Shown piece after piece: positions 1 through 64,000 of a DNA stretch of 64,000 nt. This DNA comes from Streptomyces griseus subsp. griseus (GTDB lineage: Bacteria; Actinomycetota; Actinomycetes; Streptomycetales; Streptomycetaceae): NCBI RefSeq assembly GCF_003610995.1, contig NZ_CP032543.1, forward strand, positions 4,464,001 to 4,528,000, written 5' to 3'. Position 1 is the stretch's first letter; every line of letters begins with the position of its first letter. The notes under the pieces were generated by a model. That model did no database searches, had not been told where the DNA came from, and saw only the letters and a program-made list of their open reading frames with translations. A program made the translations under genes and the position numbers.

Positions 1-592
1 CAGCCCCGGCCAGTACGAGGCCCCGCTCGGCATCACGCTGCGCCAGCTCCTCGACATGAGCGGCGGCATGCGGCCCGGCCACCGGCTCAAGTTCTGGACC
101 CCGGGCGGCTCCTCCACCCCGATGCTCACCGAGGAGCACCTCGACGTCCCCCTCGACTACGAGGGGGTCGGCGGCGCCGGGTCCATGCTCGGCACCAAGG
201 CGCTCCAGTGCTTCGACGAGACGACCTGTGTCGTACGGGCCGTCACCCGCTGGACCGAGTTCTACGCCCACGAGTCCTGCGGCAAGTGCACGCCCTGCCG
301 TGAAGGGACGTACTGGCTGGTCCAGTTGATGCGGGACATCGAGGCCGGCAAGGGCGAGATGGCCGACCTGGACAAGCTCAACGACATCGCCGACAACATC
401 AACGGCAAGTCGTTCTGCGCGCTCGGCGACGGCGCCGCCGCCCCGATCTTCTCCTCGCTCAAGTATTTCCGCGAGGAGTACGAACAGCACATCACGGGCA
501 AGGGCTGTCCCTTCGACCCCGCCAGATCCACGGCCTGGGCCGACGACAAGAACACCGACGGCAAGAACGCTCACCGGGGGGTGAACGCATGA
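1..592 (+). CDS. nuoF: NADH-quinone oxidoreductase subunit F, 3' part
   Basis: C-terminal part of the NADH-binding flavoprotein subunit of complex I, which passes electrons from NADH via FMN into the Fe-S chain. The gene enters from the left edge; the open frame begins at base 2 and its 5' end is outside the window. The cluster motif [12 protein letters not shown] is present, giving three cysteines of the N3 4Fe-4S site, with the fourth in the downstream [11 protein letters not shown] stretch, as expected for NuoF. The stop overlaps the nuoG ATG by four bases (ATGA), so translation is probably coupled. First visible gene of the main nuo operon. Confidence 0.95.
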
Positions 593-3099
593 CAGTCACC
601 ACGAGTGCGCCCTCCGGGGGCGGCGAGGCGGCCATCCCGCCCGAGGACCTGGTCACGCTGACCATCGACGGCATCGAGATCAGCGTCCCCAAGGGGACCC
701 TGGTCATCCGGGCCGCCGAACTCCTCGGCATCGAGATCCCGCGCTTCTGCGACCACCCGCTCCTCGACCCGGCCGGCGCCTGCCGCCAGTGCATCGTCGA
801 GGTCGAGGGCCAGCGCAAGCCGATGGCCTCCTGCACCATCACCTGCACCGACGGCATGGTCGTCAAGTCGCAGATCACCTCTCCTGTCGCCGAGAAGGCG
901 CAGAAGGGCGTGATGGAGCTGCTGCTGATCAACCACCCGCTGGACTGCCCGGTCTGCGACAAGGGCGGCGAGTGCCCGCTCCAGAACCAGGCGATGTCGC
1001 ACGGCGGCGCCGACTCCCGCTTCGACGGGAAGAAGCGGACCTTCGAGAAGCCCGTCCCGATCTCCACCCAGGTGCTGCTGGACCGTGAGCGGTGCGTGCT
1101 CTGCGCGCGCTGCACCCGGTTCTCCAACCAGGTGGCGGGCGACCCGATGATCGAGTTGATCGAGCGCGGCGCCCTCCAGCAGGTCGGCACCGGCGAGGGC
1201 GACCCCTTCGAGTCGTACTTCTCCGGCAACACCATCCAGATCTGCCCGGTCGGCGCGCTGACCTCGGCGGCGTACCGCTTCCGCTCCCGCCCCTTCGACC
1301 TGGTCTCCACCCCCTCGGTGTGCGAGCAGTGTTCCGGCGGCTGCGGGATGCGCACCGACCACCGGCGCGGCAAGGTCATGCGGCGCCTCGCGGCCAACGA
1401 GCCCGAGGTCAACGAGGAGTGGATCTGCGACAAGGGGAGGTTCGGCTTCCGCTACGCCCAGCAGCGCGACCGCCTCACCACCCCGCTGGTCCGCAACGCG
1501 GACGGTGTCCTGGAGCCGGCGAGCTGGCCCGAGGCGCTGGAGGTCGCGGCGGCCGGACTGCTCGCGGCCCGGGGCCGTACCGGCGTCCTGACCGGCGGCC
1601 GGCTGACCGTCGAGGACTCCTACGCGTACAGCAAGTTCGCCCGGGTCGCCCTCGACACCAACGACATCGACTTCCGCGCCCGGGTCCACAGCGCCGAGGA
1701 GGCCGACTTCCTGGCCGCCCGCGTCGCCGGGCGCGGCCGGGACCTGGACGGCGAGGGGGTCACGTACACCGCGCTGGAGAAGGCTCCCGCGGTCCTGCTC
1801 GTCGGGTTCGAGTCCGAGGAGGAGGCCCCCGGTGTCTTCCTGCGGCTCCGCAAGGCCCACCGCAAGAGCGGCCAGCAGACCTTCGCCCTCGCCTCGCACG
1901 CCACGCGCGGTCTGGTGAAGGCGGGTGGCACGCTGCTGCCCGCCGCCCCCGGCACCGAGACCGAGTGGCTGGACGCGCTCGCGGGCGGGGTCGGGCTGGA
2001 GGCCGAAGGGGCGGCCGCCGCCGAGGCGTTGCGCGGTGAGCACTCCCTGATCATCGTCGGGGAGCGGCTCGCGGGTGTGCCCGGCGCACTCTCTGCCGCT
2101 ATTCGTACGGCTGCCGCGACCGGCGCACGCCTGGTGTGGATTCCGCGCCGCGCGGGCGACCGGGGCGCGGTGGAGGCGGGCGCGCTCCCCACCCTGCTGC
2201 CCGGCGGCCGCCCGGCCACCGACCCGCGGGCCCGGGACGAGGTGGCCGCCGTCTGGCGCGTCGCCGAACTGCCCGCCCGACACGGCCGCGACACCGGCCA
2301 GATCATCGAGGCCGCGGCCACCGGTGAGCTGGGCGCGCTGCTCGTCGCCGGCGTCGGCGTGGAGGACCTGCCGGACCCGGCGCGGGCGCTGGAAGCCCTG
2401 GACGAGGTCGGCTTCCTGGTCTCGCTGGAGCTGCGGCCGAGCGCGGTCACCGACCGGGCCGACGTGGTCTTCCCGGTCGCCGCCGTCGCGGAGAAGTCCG
2501 GCACCTTCCTCAACTGGGAGGGCCGGGTCCGGATGTTCCAGGCCGCGCTGAAGCCGGAGCAGATGCCCCGGACCCTCGCGCCGGTCGACTCCCGGGTGCT
2601 GCACATGCTGGCCGACGCCATGGACGTGCACTTCGCGCTGCCGGACCTGACCGCCGCCCGCCGCGAGCTGGACCGGCTCGGCGGCTGGGAGGGCGGACAC
2701 GCGGACGACCCGCGCGAACCGGCGCAGCCGCTGCCCCGGCCCGGCGACGGCGAGGCGGTCCTCGCGGGCCACCGGATGCTCCTCGACCTGGGCCGGCTCC
2801 AGGAGGGCGACACCGCGCTCGCCGGAACCCGGCACGCGGCGCTCGCCCGGCTCTCCGCCACCACGGCGGCCGAGTCCGGCGTCAAGGACGGCGACCTGCT
2901 CGCCGTCACCGGCCCGGCCGGCACCGTCGAACTCCCCCTCCAGGTCACCGACATGCCGGACCGCGTGGTCTGGGTGCCGCTGAACTCGGTGGGACGCGGC
3001 ATCCCCGCCGACACCGGTGCGAACCCCGGCGGCCTGGTCCGGATCGGCCCGGCCGCCGCCCCGGGCGCTCCCGTAGAACCGTCGGAGGTACGAGCGTGA
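589..3099 (+). CDS. nuoG: NADH-quinone oxidoreductase subunit G
   Basis: Large Fe-S subunit of the complex I peripheral arm, 836 residues. The N-terminal 2Fe-2S ferredoxin domain has Cys54, Cys65, Cys68 and Cys82. It is followed by the His/Cys cluster site (His116, Cys120, Cys123, Cys129) and a further 4Fe-4S region with CVLCARC. The remainder is the molybdopterin-oxidoreductase-like domain, which in NuoG carries no molybdenum. A G-rich ribosome site precedes the ATG, and the gene overlaps nuoF by four bases and the nuoH start at its 3' end. Length and domain order are normal for actinobacterial NuoG. Confidence 0.96.
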
Positions 3100-4499
3100 T
3101 GAGCCTCACCGCACTGACCACGGCGCCCCAGGGCGCCGTCATCGCCGCCGAGGATCTCTCGATGTTCGGCACCGACCCCTGGTGGCTGGTGCTGGTCAAG
3201 GCGGTCTTCTGCTTCGCGTTCCTGATGCTGATCGTGCTCTTCTCCATCGTGTGGGAGCGCAAGGTCGTCGCCTGGATGCAGCTGCGCATCGGACCCAACC
3301 GGCACGGCCCCTGGGGACTGCTCCAGTCGCTCGCCGACGGCGTCAAACTGATGCTGAAGGAAGACGTCATCGTCAAGCGCGCGGACAAGGCGGTGTACGT
3401 CCTGGCGCCGATCCTCGCGGCGATCCCCGCCTTCATGGCGGTCGCGGTCATCCCCTTCGGACCCGCGGGCAACGAGGTCTCGATCTTCGGCACCCGTACG
3501 ACGATGCAGCTCACCGACCTGCCGATCGCCGCGCTCTACATCCTCGCCGTCGGCGCGGTCGGGGTGTACGGCTTCGTCCTCGGCGGCTGGTCCTCGGGCT
3601 CCACGTACCCGCTGCTCGGCGGGATCCGCTCGTGCGCCCAGATGATTTCGTACGAGATCGCCATGGGCGCCGCGTTCGCCTCGGTCTTCCTCTACTCCGG
3701 GTCGATGTCGACCTCCACCATCGTGGAGGCGCAGGGCGACCGGTGGTACATCATCCTGCTCCCGATGTCCTTCCTCATCTACATGGTGACGATGGTCGGG
3801 GAGGCCAGCCGGGCCCCGTTCGACATGCCGGAGTCCGAGGGCGACCTCGTCGGCGGCTTCAACACCGAGTACAGCTCCATCAAGTTCGCGATGTTCATGC
3901 TCGCCGAGTACATCCACATGGTGACCGTGTCGATGATCGCGGTGACGCTGTTCCTCGGCGGCTGGCGGGCCCCGTACCCGATCTCCGCGTTCTGGGAGGG
4001 GGCGAACCACGGCTGGTGGCCGATGCTCTGGTTCTTCCTGAAGCTCCAGGCGCTGATCTTCTTCTTCATCTGGCTGCGCGGCACGCTGCCACGCGTCCGC
4101 TACGACCAGCTGATGAAGCTCGGCTGGAAGGTCCTGATCCCGGTCTCGGTGGGCTGGCTGATGCTCGTCGCCACCGTCCGCGCGCTGCGGAACGAGGGCT
4201 ACGACTTCTCCCGGATCGTGCTGTACGTCGGCGGGGCGGTGCTCGCCATCCTGCTGATCTCCCTGGTCGTGGACATGTTCCGCGACCGCAGGGTCAGGGC
4301 TCACGAGGCGGAGGCCGGACCGGAGCCCGCGTTCGACCCGATGGCGGGCGGGTTCCCGGTGCCACCGCTGCCCGGACAGAGCCTGCCGCCGGTGCCCAGG
4401 CGCGTACCGAGGCGCGAGCGGGAGCTCGTTGTCAGTGGCGGGCCCGATACTCAGAGTGACGGAAACGCGAGTGACGGAAAGGAGGCCGGCGGTGTCTGA
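3096..4499 (+). CDS. nuoH: NADH-quinone oxidoreductase subunit H
   Basis: Membrane subunit of complex I that, with NuoB and NuoD, forms the quinone chamber. It has about eight membrane segments and the family signatures [18 protein letters not shown] near residue 50 and [20 protein letters not shown] in a cytoplasmic loop. The start is either GTG 3096 or ATG 3099; a GGAGG at 3084-3088 lies 7 or 10 bases upstream, so both are acceptable. The last 70 residues or so are a hydrophilic Pro/Arg-rich tail beyond the usual family end. Both neighbours overlap it, consistent with one transcript. Confidence 0.95.
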
Positions 4500-5166
4500 G
4501 AAACCAGAGCTCACGGGCTCATCGGGATCCGCTGGGTCCTCGGGAGAATCGGGTTCGGCGGGGGAGAAGTTCCAGAACCCCGTGGCCGGCTTCGGCGTGA
4601 CCTTCAAGGCCATGTTCAAGAAGCGGCTGACCGAGCAGTATCCGGAGACGCCGAAGGTGACGGCGCCCCGCTTCCACGGCCGCCACCAGCTCAACCGCCA
4701 CCCGGACGGCCTGGAGAAGTGCGTCGGCTGCGAGCTGTGCGCCTGGGCGTGTCCGGCCGACGCCATCTACGTGGAGGGCGCGGACAACACCGAGGAGGAG
4801 CGCTACTCCCCGGGCGAGCGCTACGGCCGCGTCTACCAGATCAACTACGCGCGCTGCATCCTCTGCGGACTCTGCATCGAGGCCTGCCCCACCCGGGCGC
4901 TGACGATGACGAACGAGTTCGAGCTCGCCAACACCACCCGCGAGAGCCTCATCTACACCAAGGACGAGCTGCTCGCGGGCCTGGAGGAGGGCATGGTCGA
5001 CAGTCCGCACGCGATCTTCCCGGGCATGGACGAGCAGGACTACTACCGGGGCCTGGTCACCGAGGCCGCTCCCGGTACGGTGCCGCAGCCGGCGCTCTCC
5101 AAGGGCGAGGAGCCCAAGTCGGACGAGTCCGCCGGCGCACAGCAGGGCAGGGGGGCGGGCGCATGA
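4492..5166 (+). CDS. nuoI: NADH-quinone oxidoreductase subunit I
   Basis: Ferredoxin-like subunit with two 4Fe-4S clusters that link the peripheral Fe-S chain to NuoB. The first motif has cysteines 77, 80, 83 and 87; the second has 122, 125, 128 and 132. The start is set at GTG 4492 because AAAGGAGG at 4477-4484 sits 7 bases upstream; this overlaps nuoH by eight bases. A longer reading from 4429 has no comparable ribosome site. The first 25 residues are a Ser/Gly-rich linker. Product 224 residues. Confidence 0.95.
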
Positions 5167-6029
5167 ACGCGATCGCCGCGGCCGCCACCACCTCGACCGG
5201 TGAGGCCGTCCAGTTCTGGATCCTGGGGACCGTCGCCGTGATCGGCGCCTTCTCCACGATCCTGCTGAAGAAGTCCGTGCACAGTGCCCTGTCGCTGGCC
5301 GGGACCATGGTCGTCCTGGCCGTCTTCTACCTCGCCAACGGCGCCTATTTCCTCGGCATCGTCCAGATCATCGTCTACACCGGCGCGATCATGATGCTGT
5401 TCCTCTTCGTCGTGATGCTGGTCGGCGTCACCGCGGCGGACTCCCTCAAGGAGACGCTCAAGGGGCAGCGCTGGCTGGCCGTCGCCTGCGGACTGGGCTT
5501 CGGCATCCTGCTGATCGGGGGCATCGGCAACGCGTCGCTGTCCACCTTCAACGGACTCGGCGCCGCCAACGCCCTGCACGGCGGCAACGTCGAGGGACTC
5601 GCCAACCTCATCTTCACCAAGTACGTCTTCGCCTTCGAGATCACCGGCGCCCTGCTGATCACCGCGACAGTCGGGGCGATGGTGCTCACGCACCGCGAGC
5701 GCACCGAACGGGCCAAGACCCAGCGGGAGATGTCCGAGGAGCGCGTGCGCGGCAAGCACCTCCCGCCGCTGCCCGCCCCCGGTGTCTACGCCCGGCACAA
5801 CGCGGTGGACATCGCCGGTCTGCTGCCCGACGGCACACCCTCCGAGCTCACCGTCATGAAGACGCTGCGCGACCGGGGCCAGATCCGCGACGTCTCCCAG
5901 GAGGCCCTCGCCGATCTCAAGGCCCTGGAGCAGCGCTCCGGCGAGCGGCTCGGACGTGAGGACGCGGACGCCGTGGCACGCGGGAGCAACCCCGCCTCCG
6001 CGGCGGAGAATTCGGAGGCCGCCCAGTGA
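5163..6029 (+). CDS. nuoJ: NADH-quinone oxidoreductase subunit J
   Basis: Small membrane subunit of complex I, 288 residues, with five predicted membrane segments in the first 190 residues (for example [16 protein letters not shown] and the segment around [20 protein letters not shown]). About 90 hydrophilic residues follow, longer than in E. coli NuoJ but typical of actinobacteria. The start is the ATG at 5163, overlapping the nuoI stop by four bases and preceded by a G-rich ribosome site. Confidence 0.94.
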
Positions 6030-6325
6030 ACCCGGTCAACTATCTCTATCTCGCGGCCCTGCTGTTCGCGATCGGCGCCTCCGGGGTGCTGATCCGGCGG
6101 AACGTGATCGTGCTCTTCATGTGTATCGAGCTGATGCTCAACGCGTGCAACCTGGCGCTCGTCACGTTCTCCCGGATGCACGGAAACCTCGACGGGCAGA
6201 TCGTCGCCTTCTTCGTGATGGTCGTCGCCGCCGCGGAAGTCGTCGTCGGGCTCGCGATCATCGTGTCGTTGTTCCGCTCCCGCCACTCGGCCTCGGTCGA
6301 CGACGCCAGCCTGATGAAGCTGTAA
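6026..6325 (+). CDS. nuoK: NADH-quinone oxidoreductase subunit K
   Basis: Small three-helix membrane subunit (99 residues) related to MrpC antiporter subunits. The conserved membrane glutamates are visible in [13 protein letters not shown] and in the [11 protein letters not shown] segment; in E. coli NuoK these positions are needed for proton pumping. GTG start overlapping the nuoJ stop by four bases, with GGAGG about 8 bases upstream. Confidence 0.95.
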
Positions 6326-6338
6326 GGGGACCGGAATC

Positions 6339-8234
6339 GTGGAGAACCTGATCGCGCTGCTCGTCGCGGCGCCCCTGCTCGGAGCGGCGGTCCTGCTCTG
6401 CGGCGGCCGGCGGCTGGACAAGGCCGGGCACTGGCTCGGCACCGTGCTCGCCGCCGCCTCGTTCGTCGTCGGCGCCGTCCTCTTCGCCGACATGCTGGGG
6501 AAGGGTGCCGAGGACCGGGCCCTGCACCAGCACCTGTTCAGCTGGATTCCGGTGGAGGGCTTCCAGGCCGACATCGCCTTCCAGCTGGACCAGCTGTCGA
6601 TGACCTTCGTCCTGCTCATCACCGGTGTGGGCACGCTGATCCACATCTACTCCATCGGCTACATGGAGCACGACGAGCGCAGGCGCCGTTTCTTCGGCTA
6701 TCTCAACCTGTTCCTCGCGGCGATGCTGATCCTGGTCATCGCCGACAACTACCTTCTGCTGTACGTCGGGTGGGAGGGCGTCGGTCTGGCGTCGTACCTG
6801 CTCATCGGCTTCTGGCAGCACAAGCCCAGCGCCGCCACCGCCGCGAAGAAGGCCTTCCTGGTCAACCGCGTCGGCGACATGGGCCTGTCGATCGCCATCA
6901 TGCTGATGTTCACCACCTTCGGCACCTTCGCCTTCGGACCGGTGCTGGAGGCGACCGGCGAGGCGAGCGAGGGCAAGCTGACGGCGATCGGCCTGATGCT
7001 GCTGCTCGCCGCGTGCGGCAAGTCGGCCCAGGTGCCGCTGCAGTCCTGGCTCGGCGACGCGATGGAGGGCCCGACCCCGGTCTCCGCCCTCATCCACGCC
7101 GCGACCATGGTCACCGCCGGTGTCTATCTCATCGTCCGCTCCGGTGCCATCTTCAACGGTGCTCCGGACGCCCAGCTGGTCGTCGCCATCGTCGGTGCGG
7201 TGACGCTGATCTTCGGTGCGATCGTCGGTTGCGCCAAGGACGACATCAAGAAGGCGCTCGCGGGCTCCACGATGTCGCAGATCGGCTACATGATCCTCGC
7301 CGCGGGCCTCGGCCCGATCGGGTACGCCTTCGCGATCATGCACCTGGTGACGCACGGCTTCTTCAAGGCCGGGCTCTTCCTGGGGGCCGGTTCGGTGATG
7401 CACGGCATGAACGACGAGGTCGACATGCGCAAGTACGGCGGCCTGCGGAAGTACATGCCGGTCACCTTCATCACCTTCGGCCTCGGCTACCTCGCCATCA
7501 TCGGCTTCCCGGGCCTGTCCGGCTTCTTCTCCAAGGACAAGATCATCGAGGCGGCCTTCGCCAAGGGCGGCACCGAGGGCTGGATCTTCGGCTCCGTCGC
7601 CCTGCTGGGCGCCGCGATCACCGCGTTCTACATGACGCGCGTGATGCTGATGACCTTCTTCGGCGAGAAGCGCTGGCAGCCCGACGCCGAGGGCCACGAG
7701 CCGCACCCGCACGAGTCCCCGAAGTCCATGACGATCCCGATGATCGTGCTGGCCGTCGGATCGGTCTTCGCCGGTGGCTTCTTCGCCATCGGTGACCGCT
7801 TCGTCAACTGGCTGGAGCCGGTCACCGGTTACGAGCACGGGCACTCCCCGCTGAGCGTGGCCGCCGTCACCGGAGCCACCGTGGTGGCCCTGGTCATCGG
7901 CGTCGCGATCGCCTGGGGGATGTACGGGCGCAAGGCAGTGCCCGTCGTGGCCCCGCGCGGCTCGCTGCTCACCCGGGCGGCCCGCCGCGACCTGCTCCAG
8001 GACGACTTCAACCATGTGGTCCTGGTCCGCGGCGGCGAGCACCTCACCCGCTCGCTCGTCTACGTCGACCACTCCCTGGTCGACGGAGTCGTCAACGGCA
8101 CGGCCGCGTCGGTCGGCGGGCTCTCCGGCCGGCTGCGCAAGCTGCAGAACGGCTACGCCCGCTCCTACGCGGTCTCGATGTTCGGCGGCGCGGCCATCGT
8201 CATCGCCGCGACCCTGCTGATGAGGGCGGTCTGA
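6339..8234 (+). CDS. nuoL: NADH-quinone oxidoreductase subunit L
   Basis: Distal antiporter-like proton-pumping subunit of complex I, 631 residues with about 15 membrane segments. It carries the proton-channel signature [17 protein letters not shown], the lysine/histidine segment [19 protein letters not shown] and [15 protein letters not shown]. The C-terminal part corresponds to the long lateral helix. GTG start 13 bases after nuoK, behind an AAGGGGA ribosome site. Confidence 0.95.
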
Positions 8235-8238
8235 TCAC

Positions 8239-9810
8239 ATGTCCTTTCCCCTCCTGACCGCGACGGCGGCGCTCCCGGCCATCGGAGCCATCGCCACCGC
8301 CGCCGTCCCCGCCGCACAGCGCACCGTGGCCAAGTGGGTCGCGCTGTTCTTCTCGCTCTCCACGCTCGTGCTGGCGGGCGTCGTCTTCGCCCGCTTCGAG
8401 CCGGGCGGCGACCGCTATCAGCTGACCGAGTCCAAGGCCTGGATCGCCGACTTCGGTGTCCGGTACGAACTGGGCGTGGACGGCATCGGGGTGGCCCTGC
8501 TCGGGCTCACCGCGCTGCTGATCCCGTTCGTCATCGTGGCCGGCTGGCACGACGCCGACCCCCTGGAGACGAAGTCCTCGCGCTGGCGCCCCACCCAGGG
8601 CTTCTTCGCGCTGATCCTCATGGTCGAGGCCATGGTGATCCTGTCGTTCCTCGCGACCGACGTCTTCCTCTTCTACATCCTGTTCGAAGCCATGCTCATC
8701 CCGATGTACTTCCTCATCGGCGGCTTCGGTGACCGGGCCCACGCGGGCACCGACGAGAACGCCGCGAAGCAACGCTCGTACGCGGCGGTCAAGTTCCTCC
8801 TCTACAACCTGGCCGGCGGCCTGATCATGCTGGCCGCCGTCATCGGGCTCTACGTGGTCGCGGGCAGCTTCTCGCTCTCCGAGATCGCGGCGGCCCGGGC
8901 CGACGGCACCCTGGAGATGGCGACCTCCACCGAGCGGTGGCTCTTCCTCGGGTTCTTCCTCGCCTTCGCGATCAAGGCCCCGCTCTGGCCGCTGCACACC
9001 TGGCTGCCCAATGCGATGGGCGAGGCGACCGCACCGGTCGCCGTCCTCATCACCGCGATCGTCGACAAGGTCGGCACCTTCGCGATGCTCCGCTTCTGCC
9101 TCGGGCTCTTCCCGGAGGCCAGCAAGTGGGCGACCCCGGTCGTCATCGCCCTGGCGCTCGTCTCCATCGTCTACGGAGCGCTGCTCGCGGTCGGCCAGCG
9201 CGACATCAAGCGGCTCATCGCCTACGCCTCGATCTCGCACTTCGGCTTCATCATCCTGGGCATCTTCGCGATGACCAGCCAGGGCCAGTCGGGCGCCACG
9301 CTCTACATGGTCAACCACGGCATCTCCACCGCCGCGCTGCTGCTGGTCGCCGGATTCCTCATCACCCGGCGCGGTTCGCGGCTCATCGCGGACTACGGCG
9401 GGGTGCAGAAGGTCGCCCCCGTGCTGGCGGGCACCTTCCTCATCGGCGGTCTGGCGACGCTGTCGCTGCCGGGGCTCGCCCCGTTCGTCAGTGAGTTCCT
9501 GGTGCTGGTCGGCACGTTCAGCGCCTATCCGGTGGCCGGGATCATCGCCACCACCGGCATCGTGCTCGCCGCGATCTACGTCCTGGTCCTCTACCAGCGG
9601 ACGATGACCGGTCCGGTCAACGCGTCGGTCCGCACCATGCCCGACCTCAAGGCGCGTGAGCTGGTGGTCGCCGTGCCGCTGATCGCGGTGCTGCTCTTCC
9701 TGGGCGTCTTCCCGAAGCCGCTCACCGAGGTCGTCAACCCGGCGGTCGAGCACACCATGTCCGACGTACAGAAGAAGGACCCCCAGCCCGAGGTGGAGGC
9801 CGCCAAGTGA
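8239..9810 (+). CDS. nuoM: NADH-quinone oxidoreductase subunit M
   Basis: Second antiporter-like membrane subunit of complex I, 523 residues. The glutamate in ILFEAMLIPMYFLIGG (residue 150) corresponds to the essential Glu144 of E. coli NuoM, and the lysine in FAIKAPLWPLHTWLP to the channel lysine. ATG start four bases after the nuoL stop; the stop overlaps the nuoN GTG by four bases. Confidence 0.95.
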   Translation: MSFPLLTATAALPAIGAIATAAVPAAQRTVAKWVALFFSLSTLVLAGVVFARFEPGGDRYQLTESKAWIADFGVRYELGVDGIGVALLGLTALLIPFVIVAGWHDADPLETKSSRWRPTQGFFALILMVEAMVILSFLATDVFLFYILFEAMLIPMYFLIGGFGDRAHAGTDENAAKQRSYAAVKFLLYNLAGGLIMLAAVIGLYVVAGSFSLSEIAAARADGTLEMATSTERWLFLGFFLAFAIKAPLWPLHTWLPNAMGEATAPVAVLITAIVDKVGTFAMLRFCLGLFPEASKWATPVVIALALVSIVYGALLAVGQRDIKRLIAYASISHFGFIILGIFAMTSQGQSGATLYMVNHGISTAALLLVAGFLITRRGSRLIADYGGVQKVAPVLAGTFLIGGLATLSLPGLAPFVSEFLVLVGTFSAYPVAGIIATTGIVLAAIYVLVLYQRTMTGPVNASVRTMPDLKARELVVAVPLIAVLLFLGVFPKPLTEVVNPAVEHTMSDVQKKDPQPEVEAAK

Positions 9811-11471
9811 GCGCAACAGCTGTCCACAGCCTGTGGACGACGGCGAGCGGGGTGACATCGGCAGCTCCGGGGGACCGCTTCACGGCGCCCACGATCGAGT
9901 ACGCCCAGCTCGCACCCGTCCTGATCATCGTGATCGGTGCGGTCCTGGGCATCCTGGTGGAGGCCTTCGTCCCGCGTAAGGCCCGCTACCACTCCCAGCT
10001 CCTGCTGAGCGTGGTGGCGCTGGCCGCCGCGTTCGCCGCCGTGGTCTCCCTCGCGGCCGGCGGGTACGCCACCACGAAGGCCCAGATCGCGGCCATGGGC
10101 GCCATCGCGATCGACGGCCCCACCCTGTTCCTCCAGGGGACCATTCTCCTGGTCGCCGTGGTGGCCGTCTTCACCTTCGCCGAGCGGCGGCTGGACCCCA
10201 CGGCCCACGGCAACCGGGTCGACTCCTTCGCCGCCCAGGCCGGTACGGTCCCCGGCAGCGACGCCGAGAAGGCCGCCGTCCGCGCGGGCTTCGCCACCAC
10301 CGAGGTCTTCCCGCTGACCCTCTTCTCGGTGGCGGGCCTGCTCGTCTTCCCCGCCGCCAACGACCTGCTGACCCTCTTCATCGCGCTGGAAGTCTTCTCG
10401 CTCCCGCTCTACCTCCTGTGCGCCGTCGCCCGCCGCAAGCGGCTGATGTCGCAGGAGGCGGCCGTGAAGTATTTCCTGCTCGGCGCGTTCTCCTCGGCGT
10501 TCCTGCTCTTCGGGATCGCCCTCCTCTACGGCTACGCGGGCTCCCTCTCGTACGCCACCATCGCCAACGTCGTCGACGGCTCGGTGCTGGAGATCGACCC
10601 GGCCCTCGCCGGGACCATGGGCAACGACGCGCTGCTGCTCATCGGCGGCGCGCTGATCCTGGTCGGCCTGCTCTTCAAGGTCGGTGCCGTCCCGTTCCAC
10701 ATGTGGACCCCGGACGTCTACCAGGGCGCCCCGACCCCGGTCACCGGCTTCATGGCCGCCGCGACCAAGGTCGCCGCGTTCGGTGCGCTGCTGCGCCTGC
10801 TGTACGTGGCGCTCCCCGGGCTCACCTGGGACCTGCGGCCGGTGCTGTGGGCCGTGGCCATCATCACGATGCTGGGCGGGGCGGTCGTCGCGATCACCCA
10901 GACCGACATCAAGCGGCTGCTGGCCTACTCCTCGATCGCGCACGCGGGGTTCATCCTCGCCGGTGTCATCGCGACCAGCCCGGAGGGGGTCTCCTCGGTC
11001 CTCTTCTACCTGGGCGCCTACTCCTTCGTGACGGTCGGCGCGTTCGCCGTCGTCACGCTGGTACGGGACGCGGGCGGCGAGGCCACGCACCTGTCGAAGT
11101 GGGCCGGGCTCGGCCGCCGCTCGCCGCTGACCGCGGCGGTCTTCGCGGTGTTCCTGCTCGCCTTCGCCGGGATCCCGCTCACCTCGGGCTTCTCCGGCAA
11201 GTTCGCGGTCTTCAAGGCGGCGGCGGAGAGCGGAGCGGGTGCGCTGGTCGTCGTCGGTGTGATCTCGTCGGCGATCGCGGCCTTCTTCTACATCCGCGTG
11301 ATCGTCCTGATGTTCTTCAGCGAGCCGAAGGCGGACGGCCCCACGGTCGCCGTCCCGTCCCCGCTGACCATGACGACGATCGCGGTCGGGGTGGCGGTCA
11401 CGCTGGTGCTGGGCCTGGCTCCGCAGTATTTCCTGGACCTCGCGGGCCAGGCGGGAGTCTTCGTGCGGTAG
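9807..11471 (+). CDS. nuoN: NADH-quinone oxidoreductase subunit N
   Basis: Third antiporter-like subunit and last gene of the main nuo operon, 554 residues. Family segments include [20 protein letters not shown], the lysine-bearing [20 protein letters not shown] and [23 protein letters not shown] start overlapping nuoM by four bases. Transcription should stop at the hairpin 20 bases after the stop codon. The first codons contain an inverted pair of DnaA-box-like sequences, listed separately. Confidence 0.95.
9820..9840. promoter_or_regulatory. Inverted pair of DnaA-box-like 9-mers
   Basis: CTGTCCACA (9820-9828) and TGTGGACGA (9832-9840, read as TCGTCCACA on the other strand) face each other across three bases. 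Each matches the Streptomyces DnaA box TTGTCCACA, as I remember it, at 8 or 7 of 9 positions. They lie in the nuoN start region, so protein coding could explain the sequence by chance. DnaA binding is inference only. Confidence 0.25.
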
Positions 11472-11491
11472 GCGGAACACTCCTCGGACAG

Positions 11492-11525
11492 CGCCGGACG
11501 GTCTTTATCCACAGACCGTCCGGCG
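11492..11525 (+). terminator. Hairpin ending the main nuo operon
   Basis: Perfect 13-bp stem (CGCCGGACGGTCT paired with AGACCGTCCGGCG) around an 8-base loop, 20 bases after the nuoN stop. There is no long U tract, as is usual in Streptomyces. The loop and first base of the right arm spell TTATCCACA (11505-11513), an exact E. coli-type DnaA box. Confidence 0.85.
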
Positions 11526-11655
11526 TTGTCGTAGGAGGCGCCTATCGTGGTCGGGGACGGAGAGCGGACGGACAAGGGCCGGACGGCGCGGACGGCAGGT
11601 CTTACGGACCGGACGGCCGGGGGCCTCGGGGGACAGAGCATTGGAAAGCGTGACC

Positions 11656-13701
<2,046 letters not shown>

Positions 13702-13868
13702 GGTGCGCCCGGGCGGTGGGGCCTGGGCGGATGTCCAGGTCATCGGCGGTCCGGCCGCCTTCGGGCGGGACCGTCCACGACGGCTCGGGCCCCTCGGCGT
13801 CGTCGTACGTCGGTGTCGGCCTGCCGGGAAGTCTCGCGGCCCGGACCGGCCCCACCGCCGGGAACGGA

Positions 13869-13888
13869 TCACGCTCCCCTGAGCGTGA
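13869..13888. terminator. Small hairpin between convergent genes
   Basis: Stem TCACGCTC / GAGCGTGA with a 4-base loop, between the ends of recQ (plus strand) and the GPP34 gene (minus strand). It could serve either direction. The rest of 13702-13932 shows no gene. Confidence 0.5.
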
Positions 13889-13932
13889 GAACGCCTCACG
13901 CACTGCTGACCGGAACACATCCCCCGGGCCCA

Positions 13933-14664
13933 TCAGTCGCCGCCCCCGCCGCAGCCACTGCCGCAGCCGCCCCCGCCGCTGTCCCCGCTATCCCCGCTGT
14001 TCCCGCTGTCGCCGCTCCCGCCGTCGTCTCCGCCGCTGCCGGACTCGTGCTTCTTGACGTTGTGGTGGACGGCCATCGCCGTCCACTGGGAGCGGCGCAG
14101 GACCTTCATCGCCGTGCGGCCGGGGCGGCCGTTGCGGGTCAGTCGGCCGGCGAGGCCGATCGCGGAGACCAGGGCGGCCAGGACCTGGTCTCGGTGATCC
14201 GGGTAGCCCGCCTCCTCGGCCAGGGTGAACCGCCTGCGGATGCCCGGTACGAGGTCCGGGTGGACCGGGAAGTGGCGGTGGTACGGGAACAGGCCGAGGA
14301 AGCGGCGGGTCTCCCGGGACAGCAGGGAGCGCTCCACCAGGGAGTCCAGGTACCTCTCCCGGACATGCCGGTCGAAGTCGTCCACCCACTGCCGGGCGCG
14401 CATCCCGGAGCGGCGGCCCTTGGACTGGGGCAGGGTCCGCAGCAGGCCGGCGAGGTGCGGGTCGGCCGGGGGCAGCGGGTTCACCACCTGGACCCGGCCG
14501 TGCTCCTCGCGTATGCGCCCCTGGAGCTCCAGCTCCGCGAGGGCGGCGCCGGCCGTCCCGTACGCCAGGAACGCGGCCTTGCACAACGGCTTGCCGCTCC
14601 CCGGGTCCAGGGTGAGCAGGATCAGCTCCTCGGGGAGCGTCAGTACAGGAGCCTCGTACGTCAT
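13933..14664 (-). CDS. GPP34 (GOLPH3/VPS74-like) family protein
   Basis: 243-residue member of the GPP34 family, the bacterial relatives of eukaryotic Golgi phosphoprotein 3, many of which are multiplied in Streptomyces; bacterial function is not established. The family opening LTLPEELILLTLDPGSGKP is clear, followed by the helical core. The last 40 residues change to a Gly/Ser/Asp-rich tail ending in a Gly/Cys run with two cysteines. The ATG overlaps the fumarylacetoacetase stop by four bases, so the two are translationally coupled although no metabolic link is evident. Confidence 0.85.
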   Translation of the reverse strand: MTYEAPVLTLPEELILLTLDPGSGKPLCKAAFLAYGTAGAALAELELQGRIREEHGRVQVVNPLPPADPHLAGLLRTLPQSKGRRSGMRARQWVDDFDRHVRERYLDSLVERSLLSRETRRFLGLFPYHRHFPVHPDLVPGIRRRFTLAEEAGYPDHRDQVLAALVSAIGLAGRLTRNGRPGRTAMKVLRRSQWTAMAVHHNVKKHESGSGGDDGGSGDSGNSGDSGDSGGGGCGSGCGGGGD

Positions 14665-15890
14665 GGTGCCGTGACGATCCTGCCGGTCACGTCGCCGAGG
14701 CCCACGCGGGTGCCGTGCGGGCCGGGGGCCCAGGCGGTCAGCGTGACCGTGTCGCCGTCCTCCAGGAACGTCCGCTTGCCCTCGGGGAGTTCCAGCGCGT
14801 CGCGGCCGTTCCAGGTGAGCTCCAGGAGGGAGCCGCGCTGGGTGGTCTCGGGGCCGCTGACCGTGCCGGAGCCGTAGAGGTCACCGGTCCGCAGCGATGC
14901 GCCGTTCACCGTCGTGTGGGCGAGCTGCTGGGCGGCCGTCCAGTACATCGAGGCGAACGGCGGCTCGGCGACGACCTGGCCGTTGATCTCGACCGTGATC
15001 CGGATGTCGAAGCCGCCGTGCTCCTCCTCGTTCGCGTCGTCGAGGTAGGGGAGGAGGGGAACGTCCCGGGCCGGCGGGGTGGTGCGGGCCGCGTCCAGGG
15101 CCTCCAGCGGGGTGACCCACGCCGATACGGAGGTGGCGAAGGACTTGCCCAGGAACGGGCCGAGCGGCACGTACTCCCAGGCCTGGAGGTCGCGCGCCGA
15201 CCAGTCGTTGAGCAGCGAGAGCCCGAAGACGTGCTCGCGGAAGTCGGCGAGCGGGACCGGGGTGCCGTGGGCGGAGGGGACGCCGACGACGAAGCCGACC
15301 TCGGCCTCGATGTCCAGCTTCACCGAGGGCCCGAAGACGGGTGCCGGGTCGGTGGGCGCCTTGCGCTGGCCGCTGGGGCGCACCACGTCCGTACCCGAGA
15401 CCACGACGGTGCCGGAGCGCCCGTGGTAACCGATCGGCAGATGCTTCCAGTTGGGGGTGAGCGCGTCGCCGTCCGGCCGGAAGATCTGCCCGACGTTGGT
15501 GGCGTGGTGCTCGCTGGCGTAGAAGTCGACGTAGTCCGCGACCTCGTACGGCAGGTGCAGGGTCACCGCGTCGACCGGGTGCAGCAGCGGTTCGATGTCC
15601 GCGCGGTGGCCCGGGACCGTCAGCCAGGCGGTGAGCGCGCGGCGCACATCCCGCCAGGCGGTGCGGCCCGCCGCGAGCAGCGGCGTCAGGCTCGGCTGGG
15701 CCAGCAGCCCGGCGTACGGGGAGCCGAGCGCGTGGGCGGCGGCGCCGGCGTCCAGCACGTGGTTGCCGATGCGGACGCCGACCCGGCGGTCCTCGGGGTG
15801 GTCGGGGGTGGAGAACACACCGTAGGGGAGGTTGTGCGGGCCGAAGGGGTCGCCCTCGGGCAGGTCGAGCGGGCTGCTCTGCTCGGGCAT
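14661..15890 (-). CDS. fahA: Fumarylacetoacetase
   Basis: Last enzyme of tyrosine and phenylalanine degradation; hydrolyses fumarylacetoacetate to fumarate and acetoacetate (EC 3.7.1.2). 409 residues, close to the family norm. Metal and catalytic residues are in place: Asp122 and His128/His129 in DFYASEHHATN, Glu195 and Glu197 in KLDIEAEVGF, and Asp229 in LLNDWSARDLQ. ATG start with GAGG 9 bases upstream. No other tyrosine-degradation gene is nearby. Confidence 0.95.
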   Translation of the reverse strand: MPEQSSPLDLPEGDPFGPHNLPYGVFSTPDHPEDRRVGVRIGNHVLDAGAAAHALGSPYAGLLAQPSLTPLLAAGRTAWRDVRRALTAWLTVPGHRADIEPLLHPVDAVTLHLPYEVADYVDFYASEHHATNVGQIFRPDGDALTPNWKHLPIGYHGRSGTVVVSGTDVVRPSGQRKAPTDPAPVFGPSVKLDIEAEVGFVVGVPSAHGTPVPLADFREHVFGLSLLNDWSARDLQAWEYVPLGPFLGKSFATSVSAWVTPLEALDAARTTPPARDVPLLPYLDDANEEEHGGFDIRITVEINGQVVAEPPFASMYWTAAQQLAHTTVNGASLRTGDLYGSGTVSGPETTQRGSLLELTWNGRDALELPEGKRTFLEDGDTVTLTAWAPGPHGTRVGLGDVTGRIVTAP

Positions 15891-15998
15891 GTGTTGCTGC
15901 CTCGCTTTCCAGGTCGTGTGGAGGACACGTTACGTCGGAGGCCCTGCCCCACGGCAGTGCCCTGACTATCACCAACTGCACGTATTGCCCGGAAAGTT

Positions 15999-16034
15999 CG
16001 GAGGGTCCCCCCGGAAATCCGGGGGGACCCTCCG
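15999..16034 (-). terminator. Terminator of the hydrolase gene
   Basis: Perfect 16-bp stem (CGGAGGGTCCCCCCGG and its complement) with loop AAAT, 18 bases beyond the stop of the minus-strand hydrolase. It insulates that gene from fumarylacetoacetase downstream. Confidence 0.88.
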
Positions 16035-16052
16035 GTGCGGCCTTCGGCCGGC

Positions 16053-18047
16053 TCAGCCCGCCGTGCGCGGAATGCGCTTCTCCCACGTGCGGTGGAAGAC
16101 GATCTCGCCGCCGTCCTTGCAGATCACCTCGTTCGAGGTGATGAAGTCGTTGTCGTCGGCGGCGATCTCGGAGCTCGTCTCGATCTCCACGTCCCAGGCC
16201 ATCTCCGGCCGGTGCAGCCGGATCCGCCAGTCGCTGCGGGTGCGTGCGGAGAGCGGGTCGTCCTGCTGGATCGTGTACGTCTCCAGCGCGTCCTCGGTGA
16301 ATTCGAGGCCGTCGGGGTAGACCCGCGTACCGCCGTAACGGGGGTCCACCTCCAGCCGCCACTCGCCCTTGGCGACATCGCGGACGACGAGCCGTTCGGG
16401 GCGCGGCTCCTCCAGGGTGACCGGGTGGACCACCCCGAGCGGTTCGGACTGTTCCGGTTCGCCGAAGGTGATCCCCGGGTCCTCCGTGTGGCGGCGCACC
16501 GGCAGTTCCACGAAGCTGCCGTCCGCGTCCAGCGTGAACCCCGCCGAGCCGGCCTGCGGCCAGATCCAGGGCCAGTACGAGGAGGAGACCGCGAGCCGGA
16601 TGCGGTGGCCGGGCGGGAAGGTGTGGCCGATGCCGTTGAGGTCGAAGGTGACGGACTCCGTCTCGCCCGGTGTCCAGTCGTCGATGCGGTCGCGGCCGTG
16701 CCGGGCGGCGAGGTTGAGGACGCCCCGGGTGACCAGGGTGGAGGAGCCGTCGGGCGCCACGTCGCAGAGCCGGGCGATGGCCTGGCCGCGCGGGACGTCC
16801 ATCCGGATGCGGAGCTTGACCCGGGGGCGGCCGAGGATCTCGATCGGCGCCTCCTCGACCGGGAACTCGAACGACACCGACTTCGCGTCCTCGTCCCGCT
16901 GGTCCGGCGGCAGGTCCGCGTCGTTGCCGAACGGGAAGAAGCGTCCCGCGTCCAGGCCCGTCTGCTGCGGCGAGGCGACGATCCGCTCGCCGCCCTGGAG
17001 CGCGTACGCCACCGGGTTCACGTTCTCCGAGGGCCAGCTCGCGTCCCCGACCCAGCGCCCGGGCAGCGTCTCGTACACCGTGGCGGGCAGGTGCGAGCCG
17101 CTGATCCAGGACCGCAGCAGCGGCTCCCGCATCACCCCCGTCTCCTTGCCCTTCAGGTGCTGGTCCCACCAGCGCAGCGTCTCCTGGAGGAAGCCGATCG
17201 CGGGCCCCGGCGGCAGTCCCCGGTCCGGGTACTGGTGCGACCAGGGGCCGATGATCCCGCGGACCTGCCCCGGGCCGAGGTGTTCGACCAGGCGGAGGAC
17301 GGTGTCGCGGTACGGGTCGTGCCAGCCGCCGACCGCGAGCACGTTCGCCTTGATCGCGCCGTAGTCCTCGCAGACGCTGCCGTGCTTCCAGTAGCCGTCG
17401 CGGCTCTGGTGGGCCAGCCAGGTGTGGATGAACGGCTCCACCGCCTCCAGCCGCTCGAGCCACATCTCCTTCCACTCGTCGCCGACCTGCGCCGGGTCCG
17501 GCGGGCGGGAGACGAAGGCGAGCATGGTGGCGGCCCAGGCGTGCATGTCGACGGCGAGGACGGAGCCGCCCATGTAGTGGACGTCGTTGTCGTAGCGGTC
17601 GTCGGCCGAGCAGACGGTGACGATCGCCTTCAGCGGCTCTGGGGCGAGCGCCGCGATCTGGAGCGAGTTGAAGCCGCCCCAGGAGATGCCGAACATCCCG
17701 ACCCGGCCCGAGCACCACTCCTGCTGGGCCAGCCAGTGGATGACGGCCACCCCGTCCTGGAGCTCCTGCGCGTCGTACTCGTCGCCCGGCAGCCCCTCGC
17801 TGTTGCCGTGGCCGCGTACGTCGACCCGTACGGAGGCGTAGCCGTGGCCCGCGTACCAGGGGTGGCGCTGCCAGTCGCGGGGCGCGGTCCAGTCGCCGAG
17901 CCGGTAGGGCAGGTACTCCAGCAGCGCGGGGACCGGTTCGTCGGTCAGGGGGCGCCAGATCCGGGCGTAGAGCCGGGTACCGCCGGGCAGCGGGATGTAC
18001 ACGTCCTCGCGGATGGTCTCGTACGGGAACTCGGTCGTGATGTTCAT
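16053..18047 (-). CDS. CocE/NonD-family hydrolase (X-Pro peptidase type)
   Basis: 664-residue serine hydrolase of the family containing cocaine esterase, alpha-amino-acid ester hydrolases and X-Pro dipeptidyl peptidase. The nucleophile is Ser122 in FGISWGG; the acid is the Asp in GGWHDPYRDT and the base the His in GPWSHQYPD. A C-terminal jelly-roll domain follows (from about residue 375). No signal peptide, so cytoplasmic. It lies 67 bases downstream of a POT-family peptide transporter on the same strand, which suggests it handles imported peptides or peptide-like esters. The exact substrate cannot be read from sequence. Confidence 0.85.
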   Translation of the reverse strand: MNITTEFPYETIREDVYIPLPGGTRLYARIWRPLTDEPVPALLEYLPYRLGDWTAPRDWQRHPWYAGHGYASVRVDVRGHGNSEGLPGDEYDAQELQDGVAVIHWLAQQEWCSGRVGMFGISWGGFNSLQIAALAPEPLKAIVTVCSADDRYDNDVHYMGGSVLAVDMHAWAATMLAFVSRPPDPAQVGDEWKEMWLERLEAVEPFIHTWLAHQSRDGYWKHGSVCEDYGAIKANVLAVGGWHDPYRDTVLRLVEHLGPGQVRGIIGPWSHQYPDRGLPPGPAIGFLQETLRWWDQHLKGKETGVMREPLLRSWISGSHLPATVYETLPGRWVGDASWPSENVNPVAYALQGGERIVASPQQTGLDAGRFFPFGNDADLPPDQRDEDAKSVSFEFPVEEAPIEILGRPRVKLRIRMDVPRGQAIARLCDVAPDGSSTLVTRGVLNLAARHGRDRIDDWTPGETESVTFDLNGIGHTFPPGHRIRLAVSSSYWPWIWPQAGSAGFTLDADGSFVELPVRRHTEDPGITFGEPEQSEPLGVVHPVTLEEPRPERLVVRDVAKGEWRLEVDPRYGGTRVYPDGLEFTEDALETYTIQQDDPLSARTRSDWRIRLHRPEMAWDVEIETSSEIAADDNDFITSNEVICKDGGEIVFHRTWEKRIPRTAG

Positions 18048-18114
18048 GGGTCACCTCGGTGGGGGACGGGGGACGCCTTCTTATGGGGACGCGGCGCCTT
18101 CTTTCGGCACGGCG

Positions 18115-19614
18115 CTAGTGGACGGGGTGCATCGTGCGCTTCAGCCAGGGCGCGGCGGCGATCATCGCGATCCCGGCCGCCACCGCGATCGCCCCGTTGA
18201 CGCCGAAGTACGCCGGGTTGGAGACCTGGCCGTACAGCTTCACGATCTGGGCCTGGATGCCGTTGGCGACGGCCAGGGACAGGAACCACAGGGCCATCGT
18301 CTGGCTGGCGAACGCCTTCGGGGCGAGCTTGCTGCTGGCGGAGAGCCCGGAGGTCTCCAGCAGTACGTCACCGAGGCCGAGCAGCAGGTAGGAGCCGACG
18401 ATCCACCAGGCGGCCATCTTGTACGTGTCGTCCGCGTGCCCGGACGTCGGCAGGACCATCAGCAGGAACGACAGGCCGCCCAGGATCACCCCGAAGGCGA
18501 TCTTGTTGGAGGCGTGCGGCTGGCGGCGGCCCATCCTGACCCAGGTGGCGGCCACCACGGGCGCGAGCGCCACCTCGAAGGCGCCGAGCGCGGAGGCGTA
18601 CCAGCTGGCGGGGAAGGTGAAGCCGAGGACCTCGGTGCGGGCGTTGGTCGAGGCGAGCAGGATCATCGTCGAGTACGCCTGGAACAGGATGAAGTTGAAG
18701 ACGACGGACCCCAGGAAGAGCACGACGTACGGCCGCAGCCTGCCGCGCTCCTCCGCGGTGACCCGGGGGCTGCGGAACATCACCACGAAGTACGCGATCG
18801 GGGCGATGATCGAGACCACCGTGAGCACGTCCACGAACCGGTCGATGGTGAGCCAGCCCGCCAGCGCCAGGGCGGTGGCGACGAGGGCGGCCAGGACGGC
18901 CCCGCCGATGATCAGCCGCACCGCGCGGCGCATGGCGGCCGGGGCGAGGGCGAATTCGGCGCCCTCCTTGCGTCCGACCAGGTGACGGCGGCCCGCCACG
19001 TACTGGATCAGACCGAAGGTCATCCCGATCGCGGCGGCCGAGAAGCCCCAGTGCCAGCTCGCGTGGTCGCCGAGCCAGCCGGTGATCAGTGGTCCGGCGA
19101 AGGCGCCGATGTTGATGCCCATGTAGTAGAGGGCGAAGCCCGCGTCGCGCCGCTCGTCGTCGGTGCGGTAGAGCTTGCCGACCATGGAGGCGACGTTGGG
19201 CTTGAGCAGGCCCGTTCCGGCGCTGATCAGGCCGAGCCCGACCCAGGTCATCGCGTCGGTGGGCACGGCCATGGAGTAGTGGCCGCAGGCGATGAGGATG
19301 CCGCCGTACAGCACGGCCCGGTACGAGCCGAGGATCCGGTCGGCCAGCCAGCCGCCGGCCACGGAGACCAGGTAGACGAGGGTGCCGTACGCGGCGGAGA
19401 CGGAGGCGGCGGTGCCGGGGTCCATCCCCATGCCGCCGTCGGCCACCTTGTCGGCGAAGAACAGCACCAGGATCGCCTGCATGCCGAGGAACGAGAACCG
19501 CTCCCAGACCTCCAGGCCGGACAGGGTCATCAGGCCCCGCGGCTGGCCGAAGAAGGCGCGGTCGTCCTCGGGCGGCGGCTGGGCCGGCTCGGTGTCGGCG
19601 GTGGTGTGGGACAA
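18115..19614 (-). CDS. POT-family proton-coupled peptide transporter
   Basis: 499-residue MFS-type proton/oligopeptide symporter with about 12-14 membrane helices. The POT entry signature GLEVWERFSFLGMQAILVLFF lies near residue 35, and a GGWLADRILGSYRAVLYGG loop matches the second PTR2 signature. The start is TTG 19614: AGGAG lies 8 bases upstream and the family N-terminus fits. The hydrolase follows on the same strand with no convincing terminator between. It is divergent from the polyprenyl synthase across 158 bases that should hold both promoters; I could not assign -10/-35 boxes with confidence. Confidence 0.9.
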   Translation of the reverse strand: MSHTTADTEPAQPPPEDDRAFFGQPRGLMTLSGLEVWERFSFLGMQAILVLFFADKVADGGMGMDPGTAASVSAAYGTLVYLVSVAGGWLADRILGSYRAVLYGGILIACGHYSMAVPTDAMTWVGLGLISAGTGLLKPNVASMVGKLYRTDDERRDAGFALYYMGINIGAFAGPLITGWLGDHASWHWGFSAAAIGMTFGLIQYVAGRRHLVGRKEGAEFALAPAAMRRAVRLIIGGAVLAALVATALALAGWLTIDRFVDVLTVVSIIAPIAYFVVMFRSPRVTAEERGRLRPYVVLFLGSVVFNFILFQAYSTMILLASTNARTEVLGFTFPASWYASALGAFEVALAPVVAATWVRMGRRQPHASNKIAFGVILGGLSFLLMVLPTSGHADDTYKMAAWWIVGSYLLLGLGDVLLETSGLSASSKLAPKAFASQTMALWFLSLAVANGIQAQIVKLYGQVSNPAYFGVNGAIAVAAGIAMIAAAPWLKRTMHPVH

Positions 19615-19772
19615 AGCGGAGACTCCTGATCGTATGAGCTGATCCCGAACATACCGGCGGTGGTGGGAAGCCGCCCACGGTGATCCATACGAGACCGGAT
19701 ACGCTGAGTTGATTCGAGAGACAGCGACACATCGACAATGAGTGTGATCGTCAGCAGACAGGAGATGCCCTC

Positions 19773-20783
19773 GTGACCGTCGTCGGGCCGTTCGGACTGC
19801 ACGTGCGGGACCAGGCTCTTGAGGCCGACGTCCAGACGGGCCTGGCCGCTGTCGAAGCAGGGCTCCTCGAAGCCACCAAGAGTGATGTGCCCTTCATCAC
19901 GGAGGCCGCCCAGCACCTGGTGCGGGCGGGGGGCAAGCGGTTCCGCCCGTTGCTGGTCATGCTCGCGTCACAGTTCGGCGACCCGGACGCGCCGGGTGTC
20001 GTCCCCTCGGCCGTCGTCGTGGAGCTGACCCACCTGGCCACGCTGTACCACGACGACGTGATGGACGAGGCCGACGTACGCCGCGGGGTGGAGAGCGCCA
20101 ACACCCGCTGGGGCAACTCGGTGGCCGTCCTCACCGGCGACTTCCTGTTCGCCCGCGCCTCGCACATCCTGGCCGACCTCGGCCCCGAGGCCGTACGCAT
20201 CCAGGCCGAGGCGTTCGAGCGGCTCGTCACCGGCCAGATCCTGGAGACCGCGGGCCCGCGCGACGGGCGCGACCCGGTCGACCACTACCTTGACGTGCTC
20301 AGCGGCAAGACCGGCTCGCTGGTCGCCGTCTCCGGCCGGTTCGGTGCCCTGATGGCCGGGGCCGACGAGCGCACCGTGGACATCCTCACGCAGTACGGGG
20401 AGCGGCTCGGCATCGCCTTCCAGCTCGCCGACGACGTACTCGACATCGCATCGGACACCCACGAGTCCGGCAAGACCCCCGGCACCGACCTGCGCGAAGG
20501 TATCCCCACCCTCCCGGTGCTGCGGCTGCGCGCCCAGGCGGCGGCCGACGGCAAGCCCGACGACCTGGAGCTGGTGGAGCTGCTCGACGGCGACCTCAGC
20601 GACGACGGCACCCTCGCCGAGGCGCTGCGCCGGCTGCGCGCCCACCCGGCGCTGGAGCAGGCCCGCCAGGACACCGTCCGCTACGCCCAGGAGGCGCGCG
20701 CCACGCTGGCGCCGCTGCCCGAGGGGTATGCGAAGTCCGCGCTGGAGGAGCTCTGCGACGCCGTGGTGCACCGCGCGGGCTGA
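19773..20783 (+). CDS. Polyprenyl diphosphate synthase
   Basis: 336-residue trans-isoprenyl diphosphate synthase that elongates allylic diphosphates with IPP. The first aspartate-rich motif is LYHDDVMDEA (Asp94, 95, 98) and the second QLADDVLDIA (Asp220, 221, 224). GGKRFRPLLVM near residue 53 binds IPP. GTG start with AGGAG 8 bases upstream. Long-chain members of this family make the menaquinone side chain, and its position after the nuo operon fits that role; chain length cannot be read directly. Annotators often call these heptaprenyl or octaprenyl synthases. Confidence 0.9.
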   Translation: MTVVGPFGLHVRDQALEADVQTGLAAVEAGLLEATKSDVPFITEAAQHLVRAGGKRFRPLLVMLASQFGDPDAPGVVPSAVVVELTHLATLYHDDVMDEADVRRGVESANTRWGNSVAVLTGDFLFARASHILADLGPEAVRIQAEAFERLVTGQILETAGPRDGRDPVDHYLDVLSGKTGSLVAVSGRFGALMAGADERTVDILTQYGERLGIAFQLADDVLDIASDTHESGKTPGTDLREGIPTLPVLRLRAQAAADGKPDDLELVELLDGDLSDDGTLAEALRRLRAHPALEQARQDTVRYAQEARATLAPLPEGYAKSALEELCDAVVHRAG

Positions 20784-20941
20784 GAGCACGAGGCGCTGCC
20801 CTCCCCTGGTTGATGACACGTCACCCCATAGGACGCCGCAGGGGCCTACCCCTACGGGATGGCTGATGTGGTCCGTCCGGTTGTCATACCGGAGCAGTAG
20901 TCAGGTTGATCCCCCGGGCTGACGCTTCAGGCGGCCCGATT

Positions 20942-20972
20942 TGGTCAGATGGATACCAACCACTTCTGACCA
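20942..20972. promoter_or_regulatory. Inverted repeat upstream of the LolA-like gene
   Basis: Perfect 8-bp arms TGGTCAGA (20942-20949) and TCTGACCA (20965-20972) with a 15-base spacer, 75 bases before the ATG. The spacing suits a dimeric regulator as well as an RNA hairpin. Elsewhere in 20784-21046 I see only a second, imperfect dyad near 20833-20855 (CCGCAGGGG / CCCCTACGG). Confidence 0.4.
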
Positions 20973-21046
20973 CATCGGGTGAGCATGGCGGCAGGGAGTG
21001 GACGAGCAACCGGACGGAAGCCGCCGACCACGGAGGTAGGGCACAC

Positions 21047-22303
21047 ATGGCACCGAACGACAGCGCGGAGACCACCGGCGAGGCCACGGGCACTGTCGTG
21101 GGCCGCCGGAAGGCGGCGCGCTACATCGTCCCCGTCGCGGTCGCGGGAGTGGCGGCCGCGACCATCGGGCTCGTCCCGGCACTCGCCAACGCCGGCGACC
21201 CGGACCTGCCGAAGATCAGCGCACAGGAACTCATCGAGAAGATCGCCGCTTCCGACGAGGAGCAGCTCTCCGGAACCTTCAAGATCAGCACGGACCTCGG
21301 TCTGCCTCTCGACGGCCTCGCGGGCTCGTTCCTGCCCGGCGCCGACGGCGACGGCAAGGGCGCGGGCACCGCCGCACCGCAGGACAAGCTCATGGAGCTG
21401 ACGTCCGGCACGCACACACTGCGGGTGGCCGTCGACGGCCCGGAGAAGCAGCGGCTCTCCATCCTCGGCAAGGCCTCCGAGTACAGCGTCATCCACAACC
21501 AGGGCGAGGTCTGGGCGTACGACTCGAAGTCCGACGAGGTCTACCACGCCGAGGCGCCCGAGGGCGCGGACGCCGGGAAGGGTGCCTCGAAGGCGCCCAA
21601 GGACCTGTCGGCCACCCCGAAGGACTTCGCCGAGCAGGCGCTCGCGGCGGTCGGCGACACCACGTCGGTCACCGTGGACGGCACCGCGCAGGTGGCGGGC
21701 CGTGACGCGTACCAGCTGGTCATCAAGCCGAAGCAGGACGGCTCCACGGTCGGTTCGGTACGGATCGCGGTGGACGCCGAGAACGGCGTACCGCTGAAGT
21801 TCACGCTGTCCGCGGCGAGCGGCGGCAAGGCCGTGGTCGACGCGGGCTTCACCAAGGTGGACTTCGCCAAGCCCGCCGCCTCCTCGTTCGACTTCACCCC
21901 GCCCAAGGGCGCCAAGGTGACGGAGGCCGACGAGCTGGAGACCGGCAAGGACGAGAAGGGTGCGGCGCGCAAGGCGCTCCCGGAGCAGTTCTCCGGGCAG
22001 ATCCCCGGCCTGGAGGGGCTGGCGGACTCCGAGGGCGTCAACGTCATCGGCAAGGGCTGGACGTCGGTCGCCGCCATCGAGATCCCCGGCGGCAAGGGCC
22101 TGCCCACGGCGGGCTCGGGCGACGTCCCGGCCGAGGCCCAGGGCTTCCTGGACGCGCTCGGCGACAAGGTCACCGGGAAGTTCGGCTCGGGCACGGTCTT
22201 CAAGACCCGCCTCGTCAACGCCCTGGTGACGGACGACGGCAAGGTATATGTCGGTGCGGTGACGAAGGACGCGCTGGTACGGGCGGCCGACGGCGCCAAG
22301 TAG
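21047..22303 (+). CDS. LolA-like secreted or membrane-anchored protein
   Basis: 418-residue protein with an N-terminal hydrophobic segment (about residues 26-47) after a basic Arg/Lys patch and a likely signal cleavage near ALANA. The exported part resembles the LolA/LppX/DUF2092 fold often annotated as outer-membrane lipoprotein carrier, although these bacteria have no Gram-negative outer membrane. It probably binds a lipid or lipoprotein at the cell surface; this is a family-level inference. ATG 21047 is chosen because GGAGG at 21032-21036 precedes it; the frame extends upstream to 20906 without a ribosome site. A terminator follows, then an ABC transporter on the same strand. Confidence 0.8.
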   Translation: MAPNDSAETTGEATGTVVGRRKAARYIVPVAVAGVAAATIGLVPALANAGDPDLPKISAQELIEKIAASDEEQLSGTFKISTDLGLPLDGLAGSFLPGADGDGKGAGTAAPQDKLMELTSGTHTLRVAVDGPEKQRLSILGKASEYSVIHNQGEVWAYDSKSDEVYHAEAPEGADAGKGASKAPKDLSATPKDFAEQALAAVGDTTSVTVDGTAQVAGRDAYQLVIKPKQDGSTVGSVRIAVDAENGVPLKFTLSAASGGKAVVDAGFTKVDFAKPAASSFDFTPPKGAKVTEADELETGKDEKGAARKALPEQFSGQIPGLEGLADSEGVNVIGKGWTSVAAIEIPGGKGLPTAGSGDVPAEAQGFLDALGDKVTGKFGSGTVFKTRLVNALVTDDGKVYVGAVTKDALVRAADGAK

Positions 22304-22362
22304 GCCTTCGGGATCACCCCCGGGCCGTCCCGGGCCTCTGGGCCGTCCCGGGGTCACCCCCT

Positions 22363-22408
22363 GGCCGTTCCGCCCCGCCGTGCACCCGCGCGGCGGGGCG
22401 GAACGGCC
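22363..22408 (+). terminator. Strong hairpin after the LolA-like gene
   Basis: Perfect 18-bp stem (22363-22380 with 22391-22408) and a 10-base loop, 60 bases after the stop. It separates this gene from the ABC transporter operon, whose start codon is 28 bases further on. Confidence 0.87.
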
Positions 22409-22436
22409 CCCGCATGTGCTGAGAGGTGCGACCGGC

Positions 22437-23420
22437 ATGACGGACACAGCGGCGGCCCCGCCGCGCACGGACCCGGGCCCCACCGCCCCCGTGATCGAGA
22501 CGCGCGGCCTCACCAAGCGCTACCGAGGCGGTCAGCCCGCGGTCGACGGCCTCGACCTCACCGTTCCCGGCGGCAGCGTCTTCGGCTTCCTCGGCCCCAA
22601 CGGCTCCGGCAAGACCACCACCATCCGGATGCTCATGGGCCTCATCGACCCCACCTCCGGCACGGCCAGCGTCCTCGGCCGCCCCATGCCCCAGGCCGCC
22701 CGTACGGTCCTCCCGGAGGTCGGCGCGCTGATCGAGGGGCCCGCGCTGTACGGCTACCTGAGCGGCCGGGACAACCTTCTCCGGTACGACCGGGCCGACC
22801 CCACCGCCGACCCGCGCACCCGCCGGGCCCGCGTCGCGCACGCCCTGGACCGGGTCGGCCTCGCCGCCGCTTCGGGCAAGAAGGCGAAGGCGTACTCCCT
22901 CGGCATGAAACAGCGCCTCGGGCTCGCCGCCGCCCTGCTGCGGCCCCGCCGCCTGCTCGTCCTGGACGAGCCGACCAACGGCCTCGACCCGCAGGGCATG
23001 CGGGAGATCCGCTCCCTGGTCCGGGAGCTGGCGGCCGAGGGGACCACGGTGTTCCTCTCCTCGCACCTGCTGGACGAGATCGAACAGGTCTGTACGCACG
23101 CGGCGGTGATGGCCCGTGGCCGGCTGCTGGCCCAGGGCCCGGTCGCCGAACTCGCCGCGCGGACCCGTGGCCGGCTCGCCGTCACGACCCCGGATGCGGC
23201 CGAGGCCGCCCGCATCCTCGACGGGCACGGCCTCACCGGCCTGAGCGTGGCGGGCGACCGGCTGACGGCCGATGCCCCGCCCGCCACCGTGGACCTCGCG
23301 GACCTCAACGCGGCGCTGGTGGGCGGCGGGGTGCGGGTGCGGTGGTTCGGGATCGAGGGCGGGTCGCTGGAGGACGCGTTCGTGGCACTGACGGGAGAGG
23401 GATTCGATGTCGCAGGCTGA
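22437..23420 (+). CDS. ABC transporter ATP-binding protein
   Basis: 327-residue ATPase of an ABC-2-type exporter. Walker A is GPNGSGKT (residues 53-60), the signature is YSLGMKQRLGLA, and Walker B is LLVLDEPTNGLDPQG, followed by the switch histidine in FLSSHLLDEIEQ. ATG 22437 preceded by GAGAGG. It overlaps the permease gene by 14 bases. Families of this type export drugs, antibiotics or lipids; the substrate is unknown. Confidence 0.9.
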   Translation: MTDTAAAPPRTDPGPTAPVIETRGLTKRYRGGQPAVDGLDLTVPGGSVFGFLGPNGSGKTTTIRMLMGLIDPTSGTASVLGRPMPQAARTVLPEVGALIEGPALYGYLSGRDNLLRYDRADPTADPRTRRARVAHALDRVGLAAASGKKAKAYSLGMKQRLGLAAALLRPRRLLVLDEPTNGLDPQGMREIRSLVRELAAEGTTVFLSSHLLDEIEQVCTHAAVMARGRLLAQGPVAELAARTRGRLAVTTPDAAEAARILDGHGLTGLSVAGDRLTADAPPATVDLADLNAALVGGGVRVRWFGIEGGSLEDAFVALTGEGFDVAG

Positions 23421-24318
23421 GGCCCCCACGGCTCCGGAGAGCACCGGGCCCCACCCCCGCAACCGCCGCAACCCCCTCTGGACCCTCGGAATCCTCCGCT
23501 CCGAGATCCTCACCACCATGCTCCGCCGCCACCGCACCTACGCGCTCCTCGCGGTGCTCGCCGCCGTCCCCGTACTCATCGGGATCGCGGTCCGCATCGA
23601 GACGGGTGGCGGCGGAGGCTCCGGGGGCGGGCCGGACGGCGCGGGAGGTCCGGCGTTCCTCACGCAGGTCACCAACAACGGCCTCTTCCTCGTCTTCGCC
23701 GCCCTCGCCGCCACGCTCCCGGTCTTCCTCCCGATGGCCGTCGGGGTGGTCGCGGGCGACGCAATCGCGGGTGAGGCGAGCGCCGGAACCCTGCGCTATC
23801 TGCTGGTCGCTCCGGCGGGTCGGACCCGGCTGCTTCTGGCCAAATACGTCTCGGTCCTCACCTTCTGCCTGGTCGCGACCTTCGTGGTGGCGGCCTCGGC
23901 GCTGGTGGTGGGGGCGCTGCTCTTCCCGGTGGGGGAGGTCACGACGATCTCCGGTACGCGGATCAGCTTCGGCGAGGGTCTGGTACGGGCCGGGCTGACG
24001 GCGGCGGTCGTGGCGGCGTCGCTGGCGGGGTTCGCGGCGCTCGGGCTGTTCGTCTCGACGCTGACCAACAGCGGGATCGCGGCGATGGCGGCGACGGTCG
24101 GGCTGCTGATCACGGTGCAGATCCTGGACAGCATCCCGCAGCTGAGCGCCGTCCACCCCTATCTGTTCCCGCACTACTGGATGTCGTTCGCGGACGTCCT
24201 GCGGGAGCCGGTCCACTGGGAGGAGCTGAGCCGGAACTTCCAGCTCCAGGGCCTGTACGTGGCGGTGTTCGGCTCGGCGGCCTGGGCCCGCTTCACGGCG
24301 AAGGACATCACGGCCTGA
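23407..24318 (+). CDS. ABC-2-type transporter permease
   Basis: 303-residue membrane partner of the preceding ATPase. About six hydrophobic segments are visible, including the first near residues 43-60 and the last near VAVFGSAAWARF. The GEASAGTLRYLLVAPAGRTR loop is typical of ABC-2 permeases (coupling helix). A Gly-rich extracellular stretch near residues 65-80 is unremarkable. Translationally coupled to the ATPase gene. Confidence 0.88.
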   Translation: MSQAEAPTAPESTGPHPRNRRNPLWTLGILRSEILTTMLRRHRTYALLAVLAAVPVLIGIAVRIETGGGGGSGGGPDGAGGPAFLTQVTNNGLFLVFAALAATLPVFLPMAVGVVAGDAIAGEASAGTLRYLLVAPAGRTRLLLAKYVSVLTFCLVATFVVAASALVVGALLFPVGEVTTISGTRISFGEGLVRAGLTAAVVAASLAGFAALGLFVSTLTNSGIAAMAATVGLLITVQILDSIPQLSAVHPYLFPHYWMSFADVLREPVHWEELSRNFQLQGLYVAVFGSAAWARFTAKDITA

Positions 24319-24458
24319 GCGGGCGCACGGAGTCCGTCACCTGGCCGGATCGGATCGGCGGGCGGTCGTCCATGCCGTCGGCCGGGCGAGCCGTCCCCCG
24401 ATCGGCTCGTCGCGGCACGAACGGCACGAACGGTGCGGAGAGATGGGAACAACACGAC

Positions 24459-24472
24459 ACGGTACGTTCCGT
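24459..24472. promoter_or_regulatory. Near-palindrome before the TetR gene
   Basis: ACGGTACGTTCCGT is a 14-base palindrome apart from one mismatched pair, centred on ACGT, 77 bases before the regulator start. It is a plausible TetR-dimer site controlling the regulator, with the ABC genes just upstream as candidate co-targets. The remainder of 24319-24548 is comparatively AT-rich in its last 70 bases, with a possible -10 (TATGCT) and no clear -35. Confidence 0.3.
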
Positions 24473-24548
24473 TTCCGCTTGGGTATTGTTCGGCCTATGA
24501 CGACGACCTGTCAATAAGGAATGGCTCAAACCGTCCTATGCTCACCGG

Positions 24549-25139
24549 ATGATCACACCGCCCAGTAGCCTGCGCCGCAGCGAGAGGGCGCGCCGCGCGA
24601 CGCTGCGGGCCGCCCTCGATCTCTGTACGGAGAAGGGGTACGGGCGCGTGACGATAGAGGCCATCGCGGCCCGCGCCGGGGTGAGCAAGAAGACGATCTA
24701 CCGCTGGTGGCCGTCAAAAGGGGCGGTCCTGCTGGAGGCGTTCACGGACGCCCTGGTGGACGCCACGCCGTTCGTGGACACGGGCGACATCGGTGCCGAC
24801 CTGCGCACCCACGTGGCGGGCGCGGTCAAGCTGCTCACCGTGCCGCCCTTCGGCCCGGCCTACGCGGGCATCCTCTCCGAACTCCACCACGACGACGTCC
24901 TCGCCCAGGCGCTGAGGGACCAGTTGGTCGACCCACGCGTCGAGGAGGCGGTGGCCCGGCTGCGCAGCGCCCAGGCCCAGGGCCAGATCCCGCCCGGCGC
25001 GAACCTCCCGCTGGCCGTGGAGATGCTGTACGGCCCCGTCTACTACCGCCATGTCCTGCGCAAGCCGGTCCAGGACGAGCAGACGATCGCCGACCTCGTG
25101 GCCCATGTGCTGCGGGCGCTGGGGGCACCGGGGTACTGA
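24549..25139 (+). CDS. TetR/AcrR-family transcriptional regulator
   Basis: 196-residue repressor-type regulator. The N-terminal helix-turn-helix spans about residues 35-66 (IAARAGVSKKTIYRWWPSKG), followed by an all-helical ligand-binding domain of the TetR_C type. It lies just downstream of an ABC exporter pair on the same strand, a classic arrangement for a regulator of drug or metabolite efflux, but the two are separated by 230 bases and probably have their own promoters. The ligand is unknown. Confidence 0.9.
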   Translation: MITPPSSLRRSERARRATLRAALDLCTEKGYGRVTIEAIAARAGVSKKTIYRWWPSKGAVLLEAFTDALVDATPFVDTGDIGADLRTHVAGAVKLLTVPPFGPAYAGILSELHHDDVLAQALRDQLVDPRVEEAVARLRSAQAQGQIPPGANLPLAVEMLYGPVYYRHVLRKPVQDEQTIADLVAHVLRALGAPGY

Positions 25140-25159
25140 CGCGCTGACCGCCCGGGAGG

Positions 25160-25486
25160 TCAGGAGCCCGAGTCGAACTCGATGCGGACATCGGACAGCG
25201 CGTCCACATCCGCCTCCTCGTCGTCCTCGTCCTCGTCCTCGGCGTCGTCCCAGCCGGTGCCCGGGTCGCCGGGCTGCTGTACCCGCAGTGCGCGATAGGA
25301 GTAGCCGTCCTGTTCGGCCTCCTCCCAGGTGAAGAGGACGGTCTCGCCGGGGTCCAGGGAGGCGAACGCATCCGGGTCCGGTGTACGGACGGCCGAGAAG
25401 TGGGTCCAGACCTCGCCCGGGACCTCGGGCGAGACCAGGACGCCCCAGCCGGATTCGTCGTCCCAGGAACGGACGGTGCCGCGCAC
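25160..25486 (-). CDS. Cold-shock-domain-like protein with acidic tail
   Basis: 108-residue protein. The first 65 residues resemble a single cold-shock domain (GTVRSWDDESGWGVLVSPE then VWTHFSAV), but the RNP1 motif KGFGFI is changed to SGWGVLV, so nucleic-acid binding may be altered. The last 45 residues are a very acidic Asp/Glu run. The start is GTG 25486; there is no good ribosome site, so it may be leaderless or start slightly differently. Convergent with the TetR gene, 20 bases apart. Confidence 0.75.
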   Translation of the reverse strand: MRGTVRSWDDESGWGVLVSPEVPGEVWTHFSAVRTPDPDAFASLDPGETVLFTWEEAEQDGYSYRALRVQQPGDPGTGWDDAEDEDEDDEEADVDALSDVRIEFDSGS

Positions 25487-25587
25487 CGGATGATTGCTGA
25501 TGATTCCCCCTGCGGGCGGGACCTGGTGATTGCCGAGGATGCGGCCCCACCTTTTTATCGCCCATGATCGAAAAGATCAAATCTCTT

Positions 25588-25666
25588 TAAAATCACTGGC
25601 GTTGTGCGCGATTCGGATGATGGGCTCAAGGTGACCGAGCGGCACCTGTTGCTGCTCACATCCGAA
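25588..25666 (+). promoter_or_regulatory. AT-rich promoter and folded leader of the secreted protein
   Basis: A stretch around 25550-25595 is strikingly AT-rich for this genome and contains the -10-like TAAAAT (25588-25593); I see no convincing -35. Downstream, TTCGGATG (25612-25619) pairs with CATCCGAA (25659-25666), enclosing a second stem AGGTG / CACCT. The outer right arm ends about four bases before the GGGGAAG ribosome site, so folding could affect translation. Confidence 0.4.
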
Positions 25667-25677
25667 ACGGGGAAGTC

Positions 25678-26316
25678 TTGCGGAAAGAACGGAACGAACT
25701 GATCCAGCCCTTGGACGTGGCACCGACTTCGGCGCGAAGCGTGAACGTGGGGAGGCGGGCAGGGCGCGTGGCCCTCGTGGCCGGTGTGGCCGGAGCGCTG
25801 GTGCTCGGCACGCTTGGTGTCGCACAGGCGGCGCCGTCACCGGCGGCCCAGGAGACGACCGTCTTCACGCCGAAGAAGCAGAGCTACAAGACGCCCAAGA
25901 AGAAGCAGAAGGCCGGAATTCTCAACGCCCAGGTCAAATTGACGGGCAAGTACCCGACCTACTACCCGATGGCCTGGTCCTTCAAGGTCACGAACAAGAA
26001 GCTGAAGGCCATCGCGCGTTCCAAGATGAACTGCACGGCCACCGGTCTCAACGGTAAGTACCACGACAACCACCCCGCCATCCCGGTCGGTTACGAGTGG
26101 CACTCCAAGGTCGGCAGCAAGAAGCGCCCGCACAAGAAGAAGAAGGTCTACACCCTCTCCGGAACCTGTGTGTTCAAGGTGGAAGTGGCCGGCAAGCCCG
26201 GCAAGGCCACCGTCGGATTCTCCTTCAAGTACGCGATGAACCCGGGCAAGGGCAAGAAGACCGCGTCGCGGAGCGCCGCTCCGGCCGTCACGACCAAGGT
26301 CGTCCTCGACGGCTGA
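25678..26316 (+). CDS. Secreted lysine-rich protein of unknown function
   Basis: 212 residues from TTG 25678, which has GGGGAAG directly upstream; an in-frame GTG at 25741 is a possible shorter start. A basic region and hydrophobic core (about residues 26-50) followed by AQAAPSP form a signal peptide. The mature part is very basic, with KKQSYKTPKKKQK and KKRPHKKKK runs, and has two cysteines (CTAT and GTCV) likely to be disulfide-bonded after export. I do not recognise a family. The base composition of its upstream region differs from its surroundings. Confidence 0.78.
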   Translation: MRKERNELIQPLDVAPTSARSVNVGRRAGRVALVAGVAGALVLGTLGVAQAAPSPAAQETTVFTPKKQSYKTPKKKQKAGILNAQVKLTGKYPTYYPMAWSFKVTNKKLKAIARSKMNCTATGLNGKYHDNHPAIPVGYEWHSKVGSKKRPHKKKKVYTLSGTCVFKVEVAGKPGKATVGFSFKYAMNPGKGKKTASRSAAPAVTTKVVLDG

Positions 26317-26372
26317 CCGTCACACCTCCGCCCCTCACCGGTGGCCGCTCCAGCCATGCAGGGTGATGCTGG

Positions 26373-26388
26373 ACCGGCACGTGCCGGT
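26373..26388. promoter_or_regulatory. 16-bp perfect palindrome before the SpoIIE-like gene
   Basis: ACCGGCACGTGCCGGT is a perfect palindrome containing a CACGTG core, 44 bases before the presumed GTG start. It is a candidate operator; the binding protein is unknown. Confidence 0.4.
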
Positions 26389-26432
26389 GCTCCGGTGCAT
26401 CGGTGCGCCGGAGCCGGAGGGTGGGTGGAGCC

Positions 26433-28544
26433 GTGTCGTACGCCGAGACCCCGGCCGGACCCGGAACCCCTCCGGGCGGCCTGGACGACGCCCTGCTGAA
26501 GGTGCTGTTCGCCCAGAGCGCCGTAGGCCTTCTCGTGCTCGACCCGCAGCTCAGGCTCGTCCGCGCCAGCTCCCTCGTCGAGGGCGCCGGGACCGAGGAG
26601 TACATCGGGCTCCCCTTCACCGAGGCCTTCCGGCTCGACGACCCGACCGGCTGCGAACAGCTCCTCGAACGTGTCCTCGCAGGTGAGGGGCCGGTACGCG
26701 AGCATCTCGTACGCGGCCGGCTCCGCTACGTCCCCGGCGGCCGGACCTTTCTGGTCTCCGCCTACCGCCTCGACGGCCCGGACGGCCCCGACGGCCCGGT
26801 GCTCGGGCTGCTGAGCGCCGTCGTCGATGTCACCGAGCGGGAGCGGGCCCGGGCCAGGCGGGCAGCGCTGGGTGCCGTACGCGACGCGGTCGGCGGCTCG
26901 CTGGACGTGGCCACCACCTGCCGGGCCTTCACCGACGCGCTGGTGCCGCGGTTCGCCGATCTCGCCGTCATCGAGGTGGTGGACGAGGTCCTGCGTGGGG
27001 CCGACCCGCCGGTGGGCCCGCTGCCGCCCGACACCCCGCTGCGCCGCGCGGCGAGCGGCCGCTGCGAGACCGTCGAGAGGGATGAGGTGATCCGCGGCCA
27101 CCCGGTCGGCGGGACCCGCCGCCTCCCTCCCCGTACGCCGTACGCGCTCGCCGTCGCCGACCTGCGCCCCCGGCTCGTCCAGTTCACCGCGGAGACCTCC
27201 TGGCTGGACGCCGACCCGGACGGCTCCCGCGCCCTCGCGGAGACCGGCGCGCACTCGCTCATCGTCGTGCCCCTCACCCTGCGGGGAGCCGTCCTCGGGC
27301 TGGTCAGCCTCTACCGCTGCGGGGCCGCCGAGCCGTTCGACGAGGAGGACGTGTCCCTCGCCCGTACGGCGGCCACCCGCGCGGCCCTCGCCATCGACAA
27401 CGCCCGCCGGTACGAGCGCGAGCACGTCATCGCCTCCACCGTCCAGCGCCGCCTCCTCCCGCAGGCCGAACGCCACCAGGCCGCCGTGGAGACCGCCCAC
27501 GTGCTGCTGCCGGGCCGGGACAGCGGCTGCTGGTTCGACACGATCGCGCTCTCCGGCGCCCGTACGGCACTCGTCGTGGGCGGGGTCGCGGGGGAGGGGC
27601 TCCAGTCGGCGATCGCCATGGGCCAGCTCCGTACCGTCATCCAGGCACTCGCCGGCCTCGACCTGGAGCCGGAGGAGGTACTGGCCCGTCTCAAGGAGAC
27701 CGCCGACCGGCTCGCCCACGAGCGCGCGGCCCTGCCCCCGGGCGACTCCCTTCAGGGCGAGGAGCTGCGGGCGGGATGCGTGTACGGGGTCTACGACCCG
27801 TTCACCCGCACCTGCACGGTCGCCCGGGCCGGGCACCCCGCGCCCCTGATCGTCGGCGCCGACGGGCAGCGGATCACCGTCGACGCCCCCGAGGGCCCCG
27901 GTCTCTTCGCCGACGACAGCGCCCTCTTCGCACCCGCCACCGTCACCCTGGAGGAGGGCAGCCTCCTCGCGTTCTGCACGGCGGAACTGCTCGCCGACGA
28001 GCACGCCGAGGAACGCATCACACGGGCCCTGGCCCGCCCCGGCCGCAGCCTCCAGCAGCTGGGCGACGACATCGTGTACGCCCTCCCCGATGACACCCGG
28101 TCCGCCGGGGCGGCGCTGCTCCTGGCCCGTACGGGTACGGTCTCCGACCACCGGGTCGCCACCTGGGACCTGGCCCAGGACCGCGCCACCCCCGCCACCG
28201 CGCGCCTGCTCGTACGCGACCGGCTCCAGGGCTGGGGGCTGGACGAGGACACCGTCGACGCGACCGAGCTGATCGTCAGCGAACTGGTCACCAACGCCGT
28301 CCGCTACGGAACCCCGCCGCTCCGCCTCCGCCTCCTGCTGGACACCAGCCTCACCTGCGAGGTCCACGACGGCTCCACGGCCTCCCCGCACCTGCGCCAC
28401 GCCCACACGGTCGACGAGGGCGGCCGGGGCCTGTTCATCGTCTCCCGCCTCGCCGCCCACTGGGGAGCCCGGCACGGACCGGACGGCAAGGTGCTGTGGA
28501 CGGAACAGGACCTTCCGGGCGGCGGTGCGCACCAGGTGTGTTGA
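26433..28544 (+). CDS. PAS-GAF-SpoIIE-like-HATPase regulator, probably without phosphatase activity
   Basis: 703-residue multidomain regulator of the type that acts in partner-switching control of sigma factors. Order: PAS (about 20-125), GAF (about 135-320), SpoIIE/PP2C-like domain (about 335-565) and a RsbW-like ATPase domain (N-box ELIVSELVTNAVRYG near 612-626; G-box DEGGRGLFIVSRLA near 661-674). The PP2C metal motifs are altered: GDWYD reads GCWFD (Cys366), GDVxG reads GGVAG (Gly384), and the late DD before ALLLAR is absent or shifted. The phosphatase half may be inactive. GTG 26433 is preferred over 26403 because homologous sequence starts there. Confidence 0.85.
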   Translation: MSYAETPAGPGTPPGGLDDALLKVLFAQSAVGLLVLDPQLRLVRASSLVEGAGTEEYIGLPFTEAFRLDDPTGCEQLLERVLAGEGPVREHLVRGRLRYVPGGRTFLVSAYRLDGPDGPDGPVLGLLSAVVDVTERERARARRAALGAVRDAVGGSLDVATTCRAFTDALVPRFADLAVIEVVDEVLRGADPPVGPLPPDTPLRRAASGRCETVERDEVIRGHPVGGTRRLPPRTPYALAVADLRPRLVQFTAETSWLDADPDGSRALAETGAHSLIVVPLTLRGAVLGLVSLYRCGAAEPFDEEDVSLARTAATRAALAIDNARRYEREHVIASTVQRRLLPQAERHQAAVETAHVLLPGRDSGCWFDTIALSGARTALVVGGVAGEGLQSAIAMGQLRTVIQALAGLDLEPEEVLARLKETADRLAHERAALPPGDSLQGEELRAGCVYGVYDPFTRTCTVARAGHPAPLIVGADGQRITVDAPEGPGLFADDSALFAPATVTLEEGSLLAFCTAELLADEHAEERITRALARPGRSLQQLGDDIVYALPDDTRSAGAALLLARTGTVSDHRVATWDLAQDRATPATARLLVRDRLQGWGLDEDTVDATELIVSELVTNAVRYGTPPLRLRLLLDTSLTCEVHDGSTASPHLRHAHTVDEGGRGLFIVSRLAAHWGARHGPDGKVLWTEQDLPGGGAHQVC

Positions 28545-28601
28545 CCCGCGGGGTTGGTGACGCGGCAACCACGGCGACGCGGTGTCCACGGCGACGCGGC
28601 C

Positions 28602-29408
28602 TCAGCCGAACAGTCGCTCCAGCACCTCCGCCACCCCGTCCTCCGCGTTCGTCGCCGTCACCTCGTCCGCCGCCGCCCGCAACTCGGGGTGTGCGTTGCC
28701 CATCGCCACCCGGTGGCCGGAACGGCGGAACATCGGCAGGTCGTTGGGCATGTCACCGAACGCGATCGTTCCCTCCGCCCCGATCCCCAGCAGCTCGTGC
28801 GCCGCCGCGATCCCGGTCCCCTTGTCCACCCCGTACGGCGCCAGCTCCACCGTCCCGGGCCCCGCCATGCTGACGCTCGCCAGATCCCCCACCGCCCCGC
28901 GCGCGGCGGCGGCCAGCGCGTCGTCACCCAGCTCCGGGTGGCGGACCAGCACCTTGATGACGGGCCGCTCCAACAGGGCGTCGCGGGAGTCCACGCGGAG
29001 GGCGGGGAGCGTCGGATTCGGCATCCGGTAGCCGTTCTCGATCAGGGTGACGCCGTCCGCCCCGTCCTGGTCCACGGCCGCGAACACCGCCCCGACCTCA
29101 GCTTCCAGCTTGCCGAGCGCGGTGTCGGCGGCCTCCCGGTCCAGGGTCACCGAGCGCAGGAGCCGCGCGCTGTCGGCGTCGTACAGCTGCGTGCCCTGAC
29201 CGCAGACGACGAGCCCGCTGTACGCCAGGTCCGCGACCAGCGCCCGTATCCCGGGGACCGGCCGCCCGGTGACGATCAGGTGCCGGGCCCCGGCGGAGAC
29301 GGCGACGGCGAGGGCTGCGCGGGAGCGGGCGCTGACGGTGTCGTCCGGGCGCAGCAGGGTGCCGTCCAGGTCGGTGGCGACGAGGGCATATGCGGGTGGC
29401 GTGGGCAT
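28602..29408 (-). CDS. HAD-family (Cof-type) phosphatase
   Basis: 268-residue haloacid-dehalogenase hydrolase of the IIB/Cof group, which dephosphorylate sugar phosphates and similar small molecules. The nucleophile motif is ATDLDGTLLRPDD (Asp11 region), motif II is HLIVTGRP, motif III a Lys in the VIKVLV region, and motif IV is TIAFGDMPNDLPMF. ATG 29408 is chosen because the family begins a few residues before DLDGTLL; the frame continues 17 codons further upstream. Convergent with the SpoIIE-like gene. Confidence 0.88.
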   Translation of the reverse strand: MPTPPAYALVATDLDGTLLRPDDTVSARSRAALAVAVSAGARHLIVTGRPVPGIRALVADLAYSGLVVCGQGTQLYDADSARLLRSVTLDREAADTALGKLEAEVGAVFAAVDQDGADGVTLIENGYRMPNPTLPALRVDSRDALLERPVIKVLVRHPELGDDALAAAARGAVGDLASVSMAGPGTVELAPYGVDKGTGIAAAHELLGIGAEGTIAFGDMPNDLPMFRRSGHRVAMGNAHPELRAAADEVTATNAEDGVAEVLERLFG

Positions 29409-29632
29409 GGGGCACAGCCTAGAAGGGCCCGGAGGGCCGCTTGCGCGGGAGGGGAGCATCCGCTAGGCGGTACGCGTGGGGGCACGGCCGGTGGCTCCGC
29501 CCGGCCGCCCGCCCGCTCGCCGAACCCCCCCCGCGAGCAGCCGCCGCATACCGATCGCGCGCCCGCCCGACCCGAGACCGGCCTCGGCGGCGGTGGCGGT
29601 GGCGTGCTCGTCCAGGAGCCGTTCGACAGCGC

Positions 29633-29926
29633 ATGCCCGCCGCCCGCCAGACGGTCAACGCAGGCACGAACGATGAGTGGGAGGTCCACAACACGGCCGG
29701 CCGCACGGACGGGATCGTCCTCAGCGGCCACGGCTCCTGGGACCGGGCGAACGGCGAGTTCCGGGGCCCGACGGACGTCAGGCCGCACACGTACTGCATG
29801 CACGGCGCCACGGTCCTCGACGTCAGCGGAGCCCGTGTGGAGACGGGCGACCAGGACTTGCTGCCCCAGCACATCCCTGACGGCCGCACCACCGTGCCCG
29901 ACTGCACGATCCATGACTCGGGCAAC
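29633..29926 (+). pseudogene. Remnant of a Stv-like (putative adhesin) domain protein
   Basis: One frame across about 29633-29926 reads like the middle of the Stv domain, known from secreted or polymorphic-toxin-like proteins of actinomycetes: GIVLSGHGSWD, then HGATVLDVSGARVETGD, then TTVPDCTIHD. The usual N-terminal part and the C-terminal half are missing; upstream sequence is low-complexity and a terminator hairpin begins two bases later. There is no good ribosome site or start. I read it as the truncated relic of a gene. Family identification is from recalled motifs only. Confidence 0.5.
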
Positions 29927-29927
29927 A

Positions 29928-29961
29928 GGAAGCCCCACCGCACACCTGCGGTGGGGCTTCC
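29928..29961. terminator. Hairpin between the relic and the DUF397 gene
   Basis: Perfect 15-bp stem GGAAGCCCCACCGCA / TGCGGTGGGGCTTCC with a 4-base loop. It lies 33 bases beyond the stop of the minus-strand DUF397 gene and at the 3' end of the plus-strand relic, so it can serve both sides. Confidence 0.85.
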
Positions 29962-29994
29962 CTGCCAGGCGTCCGCGCGCGGCCGGACGGCTGC

Positions 29995-30210
29995 TCAGAC
30001 GGCGCCGAACTCCCCGGCGCGGACGCCCGCGACGAACGTGGTGAACGCGGTGGCGGGGACGGTGAGGACCGGGCCGGTGGTGGTGTCGTTCTTGGAGTCG
30101 CGGACGGGGACGATCCCGTGCGGGGCGGCGAGGTTGGTGGCGACCTCGACGCACGCGCCGCCGTTGTTGCTGTACGAGGACGTGAACCAGCGGGGGGTCT
30201 CGGTTGTCAC
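29995..30210 (-). CDS. DUF397 small regulator-partner protein
   Basis: 71-residue DUF397 protein; hallmark segments are WFTSSYSNNGGACVEVA, VRDSKN and FVAGVRAGEFG. In Streptomyces these pair with an XRE-type regulator and are involved in development or antibiotic control (WhiJ-like systems) or behave as toxin/antitoxin-like partners. GTG start overlapping the upstream XRE gene's stop by four bases, so the pair is co-translated. This gene is short and lies inside a longer opposite reading, but the coupling and family match make it clear. Confidence 0.9.
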   Translation of the reverse strand: MTTETPRWFTSSYSNNGGACVEVATNLAAPHGIVPVRDSKNDTTTGPVLTVPATAFTTFVAGVRAGEFGAV

Positions 30211-31043
30211 GTGATGCCCTTTCGCAACTGCTGGACGATGTCGACGGAGGCCGCCTGTGAGGGTGCTACCGCCTGCAGCCGATGGTAGTCGGCGAGCAGG
30301 GGGAGGACACCGGTGGTTTCCCTTTCGACGTAGCCCTGTTGTGCGGATTCGGCGTACGAGACGATCGACCGGTCCACCATGGTCAGGATGTAGACCGGCA
30401 GGTCGAACGGGCGGCGCTCTCCCAGGTCGAAGGGGGCCACCTGAAGGATCGTGTTGGGCAGTTCGGCGAAGTCGATGAGGTGGTCGTACTGCGCCTTCAT
30501 GACCTCCGGACCGCCGATGGGCCGACGGAGACAGCTCTCGTCCAGCATCGCGAAGACCATCGTCTCCCGGCCCGCGAAGACCGCCTCCTGTCGTTGCGCG
30601 GTGACCGCGACCCGCTCCTGGGCCTGCTCGGCAGTGATGGTCCCGCGCCGGACGGCGCTCTCCGCGAGGACCGTCGCGTACTGCTGGGTCTGGAGCAGCC
30701 CCGGCATGACACCGACCTCGTACAGCCGGATCTCCGCCGCCCGGCCCTCCAGGCCGAGGAACTCCGGGAAGCCCGCCAGCAGGCTGCCCTGCTTGATCTC
30801 CCGCCACTCGCGCTCGAAGGACTCGGGGCTGCCGATCAGGCCGAAGATCTTATCGGCTCTCCGTGAGAAGGGCAGGGTTGCGGACTTACGGCCGGTTTCC
30901 ATCGCCGAGATATGCCTGCCGCTGCATCCGGCCTGGTCGCCCAGCTCGTCCTGCGTCCAGCCCCGCGCGTCCCGTAACTGGCGCAGACGCGCACCGTACG
31001 CCGCCTGCGGACTGGCCTCAGGACTCAGTTCCTTGCGATACAT
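30207..31043 (-). CDS. XRE-family regulator with DUF5753 domain
   Basis: 278-residue regulator. The N-terminal helix-turn-helix (LRQLRDARGWTQDELGDQA, then GRHISAMETGRK) covers about residues 18-70. The rest is the DUF5753 domain typical of WhiJ-like Streptomyces regulators (LYEVGVMPGLLQTQQYA; FDLPVYILTM). ATG 31043 is preferred because GGGAGGG lies 7 bases upstream; in-frame ATGs at 31067 and 31094 lack one. It is coupled to DUF397 downstream and divergent from a three-gene plus-strand cluster 97 bases away, which it may control. Confidence 0.9.
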   Translation of the reverse strand: MYRKELSPEASPQAAYGARLRQLRDARGWTQDELGDQAGCSGRHISAMETGRKSATLPFSRRADKIFGLIGSPESFEREWREIKQGSLLAGFPEFLGLEGRAAEIRLYEVGVMPGLLQTQQYATVLAESAVRRGTITAEQAQERVAVTAQRQEAVFAGRETMVFAMLDESCLRRPIGGPEVMKAQYDHLIDFAELPNTILQVAPFDLGERRPFDLPVYILTMVDRSIVSYAESAQQGYVERETTGVLPLLADYHRLQAVAPSQAASVDIVQQLRKGIT

Positions 31044-31140
31044 GAACGTGCCCTCCCGTACGGCCATGTTGAAGACACTTCGACGGTAGGTCACGCTGAG
31101 CCTCCCCGGTAGTCGTATGGCTACAGAGAGGAGTCTTTTG

Positions 31141-31401
31141 GTGTACGGCGAGAACGTCTGCCCGAATCACGAGCGATGCCCTCGCGTCCCCGATCCCGGA
31201 ACTCTCCTGGTGGATACCAGCCGTAGGGACCGCGTGGGGGAGTTCCGAGGGGTCGCCGGCTTCTACTGGTCGCTGCGGCCGGTGGGCGGTGGCATCGAGT
31301 GGGAGGTGGAGCCCCGCTACGTACGCCCCGCGCTCCTCATGGAACAGCTCCGCGCCCGTACCGCCCGCCTCAACGCCCGCAGCCGGGGAGAGGTGCTGTG
31401 A
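31141..31401 (+). CDS. Small protein of unknown function (cluster gene 1)
   Basis: 86 residues from GTG 31141, chosen because AGGAG at 31129-31133 lies 7 bases upstream; an ATG at 31117 in frame lacks a site. Two cysteines form a CPNHERCP pair at the N-terminus, and a WSLRPVGGGIEWEVEPRYVRP segment follows. No recognised domain. Divergent from the XRE regulator and overlapping the next gene by four bases. Confidence 0.75.
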   Translation: MYGENVCPNHERCPRVPDPGTLLVDTSRRDRVGEFRGVAGFYWSLRPVGGGIEWEVEPRYVRPALLMEQLRARTARLNARSRGEVL

Positions 31402-31769
31402 ACCCCGCCCAGGCGCCCACCTGTTGGTACGTCGCCGAGAGCCGCGCGGGCGATGCCGTCAGCTCCGTCCGGCTCGGCGGGGTCACCGCTCCGACCCGAC
31501 GGCTGGCGCTCCGGTGGCTGCGGCGGCAGGCGCGGCGGTTCGCGGACGCGCTGGATCCCGACCCGTACGCCCCCTGGGTGCCGGCGCACGCCCTGCACCC
31601 GGTCACCCGCGCTCCGCGCGATGCCCCGGCCGAACTCCGTGCCTGGGCGGGCAGTTTGCGGGAGCACGACTACGCGCTGCTGCGGCTCGCGGACGGGCTG
31701 CCGTACGAGTTCGTCGCCCGCGACGCCCTGGCCTGGTACGGGCTCGTCGTCCGTCCGATGAGCCGGTAG
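31398..31769 (+). CDS. Small protein of unknown function (cluster gene 2)
   Basis: 123 residues from GTG 31398, overlapping the previous stop by four bases, with GAGAGG just upstream. Arg/Ala/Leu-rich in the middle (LALRWLRRQARRFADAL) and ending in WYGLVVRPMSR. I do not recognise a family. Coupling to its neighbour suggests the two products act together. Confidence 0.7.
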   Translation: MNPAQAPTCWYVAESRAGDAVSSVRLGGVTAPTRRLALRWLRRQARRFADALDPDPYAPWVPAHALHPVTRAPRDAPAELRAWAGSLREHDYALLRLADGLPYEFVARDALAWYGLVVRPMSR

Positions 31770-31810
31770 CCCGAGAAGCCTTTTCTCCTAATCACCAAGG
31801 AATCACCGAC

Positions 31811-32353
31811 GTGTTGCAGTGCACCGCCTTCGCCGAAGTCCCCGAGATGGGCACACTCGTCGTGCTCACCGCCATGAACCCCGAACCCGGCCGGACCCCC
31901 GGGGCACCCGGCGTACCGGAACTGCCCGAACTGGACGATGTTCTGCTGTGCGAACTGGGCGAGCACGACGACAGGACCGAGCACGCCGCACAGCTCTGGG
32001 CGGGCGAGATGGCCGCCTCGCGGGACCTGTGGATGTTCTGGGCCGATGCGGACGGCCGGCGCAGGTTCCGGTTCGCCGAACTGCCCCCGTGCCCCGCCGT
32101 CATGCGCACCCTGGCCACCGGCGAGCGGGAGGTGTGCGTCCTGTTCGACCGCCACTCCGCCCCGCACTCCTGGGACGTGACCGATCCGCTGGGGGACCTG
32201 ATGGCGGAGCGGCTGCGGCAGGAGGTGGAGCGGGAGCGGGGAGGGGCGTCGGACGGGGGCGCGGAGAGGGGCGGAGGGGGAGAGGGAGAGGGGGGTGGGG
32301 AGGGTGAGGGGGACGCGAACGGGGGTGGTGCCGGTGTTACGCCCTCCGGTTAA
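31811..32353 (+). CDS. Protein of unknown function with Gly/Glu tail (cluster gene 3)
   Basis: 180 residues from GTG 31811, with AAGGA 10 bases upstream. A folded part of about 140 residues (LWAGEMAASRDLWMFWADADGR; CPAVMRTLATGEREVCVLFD) is followed by a Gly/Glu-rich low-complexity tail. No recognised family. Third gene of the cluster facing the XRE/DUF397 pair. Confidence 0.7.
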   Translation: MLQCTAFAEVPEMGTLVVLTAMNPEPGRTPGAPGVPELPELDDVLLCELGEHDDRTEHAAQLWAGEMAASRDLWMFWADADGRRRFRFAELPPCPAVMRTLATGEREVCVLFDRHSAPHSWDVTDPLGDLMAERLRQEVERERGGASDGGAERGGGGEGEGGGEGEGDANGGGAGVTPSG

Positions 32354-32436
32354 CCGCGCGCCCCGTCCCGCCCAGCCCAGCCCCGCCCTGTCCCGTTCCG
32401 GCCCGCCACGTCCTTGCCTTGCTTCGCCCCGGCCGC

Positions 32437-32826
32437 CTATCCGCCCTGCGCGATCTGGATCAGGTTGCCGCACGTGTCGTCCAGGACCGCCGTCGTCACC
32501 GGGCCCATCTCCAGCGGCTCCTGCGTGAACCGCACCCCGAGCCCGCGCAGCCGGTCGAACTCCGCCCGTACGTCGTCCACGGCGAAGGCGGCGGCCGGGA
32601 TGCCGTCCTCGACCAGGGCCGTCTTGTACGGGCCGACGGCGCGGTGGCGGTCCGGTTCCAGCAGGAGTTCGGTGCCGTCGGGGTTCTCCGGCGAGACCAC
32701 GGTCAGCCAGCGGTCCTCACCGCCCAACGGCACGTCGTGCTTCTTCACGAACCCCAGCACGTCCGTGTAGAAGCGCAGGGCCTTCTCCTGGTCGTCGACG
32801 AAGACGCTGGTCAGGTGGATCTTCAA
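32437..32826 (-). CDS. VOC-superfamily (glyoxalase-like) protein
   Basis: 129 residues with the beta-alpha-beta-beta-beta vicinal-oxygen-chelate fold: IHLTSVFVDDQEKALRFYTDVLGF at the N-terminus (metal His3 position), ELLLEP mid-protein, and DTCGNLIQIAQ at the end. Such proteins act as glyoxalase I, bleomycin-binding or unknown dioxygenase-like proteins. TTG 32826 start with AGGAG six bases upstream. Confidence 0.87.
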   Translation of the reverse strand: MKIHLTSVFVDDQEKALRFYTDVLGFVKKHDVPLGGEDRWLTVVSPENPDGTELLLEPDRHRAVGPYKTALVEDGIPAAAFAVDDVRAEFDRLRGLGVRFTQEPLEMGPVTTAVLDDTCGNLIQIAQGG

Positions 32827-32938
32827 GGGGTTCTCCTGGTTGAAGAGTGAGCGGGAGTGCTCTTGACGCTCTTGAAGCTCACGCGTGACCTATGGGTTGA
32901 CGTGGCCTCTTGGTTGACCAGCGTGACTCATGAGCCGG

Positions 32939-33394
32939 CTAGTTGACGCAGAACTCGTTGTCCTCAGGATCCGCGAGTACGAGCCAGCTCCCGCCCGGTT
33001 CGTCAACCGCGCGCAGGATGCGCGCACCCAGCGCCACCAGTCGTTCCGCCTCCGCGTCGCGCTCGCCGGGGCCCGTGTGCACGTCGATGTGGAGGCGGTT
33101 CTTGACCGTCTTCGGCTCCGGCACGCGCTGGAAGAGCAGCCGCCGCCCCAGCCCCGTACCGCTCGTCTCGTCGTAGGGGTCGTCCGGGTGCCGTGCCGCC
33201 GCGAGGTCGCGCCAGGCGCGGCGGCCGTGGGCGTGGGTGGTGATGGCCTCGGGGACGGCCCCGGCGGCGAGCAACTGCTCCACCAGCGCGCTGTTGTCCT
33301 CGACGAGGTAGCCGAGAGCCTCGGCCCAGAAGCCGGCCTGGGCGTGCGGATCGGCGCTGTCGATGACGAGCTTCCAGGACAGGGTGCGTGTCAT
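32939..33394 (-). CDS. VOC-superfamily protein, 2
   Basis: 151 residues. Begins WKLVIDSADPHAQAGFWAEALGY and ends DPEDNEFCVN, the usual layout of Streptomyces glyoxalase-like proteins; metal-site residues are an Asp/His near the strand LHIDVH and a C-terminal Glu. No Shine-Dalgarno sequence; the start is 22 bases from the divergent CGNR start, so the transcript is probably leaderless. The 110 bases between it and the first VOC gene contain several repeats of GTTGAC and GCTCTTGA without a clear promoter. Confidence 0.87.
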   Translation of the reverse strand: MTRTLSWKLVIDSADPHAQAGFWAEALGYLVEDNSALVEQLLAAGAVPEAITTHAHGRRAWRDLAAARHPDDPYDETSGTGLGRRLLFQRVPEPKTVKNRLHIDVHTGPGERDAEAERLVALGARILRAVDEPGGSWLVLADPEDNEFCVN

Positions 33395-33416
33395 GGAAAC
33401 CGTTCATAGTGGTTAC
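33395..33416. promoter_or_regulatory. Overlapping divergent leaderless promoters
   Basis: Only 22 bases separate the ATG of the minus-strand VOC gene and the ATG of the plus-strand CGNR gene, with no ribosome site either way. CATAGT (33405-33410) is a good -10 for a transcript starting at ATG 33417, and TATGAA (complement of 33403-33408) is a -10 for one starting at ATG 33394. The two -10 elements overlap, so initiation in one direction should exclude the other. Confidence 0.6.
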
Positions 33417-34052
33417 ATGAGTGCGAGCGCAATGGACACGCCGGGACGGCAGGGGCTTCCAGGGATGCTGCTGGTGCATCCGGACGGCAGCTCGTTCCGG
33501 TTCGACCCGGGCGCCCTGTGTCTGGAGCTTCTGCCGACCGGTGGACCGGGGCCCCTGGCGTACTTCGAGGTGCTGCACGGGCCCGAGGCTCTGGTGCGCT
33601 GGGCGGGGGAGAGCCGGCTGGCCGGTGGGCTGGACCTCGCCGTGAGCCCGGCCGAGGTGGCGGCGGCGCGCCGTCTGCGGGACGCGCTCCGGCGGCTGGC
33701 GGAGGCCCGTGCAACCGGGTTGCCGCCGGCGCCGGAGGACCTCGCCGCCGTGAACGACGCGGCGGCGCATCCGCCCTTGGCCGCCCGGCTGACCGGCGCG
33801 GGGGCGCGCGAGTGGGCGGCGGGCGCGACCGGGAGCGGGCTGCTCTCCACCGTCGCGCGTGACGCCGTCGACCTGTTCACCGGGGCGTACGCCCACCGGA
33901 TCCGTACGTGCGGCGGCGACGACTGCCGCCTGCTGTTCGTCGACACCTCACGGCCCGGCAGGCGGCGCTGGTGCTCCATGGAGCGGTGCGGCAACCGCCA
34001 CAAGGTCCGGGCCCACCGCGCCCGGATGACCACGGCCGACGAACGGGGCTGA
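33417..34052 (+). CDS. CGNR zinc-finger (ABATE-domain) protein
   Basis: 211-residue member of the ABATE/CGNR family. The N-terminal 150 residues form the ABATE domain, and the C-terminal CGNR zinc finger reads CGGDDCRLLFVD, then RRRWCSMERCGNRHKVRAHR. These are presumed stress-linked transcription regulators. ATG 33417 is the best start; an upstream in-frame ATG (33363) would overlap the divergent gene. Probably leaderless. Confidence 0.88.
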   Translation: MSASAMDTPGRQGLPGMLLVHPDGSSFRFDPGALCLELLPTGGPGPLAYFEVLHGPEALVRWAGESRLAGGLDLAVSPAEVAAARRLRDALRRLAEARATGLPPAPEDLAAVNDAAAHPPLAARLTGAGAREWAAGATGSGLLSTVARDAVDLFTGAYAHRIRTCGGDDCRLLFVDTSRPGRRRWCSMERCGNRHKVRAHRARMTTADERG

Positions 34053-34091
34053 CCCGAGGGGGCCCGGCCGGGCTGGGAGGGCCCGGTCGGC

Positions 34092-34136
34092 CGGAGGCGG
34101 GTCGGCGGGAGGCGGGTTGGCGGGAGGCGGGTCGGC
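34092..34136. repeat. Three tandem copies of a 15-base unit
   Basis: Copies start at 34092, 34107 and 34122; the unit is GGGAGGCGGGTCGGC with one or two substitutions. It fills the gap between the convergent CGNR and carbonic anhydrase genes, where a terminator would be expected. Confidence 0.8.
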
Positions 34137-34140
34137 GGGA

Positions 34141-34881
34141 TCACCCCACCCGGTGCACCGACTGCGTGCCCAGTTCGTAGCGTGCGCCCACGATCGCCAG
34201 CTTGCCCGCCTTGACCTTGGCGGCGAGATCGGCCTCACGGGCCAGGCGCGAACGCACCAGCCGCACCTGCGCGTCGACCGTCGCGTCCACCCGTGCGTCA
34301 CCGTGGTGCGTGTGGTCGATCGCGGGCTTGATCTGGTCGGCTATGTACTGGATGTGGGCGGGCAGCGACGCCCCCGTCTCCTCCGCCTCCACGGCGGCGG
34401 CTACCGCCCCGCACGCCTGGTGGCCGAGGACCACGACCAGGGGGATGCCCAACTCCAGGACGCCGTACGCGATGCTGCCGAGGACCGCCTCGTCGAGGAC
34501 CTCACCGGCGGAACGTACGGTCATCAGGTCGCCGAGCCCCTGGTCGAAGACCAGCTCGGGCGGAACGCGGGAATCGATGCAGCCGAGGATGAGGGCGAAC
34601 GGGTGCTGGCCGGAGACCAGCGACTGGCGCAGCGGGCGCGCCTCGTGCGGGTGCCGCTGGTGCAGCGTGCGCCACCGCCGGTTGCCCGCCGAGAGCTCCG
34701 CCAGCGCGGCGGCAGGGGTTTCGGGTCTGGGGGAGGGCCGTCTGGGAGCGGTGGCTCCGGCCGGGGAGGCGCCGGTGACGAGGCCGCTTCCGGCGGCTAC
34801 CGCCGCGGTGGCGACGGAGGCGCGGAGCAGTGCGCGGCGGCTGGTGGCCACCCGTGTTTGATCATGTGTGGTCGTTTTCAC
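34141..34881 (-). CDS. Exported beta-carbonic anhydrase
   Basis: 246-residue beta-class carbonic anhydrase (hydration of CO2). Zinc ligands are Cys101, His154 and Cys157, with the Asp103-Arg105 dyad in CIDSR. The first 45 residues look like a twin-arginine (Tat) signal: SRRALLR followed by an Ala-rich hydrophobic stretch and an AGA cleavage site. The enzyme should therefore be folded in the cytoplasm and exported, unlike most bacterial beta enzymes. ATG 34881; the adjacent 212 bases upstream hold no gene. Confidence 0.9.
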   Translation of the reverse strand: MKTTTHDQTRVATSRRALLRASVATAAVAAGSGLVTGASPAGATAPRRPSPRPETPAAALAELSAGNRRWRTLHQRHPHEARPLRQSLVSGQHPFALILGCIDSRVPPELVFDQGLGDLMTVRSAGEVLDEAVLGSIAYGVLELGIPLVVVLGHQACGAVAAAVEAEETGASLPAHIQYIADQIKPAIDHTHHGDARVDATVDAQVRLVRSRLAREADLAAKVKAGKLAIVGARYELGTQSVHRVG

Positions 34882-35007
34882 GCACGGACGGTAACTCCTC
34901 TGTCGTTACTGGCCTCTTGCGTCGGCCAAGTCTTGGTGAACTCTTGAACTGTCCTTGCCCACAGGGCACTTGAATGTGTCCGTACGTTACGTTCGCGTTC
35001 AGGAGCG

Positions 35008-35089
35008 CACGCGTTCACGGGTCCACGCGTTCACGGGGCCACTCGTGATCGGGGCTGCTCGTGGTCGGGGCCGCTCGTGGTCGCGGGGC
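35008..35089. repeat. Short tandem repeats of 16-base period
   Basis: Two copies of CACGCGTTCACGGG (35008 and 35024), then three copies of a CTCGTGxTCGGGGCyG unit (35042, 35058, 35074), all at 16-base spacing. They occupy the region between the carbonic anhydrase promoter and the end of the next minus-strand gene. Confidence 0.65.
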
Positions 35090-35093
35090 GACC

Positions 35094-35573
35094 TCAGTCC
35101 GTACGAGGGAGGCAGGCCGCGCAGGTGTGCCCGTCGGTTGCCGCCAGGAGCCGCGCGGCGGCATCCCGTACGGTCTGGGGCCGCGGCGGCGAGGTGTCCG
35201 TGGCCAGCAGAGCCGCCGTCGGGCGGCCCTCCGCCACCGCCTCGTGCGCCGAGCGCGTCCACCCGGGGTCCTGGGCGTGGTCGGCGGTCAGGATCGTGGC
35301 GAGCAGGTCCAGCACGCCCGCCCGGCCCCTGACCGTCTCCGTCGCCGCCAGCTCCCACAGGAACGGCACCGCCGCCACCGTCGCGTCGAACACGGCCGGG
35401 GCACCGATCCACTGGGCCAGGTCGCTCAGGGCGTCCTCGGTGGTCGGGCCGTCACCCCAGGCGATCCGCGACAGCATGCCCGGAACCTGGGACGCGGAGC
35501 CGTACGCGTGCTGCAACTCGTGCCACCGCACGTTCCTCATCTCGCCCAGGACAGTCCCCATCCGGGCACTCAA
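35094..35573 (-). CDS. Conserved hypothetical protein
   Basis: 159 residues, mostly helical, beginning MSARMGTVLGEMRNVRWHEL. Segments such as WHELQHAYGSASQVPGMLSRI suggest HEAT-like helical repeats, but I do not recognise a named family. TTG 35573 abuts the rarD stop directly (TGA TTG), so it is probably translated by reinitiation; ATG 35561 is an alternative. Confidence 0.65.
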   Translation of the reverse strand: MSARMGTVLGEMRNVRWHELQHAYGSASQVPGMLSRIAWGDGPTTEDALSDLAQWIGAPAVFDATVAAVPFLWELAATETVRGRAGVLDLLATILTADHAQDPGWTRSAHEAVAEGRPTAALLATDTSPPRPQTVRDAAARLLAATDGHTCAACLPRTD

Positions 35574-36538
35574 TCAGCCTTGCCGCACCGCGTCCACCGT
35601 GCCGGCTGCGGGGGCCGTCGCCGCGGTTGCCAGCAGCTTCGCCGCCAGGATCCGGTTGCGGCGGGCGTTGCGCAGCGCGTCCCAGGTCAGGAGCGAGAGG
35701 GCCAGCCAGACCAGGGCGAACCCGGCCCACCGCTCCGGCGGCATCTCCTCGTGGAAGTAGAGGATGCCCAGCCCGAACTGGAAGACCGGCGCCAGATACT
35801 GGAGCAGCCCCAGCGTGGAGAGCGGAACCCGGACCGCCGCCGCGCCGAAGCAGATCAGCGGGACCGCCGTGATGATGCCCGTCGCGGCGAGCAGCACCCC
35901 GTGGCCCGCGCCCCCGGCCGTGAACGTCGAGCCGCCGGTGGCCGTCAGCCAGAGCAGGAAGCCGAGCGCGGGCAGGAAGAGGACGGCGGTCTCGGCGGCC
36001 AGCGACTCCAGGCCGCCCATGTCGACCTTCTTCTTCACCAGGCCGTACGTGGCGAACGAGAACGCCAGGATCAGCGAGATCCACGGCGGCCGCCCGTATC
36101 CGATCGCCAGCACGAGTACGGCGGCCAGGCCGGTGGCGACCGCGGTCCACTGCACCGGCCGCAGCCGCTCACCGAGCAGGAGGACCCCCATGGCGATGGT
36201 GACCAGCGGGTTGATGAAGTAGCCGAGCGAGGCCTCGACGACCTGGCCGTTGTTCACGGCCCAGATGTAGAGGCCCCAGTTGACGGTGATGGTCGCCGCG
36301 GCCACCGATATGAGGCCCAGCTTCCGCCGGTCGCGGGCCAGCTCCCCGATCCAGGCCCAGCGCCGGACCACGAGGAGGGCGCCCCCGACGACCGCCAGCG
36401 ACCAGACCATCCGGTGGGCGAGGATCTCGATCGCCCCGGACGGCTTCAGGAGCGGCCAGAAGAGGGGACGATGCCCCACATCCCGTACGCGCCGACCCCG
36501 TACAGCAGGCCGGCCCGCTGCTCGTTCTTCCCCTTCAC
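35574..36538 (-). pseudogene. rarD: RarD-type EamA transporter, one-base frameshift
   Basis: Membrane protein of the drug/metabolite (EamA) superfamily, RarD branch, about ten helices. The family start is at GTG 36538, with AGGAGG just upstream, encoding MKGKNEQRAGLLYGVGAYG and MWGIVP. At a run of four G (36464-36467 on the plus strand) the frame slips, and the remainder of the protein (PLFWPLLKPSGAIEILAHR onward) is in another frame. Adding one G restores a 321-residue protein of normal size. It is either a mutation or, more likely, a homopolymer sequencing error. Confidence 0.85.
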
Positions 36539-36686
36539 GGGCCCCTCCTGGACTACCTGTGCCGGCGCGTCTGCCCGACGGGATGACGGTAACGCCGGAA
36601 GGGCCTCGTGTCATAGCCGTATCGGGAAAACACTCATGACACTCGTCCCGGGAGGGGTGGGGGCGGGTCATGGGGGGGCAGGGCTG

Positions 36687-37547
36687 TCAGGCGGTGGCGA
36701 GCGCCGTGCGTACGGTCGTGGCCAGGGGAGTCGTCGGGCGGCCGATCAGCCGGGCCAGGTCACCGCTCGTCCCCGCGAGCCGCCCGCGCGCGATGGCCTC
36801 GTCCACGTCGGTGAGGATCGCGGCGAACCCCTCGGGCAGGCCCGCGCCGACCAGGATCTCCTGGTGCACGGAGGCCGGGACCTCCTTGTACGCGATCTCC
36901 TTGCCGGTCGCCTCGGAGACCACGGCCGCGTACTCCGCGAGCGACCAGGCGGTGTCGCCGCTCAGCTCGTAGGCCTTGCCGAGGTGGCCCTCACCGGTCA
37001 CCACGGCCGCCGCCGCTGCGGCGTAGTCGGCCCGGGAGGCGGAGGCGATCCTGCCCTCGCCCGTGTTGGCGACGACCGCGCCGTGCTCCAGGACGGGGGC
37101 GAGGTTGGCGGTGTAGTTCTCCGTGTACCAGCCGTTGCGGAGGAAGGTGTACGGCAGCCCGGAGTCCAGGATCAGCTGCTCGGTGGCCTTGTGCTCGTCG
37201 GCCAGCTGGAAGTCCGCGTCCGGTCCGCCGAGGATGCCGGTGTACGCGAGCTGTGCCACGCCCGCCGCCTTGGCCGCCTCGATGAGCGCGGAGTGCTGGG
37301 CGACCCGCTTGCCCACCTCGCTGCCGGAGATCAGCAGCACCCGGTCGCCGGCCCGGAACGCCTCGGCGAGGGTCTCGGGGCGGTCGTAGTCGGCGATGCG
37401 GAGTTCGACGCCCTTGGCCGCGAGCGGGGCGGCCTTCTCCTTGTTGCGGACGACCGCGACGATCTCGCCGGCCGGGACGGTGGCCAGCAGTTCGTCGATG
37501 ACGAGGCGGCCGAGTTCTCCGGTGGCGCCGGTGACGACGATGCTCAT
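36687..37547 (-). CDS. NAD(P)H:quinone oxidoreductase, QorB/NmrA-like
   Basis: 286-residue member of the NmrA-like SDR group, close to QOR2 (QorB). The cofactor loop is VTGATGELGRLV (residues 4-15), and YTFLRNGWYTENY is characteristic of the group. Probably reduces quinones or other electrophiles with NAD(P)H. Divergent from an HxlR regulator 104 bases away, as in the QorR/qor2 pair of Corynebacterium glutamicum, so induction by quinones or diamide is likely. Confidence 0.88.
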   Translation of the reverse strand: MSIVVTGATGELGRLVIDELLATVPAGEIVAVVRNKEKAAPLAAKGVELRIADYDRPETLAEAFRAGDRVLLISGSEVGKRVAQHSALIEAAKAAGVAQLAYTGILGGPDADFQLADEHKATEQLILDSGLPYTFLRNGWYTENYTANLAPVLEHGAVVANTGEGRIASASRADYAAAAAAVVTGEGHLGKAYELSGDTAWSLAEYAAVVSEATGKEIAYKEVPASVHQEILVGAGLPEGFAAILTDVDEAIARGRLAGTSGDLARLIGRPTTPLATTVRTALATA

Positions 37548-37623
37548 GGGGGGCTCCTGTTCGGGGCGTTGTCTCTGTGGTTGCCTTCCTTGCCGACCCT
37601 ACGGTGAGCGCTAACTATGGGAA

Positions 37624-37648
37624 AGTACCCACTTTGAAGTAAGGTACT
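37624..37648. promoter_or_regulatory. Nested dyad, probable HxlR operator
   Basis: AGTACC (37624-37629) and GGTACT (37643-37648) enclose a second dyad ACTT-TG-AAGT. The site lies just upstream of the hxlR-type start and overlaps its ribosome site, within the divergent promoter region. GTAC-containing dyads are typical of DUF24/HxlR operators. Confidence 0.6.
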
Positions 37649-37651
37649 GGC

Positions 37652-38077
37652 ATGGGAGTGAGTGATAACGGTGGAACGGGGACCGCGGCTCCGCTCGGTC
37701 TGGTGGGTCTGCCGAAACCGGTCCAGGACGTCAACCAGCCGATGTGCCCGTCACGTCTGGTGCTGGAGCATGTGACGAGCCGCTGGGGCGTCCTGGTCCT
37801 GGCGGCCCTGCTGGAGCGCTCGTACCGCTTCAGCGAACTGCGCCGCACGATCGGCGGGGTCAGCGAGAAGATGCTGGCCCAGACCCTCCAGACGCTGGAA
37901 CGCGACGGCTTCGTCCACCGGGACGCGAAGCCCGTGATCCCGCCCCGCGTGGACTACTCGCTCACCCCGCTCGGCACCGAGGCCGCCGAACAGGTGTGGG
38001 CGCTCGCCCGCTGGACCGAACGCCGGGTGGACGCGGTCCAGGCGGCACGCGAGGCATACGACGAGGCCCGGACCTGA
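37652..38077 (+). CDS. HxlR-family (DUF24) redox-type regulator
   Basis: 141-residue winged-helix regulator. Conserved core SRWGVLVLAALLERSYRFSELRRTIGGVSEKMLAQTLQTLERDG is split here by positions about 44-86. Cys32 in NQPMCPSRL occupies the position of the redox-sensing cysteine of QorR/YodB proteins. It sits divergently from a quinone oxidoreductase and probably represses both by binding the 37624-37648 dyad, releasing on oxidation. Functional part inferred from the family. Confidence 0.87.
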   Translation: MGVSDNGGTGTAAPLGLVGLPKPVQDVNQPMCPSRLVLEHVTSRWGVLVLAALLERSYRFSELRRTIGGVSEKMLAQTLQTLERDGFVHRDAKPVIPPRVDYSLTPLGTEAAEQVWALARWTERRVDAVQAAREAYDEART

Positions 38078-38174
38078 TCCTCCAGCCCGCCCAGGCCGTC
38101 CAGGTCGTCCTGGTCGTCCTGGTCGTTCCGGGCGGGGGATCGGGTCCGGGCCTTCGCCGTGGCTCTCCGGAGGG

Positions 38175-39247
38175 TCAGCCGACGACGGTCCAGGTGTCGG
38201 TTCCGGTGAGGAGTGCGTCGAGGTCGCCCTTGCCGTCGCGCTCCACGGCGGCGTCCACCTGGTCGGACATCAACGTGTCGTAGACGGGCCGCTCCACGCT
38301 GCGCAGCACACCGATGGGGTGTGGTGGAGGGTGTCGGTGTCGGCGAGGCGGGAGAGCGCGAAGGCCGTGGTCGGGGAGTCGGCGCGGGCGTCGTGGACGA
38401 GGACCTGCGAGCGGTTGTCGTCGGTGACGGCGACGACCTCCAGATCACCGGTGGCCTGGTTGCGGACGACACCCTTGGAACCGTCGGCCCCGAAGAGGAT
38501 CGGCTCCCCGTGCTCCAGGCGGATGACGGCTTCGGCGGCCTGTTCCTTGTCCTTGAGGACCTCGAAGGCGCCGTCGTTGAAGATGTTGCAGTTCTGGTAG
38601 ATCTCCACGAGAGCCGTGCCCGGGTGCTCGGCCGCCGCCCGCAGCACGCTGGTGAGGTGCTTGCGGTCGGAGTCGACCGTCCGCGCCACGAACGTGGCCT
38701 CCGCGCCGATGGCGAGGGAGACCGGGTTGAAAGGCGCGTCGAGGGAGCCCATCGGCGTCGACTTGGTGATCTTGCCGACCTCGGAGGTGGGGCTGTACTG
38801 GCCTTTGGTGAGCCCGTAGATCCGGTTGTTGAAGAGGAGGATCTTGAGGTTGACGTTGCGGCGCAGGGCGTGGATGAGGTGGTTGCCACCGATGGAGAGT
38901 GCGTCGCCGTCGCCGGTGACGACCCAGACCGACAGGTCGCGGCGGGAGGTGGCCAGGCCGGTGGCGATGGAGGGGGCGCGGCCGTGGATGGAGTGCATCC
39001 CGTAGGTGTTCATGTAGTACGGGAAGCGCGAGGAGCAGCCGATGCCGGAGACGAAGGTGATGTTCTCCTTGGCCAGGCCGAGTTCGGGCATGAAGCCCTG
39101 GACCGCGGCGAGGACGGCGTAGTCGCCGCAGCCGGGGCACCAGCGCACTTCCTGGTCGGATTTGAAGTCCTTCATGGACTGTTTCGCCCCGGCCTTGGGC
39201 ACCAGTTGCAGCAGTTCGTTGTGGTGCAGTTCCTGGGTGTCAGGCAT
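38175..39247 (-). CDS. korB: 2-oxoacid:ferredoxin oxidoreductase subunit beta, C-terminal frameshift
   Basis: Thiamine-diphosphate subunit of the enzyme that oxidatively decarboxylates 2-oxoglutarate (or a similar 2-oxoacid) with ferredoxin. Cluster cysteines are Cys37, Cys40 and Cys71, plus one in EIYQNCNIF. The TPP motif runs from GDGD (112-115) to LLFNN. Read as given, the protein stops after 325 residues with an unrelated end (from SVCCAAW). Adding one G to the run at 38316-38319 restores the family tail (HTPIGVLRSVERPVYDT, ending TDTWTVVG) and 357 residues with a stop at 38175. The gene overlaps korA by eight bases. Confidence 0.88.
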
Positions 39248-41204
39248 CGATGGCCTCCTGGAGAGCTGTGGCGAGCTGCTCGGCCTTGAACGGCATGCCG
39301 TTGACCTGGTTGTAGCTGTGGGCGTCCACCAGATACTTCGCCCGCAGCAGCATGGCGAGCTGTCCCAGGTTCATCTCCGGGATGACGACTTTGTCGTACC
39401 TCTTCAGGATCTCGCCGAGGTTGGCGGGGAAGGGGTTGAGGTGTCTGAGGTGGGCCTGGGCGATGGGCTGTCCGGCGGCGCGCAGGCGGCGGACGGCGGC
39501 GGTGATCGGCCCGTACGTCGATCCCCAGCCCAGCACCAGCGTGCGGGCTTCGGCGGGGTCGTCGACGACGAGGTCGGGGACGGTGATGTTGTCGACCTTG
39601 GCCTGGCGGGTGCGGACCATCAGGTCATGGTTGGCGGGGTCGTAGGAGATGTTGCCGGTGCCGTCCTGCTTCTCGATGCCGCCGATGCGGTGTTCGAGGC
39701 CGGGGGTGCCGGGGACCGCCCAGGGGCGGGCCAGGGTCTGCGGGTCGCGTTTGTAGGGCCAGAAGACCTCGGTGCCGTCGGCCAGGGTGTGGTTGGGGCC
39801 GGTGGCGAAAGGGGTGGTGAGGTCGGGCAGGCTGCTCGTCGCCGGGATACGCCAGGGTTCGGAGCCGTTGGCCAGATAGCCGTCGGAGAGCAGGAAGACC
39901 GGGGTGCGGTAGGTCAGGGCGATCCGGGCCGCCTCGATCGCGGCGTCGAAGCAGTCGGCCGGGGTCTGCGGGGCCACGATCGGCACCGGGGCCTCCCCGT
40001 TCCTGCCGTACATCGCCTGGAGCAGGTCGGCCTGCTCGGTCTTGGTCGGCAGCCCGGTGGAGGGCCCGCCGCGCTGGATGTCGATGATCAGCAACGGCAG
40101 CTCCAGAGAGACCGCGAGCCCGATCGTCTCCGACTTCAGCGCCACCCCCGGCCCCGACGTCGTGGTCACCCCCAGCGCCCCGCCGAACGCCGCCCCCAGC
40201 GCCGCCCCGATCCCGGCGATCTCGTCCTCCGCCTGGAAGGTGCGCACACCGAAGTTCTTGTGGCGGGACAGCTCGTGCAGGATGTCCGAGGCCGGGGTGA
40301 TCGGGTACGAGCCCAGATACAGCGGCAGGTCCGCCAGCTGACCGGCGGCGATCAGGCCGTAGGACAGGGCCAGGTTCCCGGAGATGTTGCGGTAGGTGCC
40401 GGTGGGGAAGGCCTGCGAGGCCGGAGCGACCTCGTAGGAGACGGCGAAGTCCTCGGTCGTCTCGCCGAAATTCCACCCGGCCCGGAACGCGGCCACGTTC
40501 GCCTCGGCGATCTGCGGCTTCTTCGCGAACTTCTGCCGCAGGAACGTCTCCGTCCCCTCGGTCGGCCGGTGGTACATCCACGACAGCAGCCCGAGCGCGA
40601 ACATGTTCTTCGATCGCTCGGCCTCCTTGCGGGAGAGCCCGAACTCCTTCAGCGCCTCGATCGTCAACGTCGTCAGCGGCACCGGATGGACGTTGTACGC
40701 CTCCAGCGACCCGTCCTCCAGCGGACTGGTGGCATACCCGACCTTCGCCATCGGCCGCTTGGTGAACTCATCGGTGTTCACAATGATCTCCGCGCCACGC
40801 GGCACATCGTCGATGTTCGCCTTCAGAGCGGCGGGATTCATCGCGACCAGAACATTCGGGGCGTCGCCGGGCGTGAGGATGTCATGATCGGCAAAGTGCA
40901 GCTGGAAGGAAGAAACCCCAGGCAGCGTGCCTGCGGGGGCCCGGATCTCGGCCGGGAAGTTCGGCAGGGTCGAGAGATCGTTCCCGAACGATGCCGTCTC
41001 CGAGGTGAACCGGTCACCCGTGAGCTGCATCCCGTCACCCGAGTCACCCGCAAAGCGGATGATCACCCGGTCCAGGCGGCGGACCTCTTTCCCGTCGCCG
41101 CCGGTCGTTCCCGTCGTACCTGACAGGGGGGCGCGCTGACCCCCGAGGACGGCGTCGTTGGCCTCATCGGCCTTCTCTGCCGCGCTACTGACCTGGCTCG
41201 TCAC
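39240..41204 (-). CDS. korA: 2-oxoacid:ferredoxin oxidoreductase subunit alpha (gamma-alpha fusion)
   Basis: 654-residue subunit combining the gamma domain (about residues 45-235; RVIIRFAGDSGDGMQLTGDR) and the alpha pyrimidine-binding/transketolase C-terminal domains (from about 260; GSYPITPASDILHEL, YRTPVFLLSDGYLANG). Works with KorB to make succinyl-CoA from 2-oxoglutarate and reduce ferredoxin, an alternative to the NAD-linked dehydrogenase. GTG 41204 has AGGGAGG eight bases upstream. Confidence 0.92.
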   Translation of the reverse strand: MTSQVSSAAEKADEANDAVLGGQRAPLSGTTGTTGGDGKEVRRLDRVIIRFAGDSGDGMQLTGDRFTSETASFGNDLSTLPNFPAEIRAPAGTLPGVSSFQLHFADHDILTPGDAPNVLVAMNPAALKANIDDVPRGAEIIVNTDEFTKRPMAKVGYATSPLEDGSLEAYNVHPVPLTTLTIEALKEFGLSRKEAERSKNMFALGLLSWMYHRPTEGTETFLRQKFAKKPQIAEANVAAFRAGWNFGETTEDFAVSYEVAPASQAFPTGTYRNISGNLALSYGLIAAGQLADLPLYLGSYPITPASDILHELSRHKNFGVRTFQAEDEIAGIGAALGAAFGGALGVTTTSGPGVALKSETIGLAVSLELPLLIIDIQRGGPSTGLPTKTEQADLLQAMYGRNGEAPVPIVAPQTPADCFDAAIEAARIALTYRTPVFLLSDGYLANGSEPWRIPATSSLPDLTTPFATGPNHTLADGTEVFWPYKRDPQTLARPWAVPGTPGLEHRIGGIEKQDGTGNISYDPANHDLMVRTRQAKVDNITVPDLVVDDPAEARTLVLGWGSTYGPITAAVRRLRAAGQPIAQAHLRHLNPFPANLGEILKRYDKVVIPEMNLGQLAMLLRAKYLVDAHSYNQVNGMPFKAEQLATALQEAIDA

Positions 41205-41333
41205 TGAACTGGACCTCCCTTGGGGCGGCGGTTCGGAACCTTCCGGCCAGCCGGCGGCTCCAGAGGCAACCCTACGTCCGTGCGGTTCGCCCTCCAGGGG
41301 CCGATCATATGGTGGACGCTGTTTTGAGACACC

Positions 41334-41362
41334 CTTTTATGCCGTTTTGACATCTTTCTCAA
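41334..41362 (-). promoter_or_regulatory. Probable korAB promoter
   Basis: On the minus strand TTGAGA (41357-41362) and TAAAAG (41334-41339) are 17 bases apart, with the korA start about 130 bases on. Two direct repeats GTTTTGA (41321-41327, 41344-41350), 23 bases apart, lie on and just after the -10. The whole stretch 41205-41543 has no gene; it also holds a short dyad CTGACA / TGTCAG near the regulator stop (41525-41539). Confidence 0.5.
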
Positions 41363-41543
41363 GCCCCCCGATCGCTGGATGGAAGCGCTCTGCTCGTAGG
41401 TCTTTCGTGCTAGGCCCTTCCGCCCAGGACTGCCCGGTGGAGGCCCGCCGGACACCCCTGAGGGAGATCCGCCGGGTGTGCGCCGGCTGCTCACCGGGCG
41501 TCCACCGCCGGATCGGACGGTTGGCTGACAGGGTGTCAGACGG

Positions 41544-42203
41544 CTAGGAGTTCAGGTAGGTGAGTACGGCGAGGACGCGCCGGTGGTCCCCGTCGCTGGG
41601 CGAGAGCCCCAGCTTCTGGAAGATGTTGCTGACGTGCTTCTCCACCGCCCCGTCGCTCACCACGAGCTGCCGGGCGATCGCCGAGTTGGTCCGGCCCTCG
41701 GCCATCAGACCCAGGACCTCCCGCTCGCGCGGAGTCAGCCCCACCAGCACGTCCTGCTTTCGGCTGCGGCCCAGCAGCTGCGCCACCACCTCCGGGTCCA
41801 GCGCCGTCCCGCCACCCGCCACCCGGACGACCGCGTCCACGAACTCGCGGACCTCGGCCACCCGGTCCTTGAGCAGATACCCCACGCCCCGGCTGCTGCC
41901 CGCCAGCAGCTCGGTGGCGTACTGCTCCTCCACGTACTGCGAGAGGACCAGCACCCCTATGCCCGGATACTCCTTCCGCAGCCGCACCGCCGCCCGTACG
42001 CCCTCGTCGGTGTGGGTCGGCGGCATCCGTACATCGGCCACCACCACATCGGGCAGCGCCCGCTCCGCCCCGAGGTCCGCCACGGTCTTCAGCAGGGCCT
42101 CGGCGTCGCCCACCCCCGCGACCACGTCATGCCCGAGGTCGGTGAGCAGACGGGTGAGCCCCTCCCGCAGCAGGACCGAATCCTCGGCGATGACTACCCG
42201 CAC
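41544..42203 (-). CDS. NarL-family response regulator
   Basis: 219 residues. Receiver with Glu7-Asp8, phosphoacceptor Asp57 (VVADVRMPP) and Lys in YLLKDR; C-terminal LuxR-type HTH (LTPREREVLGLMAEGRTNS, then GAVEKHVSNIF). GTG 42203 is chosen because GGAG lies seven bases upstream; upstream GTGs at 42224 and 42212 are alternatives. The two kinase genes upstream on the same strand are its probable partners. Confidence 0.9.
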   Translation of the reverse strand: MRVVIAEDSVLLREGLTRLLTDLGHDVVAGVGDAEALLKTVADLGAERALPDVVVADVRMPPTHTDEGVRAAVRLRKEYPGIGVLVLSQYVEEQYATELLAGSSRGVGYLLKDRVAEVREFVDAVVRVAGGGTALDPEVVAQLLGRSRKQDVLVGLTPREREVLGLMAEGRTNSAIARQLVVSDGAVEKHVSNIFQKLGLSPSDGDHRRVLAVLTYLNS

Positions 42204-42345
42204 TCTGTTCTCCACGTGCTCCACGACGCTGCGTCCCCCGCTGTCCTGAGCCCCGAGCCGAAGAGCCCCTGACCCTCTGGCTCTCCGACACTCCGGCTCT
42301 CCGAGTTGCTGTGCCCTCGGGCGCATCCGCACCCGACACCCTCAG

Positions 42346-42385
42346 CATCCCAGGCCCGGGCCTGGGATGGGGAGCCTGTGGATAA
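42346..42385. promoter_or_regulatory. 24-bp perfect palindrome beside an exact DnaA box
   Basis: CATCCCAGGCCC and its complement GGGCCTGGGATG meet with no spacer at 42346-42369. Eight bases later TGTGGATAA (42377-42385) is the complement of TTATCCACA. They lie about 145-180 bases before the response regulator start. The palindrome could be an operator, a kinase terminator or both. Confidence 0.5.
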
Positions 42386-42486
42386 CGCGCCCGATCAGGC
42401 CACCCGGGCACCTGATCGGCCGGCCACGGACCTCGCGGCCTGGCCACCCAGCCGGGAGCCCCCGGTCCCCGGACAGGGTCCGGAGA

Positions 42487-42617
42487 CGGGGCCGGGCCGG
42501 TGACGGTGGTGGGGCCGGTGACGGTGGCGAGGCCGGGGCGGGGGCGGGTGACGGTGGCGAGGCCGGGGCGGGGCCGGGCCTGGGGCGGGTGACGGTGGCG
42601 GGGCCGGGCCTGGGGCG
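42487..42617. repeat. GC-rich minisatellite
   Basis: Irregular tandem array built on GGTGACGGTGGCG alternating with GGGCCGGG, GAGGCCGGGGCGGG and CCTGGGGCGGG blocks; GGTGACGGTGG appears four times. It fills most of the kinase-to-regulator gap (42204-42711), which otherwise holds no gene. Open frames across it are artefacts of composition. Confidence 0.85.
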
Positions 42618-42711
42618 GGATGCCTGAGCCACGGGGCAGAGTGAGGCGGCCGGGCGGGTGCCCCGAGCCATGGGCCGCCGGGCGAGGGGTGCTCGGGCGG
42701 GCCAGGAGTGG

Positions 42712-44091
42712 TCAGCCTCGCCAAGGGAGCTCGGCAGTGATCGTTGTCGGGCCGCCGGCCGGGGAGTTCACCACCAGGACCCCGTCCACCGCGTCCAGCC
42801 GCTCCGTCAGCCCTGCCAGGCCGCTGCCGGACGAGGCGGAGGCGCCGCCTCGGCCGTTGTCCGTGACCTGGAGCATCAGCCGGTCGGACGTCCGCCACAC
42901 ATCGACCGTGGCCCGGGTCGCCCGCGCGTGCTTGCTGACGTTCTGCAGCAGCTCCGACACCGTGAAGTAGGCGATGCCCTCGATGGCCTGCGCGGGCCGG
43001 GCGTCCAGGTCCACCTCGACCGTGACGGGGACGGTGCAGCGGGAGGCGATGGCGGAGAGCGCGGCGTCGAGGCCGCGGTCGGTGAGAACGGCAGGGTGGA
43101 TACCCCGGGCGAGGTCGCGCAACTCCTGAAGTGCGACCTTCACCTCGCCGTGCGCCTCGTCCACCATCCGCGCGGCTGCCTCGGGGTCGTCCGTGAGCTT
43201 CTCCTTCGCCAGCCCCAGATCCATGGCCAGGGCGACGAGCCGAGCCTGCGCACCGTCGTGGAGGTCCCGCTCTATCCGGCGCAGGTCGGCGGCGGCGGTG
43301 TCCACGACCACGCCCCGGTCCGACTCCAGCTCGGTGACCCGGGCAGAGAGGGCGGACGGGCCCAGCAGACCGGACACCATCAGCCGGTCCACCGAGACCA
43401 GCCCCCGCACGATCCACGGTGAGAGCAGCACCAGCACCAGGCCCACCGCGCTCGTCGCCGCCAGCTCGGCGGGGGAGTCCAGGTAGTGCGCGTGGCTGCG
43501 GTCCCCGTACAGCTGGATGCCGTCGGCCCCGACGAAGACCGGGAAGACCCACTGCCACAGCGGGTACGTCAACGCCGCCAGGCCGTACGACCAGAACGTC
43601 ACCGACACGCAGAACGTGAACACGGCCCAGGGGAAGTGCAGCAGCGCGTAGAGAAGGTGCCGCCAGGAGACGCCGCTCTTGAGGACGGCGCCGATCCACG
43701 ACATCGGGCCGCCGCTCTTCCCCCGCACCCGCACGGGCTCCGCCACGTCCAGCTTCAGCAGCCCGCGCGCCCGGGCCCGCTCCATCACCCCGAACCCCCG
43801 GCAGGCGGCCAGGCCCACGGCCAGAAGCGGAATCCCGATGAAGGTGACGAGCAGACCGGCGCTGACCGACGTCATGGCGATCGCGAAGACGAATATCACC
43901 GTGCTCAACGGCAGGCTCAGCAGGACATAGAGGAGCTCGCGCCAGCTGCGGGCCTCCAGCGGCGCGCGCAGCGCCGCCGGGAGGAAGTGCTCCGCCGGGG
44001 CCTGTCCCTGGGGGCCCGCGCCCAGACCTGTGTGGCCGCGCCCGCCCGATCCCTTGTGGTCCCGGGTGTCCGGTCCGTATGCCGTGGCCAT
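42712..44091 (-). CDS. Sensor histidine kinase 1 (NarL-type)
   Basis: 459-residue kinase. Several membrane segments in the first half (for example LLSLPLSTVIFVFAIAMT and the 'sensor' domain common in Streptomyces), then the HisKA_3 phosphorylation site ERDLHDGAQARLVALAM, N-box ELLQNVSKHARA and G-box around GSGLAGLTERL. ATG 44091 is the most likely start. It shares a nearly identical C-terminal half with kinase 2, upstream. Confidence 0.9.
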   Translation of the reverse strand: MATAYGPDTRDHKGSGGRGHTGLGAGPQGQAPAEHFLPAALRAPLEARSWRELLYVLLSLPLSTVIFVFAIAMTSVSAGLLVTFIGIPLLAVGLAACRGFGVMERARARGLLKLDVAEPVRVRGKSGGPMSWIGAVLKSGVSWRHLLYALLHFPWAVFTFCVSVTFWSYGLAALTYPLWQWVFPVFVGADGIQLYGDRSHAHYLDSPAELAATSAVGLVLVLLSPWIVRGLVSVDRLMVSGLLGPSALSARVTELESDRGVVVDTAAADLRRIERDLHDGAQARLVALAMDLGLAKEKLTDDPEAAARMVDEAHGEVKVALQELRDLARGIHPAVLTDRGLDAALSAIASRCTVPVTVEVDLDARPAQAIEGIAYFTVSELLQNVSKHARATRATVDVWRTSDRLMLQVTDNGRGGASASSGSGLAGLTERLDAVDGVLVVNSPAGGPTTITAELPWRG

Positions 44092-44348
44092 GAGTGCCCG
44101 TCCGTTCCGTCTCTTCTGTCGATCGGCGAGGTGTCCCGCGTCCCTGCTCCGCGCCCGTGCTCGTCCGCCGCGGGCCTGCTGTTCCACCGTGCTGTTCAAA
44201 CCGTGCTGCTCGAACTGTGCTGCTCGAAATGTCTACTTCCAGGGTGCTGGGCTGTCCTCTCCGGCACCATGTGGCCGGTCTCCGTATCCGTACGGGGGTT
44301 TTCCCCACCCTCGTACGTCCTCGGCCCCCCGGCACGTCCTCCGCGTGC

Positions 44349-45542
44349 TCAGGAGGCCCGGCTGTCCGCCGGGACCCGGTCGCGCCAGGGCAGCTCCGCG
44401 GTGACGGACGTCGGCCCACCCACCGGGGAGTCCAGGACGAACAGCCCGTCCACCGCACCCAGCCGCTCGGCCAGCCCCGCCATCCCCGTACCGCCGTCCA
44501 TCCGCGCCCCGCCCGAACCGTCGTCCGTGACCTGGATCAGCAACCGGTCCGCCGCACGCCGCACGTCGACCGCGGCCGACCGGGCACCGCTGTGCTTGCT
44601 GACGTTCTGCAGGAGCTCCGACACGGTGAAGTAGGCGATGCCCTCGATCGCCTCCGCCGGACGCCCCGGCAGATCCACCGACACCTTGACGGGGACGGTG
44701 CAGCGGGAGGCGATGGCGGAGAGTGCGGCGTCGAGGCCGCGGTCGGTCAGAACAGCGGGATGGATACCCCGGGCGAGGTCGCGCAACTCCTGAAGTGCGA
44801 CCTTCACCTCCCCGTGGGCCTCCTCCACCATCCGTGCGGCCGCTTCCGGGTCGTCCGTCAGCTTCTCCTTCGCCAGCCCCAACCCCATGGCGAGGGCGAC
44901 GAGCCGGGCCTGCGCACCGTCGTGCAGGTCCCGTTCGATACGGCGGAGGTCGGCGGCGGCGGTGTCCACGACCACGCCCCGGTCCGACTCCAGCTCCGCG
45001 ATCCGCCGCTCCAGCTCGTCCGAGGGCGACAACAGCCCCCGCACCATGGCCCGGTCGGCCGTCGTCAGCCCCCGGGCGATGAACGGGAGCACCGGCCACA
45101 GGACGACCAGGCTCACCAGCGTCACCGCGAACGTCAGGACCCCCCACGGCAGCCGGATGAAGCCGTACAGCAGCGAGCGCCACCCCACCGGGTCCTTCAG
45201 CCCCGACCAGAGCCAGGTGAAGACCCCGTCGTCCCGGCGGCCGCGCGGCAACGGGCTCGGCTCCTCGATCCGCAACCCGAGCAACGACCGCGCCCGGCCC
45301 CGCTCCACCCGGCCCAGCCACCGCGCCCCCCGCACCCCGCCGACCAGCACCGGCAGCCCGACCACGGTGACCGAGAGGCCCACACCGACGGCGATCACGA
45401 GCAGGGCGTAGACGAAACCGGCGACGGCCAGCGGCAGATTGACCAGCAGGTGCGCGACCTCCCGCCAGGCCGACCGGTCGAGGGCGAGGCGGGCGGGCGG
45501 CAGAGGCCGGTCGGGGTCCGGTACGGAAGGGCTCATGGTCAT
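44349..45542 (-). CDS. Sensor histidine kinase 2 (NarL-type)
   Basis: 397-residue paralogue of the downstream kinase: membrane segments (VAHLLVNLPLAVAGFVYALLV and others), ERDLHDGAQARLVALAMGLG phosphorylation site, ELLQNVSKHSGA N-box and GTGMAGLAERL G-box. ATG 45542 has an AGG about eight bases upstream; ATG 45536 is also possible. Between the kinases, 44092-44348 shows nothing recognisable. Divergent from the second nuo operon. Confidence 0.9.
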   Translation of the reverse strand: MTMSPSVPDPDRPLPPARLALDRSAWREVAHLLVNLPLAVAGFVYALLVIAVGVGLSVTVVGLPVLVGGVRGARWLGRVERGRARSLLGLRIEEPSPLPRGRRDDGVFTWLWSGLKDPVGWRSLLYGFIRLPWGVLTFAVTLVSLVVLWPVLPFIARGLTTADRAMVRGLLSPSDELERRIAELESDRGVVVDTAAADLRRIERDLHDGAQARLVALAMGLGLAKEKLTDDPEAAARMVEEAHGEVKVALQELRDLARGIHPAVLTDRGLDAALSAIASRCTVPVKVSVDLPGRPAEAIEGIAYFTVSELLQNVSKHSGARSAAVDVRRAADRLLIQVTDDGSGGARMDGGTGMAGLAERLGAVDGLFVLDSPVGGPTSVTAELPWRDRVPADSRAS

Positions 45543-45634
45543 GGCACCAGCCTGCCGGGCCGTGTCCGCGCTCGCCATGGGGCTCGTAGGTGGCGTGAAG
45601 TAGGGATAACCCCACCTGTGTGCGACGCGGCTGC

Positions 45635-45662
45635 TTACGGTGCGTTTATCAGGGCCTAGACT
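45635..45662 (+). promoter_or_regulatory. Possible promoter of the second nuo operon
   Basis: TTACGG (45635-45640) and TAGACT (45657-45662) with a 16-base spacer; the -10 fits the Streptomyces TAGRRT consensus loosely. It lies 65 bases before nuoA in the divergent region shared with kinase 2. Only a weak -35, so treat as tentative. Confidence 0.35.
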
Positions 45663-45726
45663 CCCGTGCGTACAGCAGGGGCCTCGGATACGTACGGGGC
45701 TACAACCGGATGACGAGGAACAAGGG

Positions 45727-46176
45727 GTGGACGTGAGGGACGTGGCGTACGTGCCGGAAGCGCCGCACGTGACGTACGTGCCGGTCCACCACCAGACCAC
45801 CCTCGCCTCCGACTACTTCCAGAGCTACTCGGTGGTCGGCCTGCTCGCCCTGGTCGGCGTCCTGTTCGTCGCCGTCGCGTTCGGCGCGGGACGACTCCTG
45901 CGGCCCGTGGTCCCGACGCCGGAGAAGCTCCTGACGTACGAGTGCGGCGTCGACCCGGTCGGTGAGGGCTGGGCCCACACCCAGGTCCGCTACTACGTCT
46001 ACGCGTTCCTTTATGTCATCTTCGCCGTCGACTCCATCTTCCTGTTCCCGTGGGCCACGGTCTTCGCGGCACCCGGATACGGCGCCACCACGCTGGTGGA
46101 AATGTTCATCTTCCTCGGCTTCCTCGCCGTGGGACTGCTCTACGCATGGAAGAAGGGCGTCCTCGCATGGGCCTGA
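45727..46176 (+). CDS. nuoA: NADH-quinone oxidoreductase subunit A (second set)
   Basis: 149-residue three-helix membrane subunit of complex I; the [10 protein letters not shown] loop (conserved Cys-Gly) and [22 protein letters not shown] are diagnostic. GTG 45727 has GAGG eight bases upstream; GTG 45733 is a near alternative. First gene of a ten-gene operon that lacks nuoD, E, F and G. Its N-terminus is slightly longer than in most NuoA. Confidence 0.92.
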
Positions 46177-46847
46177 CGAGCCGGCCGACCCCCGCAGGAC
46201 AACAGCCCGAACCGCAGGCGGATGCCGCACCGGAGCCGGTGCTCCTTCCGGAGCCCCAGCGCCTCGGCCTCCTCTCCCGGCTCGCGCCCGAACCGATGAA
46301 GGTCGTCCTCAACTGGGGCCGCCGCTACAGCCTCTGGGTCTTCAACTTCGGACTCGCCTGCTGCGCCATCGAGTTCATCGCCGCCTCCATGGCGCGCCAC
46401 GACTTCATCCGGCTCGGCGTGATCCCCTTCGCGCCCGGCCCTCGCCAGGCGGACCTGATGATCGTCTCCGGCACGGTGACGGACAAGATGGCCCCGGCGG
46501 TGAAGCGCCTCTACGAGCAGATGCCCGAACCGAAGTACGTCATCTCCTTCGGCGCCTGCTCCAACTGCGGCGGCCCCTACTGGGACTCGTACTCCGTCAC
46601 CAAGGGCGTCGACCAGATCATCCCCGTCGATGTGTACGTACCCGGCTGCCCGCCCCGGCCCGAGGCGCTGCTCCAGGGCATTCTCAAGCTCCAGGAGAAG
46701 ATCGCGCGCGAGTCCCTGGCCGACCGGTACGCGCCCGGCCCCTCCGGAGGCACCCCCTCCACGGCGGCGCTGCGCAGCGGACTGGTCACCGCACCGACGC
46801 CACCGGCGAAGGCTCCGGGGACGGAACCGGGGGAGGAGCAGCGGTGA
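46167..46847 (+). CDS. nuoB: NADH-quinone oxidoreductase subunit B (second set)
   Basis: 226 residues, holding cluster N2, the last Fe-S centre before quinone. All four ligands are visible: CC in ACCAIEF, Cys in [10 protein letters not shown] and Cys in [10 protein letters not shown]2 retention implies real electron transfer. ATG 46167 overlaps nuoA by ten bases; a C-terminal 45-residue Pro/Thr-rich tail is extra. Confidence 0.93.
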
Positions 46848-48415
46848 GCGAGCGTCGACACGAGGCCCACCACCCGTACGACCGGCTGCCGGACGCCGTC
46901 ACGGAGCTGTTCGGGGAGGGCGCGACGGCGGAGTCGGCCTACGACCTGCTCACCGTCGACATCCCCGCCACGGAGTGGATCACCGCGCTGCGGACCGCCC
47001 GCGACGGACTCGGCTGCACCTACTTCGACTGGCTCAGCGCCGTGGACGAGCCGGGCACCGGCTTCCGCGTCTGCGCGCACGTCGCCGCTCTCGGCGACGG
47101 CACGGTCCGCCGGCTCATGCTGCGCACCACCGTCCCGCACGACGCGGCCACCCTGCCCAGTGCGATCGACGTCTACGCGGGCGCGGCCTGGCACGAGCGC
47201 GAGACGCACGAGATGTTCGGGGTCGCCTTCGAGGACCACCCCGGCCTCGCCCCGCTCCTGCTGCCGGAAGGGTTCGAGGGCCATCCGCTCCGCAAGGACT
47301 TCGTCCTGGCCGCCCGGGTCGCCAAGGCCTGGCCCGGCGCGAAGGAGCCCGGCGAGTCCGAACACGGCGGCCCCAAGCGCCGCACCATGCTGCCCCCCGG
47401 CGTTCCGGACCCCAACGAATGGGGCCCCCTCAAGGGCCAGCTGCCCCCCGCCGCACCCCGCCCGGGCCGTGCGTCCCGCCCGGCGGCGACGGCCGACCGC
47501 CCGCCCCGCCGCACCCGCTCCGCGAGCGACGGCTCAGCCGCGCAACGCCCCCGAACGGGCCCGCCCGAGCCCTCGGGCCCGGGGTCTGCGGACTCCGGGG
47601 CTCCCACGTCGGGGGCTCGTGGGGCCGGGGTGCCCGCGCCTGAGGCGTCCGCGCCTCCCGCTCCAGGCGGCGCCGTGGCCGGGGCTCCCGCGCCCGCATC
47701 GTCGGATGCCGCCTCGCCGGATGCCGTACAGCCTCCGTCCGCGCCCGCGCCTCCCGGAGGCGCGTCGTCCGGCGACGTACCGCCCGAACAGTCCCCGGCC
47801 GCGCGCCCGCGCCGCTCCCGTTCCGCGTCGGACGGCTCGGCGAGCCAGCAGCAGGGCCCGGAAGCAGCCACGCCGCGCCCGCCGCGCCGCTCCCGCTCGG
47901 CCTCTCAGGGCTCGGCGAGCCAGCGCGCCCGCTCCACGGACGCCCCCTGGCACGACGCCCAACCGGCGTTCGATGAGCCGGACACCGCACCGGACGCCGC
48001 ATCGGGCCGCCCCGATGCGTCCGAGTCCCGGCGGTCTTCGGGGACGGGCGACGCCCGCCCCGAGCCCCGGCGGTCTGCGGGGTCAGACAACGCCCGCTCC
48101 CAGCCTCAGCTTCCTTCCGAGAGCGACGGCCCCGAGCCCCCCTCCCATTCCCCGAAGCATTCGGAGGGCGGAGACCCCGATTCCCAGCCTCTCCGGCGTT
48201 TGAGGAGCGGGGGTCCGGAGGCAGAGCCCCCGGTTCGGGAAGGGGCGGGTAGGGGAGAGGCCCCGCGCAGCGGCCCCACCTCCGCCCCCACCGAGCCCAG
48301 GACCGCCCCTGACCCCGACCGCCCGCCGACGGACGAGCCCACCCCCACCAAGCCCGAACCTCCGTCCCAGCCCAAGCCCGACCCCGACCACCCCGCCGGA
48401 GGCGATGCCGAGTGA
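46844..48415 (+). CDS. nuoC: NADH-quinone oxidoreductase subunit C (second set) with long disordered tail
   Basis: 523 residues, against about 200 for a usual NuoC. The first 200 contain the family body and its signature ([20 protein letters not shown], then GHPLRKDF). From about residue 205 the protein is Pro/Ser/Ala/Arg-rich, with three copies of an [17 protein letters not shown] repeat near residues 222, 323 and 347. Near the end it crosses a sequence resembling a dispersed Streptomyces repeat (48183-48286). GTG 46844 overlaps nuoB by four bases. NuoD, its normal partner, is absent. Confidence 0.88.
48183..48286. repeat. Streptomyces-type interspersed repeat inside the nuoC tail
   Basis: The stretch containing CTCCGGCGTTTGAGGAGC, a GGGGG...GCCCCC hairpin and GGGAAGGGGCGGGTAGGGGA resembles, from memory, an element found many times between genes in Streptomyces. 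Here it is translated as part of the NuoC tail. Recognition is by eye. Confidence 0.55.
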
Positions 48416-49380
48416 ACGACGTGTCCGACGTCGCCCTCCGCCTGGCCGTCATCTTCGTCGTGTTCCTGGTCGCCCCCCTCCTCGTGGGCCAGACCGAACA
48501 CAAGGTCATGGCCCACATGCAGGGCCGCCTCGGCCCCATGTACGCGGGTGGCTTCCACGGCTGGGCCCAGCTCGTCGCGGACGGCGTGAAGTTCGCGCAG
48601 AAGGAGGACGTGGTCCCGGCCGCCGCCGACCGCCGCGTTTTCCAGCTCGCCCCCGCCGTCGCCCTCCTCCCGTACCTCCTCGTCCTCGTGGCCATCCCCA
48701 TCGGCCCCGGCGACGGCGCGGTGGGCCAGGTCATCGACGCGGGCATCTTCTTCGTGCTCGCCGTCATGGGCATCGGCGTCCTCGGCTCGCTCATGGCCGG
48801 CTGGGCCTCGGCCAACAAGTTCTCCCTGCTCGGCGGTCTCCGTACCGCCGCCCAGCTCCTCTCCTACGAACTCCCGATGCTCCTGGCCGCCGCCTCCGTC
48901 GCCATGGCGGCCGGCACGGTCTCGCTCACCGGCATCCTCGACGCCTTCGAGTGGTGGTGGCTGCCCTGGCAGATCGTCGGAGCCCTGGTCTTCTTCGTCG
49001 CCGGTCTCGCCGAACTCCAGCGCCCTCCCTTCGACATGCCGGTCGCCGACTCCGAGATCATCTTCGGCGCCTACACCGAGTACACGGGGCTGCGCTTCGC
49101 CCTGTTCCTCCTCGCCGAGTACGCGGGCATCGTCATCCTCTGCGCCCTGACCACCGTCCTCTTCCTCGGCGGCTGGCACGGCCCGTTCGGCGCCGACGGA
49201 CTCGGCTGGCTCTGGACCCTCCTCAAGACCGCCCTCCTCGCGTTCGTCGTCATCTGGCTGCGCGTCAGCTACCCGCGTCTGCGTGAGGACCAGTTGCAGA
49301 GACTCGCCTGGACCACCCTCGTCCCCCTCGCCCTCGCGCAGATCGCGCTCACCGGCATCGTGAAGGTGGCGATCAGCTGA
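48412..49380 (+). CDS. nuoH: NADH-quinone oxidoreductase subunit H (second set)
   Basis: 322-residue membrane subunit with eight helices. The quinone-site signatures are kept: [14 protein letters not shown] and [21 protein letters not shown]. Shorter than the main-operon NuoH because it lacks the C-terminal hydrophilic tail. GTG 48412, GGAGG nine bases upstream, overlaps nuoC by four bases and nuoI by one. Confidence 0.94.
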
Positions 49381-49961
49381 TGCCCCCGATCCCCGGATCA
49401 GGCCTGGCCAAGGGCCTCGCCGTCACCCTGCGCACGATGACGAAGAAGACCGTCACCGCGCAGTACCCCGACACCCAGCCCGAACTCCCGCCCCGCTCCC
49501 GTGGTGTCATCGGGCTGTTCGAGGAGAACTGCACGGTCTGCATGCTCTGCGCCCGTGAGTGCCCCGACTGGTGCATCTACATCGACTCCCACAAGGAGAC
49601 GGTGCCGCCCGCCGCGCCCGGCGGACGCGAGCGCAGCCGTAACGTCCTCGACCGCTTCGCCATCGACTTCTCCCTCTGCATGTACTGCGGTATCTGCATC
49701 GAGGTCTGCCCCTTCGACGCCCTCTTCTGGTCACCCGAGTTCGAGTACGCGGAGACGGACATCCACGAGCTCACCCATGAGCGGGACAAGCTCCGCGAGT
49801 GGATGTGGACCGTGCCGGAGCCGCCCGCCCTCGACCCCGGGGCGGAGGAGCCGAAGGAGATCGCCGCCGCCCGCAAGACGGCCGACAAACTCGCCGCCCA
49901 GGCACCCCGGAAGAACCCCGATCCCGACCCTGCCTCCGACGCGAAGGGAGGAACCCCGTGA
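49380..49961 (+). CDS. nuoI: NADH-quinone oxidoreductase subunit I (second set)
   Basis: 193 residues with both 4Fe-4S motifs: [15 protein letters not shown] (note one extra cysteine) and [16 protein letters not shown]. In a complex without NuoE, F and G this ferredoxin-like subunit would be the natural docking and entry point for electrons from soluble ferredoxin. ATG 49380 shares one base with the nuoH stop (TGATG). Confidence 0.93.
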
Positions 49962-50629
49962 CGCCGCACACCGCACCCACCGTGCTCGCCGCAGCCGCCG
50001 CCGACCACCCCGGCTTCCTCTCCCCGACCGGCGTCGAGATCGCCTTCGTCCTCGTCGGCCTCGCCACCCTCGGCGCCGCCGTCATCACCGTCACCACCCG
50101 GCAACTGGTGCACGCCGCCCTCTGGCTCGTCGTGGCGCTCGGCGGACTGGCCGTCGAATACCTCCTGCTCACCGCGGAGTTCATCGCCTGGGTGCAGGTA
50201 CTGATCTACGTCGGTTCCATCGTCGTCCTCCTCCTCTTCGGCCTGATGCTCACCCGGGCCCCCATCGGCCGCTCCCCGGAAGCCGATTCGGGCAACCGGT
50301 GGGTCGCCCTGGGGGTGGCCCTCGCCTCGGCGGCCGCGCTCGTCTGGGTCGTCGTGGACGCCTTCCGTACCACCTGGATCGACCTCGAAGGACCGGCCCA
50401 GGGCTCCACCGCCGTCACCGGAGCCTTCCTCTTCCGGAACTGGGTCCTCCCCTTCGAGGCGCTCTCCGTCCTGCTGCTCGCCGCCCTCGTCGGCGCCATC
50501 GTGCTGTCCCGCAAGCACGACAAGGACACGGCGATCCGGTCGGCCTCGGTCTCTTCCACCCGACAGGACAAGGACCGGAGCGAGGCTCGGGGCAAGGGCC
50601 AAGGCCGCGGAACGGAGGAGCGGAGCTGA
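49958..50629 (+). CDS. nuoJ: NADH-quinone oxidoreductase subunit J (second set)
   Basis: 223-residue membrane subunit, five hydrophobic segments, including the family stretch [20 protein letters not shown] with the pi-bulge region. A basic C-terminal tail ([13 protein letters not shown] type) replaces the longer tail of the first copy. GTG 49958 behind GGAGG; overlaps nuoI by four bases. Confidence 0.92.
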
Positions 50630-51084
50630 TGCACCTCGCCTATCCCGCCGTACTCGCCGCCCTCCTCTTCTGCACCGGCCTCTACGGCGTCCTCGCCCGC
50701 CGCAACGCGATCCTGGTCCTGATGTCGGTCGAGCTGATGCTCAACGCCGTCAACCTCAACCTCGTCGCCTTCGACGTCTGGCTCCGCGACACCCTCCACT
50801 CCGGCCAGGCCCTCACCCTCTTCACCATCGCCATCGCCGCCGCCGAGATCGGTATCGGCCTCGCGATCGTGCTGGCCGTCCACCGCAACCGCGGCTCCTC
50901 CGACATCGACCGCCTCCGCGACACCGCCGAGACCGACGACGCCGAGATCCTCGACGCCGAGGCCGCCGCCGCTGACACCGCCGACGCCGCAGCCGACGGC
51001 CACGCCGAAAAGGCAGCGCAAGCCGCGAGCGCGGGGAACACCACGAACGCAGGGACCACCAAGAACGCAGAGGCCACCTCGTGA
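50629..51084 (+). CDS. nuoK: NADH-quinone oxidoreductase subunit K (second set)
   Basis: 151 residues: the usual 100-residue three-helix body with membrane glutamates in [15 protein letters not shown] and [12 protein letters not shown], plus a 50-residue acidic then Ala/Thr/Asn tail that the first copy lacks. ATG 50629 with a GGAG ribosome site, sharing a base with the nuoJ stop. Confidence 0.92.
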
Positions 51085-53081
51085 CCACGACGACCCTCGC
51101 CGCCCTCGTCCCGCTCCTGCCCTTCCTCGGCGCCGTCGCCGGACTCGCGCTCGGCCGCACCGCCCCCGGCTTCGTCCGCCCCCTGGCGATCCTGCCGACG
51201 CTCACCGCGGCCGTCCTCGCCGTGATCGTCGCCGTCCGCCAAGGCGGCGGCCGTGCCATCGACGCGGCCACCCAGCTCACCCCCACCGGGTCGGTCCCCA
51301 TCGACCTGGCCCTGCACCTGGACGGCTTCGCGGTCCTGGTCGCCGTCCTCGTCGGGCTCGTCGCCACCTGCGTACAGCTCTACTCCACGGCCTACCTCCG
51401 CGACGACGCCCGCTACCCCTCCTACGCGGCCCTGGTCTCCCTCTTCACCTCCGCGATGCTGCTCGTCGTCTACTCCGGCGACCTGATGGTGCTCCTGGTC
51501 GGCTGGGAGATCATGGGCATCTGCTCGTACTTCCTGGTCGGCCACTACTGGGAGACGCCCGAAGCGCGTGCCGCCTCCCTCAAGGCCTTCCTCGTCACCA
51601 AGCTCGGCGATGTCCCCTTCCTGATCGGCCTGTTCGCCCTGGCCGCCGACACCGGCAGCTTCCGGATCACCAAGATCCTGGCGGCCGTCACCAACGGCGG
51701 CCTGGACCACCCCACCCTCATCGCCCTGCTGCTCCTGGCAGGCGTCGCCGGAAAGTCCGCCCAGTTCCCCCTGCACACCTGGCTGCCCGACGCGATGGCC
51801 GGCCCCACCCCCGTCTCCGCGCTCATCCACGCCGCGACGATGGTCGCCGCCGGGATCTACTTCGTGGCCCGGCTGCTCCCCGTCTTCGCCGCCTCCGGCG
51901 CGGCCCTGGTCGTCCTCGCCGTGATGGCGGCCGTGACGATGGTCGGCTCCGGGCTCGCCGCCCTCGCCCAGGACGACATCAAACGCGTCCTCGCCTACTC
52001 GACGATCGGCCAGCTCGGCTACATGTCCGGTGCCCTGGCCGTCGCCGACCGGGGTGCCGCCGTCTTCCACCTGATCTCGCACGGTGCGTTCAAAGCGGTC
52101 CTCTTCCTCGCGGCCGGCGTCGTCATCCACGCCGCCGGCACCAACTCACTCGCCGCCATGTCCCGCATGGGCGGCCTCGCGCGCCGGATTCCCGACGCCT
52201 ACTGGACGATGACCGTCGCCCTCCTCGCGCTCGCCGCCATCCCGCCGTTCGCCGGCTTCTTCTCCAAGGAAGCCGTCCTCGTCGCCGCCGAGCACACCGC
52301 CATGGGGGACCGGACCGCCGCCCCCGCCGCCGCGGGCTGGACGATCCTCGTCGCCGGGCTGCTGGCCGCCGTCCTCACCGCCGCCTACGCCACCCGCCTC
52401 TGGCTCCTCGCCTTCAAGGGGCGCGGCGCCGAAGTACCCGACCACGGCCGCCAGCCGCTCGCCATGACCTCCGTCCTGTGGATCCTGGCCGTCCCCACCA
52501 TCGCCTTCGGGCTGACCGCGGGCGTGCTGGGCGACTGGTTCGACGGCCACGCCCTCACCCCGTCCCTCACCACGGCCGTCCTCTCCACCGGCGTCGGCCT
52601 CGTCGGCGGGCTCGTCACCTATGGCGCCTGGCGCCACACCACGGCGCTCGCCGCCCGCACCCCCATCGGGGCCGTCGCCGCCCACCCCGGCGCCGAACCC
52701 GCCCTCGTCGAAGCCGAGGCCATGACGTCGCACACCGCTGCCTACGGCACCATCGCGGACGCCGTCGACCCGGCCGACCCCGGACGCCTCCTCCTGGGCC
52801 CGCTCCACCGCCACGCGGTCACCGGCTTCCACCTCGACGCCCTGTACACGGCGGTGTTCGTCCGGCCCGTCCAGCAGGCCGCCCGCCTCGTGCGCTTCCT
52901 GGACCGCTCGGTCGTCGACACCTATGTCAACGGATCGGGCGCCGCCACCCGGCTCCTCGGCACCGCCGTACGCCGTGCCCAGACCGGCAACGTGCAGACC
53001 TATCTCAGCGTCCTGCTCGCCGGTTCCCTCGTCCTGGCGATCGCCGCCGTCGTCTTCGCCAACGTCAACGCGGGGTCGTGA
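51081..53081 (+). CDS. nuoL: NADH-quinone oxidoreductase subunit L (second set)
   Basis: 666 residues, antiporter-like, about 15 helices. Channel residues lie in [39 protein letters not shown] and [14 protein letters not shown], so proton pumping should be possible. GTG 51081 with GAGG seven bases upstream, overlapping nuoK by four bases. Confidence 0.94.
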
Positions 53082-54730
53082 CCGTGATCGATATCAGCCC
53101 GTCCGTGATGCAGTTCCTTCTCGCGTTCATCGTCGTCGCCCCGCTGCTCGGCGCCGTCGCGGCCCTGCTCCCCGCCCCGCCCGGACTCAGGGGCAGGAAC
53201 CCCGACCAGGCCGTGCTGCGCCACGGCGTGACCGTGACCGGCGCCGTCCTCCTCGCCGCGATCGTCCTAGCCGTCGGCTTCGACCACGACCACCCCGCCA
53301 CGATGCAGGCGACCACCGACATCAGCTGGATCCCGGCACTCGACGTCCGCATCCACCTCGGCATCGACGGCATCTCGCTCCCCCTCCTGCTCCTGACCGC
53401 GCTGCTGACCTTCCTCTGCGCGCTGTACAGCTACTTCAAGCTGCCCGCGGGCCCCTCGGCGAAGGCGTTCACCGCCCTCGTCCTCGTCCTGGAATCCGGC
53501 ACCCTCGCCACCTTCGCCGTCCTCGACCTGCTGCTCTTCTTCCTCGCCTTCGAGATGGTCCTCATCCCGATGTACTTCCTCATCGCCCGCTGGGGCGGTG
53601 ACCAGCGGCAGGCCGCCGCCTGGAAGTTCATCCTCTACACGCTGCTCGGCTCGGTCGTCATGCTGCTGGGCCTGCTCCTCATCGGGCTGAGGAGCGGCAC
53701 CTTCGACATGGTGGCACTCGCCACTGACAACGGCCGTGGCCTCACCACATCCGTGCAGGTCATCGCCGTTCTCGCGATCGGCCTCGGACTCGCCGTGAAG
53801 ACCCCGATGTGGCCCCTGCACAGCTGGCTCCCCGACGCCCACACCGCCGCCCCGACCGTCGGCTCCGTGCTCCTGGCGGGCGTCCTGCTGAAGATGGGAA
53901 CGTACGGGTTCGTCCGGATCCTGCTCCCCATCGCGCCCGACGGGATGCGTACCTTCGCGCCGTACCTCGCCGCCTTCGCCGTCGTCGGCATCGTCTACGG
54001 ATCGCTCGCCTGCCTGGCCCTGGCCCGTAACGGTGCCAAGGGCGACCTCAAGCGGCTCATCGCGTACTCCTCCGTCGGCCACATGGGCTTCGTGCTGCTC
54101 GGCATCGCCACCATGACGCCCACCGGAGTCAACGGCGCGCTCTTCGCCAACATCGCCCACGGCCTCATCACCGGCCTGTTGTTCTTCCTGGTCGGCGCGA
54201 TCAAGGACCGCTACGGCACCGCCGATCTGGACACCCTCGCCGGCGCCACCGGAGCCGCCCTCTACGGCCGGGCCCCCCGCCTCGGCGCCCTGCTCGCCTT
54301 CGCCGCCGTCGCCTCGCTCGGACTGCCCGGGCTCGCCGGTTTCTGGGGCGAGATGCTCACCCTGTTCGGCGCCTACAGCCCCGCCGAGGGCCTCAGCCGC
54401 CCGGCGTTCCGCACCTTCATGGCCATCGGCGCGTCCGGCACCCTGCTCACCGCCGCGTACATGCTCATCGTGGTCCGCCGCGTCTGCATGGGCGAGCACA
54501 CGCCCCACTCCCGGCTCTCGCCCGACGACCGCACCCCGGCCCCGGCGCCTGCCCCCGGACGGCCCACGGCTGCCGGAAGCCCCCCGCAGCTCGCCGACAT
54601 CCAGCGCTACGAAGCCGCCGCCTGGACCCCGCTCGCCGCCCTCACCGTTCTCGCCGGACTCTGGCCCGCCGTCCTCCTCGGCCTCACCGACCCGGCCGTG
54701 CAGAAGCTCCTCGCAGGAGGCAAGTCGTGA
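53078..54730 (+). CDS. nuoM: NADH-quinone oxidoreductase subunit M (second set)
   Basis: 550-residue antiporter-like subunit with the glutamate of LAFEMVLIPMYFLIARWGG and the lysine of LAVKTPMWPLHSWLPDAH. GTG 53078 overlaps nuoL by four bases; a second GTG at 53084 is possible. The ribosome site is weak, so translation probably depends on coupling. Confidence 0.93.
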   Translation: MTVIDISPSVMQFLLAFIVVAPLLGAVAALLPAPPGLRGRNPDQAVLRHGVTVTGAVLLAAIVLAVGFDHDHPATMQATTDISWIPALDVRIHLGIDGISLPLLLLTALLTFLCALYSYFKLPAGPSAKAFTALVLVLESGTLATFAVLDLLLFFLAFEMVLIPMYFLIARWGGDQRQAAAWKFILYTLLGSVVMLLGLLLIGLRSGTFDMVALATDNGRGLTTSVQVIAVLAIGLGLAVKTPMWPLHSWLPDAHTAAPTVGSVLLAGVLLKMGTYGFVRILLPIAPDGMRTFAPYLAAFAVVGIVYGSLACLALARNGAKGDLKRLIAYSSVGHMGFVLLGIATMTPTGVNGALFANIAHGLITGLLFFLVGAIKDRYGTADLDTLAGATGAALYGRAPRLGALLAFAAVASLGLPGLAGFWGEMLTLFGAYSPAEGLSRPAFRTFMAIGASGTLLTAAYMLIVVRRVCMGEHTPHSRLSPDDRTPAPAPAPGRPTAAGSPPQLADIQRYEAAAWTPLAALTVLAGLWPAVLLGLTDPAVQKLLAGGKS

Positions 54731-56289
54731 CCGCGGACCTCAGCACCGCCGCCTTCACCACGGCGGCCGACGCCGCCCCCCGCGTCGTCCAGACCGTCGA
54801 CTGGCTCGCCATCGCACCCCCCACCCTCACCGCGCTGGCCGCCCTGCTCGTCCTCGTCGCCGATCTCTTCCTCCCCGGGCACCGCAAGAAGGTCCTCGGC
54901 TACGGAACCCTCACCGCGCTCGCCGCCGCACTCGCCCTCCTCATCCCGCTGCGCGCCGGAGACCGCGCCACCTTCTGCGTCACGACCGGCGCCCAGGCGT
55001 GCAGCTATACCGCCGACCACTTCGCCCTGGTGATCCAGGCCCTCGTGCTCGGCGGGGCGTTCCTCACCGCGCTGCTCTCCCTCGACGACACGCGGAAGCT
55101 CCCGGCGGGCGAATACTGGTTCCTGCTCCTCGCCTCCGCCGCGGGCGCCGCCCTCCTGCCCGCCTCCCGCGACCTCGCCACCCTCGTCGTCGCCCTGGAG
55201 GTCGCCTCGCTGCCGGCCTTCGCCCTCGTGGGCATCAAGCGCGGCGACCGGCGCTCCTCCGAAGCCGCGCTCAAGTTCTTCCTCTCCTCCGTCGTCGCCA
55301 CCGCCGTGATGCTCCTGGGCGTCAGCTTCGTGTACGCGACCACGGGGACCCTCCACCTCACGGAGATCGCCGCCCATCTGGACGACGTACCTCCGGCCCT
55401 GGACACCCTCGCCAAGACCGGCGTCGTCCTCACCCTCGTCGGCTTCGCCTTCAAGACCGCCGCGGCCCCCTTCCACTTCTGGGTCCCCGACACCTATGTG
55501 GGCGCGCCCCTGCCGATCGCCGCCTACCTCTCCGTCGTCGGCAAGACCGTCGGTTTCTCGGGCCTCATCCTCGTCACCGTTGTCGCGTTCCCTTCTTATG
55601 CCGATGTCTGGGGACCCGCCGTCGCCGTCCTGGCCGCCCTGACCATGACCGTCGGCAACGTCGCCGCGATCCGCCAGAGGGCCGACCGCGCGCGCAGCGC
55701 CGTACGGCTCCTCGCCTGGTCCTCCGTCGCCCAGGCCGGCTATCTGCTCGTCCCGATCGCCGCCGCCGCGTACTCCAGCGACGAACAGATCGGCTCCACC
55801 GTCGCGTACGCCCTCATGTACGCCGTCGTGAACCTGGGCGCCTTCGCCGTCGCGGCCCTCGTCGCCCGTACGAAGCCCGGCAACCGCGTCGCCGACTACC
55901 GGGGCCTGTACGCCACCCGGCCGCTCGCCGCCCTCGCGCTCGGCTTCTTCCTGCTCTGCCTGGCCGGACTGCCGCCCGGCATCATCGGGCTCTTCGCGAA
56001 GGTCACCGTCTTCTCGGCGGCCGACGACGCCGGGCTCGGCTGGCTCGCCGTCGTCATGGCCGTCAACGTGGTGATCGCTCTCTACTACTACCTTCAGTGG
56101 ACCGCGATCCTCTTCAGGGGCCCGGACACCGCCGAAGCGACCGCCGGAACACCGACCGCCGAGCCGACGCACCGATTCCGGGCACCTGCCCCGCTCACCA
56201 CGGCCATCGCCCTCACCGCCGCCGCCGGAATCCTCCTCTCCGGGGCCCCGCAGCTCATCCTGAGGTTCGCCGCCGTCGCCCTCTTCTGA
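54727..56289 (+). CDS. nuoN: NADH-quinone oxidoreductase subunit N (second set)
   Basis: 520 residues, third antiporter-like subunit and end of the second operon. Family segments include VVALEVASLPAFALVGIKRG, FAFKTAAAPFHFWVPDTYVG and VRLLAWSSVAQAGYLLVP. GTG 54727 with GGAGG six bases upstream, overlapping nuoM by four bases. No clear terminator follows. Confidence 0.94.
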   Translation: MTADLSTAAFTTAADAAPRVVQTVDWLAIAPPTLTALAALLVLVADLFLPGHRKKVLGYGTLTALAAALALLIPLRAGDRATFCVTTGAQACSYTADHFALVIQALVLGGAFLTALLSLDDTRKLPAGEYWFLLLASAAGAALLPASRDLATLVVALEVASLPAFALVGIKRGDRRSSEAALKFFLSSVVATAVMLLGVSFVYATTGTLHLTEIAAHLDDVPPALDTLAKTGVVLTLVGFAFKTAAAPFHFWVPDTYVGAPLPIAAYLSVVGKTVGFSGLILVTVVAFPSYADVWGPAVAVLAALTMTVGNVAAIRQRADRARSAVRLLAWSSVAQAGYLLVPIAAAAYSSDEQIGSTVAYALMYAVVNLGAFAVAALVARTKPGNRVADYRGLYATRPLAALALGFFLLCLAGLPPGIIGLFAKVTVFSAADDAGLGWLAVVMAVNVVIALYYYLQWTAILFRGPDTAEATAGTPTAEPTHRFRAPAPLTTAIALTAAAGILLSGAPQLILRFAAVALF

Positions 56290-56405
56290 GGCTCTCCGAA
56301 GGCGAAAGATCGGTTTGCCCAGGGCGGCCGCCACAGGGCAAGGTCGTGGCTGCCCACGTCACGTACACGGCGAAGACGTACGAAATCCATAGAGGAGAGA
56401 GAGCA

Positions 56406-56861
56406 GTGCTGAACGGGTTCAAGGACTTCATCCTGCGCGGAAACGTCATCTCGATGGCGATCGGCCTCGCCGTCGGAGCAGCCTTCACCGCCGTGGTCAC
56501 CGGCTTCAGCAACGCTTTCATCGTTCCGCTCATCGGCGTCATCACCCGTGGCACCGGCGACTTCAGCAAGGCCACCTTCAAGGCCGACGGGGTCGAGTTC
56601 CCCTACGGTCTCTTCCTCAGCGCCGCCATCGCCTTCCTCATCACCGCCGCGGTCCTCTACTTCTGTGTCGTGGTCCCCATGGCCAAGGTGCAGAACCGCT
56701 TCGCCAAGGAGGAGGAGGTCGACATCAAGGCCGCCCTCCGCGACTGCCCGCGCTGCTTCAGCGCGATCCCCGCCGTCGCCTCCCGCTGCGCCCACTGCAC
56801 CAGCGAGGTGGAGCCCGACCCCGAGGCGCTCTCCCTCGCCAAGCTGCCCGTCCAGCGCTGA
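56406..56861 (+). CDS. mscL: Large-conductance mechanosensitive channel with zinc-ribbon-like tail
   Basis: 151-residue MscL, a membrane channel opened by tension to release solutes on osmotic downshift. TM1 is [20 protein letters not shown] and TM2 lies in [20 protein letters not shown]. The C-terminus carries [18 protein letters not shown], four cysteines spaced as in a zinc ribbon; E. coli MscL lacks this. GTG 56406 with AGGAG eight bases upstream. Confidence 0.93.
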
Positions 56862-56926
56862 GCCGACCGCCCGCCTCACGCCGAGCTGCACTCCCGGCCC
56901 AGCGCTGACACCCGCACGCCCCGACA

Positions 56927-56956
56927 CCCGTACGGCCCAGTGCCGCGCCGTACGGG
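56927..56956 (+). terminator. Hairpin after mscL
   Basis: CCCGTACGG and CCGTACGGG with a 12-base loop, 66 bases after the mscL stop. The surrounding 56862-57126 holds no gene. Confidence 0.5.
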
Positions 56957-57126
56957 CCAGGAGCCGGAACCGGCCGGATCGCGCCGGAGAGGCTCCGCCC
57001 TCCACCCGCACGCACAAGGGAACTAGCTCCCCTCGCCTGGCGTTGACCAGTACGGGAGGCTCCACTGGGGGAGTGGAGCACCACCATGCAAAGGGTTCCC
57101 CTGCCGCACCACTTGGAGGGCGTACC

Positions 57127-57990
57127 GTGCACCGCCGGCACAACGGGCTGAAAACCGCCGTACTCCTCGGGGGCCTGTCCGCACTCATCATCATCATCGG
57201 CAGCTTCTTCGGACGTACGGGCCTCGTCATCGCTCTCGTCGTGGCCGTCGGCACCAACGCGTACGCCTACTGGAACAGCGACAAGCTGGCCCTGCGCGCC
57301 ATGCGGGCCCGCCCCGTCAGCGAGTTCGAGGCGCCCCAGCTCTACCGGATCGTCCGCGAGCTCTCCACCGCGGCCCGTCAGCCGATGCCCCGCCTGTACA
57401 TCTCCCCGACCCAGGCGCCCAACGCCTTCGCCACCGGCCGCAATCCGCGCAACGCGGCCGTCTGCTGCACCGAGGGCATCCTCCAGATCCTCGACGAGCG
57501 GGAGCTGCGCGGCGTCCTGGGCCACGAGCTGAGCCATGTCTACAACCGGGACATCCTCATCTCCTCCGTCGCCGGAGCCCTCGCCTCCGTCGTCATGTTC
57601 CTGGTCAACTTCGCCTGGCTCATCCCCATCGGCCGCTCCAACGACGACGAAGGCCCCGGCCTCCTGGGCATGCTCCTGATCATGATCCTGGGCCCGCTCG
57701 CCGCCTCCGTCATCCAGCTCGCCGTCAGCCGCTCCCGTGAGTACGAGGCCGACGCGTCCGGAGCGCAGCTCACCGGGGACCCGCTCGCCCTCGCCAGCGC
57801 CCTGCGCAAACTGGACGCAGGAACGAAACAGCTTCCGCTGCCCCCGGAGCCCAGGATCGAGACCGCGAGCCACATGATGATCGCGAACCCCTTCCGTCCC
57901 GGACAGGGGATGGCCAAGATGTTCTCCACCCATCCGCCGATGGCGGAGCGCATCGCCCGACTGGAACAGATGGCAGGTCGCCGCCCATGA
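57127..57990 (+). CDS. htpX: HtpX-like membrane metalloprotease
   Basis: 287-residue M48-family protease that degrades damaged membrane proteins. Two N-terminal membrane helices, then the zinc site HELSH (His133, Glu134, His137) and third ligand Glu205 in [13 protein letters not shown] 57127 with GGAGG seven bases upstream. It overlaps the next gene by four bases. Confidence 0.93.
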
Positions 57991-58379
57991 AAACCATCCT
58001 GAACATCATCTGGCTCGTGCTGTGCGGGTTCTGGATGTTCCTCGGCTATCTCCTCGCAGGCGTTCTGCTCTGCATCACGATCATCGGTATCCCGTTCGGC
58101 GTCGCCGCCTTCAGGATCGGCATCTACGCGCTCTGGCCCTTCGGCTACACGGTCGTCGACCGCAGGGACGCCGGATCGCCCTCCTGCGCCGGCAACGTCC
58201 TCTGGCTGATCCTCGCCGGATGGTGGCTCGCGCTCGGCCACATCACCACCGGCATCGCCCTCTGCATCACGATCATCGGCATCCCCCTGGGCATCGCCAA
58301 CTTCAAGCTGATCCCCGTCTCGCTGATGCCCTTCGGCAAGGAGATCGTCCCCACGGACCAGCCGTTCGTCGCCCCTTAG
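57987..58379 (+). CDS. YccF-domain membrane protein
   Basis: 130 residues carrying two YccF repeats ([18 protein letters not shown], later [18 protein letters not shown]), each with hydrophobic segments. Function unknown. Its coupling to htpX suggests a shared role at the membrane. Followed by a hairpin. Confidence 0.87.
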
Positions 58380-58400
58380 GACCCGGGAAAGCAGCTGACG

Positions 58401-58430
58401 AGCCCGGAGCGACCGCGTACGCTCCGGGCT
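58401..58430 (+). terminator. Terminator of the htpX-yccF pair
   Basis: Perfect 10-bp stem AGCCCGGAGC / GCTCCGGGCT with a 10-base loop, 21 bases after the stop. Confidence 0.75.
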
Positions 58431-58997
58431 CCTGGCCAGGCAGCGCACGGAGCGACAGCTCCGGCTGATCGCCGGGACGGTCCGGATCGCCGGCGCGCTC
58501 GGCGTGGAGCTCTGGCTCCGGGCGGCCGGTCCGTGGACTTCTTCCTCGGTTCGCTCACCCGCGACCACACGGACCTCGACTGGTTCGCCCGGAAGCGGGA
58601 CGCCGCCCCGCTCACCGATGAGCTGCTGCGGTCGGGCTGGGAGCATCTCCCCGGCCCACCCGCCGACCAGCAGCGCGACTTCGAGAGGCAGGGCGAGGAG
58701 AGCAGCTTCGCCCTGCTGGAGGAGGGCGGCTCCGGCCATGCCGTGGTCGCGGGCGGGCCCTGGGCCGGCGAACGGTGGCCGGACGGCATGCTCGAAGGCC
58801 CGCTCGGCCGCATCGGCCCGACGGCCTGTCCGGTCATCAGCCCGGCCGTCCAGATGGAGATCAAGCGGATGACGCCGGTCTGGATCCCGGGCCGCCCGCG
58901 CCGGGCCAAGGACGCCGAGGACATCCGCGTACTGGAGACGGCCCTACGCGACGGTGGTCGGCCGGACCGGGAGCGGCCGGGCGGCACACCGCGATAG
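58431..58997 (+). pseudogene. ANT(2'')-like nucleotidyltransferase, frameshifted
   Basis: Sequence of the aminoglycoside 2''-adenylyltransferase-like family. The first part (QLRLIAGTVRIAGALGVELW) is in one frame and the rest (VDFFLGSLTRDHTDLDWFA to the end at 58997) in another. Adding a G to the run at 58520-58522 joins them as LRGGRSVDFFLG, restoring the conserved Gly-Gly and metal-binding Asp pair. No ATG or GTG is available between an upstream in-frame stop and the domain, so the true start is not settled. Streptomyces relatives are rarely shown to confer resistance. Start coordinate is approximate. Confidence 0.7.
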
Positions 58998-59146
58998 CCG
59001 CCGTGACCGCTGACCTGCCCGCCGCCCCGTTCCCCGCCCGCCCATCGCCCCGTCCCCGCCCCGCCCGCCGACGGCAGCCCTCGCAACCGAACGCACGCTC
59101 GCTGCGTCTTGTGTTCCAAGACCAAGCAAGGGGTAGGAGCAGCGAC

Positions 59147-59419
59147 ATGAGCATTGTCGGTTGGATCATTCTTGGGCTGCTCGCCGGAGTCATAGCCAAA
59201 ATCCTGCTCCCGGGCCGCGACCCGGGCGGCATCGTCGGGACCACCCTCATCGGGATCGCCGGTGCCTTCGTCGGAGGCTGGCTCTCCAGTCAGTTCCTCG
59301 ACCGTCCCATCAGCAACGACTTCTACGACACCGCGACCTGGATCGCCGCCATCGCCGGCTCCCTGGTCCTGCTGATCCTCTACCGGCTGCTCTTCGGCAA
59401 CTCCCGCGAACGGCGCTGA
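59147..59419 (+). CDS. GlsB/YeaQ/YmgE-family membrane protein
   Basis: 90-residue three-helix protein of the transglycosylase-associated/stress family (IVGWIILGLLAGVIAKILLPG, then a Gly-rich loop). ATG 59147 with GGAG upstream. Convergent with alkB, 13 bases apart. Function not established. Confidence 0.88.
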   Translation: MSIVGWIILGLLAGVIAKILLPGRDPGGIVGTTLIGIAGAFVGGWLSSQFLDRPISNDFYDTATWIAAIAGSLVLLILYRLLFGNSRERR

Positions 59420-59432
59420 CCGCTCCCGGGGC

Positions 59433-60116
59433 TCAACTCAGCCCGGTCTCCCGCAACGTCACATTCAGCCGGCCCGCCCGCATCCCCGCGGCCGGGTCGG
59501 CTGTTCCGACGTGGACCTTCGGCACCCCGTGAAACGCGAAGCGCGACGGACCGCCGAAGACGAAGAGGTCCCCGGAGACCAACTCCACGTCCGTGTAGGG
59601 CTGCCCGCGACCCTCGGTGTTCCCGAAGCGGAACACGCACGCCGCCCCGATGCTCAACGACACCACAGGAGCACCCGAACGCTCCTCCCTGTCCTGGTGC
59701 ATACCCATCCGCGCCGCGTCGTCATAGAAGTTGATCAGCGCGGTGTCCGGAGTGAACGCCTCCGCCGCGCCCTCGTCCTCGTACGCCTCCGCCACCGCCG
59801 CACGCCCCAATTCGACCAGCCACCGTGGCATCGCGGCCACCGGGGCGCCGTTCACATCGTCGGCGGTGCGCGTGTACCGGTACGGCTGCCAGTGCCACCC
59901 CAGGCACACCGTCCGCACCGACATCACGCCGCCGCCCGGCAACACCGTGTGCCGCAAGGGAACCGGCCCCCGCGCCCACTCCCGGCACGCCGCCACCAAC
60001 TCCCGCCGGCGCTCCACCGGGAGCCACTCGGGCACGTGCACGGCACCCGGCGCGACCACCTGCCGGGGCCGCGGAAAGAGCCCGCCCGAAGTGGCCGGAA
60101 CCCCACGCGAAGCCAT
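59433..60116 (-). CDS. alkB: AlkB-family Fe(II)/2-oxoglutarate dioxygenase
   Basis: 227 residues; reverses alkyl damage in DNA or RNA. Iron ligands are His140 and Asp142 in MHQDRE and His196 in FAFHGVPK; the RLNVTLR segment binds 2-oxoglutarate. Fourteen bases downstream of ogt on the same strand, an alkylation-repair operon. Confidence 0.9.
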   Translation of the reverse strand: MASRGVPATSGGLFPRPRQVVAPGAVHVPEWLPVERRRELVAACREWARGPVPLRHTVLPGGGVMSVRTVCLGWHWQPYRYTRTADDVNGAPVAAMPRWLVELGRAAVAEAYEDEGAAEAFTPDTALINFYDDAARMGMHQDREERSGAPVVSLSIGAACVFRFGNTEGRGQPYTDVELVSGDLFVFGGPSRFAFHGVPKVHVGTADPAAGMRAGRLNVTLRETGLS

Positions 60117-60130
60117 TCGTCACACCACCC

Positions 60131-60685
60131 TCAGCCGTCGGCCCGCACCCGCGGGGCGCCGTCGGTCCCCGCAACGCCCTCCACGCACGCGGCCCCTTCG
60201 AGCCCCAGCAGCACCTGCTTGCGCTCCAGGCCACCCGCGTACCCCCGCAGCGCCCCGTCCGCCCCGATCACCCGGTGACACGGCCGCACGACCAGCAACG
60301 GGTTGCGCCCGATCGCCGTCCCCACCGCCCGCACCCCCGCACCGGAGGCCCCGACCTGCGCGGCGACCTCCCCGTACGACAGGGTCTGACCGTACGGAAT
60401 CGACTCCAGCACCTTCCAGACGCGCCGCTGGAACTCCGTACCCGCGCCCTCGGCGAACGGCACGTCGAACCGCGCCGACCGCCCCGCGAAGTACGCCTCC
60501 ACCTGCGCGACGATCCCCGCGAACAGCTCGGGCGCCTCGGACCACCCGTCCCGGATGACCGCACCGCCCTTCTGCCCGGGCACGGACAACGACACCAGCC
60601 GCAGTCCGTCGGCCGTCCCGTCCGACTCGCCCACCAGCAGCAACTGGCCCAGCGGACTGGCCACCCGCGTGTACACCGTCGTCAC
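60131..60685 (-). CDS. ogt: Methylated-DNA-protein-cysteine methyltransferase
   Basis: 184 residues; suicide repair of O6-methylguanine. The acceptor is Cys136 in RPCHRVIG, preceded by a helix-turn-helix (YGEVAAQVGASGAGVRAVG). First gene of the pair with alkB. Confidence 0.92.
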   Translation of the reverse strand: MTTVYTRVASPLGQLLLVGESDGTADGLRLVSLSVPGQKGGAVIRDGWSEAPELFAGIVAQVEAYFAGRSARFDVPFAEGAGTEFQRRVWKVLESIPYGQTLSYGEVAAQVGASGAGVRAVGTAIGRNPLLVVRPCHRVIGADGALRGYAGGLERKQVLLGLEGAACVEGVAGTDGAPRVRADG

Positions 60686-60837
60686 GACCGCCTGCTTTCC
60701 CGCTCTTCCCCGAGCTTCTTCGATCCCCCGCCCACAACCCAGTCTGCGCCCGTCCGCCGCCCGACGGCTGGCGGCATTCGGACATCACGCTCAGGGCTTG
60801 GTAGGCCCAGGAGCCGGGAGGCCCGGCTGCGGCACGG

Positions 60838-61593
60838 TCACTCGTCCGCCTCCCAGAAGCCGCGGGTGCCGAGGGAGACCTTGGGGAGCTCTTGGTCGTC
60901 TCTCCTGGCTTCGAAGAAGTCCAGCTCCGTGGGGTCCAGGTCCAGCGCGGCGCAGACCTCCTCATGGAGATCGGCGAAGAGCATGAACCTCTCCTCCCGT
61001 CGGTCCTCATAGTCGTCTTCGGTCGCGTTGAAGGCGGAAGGCAAGAGGTCGAACACATCGCTTGCCCAGCACCGGTACCAGTCGAAGACGTTGTTCGCCG
61101 CCTCGGCGACGTCCTCATCCCCTAGTTCGCCCAGCTTGTCGGTGGCCGCGCGGGCGACGGACGCCGCGATGCGGACGGGCCCCAGATTGCCGGTGGGAAA
61201 GCCGAAGGAGGAAAGACAGACTGCCGAGACCAGAAGGGAGATGGACTCTTCCCATCTGATCGTCTCGCTCTGGAACATCCGGTACGCCCGGATGAGACCG
61301 GCTCTGGGGGAAGGGTCGTCGGGCGCCACACGGTTGGGGTTCGGGAGCCGCAGCAGCTCCTTGTAGTGGAACATGGCCTGGCGGTCGATGTCTCCGCGAT
61401 CGAAGCGGGTGTGGCAGTTCGGGCACAGAACGATCATGTTCTGAAAGTCGTGCCTCTGGACGCGGTGCCAGGGCACGATGTGCGCGATCTCCAGAGGAGT
61501 CGCGCGACACGTCGGTATCGCGCACCGGTGGCCGACCTCGACGAAGAGTTGCCGGGCTAACGGACGGGGCACCTTGGTGCGATGAGTGGCCAT
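60838..61593 (-). CDS. HNH endonuclease family protein
   Basis: 251 residues. N-terminal HNH nuclease: CAIPTCR, HIVPWHRV, FQNMIVLCPNCHTRFDRG, with zinc cysteines and the catalytic His. The remaining 150 residues are helical and unrecognised. No ribosome site; TACGCT lies six bases before ATG 61593, so it may be leaderless. It could be a stand-alone defence nuclease; no restriction or modification partner is nearby. Confidence 0.85.
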   Translation of the reverse strand: MATHRTKVPRPLARQLFVEVGHRCAIPTCRATPLEIAHIVPWHRVQRHDFQNMIVLCPNCHTRFDRGDIDRQAMFHYKELLRLPNPNRVAPDDPSPRAGLIRAYRMFQSETIRWEESISLLVSAVCLSSFGFPTGNLGPVRIAASVARAATDKLGELGDEDVAEAANNVFDWYRCWASDVFDLLPSAFNATEDDYEDRREERFMLFADLHEEVCAALDLDPTELDFFEARRDDQELPKVSLGTRGFWEADE

Positions 61594-61642
61594 GCGGGAA
61601 GCGTAATGAGCGCCACCGACAGCGCCGTCGGGCCTGACGAGG

Positions 61643-61695
61643 GCACAACGAGGGCAACCATCGAGGCTGCCTCGACGATTGCGCCCTCGTTGTGC
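61643..61695 (-). terminator. Long two-part hairpin after yajQ
   Basis: Outer perfect 13-bp stem GCACAACGAGGGC / GCCCTCGTTGTGC, inner 7-bp stem TCGAGGC / GCCTCGA with a 1-base loop. It lies 50 bases after the yajQ stop on the minus strand and also just before the HNH gene. Confidence 0.8.
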
Positions 61696-61746
61696 GCGTC
61701 AAGCTGACCCGGCACCCAGCGGGAGTGCCACGGGCAGGGGGTTTCC

Positions 61747-62235
61747 TCAGCGGTAGTTCACGAACTGGATGGCGAAGTCGAGGTCCTTGTCCTTCAACAG
61801 CGTCTGTACGGCCTGGAGGTCGTCGCGGCTCTTCGAGCTGACGCGCAGCTCGTCACCCTGGACCTGCGCCTTGACGCCCTTCGGGCCCTCGTCGCGGATG
61901 ACCTTCGCCACCTTCTTGGCGTTCTCCTGGGAGATGCCCTCCTCGATGGTGGCGAAGATCTTGTACTCCTTGCCGGAGAGCTGCGGCTCACCGGCGTCCA
62001 GCGACTTCAGCGAGATGCCCCGCTTGACCAGCTTGGACTGGAAGATGTCGAGGATCGCCTTGACCCGCTCCTCGCCGTTCGCCTCCATCAGGATCTTCTC
62101 GCCGGACCACGAGATCGAGGCGCCCGTGCCCTTGAAGTCGTAACGCTGGGAGATCTCCTTGGCGGCCTGGTTGAGGGCGTTGTCGACCTCCTGCCGCTCG
62201 ACCTTCGAGACGATGTCGAAACTGGAGTCGGCCAT
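61747..62235 (-). CDS. yajQ: YajQ-family cyclic-dinucleotide-binding protein
   Basis: 162 residues, normal length. [20 protein letters not shown] opening is diagnostic. YajQ homologues bind c-di-GMP or nucleotides. ATG 62235 with AAGGAG seven bases upstream; a longer reading to 62316 lacks one. Divergent from tRNA-Tyr. Confidence 0.92.
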
Positions 62236-62402
62236 GACGTGTGGCTCCTTGCGTCGAATGTGCGTGGGATACAGCGCAAAGCCTAGCCACCGCCGCACCC
62301 TCCGGCTGCTGATCAATGAGGTGGCGGAGCACCCCTGGCCATCAGGTATTGTTTACGTCGTCGCCAAGGAGCTCACCAGTGGAGATCCGACGCGTCGTTC
62401 GA

Positions 62403-62484
<82 letters not shown>

Positions 62485-62491
62485 CGCGAAC

Positions 62492-62526
62492 GAAGCCCCC
62501 GACCAGTCCTTCTGGTCGGGGGCTTC
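62492..62526 (+). terminator. Terminator after tRNA-Tyr
   Basis: Perfect 15-bp stem GAAGCCCCCGACCAG / CTGGTCGGGGGCTTC with a 5-base loop, followed by CTCGTTT. Confidence 0.9.
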
Positions 62527-62566
62527 CTCGTTTCCCACAGCCTGCGGCAGCGCTCCGGCCGCTCCG

Positions 62567-63223
62567 TCAGTTGCCCGCGACGTCCTTCACGGAGACCGTG
62601 ACCGGCACGTTCCCCGAGATGACCTCCAGGGTCAGGCCCGCCGTCGCCGGGGTGTCCAGCAGCTCCAGGATCGTCGCCGCCACGTCGTCGCGCGGGATCG
62701 GGCCGCGCCCGGTCTTCGCGGCGAGCAGGATCTGCCCGTTGCCCGCGTCGTTGGTGAGCATCCCGGGGCGCAGGATCGTCCAGTCGAGTGCGGAGCGGGA
62801 GCGCACGTCGGCGTCCGCCGCGCCCTTCGCCCTCAGGTAGACGTCGAACACCTCGTCGCCGGGGTGGTCGGGGTCGGCGCCCATGGATGAGATGACGATG
62901 TACCGGCGTACGCCCGCCGCTTGGGCCGCGTCGGCGAACAGGACGGCGGCGCCCCGGTCGACGGTGTCCTTGCGGGTGGTGCCGCTGTTCGGTCCGGCGC
63001 CCGCCGCGAAGACGGCCGCGTCGGCCCCGCGCAGCACCTCGGTGGCCTCCTCGACGGAGGCCGATTCGAGGTCCAGCACGGCGGGTTCGGCGCCGATGTC
63101 GGTGAGGTCCTGGCTCTGTTGGGGGTTACGGATGATCCCTACGGCCTCATCGCCGCGAGCGGCGAGCAGCCGTTCCAGCCGCAGTGCGATCTGTCCGTGT
63201 CCACCTGCGATGACAATGCGCAT
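62567..63223 (-). CDS. NAD(P)-binding SDR-like protein
   Basis: 218 residues; atypical SDR related to NAD(P)H-binding (NmrA-like) proteins. Cofactor motif IAGGHGQIAL near residue 5; YIVISSMGAD and LDWTILRPGMLT are the other family segments. ATG 63223 has CGGAGG only one base upstream, an unusually short spacing; the GTG/ATT codons slightly downstream could be the real start. Substrate unknown. Confidence 0.85.
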   Translation of the reverse strand: MRIVIAGGHGQIALRLERLLAARGDEAVGIIRNPQQSQDLTDIGAEPAVLDLESASVEEATEVLRGADAAVFAAGAGPNSGTTRKDTVDRGAAVLFADAAQAAGVRRYIVISSMGADPDHPGDEVFDVYLRAKGAADADVRSRSALDWTILRPGMLTNDAGNGQILLAAKTGRGPIPRDDVAATILELLDTPATAGLTLEVISGNVPVTVSVKDVAGN

Positions 63224-63257
63224 ACCTCCGACCGTACGCCCGGCGGCCGCCCCGTGC

Positions 63258-64000
63258 TCAGCTCTTGGGCCCGGCACCGGATTCGGGTCGTCCCTGGCGC
63301 GGGAAGTCGGGGCCGGCGGCCGCGTCGGGGTCGGAGTCGCAGTATTCGCGTACGGCGCTGGTGCGGGCGACGACCCGGCCGCGGTGGACGACGATCCGGC
63401 TGTAGGCGAGGGAGAGCACGGAGGAGAGCCGTTCGCCGCGTACGGCGAGGAGTTCCGCGGGGAAGCCCGCCTCCACGCGGATGTCGGGCAGCCCGAGGGC
63501 GGCACGGGCGGTCGTGGAGACCATGGCGTAGGCGTGTTCGGCGCGCAGGCCGTGCTGCGAGGCGAGGAGGTACGCCGCTTCGAGCGGGTCGCCGCGGCCC
63601 ACCGGGTTGGCCGTGTCGCGGAGTGCGCCGCTGCCCGCCACCACGCGCACGCCGGCGGAGCGTAGGAGGCGTACGGGAGCGGTCGTGCGGCGCTCGGAGC
63701 CGGCGCAGCCGCCCTGCGGGAGGCAGCCGACGGTGATGCCGGCGGCGGCGAGCTGGTCGGCGGCGCGGCTCGCGGTCTCCAGGGGGAGATGGGCGAGCCC
63801 GGCGCAGGGGCCGATGCTGACGCCGGGGCGCATGCCCCCGGCCATGGCGGCGAGGCGGGCCAGCCGGGTCGGGTCGTCGCCGTCGGTGTGCAGGTCGACG
63901 GGGCAGCCGTGCTCGGCGGCGACCTCCAGGACGGCCGCGGTGTAGCCGGTGGGGTCGGGGTCCAGGTCGGGCCGGCCGCCGACGACGGCGGCGCCCATCT
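63258..64000 (-). CDS. Amidohydrolase, 3' part (cytosine deaminase-like)
   Basis: C-terminal 247 residues of a gene that runs off the right edge. TIM-barrel amidohydrolase features are visible: CPVDLHTDGDDP, GPCAGLAHLP and VVAGSGALRDTANP, resembling cytosine deaminase-type enzymes. The N-terminal HxH site is outside the window. Only 34 bases separate it from the SDR-like gene on the same strand. Confidence 0.8.
   Translation of the reverse strand, partial: MGAAVVGGRPDLDPDPTGYTAAVLEVAAEHGCPVDLHTDGDDPTRLARLAAMAGGMRPGVSIGPCAGLAHLPLETASRAADQLAAAGITVGCLPQGGCAGSERRTTAPVRLLRSAGVRVVAGSGALRDTANPVGRGDPLEAAYLLASQHGLRAEHAYAMVSTTARAALGLPDIRVEAGFPAELLAVRGERLSSVLSLAYSRIVVHRGRVVARTSAVREYCDSDPDAAAGPDFPRQGRPESGAGPKS

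Follow-up and report, generated by a model that had tools for sequence, protein, structure and literature searches.

An NADH-less complex I gene set split over two loci and its korAB neighbour in Streptomyces griseus: a putative ferredoxin-driven route to quinone

Streptomyces is aerobic, and a 2-oxoacid:ferredoxin oxidoreductase (KOR) in an aerobic actinomycete, like the korAB described here, is reportedly represented by KorAB of Mycobacterium tuberculosis. For Desulfitobacterium, NADH-less complexes fed by ferredoxin or PFOR were proposed, and the relevant sections of that work treat the electron donor of NADH-less complex I as an open question (PMC11238625). The subunit list given there is the same as that of the genes described below once NuoD2 is counted, and that cluster likewise holds no NuoE, NuoF or NuoG; the Streptomyces nuo2 set differs in being split over two loci, in having MidA beside NuoD2 and Trp at the quinone Tyr, and in having derivatives without membrane-arm genes. 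The mitochondrial Q-module is made of the same subunits (B, C, D and I) as the core considered here, and, as far as the cited sections go, NDUFAF7 targets the HRG arginine of the D subunit, while the neighbour of nuoD2 is of the MidA family (PMC3829151, PMC8042128). Unlike the case of the mitochondrial module, some genomes here seem to retain B-C-D-I as an end product, and its methylation is predicted. In Streptomyces, what is apparently the same cluster has been described as nuo2 (SCO4599-4608), with the N module missing (PMC9239103, PMC3765725, PMC8388888), with nuoD2 lying apart and with conserved antisense RNAs (PMC3765725, PMC8388888). The portions of these three papers drawn on here make no mention of midA, of the D2/B2 pairing, of korAB as a partner or of membrane-free relatives.

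The window was a stretch of 64,000 nucleotides of S. griseus subsp. griseus (contig NZ_CP032543.1). At positions 38270-56289 it encodes KorB, KorA, a response regulator, two sensor kinases and ten nuo2 genes, and every piece was confirmed by Pfam, which bears out the statement of an earlier note that a KOR, a two-component system and a complex I module share one block. The features, by window position, are the following.

38270..39247, minus strand: korB, TPP subunit of the 2-oxoacid:ferredoxin oxidoreductase (PF02775; TIGR02177 243.9 bits, cut-off 261.9)
39240..41204, minus strand: korA, alpha subunit of the same enzyme (PF01855, PF01558, PF17147; TIGR03710 657 bits, cut-off 482.75)
41544..42332, minus strand: LuxR-type response regulator, abrC3-like by position (PF00072 and PF00196)
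42712..44199, minus strand: sensor histidine kinase, abrC2-like by position (PF13796, PF07730, PF02518)
44349..45800 (listed open frame), minus strand: sensor histidine kinase, abrC1-like by position (PF13796, PF07730)
45640..46176 (open frame; homology from ~45871), plus strand: nuoA2 (PF00507)
46167..46847, plus strand: nuoB2, N2-cluster subunit with Thr at the switch position (PF01058; residue reading)
46844..48415, plus strand: nuoC2 (PF00329)
48412..49380, plus strand: nuoH2 (PF00146)
49380..49961, plus strand: nuoI2 (PF00037/PF12838; alignments)
49958..50629, plus strand: nuoJ2 (PF00499)
50629..51084, plus strand: nuoK2 (PF00420)
51081..53081, plus strand: nuoL2 (PF00361, PF00662)
53075..54730, plus strand: nuoM2 (PF00361)
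54727..56289, plus strand: nuoN2 (PF00361)
57130..57990 (start approximate; open frame from 56548), plus strand: htpX-like M48 peptidase (PF01435)

Against the family models, KorA exceeded the TIGR03710 cut-off, while KorB was above PF02775 and below TIGR02177, with a frame change near the 3' end of its gene; the closest solved structure of KorA was 6n2n. The homologous stretch of korB runs on in the other frame to ~38175, so that 38175, given in the earlier note as the start of the block, holds as the end of KorB homology and lies outside the frame of the main korB ORF. Since korAB and the two-component genes are antiparallel to nuo2, the block is not one operon. The true start of the abrC1-like kinase is probably inside the listed frame because nuoA2 overlaps it. 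The C domain of NuoC2 extends to ~47458 and is followed by a Pro/Ser/Arg-rich tail (47459-48412). NuoI2 has a NuoI1-like N-terminal stretch and, as had been claimed, both 4Fe-4S clusters: in alignments the eight cluster cysteines are intact, in two CxxCxxCxxxCP motifs beginning at ~49530 and ~49677. Downstream of nuo2, an mscL-like frame from ~56409 precedes the htpX-like gene in the window; the latter often follows nuo2, and also the compact nuoB2-C2-I2 operon, and is regarded as a neighbour only.

By gene positions, none of NuoE, NuoF and NuoG of the canonical 14-subunit NADH:quinone oxidoreductase is encoded in the nuo2 operon, and nuoC2 ends at 48415 where nuoH2 has started at 48412, which leaves no space there for any of D, E, F and G. 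The description of the module as lacking NADH input was thus right for NuoE/F/G and passed over NuoD, which is missing too; a plain NADH-less complex I within the cluster was dropped once this absence was found. Eight relatives whose loci were fetched show the same A-B-C-H-I-J-K-L-M-N order within the limits of their stretches. A second PF01512 protein at contig position 2158314 scores under the NCBIfam NuoF cut-offs.

A second NuoD (PF00346) was found at contig positions 3234588-3235730, 1.27 Mb from the cluster, and its gene adjoins one for a MidA/NDUFAF7-family methyltransferase (PF02636, 54.8 bits, cut-off 23.3; compared by sequence with solved structures, the best match of MidA reached only E 0.07). 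With the ten subunits of the cluster, this NuoD2 makes an 11-subunit set, which by sequence has the composition expected of an NADH-less complex I. The class sample comprised 148 genomes, 11 of them Streptomyces-like (the genus of the window), and its co-occurrence counts ignore shared ancestry; NuoI2 was present in 70, NuoD2 in 67 and both in 65. Of 41 genomes with NuoH2, 39 had NuoD2, the remaining two being 72% and 80% complete. MidA (PF02636) occurred in 64 genomes, together with NuoD2 in 59; both were on one contig in 52 of these 59, at most 10 kb apart in 51. Acidimicrobiia-type records carry an unbroken operon A-D, H-N, often then midA, which argues that nuo2 is an 11-subunit complex I that was split in Actinomycetes. 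A MidA-type gene stood 3' of nuoN in 24 of 80 records, and some records extending beyond nuoN had no MidA match (e.g. L164, L169, L211, L215). The ancestor probably had a single operon with midA at its end, from which nuoD2 and midA would have been relocated jointly.

An Arg/Thr switch between NuoD and NuoB has been described (PMC8042128, relevant section). At this position, with unreadable positions and weak matches left out, NuoD2 had Arg in 114/114 and NuoB2 Thr in 106/106 readable genomes or records, while NuoD1 had Thr and NuoB1 Arg (17/17 each). These matched pairs indicate that D2 belongs to nuo2 and weaken the idea of hybrids. NuoD2, the partner of the MidA/NDUFAF7-family protein, has the HRG arginine. 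Of the probed proton-path Lys/Glu positions of NuoL2, NuoM2 and NuoN2, eight of nine match, and the ninth Lys lies three residues downstream.

On this basis we propose that nuo2 encodes an 11-subunit, NADH-less complex I that is fed by KorAB, reduces menaquinone and pumps protons, a model to which, as a whole, we give an even chance. KorAB would oxidise a 2-oxoacid, probably 2-oxoglutarate (the substrate is named from the family), and the two 4Fe-4S clusters of NuoI2 would receive the electrons from it directly or via a ferredoxin. From there they would reach cluster N2 in NuoB2, beside the NuoD2 arginine that MidA is predicted to dimethylate, and finally reduce menaquinone at the B2/D2/H2 site, while NuoL2, NuoM2 and NuoN2 would pump protons. 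The gene set, the split, the residue pairing, the kor linkage in most readable genomes and the intact cluster ligands are read directly from sequence; the donor, the acceptor, the methylation and the pumping we infer. Ferredoxin-driven quinone reduction is a plausible, putative route, and the earlier reading of ferredoxin-driven respiration through KOR and a partial complex I is partly supported.

The two-component genes had been suggested as a possible control of this route. In Streptomyces loci (the window, L053 and several named records) they lie between kor and nuo2, and they are absent from that place in L046, L048 and L050, which speaks against a dedicated control. By position they look like abrC1/C2/C3, an antibiotic regulator: SCO4596-4598 have the same arrangement (PMC3098853, PMC9739823), with two kinases and one regulator divergent from nuo2, and, in the sections cited, the AbrC system of S. 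coelicolor is known for antibiotic production and differentiation, not for respiration (PMC3098853, PMC4428217), its main reported targets being antibiotic regulators (PMC4428217). The abrC-like genes would be neighbours of nuo2 that take no part in the mechanism. A search for a Rex-type operator by its consensus gave one three-mismatch match, upstream of korA, against 0.19 expected by chance, and the match was not used.

The conservation of the korAB-nuo2 linkage, which the earlier note had asked to be checked, was confirmed for most readable genomes and goes beyond chance. Of the class-sample genomes that carry KorB and NuoH2 on one contig, 22 of 23 have the two no more than 15 kb apart, as do 34 of 36 such genomes among 61 relatives, a sample overlapping the first (exceptions G011 and G038); in 14 further genomes of each sample the two were on different contigs. 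A KorAB that is a mere neighbour, part of the actinomycete nuo1 neighbourhood, with another protein as the donor of nuo2, seems to us rather unlikely, even though several observations agree with it. By the nuo1 matches listed, KorB and nuo1 are at most 30 kb apart in 18 of the 21 genomes that lack the nuo2 core and have both on one contig, and a KOR was present in 54 of 76 genomes having neither NuoI2 nor NuoD2. In genus g3, kor is apart from nuo2 (by its position in G038, by different contigs in six more genomes) and near nuo1 (G038, G041), and it is separate from nuo2 also in G011 and G145. Moreover, core-bearing G115, G166, G177 and G187 showed neither a KorB match at E 1e-70 nor a kor gene in the fetched locus; altogether a KorB match was absent from six core genomes without NuoH2 and four with it, some of these genomes being incomplete. 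One genome without a KorB match, G066, shows a korA fragment. What stands against mere neighbourhood is that in some non-Streptomyces genera korA stands directly next to nuoA2 or nuoB2 in divergent orientation, without an intervening regulator and at a distance of ~30-115 bases by open-frame coordinates (L048, L050, L103, L109, L110, L113, L123), and that kor proximity persists where the membrane arm is gone, being within ~5 kb of the compact locus in 15 of 25.

NuoD2 without NuoH2 was at first taken as evidence against a D2-nuo2 partnership, and it led to a second NuoB and to these compact loci. A compact nuoB2-C2-I2, with no membrane-arm genes at the locus, was found in 25 of 27 fetched loci; L101 and L113 were excluded from the count as contig ends cut both. 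In these genomes nuoD2 is encoded separately. The genome-wide search for hidden membrane-arm genes covered NuoH: in 24 genomes, including 22 of the 25 compact ones, a single match was seen in 22, while G080 had NuoH1, two fragments of NuoH2 and a further weak match, and G110 (78% complete) had none; compact genomes G133, G166 and G187 were checked for NuoH at E 1e-70 only. No NuoB match was found in NuoD2-bearing G147 (77% complete). Among 80 named records the compact form was not recognised, unless two Glycomyces records qualify. In the NuoB2 tree, which had long branches, 12 of 41 inner branches were starred, and the starred ones force one change of the compact form only; starred branches of the NuoD2 tree force at least two, counts beyond two being unsure. 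NuoI2 lacks the N-terminal helix in 24 of 25 compact loci (gene starts are approximate; G080 has the helix), and this disfavours a compact core docked on the membrane arm of nuo1.

As many lineages have no membrane-arm genes in the cluster, pumping cannot be the sole role, and the compact loci fit a KOR/ferredoxin-facing B-C-D-I core able to work without a pump. We tentatively suggest, at somewhat less than even confidence, that a soluble NuoB2-C2-D2-I2, which has a MidA/NDUFAF7-type methyltransferase of its own, is the electron partner of KorAB in many actinomycetes and has an acceptor other than membrane quinone, Streptomyces having the same core plus a pump. The stronger claim, that the core is nowhere quinone-reducing any longer, serving to carry electrons or to reduce a different acceptor, and that the Streptomyces membrane arm is a partly idle remnant, is distinctly improbable in our judgement. 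It is favoured by Trp instead of Tyr at the quinone site of all NuoD2 read (114/114), which speaks against quinone as acceptor, by purifying selection, in the three pairs tested, on the core that loci without membrane genes keep, and by variation of a further quinone-site residue in such loci. Many unbroken Acidimicrobiia-type operons, however, have Gln at that position as well, so drift of this residue is not specific to membrane loss; the quinone-site His persists in the window and in all but one of the NuoD2 loci compared, NuoH2 is conserved where present (full-length matches 61-100% identical), and the window retains the pumping residues.

Isoform swapping, in which nuo2 products would enter the NADH-driven complex I (NuoD1, NuoE-G), was suggested for S. 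coelicolor and by cyanobacterial analogy in the cited parts of PMC9239103, PMC3765725 and PMC8388888, and would suit the ~34 kb between nuo1 and nuo2 and the lack of E-G in the latter, but we considered a hybrid with NuoD1 only until the remote NuoD2, which accompanies NuoI2 in 65 genomes, and the residue switch turned up, and it is now highly unlikely, as a D1/B2 pair would lack an Arg near N2 and a D2/B1 pair would have two, the nine nuo2 proteins compared are 30-54% identical to their nuo1 counterparts, and the window carries the NuoC and NuoL that PMC9239103 has as missing from S. coelicolor nuo2.

In conclusion, the widely conserved neighbourhood of the proposed KorAB-fed complex points to KOR as a candidate donor for an NADH-less complex I in genetically tractable bacteria. 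The pairing of midA with nuoD2, next to an HTG-type NuoD1 without the target arginine in the same cell, would offer an internal control for NDUFAF7-type methylation. Several actinomycete lineages have lost the membrane-arm genes and kept B, C, D and I, so that the core electron step is apparently more constrained than pumping, and such lineages may serve as a natural experiment that separates electron transfer from proton pumping.

The source genome is a single contig of 7.24 Mb, of which the window covers 4464001-4528000. An earlier note had placed 2-oxoacid:ferredoxin oxidoreductase (KOR) genes, a two-component system and a partial complex I (nuo2) in one block, which was borne out. The features are as follows.

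Begins just upstream of the window start, ends at 11471: ordinary complex I operon (nuo1)
Minus strand, same block as nuo2: korB and korA
Minus strand, between korA and nuo2: response regulator and two sensor kinases
Plus strand: nuoA2-B2-C2-H2-I2-J2-K2-L2-M2-N2
Contig 3234588-3235730, 1.27 Mb from nuoA2: NuoD2, 380 aa

The nuo2 genes follow the canonical arrangement of complex I, minus D, E, F and G. Thus the description of a module without NADH input held for E, F and G, and was incomplete in that NuoD is absent from the cluster too. Since the nine proteins compared share only 30-54% identity with their nuo1 counterparts, nuo2 is no recent duplicate of nuo1. Among 80 named records, the closest cluster was found in named Streptomyces. 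NuoC2 has a Pro/Ser/Arg-rich tail of roughly 320 residues (47459-48412); the nuoC2 frame stays open beyond the HERE motif for 190-439 residues in named Streptomyces records and for about 45-135 in most other loci (exceptions include L184, L194 and L212). In two Glycomyces records (L162 and L213) NuoI2 and NuoJ2 alone were recognised in about 16 kb, the remaining cluster genes being missing or too diverged.

Searching the genome with PF00346 returned NuoD1 and one further protein, NuoD2. The separation of nuoD2 from nuo2 in Streptomyces is already in print (PMC3765725, PMC8388888), and the parts of these two papers that were consulted do not mention a methyltransferase beside nuoD2. Of the 148 genomes in the class sample, some incomplete, 70 have NuoI2, 67 have NuoD2 and 65 have the two together, and NuoD2 accompanied 39 of the 41 NuoH2 (raw counts, kinship ignored); the two NuoH2 genomes without it are 72% and 80% complete. 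In Thermus, the D-subunit arginine near cluster N2 is Thr and the B subunit has Arg replacing Thr (PMC8042128). Where the position was readable, D1 was Thr (17/17) and B1 Arg (17/17), while D2 was Arg (114/114) and B2 Thr (106/106), so that mixed pairs would hold zero arginines (D1 with B2) or two (D2 with B1). Moreover, sufficiently long records under names such as Acidimicrobiia, Ilumatobacter or Candidatus Actinomarina carry an A-B-C-D-H-I-J-K-L-M-N operon. Because co-presence, residue pairing and this probably ancestral operon agree, NuoD2 is assigned to nuo2, which very probably has an 11-subunit composition.

Directly upstream of nuoD2 lies a PF02636 methyltransferase gene of the MidA type, the family of NDUFAF7. 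PF02636 was found in 64/148 genomes, 59 of them also with NuoD2 (raw counts, kinship ignored); both were on one contig in 52/59 and within 10 kb in 51 of these 52. Five MidA genomes gave no NuoD2 match and eight NuoD2 genomes no MidA match in this sample. The other neighbours of the pair in the compared loci are presumably folate and pantothenate genes. Of the 80 records, 24 have a MidA-type gene after nuoN, and some that extend beyond nuoN gave no MidA match. Human NDUFAF7 methylates the arginine equivalent to that of NuoD2 (PMC3829151, PMC8042128). No mention of the midA-nuoD2 pair was found in the partial texts searched, mostly outside subscription journals.

KorA scored above the TIGR03710 cut-off and KorB below its own model's cut-off, the KorB end being frame-changed in the window record. 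This change (about 38175-38330, near the 3' end) is either a sequencing error or a real mutation; compared relatives stay in one frame. The linkage to nuo2, which the earlier note had proposed to check, is conserved in most genomes that allow it to be read. KorB was found in 116/148 class-sample genomes, together with NuoH2 in 37, on the same contig in 23 and within 15 kb in 22 of these; in an overlapping sample of 61 relatives the corresponding numbers were 50 (both), 36 (same contig) and 34 (within 15 kb). Exceptions were G145, G011 and G038, and the genus of G038 has six more genomes with KorB and NuoH2 on different contigs. However, in genomes lacking both NuoI2 and NuoD2, KorB lay within 30 kb of nuo1 in 18/21 same-contig cases (nuo1 among the matches listed). 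Kor is an old resident of the nuo1 region and its adjacency to nuo2 is therefore no proof of partnership; as a pointer to a functional tie it is suggestive.

The arrangement of the regulatory genes, a pair of kinases and a single regulator running divergently to nuo2, is that of the AbrC1/C2/C3 system (PMC3098853, PMC9739823), and abrC and nuo2 expression rose together in a gbn mutant (PMC9239103). Control of kor and nuo2 by this system, as once suggested, lost ground: the main AbrC3 targets reported are antibiotic regulators (PMC4428217), and in several relatives (L046, L048, L050) the genes are absent between kor and nuo2, korA and nuoA2 being divergent neighbours, so the system is no core part.

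Absence of NuoE, F and G would leave the NuoI2 clusters exposed. In Desulfitobacterium, PFOR/ferredoxin was proposed as donor to an NADH-less complex I of the same architecture as nuo2 (PMC11238625). In the window NuoL2, M2 and N2, eight of nine probed Lys/Glu positions align and the ninth Lys lies three residues further on. Since these positions, which we take to be known proton-path sites, are kept, proton pumping is plausible in this genome. The acceptor is the weak point of the route from KOR through ferredoxin to quinone, given that the quinone-site Tyr is Trp in 114/114 NuoD2, Acidimicrobiia-type records included; another quinone-site residue varies in compact forms and also in intact operons (Gln there). 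We give this route about an even chance. Another possible electron entry is encoded elsewhere on the contig (L229, near 2158314): a stand-alone NuoF-like protein that combines an FMN domain with SLBB and additional 4Fe-4S domains and scores below NuoF model cut-offs.

At E 1e-70, NuoH2 gave no match in 28/67 NuoD2 genomes, of which 27 have a second NuoB. In 25 of these 27 loci nuoB2, nuoC2 and nuoI2 lack adjoining nuo2 A, H and J-N genes, the other two being cut by contig ends; the genome-wide search for a hidden membrane arm covered NuoH alone. One partial exception (L118, G080:C1 446000-462000) keeps an H2 fragment and a gene resembling A2 next to nuoB2, nuoC2 and nuoI2, and looks like a recent membrane-arm loss. 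In most loci the first gene called after the compact operon is htpX, corA or a DUF520 gene (for corA and DUF520, one representative of each was identified). In 15/25 compact loci korAB is no more than about 5 kb away; in five genomes of one family (L111, L112, L119, L120, L125; one representative tested) AtuA-type and CorA-type genes flank the operon, replacing korAB. In trees rooted on nuo1 paralogues compact forms nest inside full ones for NuoD2 and NuoB2; well-supported branches force at least two separate losses in the NuoD2 tree and do not force two in the NuoB2 tree, long branches limiting finer counts.

NuoI2 (49380-49961) has, in the rows aligned, a ninth conserved cysteine (ECPDWC) after the first cluster motif, which the window NuoI1 lacks. 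Compact-locus NuoI2 keeps this and the eight cluster cysteines, and in 24/25 loci (G080 excepted) misses an N-terminal stretch present in full clusters and NuoI1. No mention of a membrane-free NuoBCDI was found in the literature searched, available in part and mostly outside subscription journals. For D2, B2, C2 and I2, dN/dS was 0.08-0.44 in three pairs of compact genomes, and the range for two full-cluster pairs was 0.09-0.35; hence purifying selection seems to act on the core even where its pump is missing. A soluble core facing KOR may be the function shared by both forms, a tentative reading that we rate somewhat below the quinone route.
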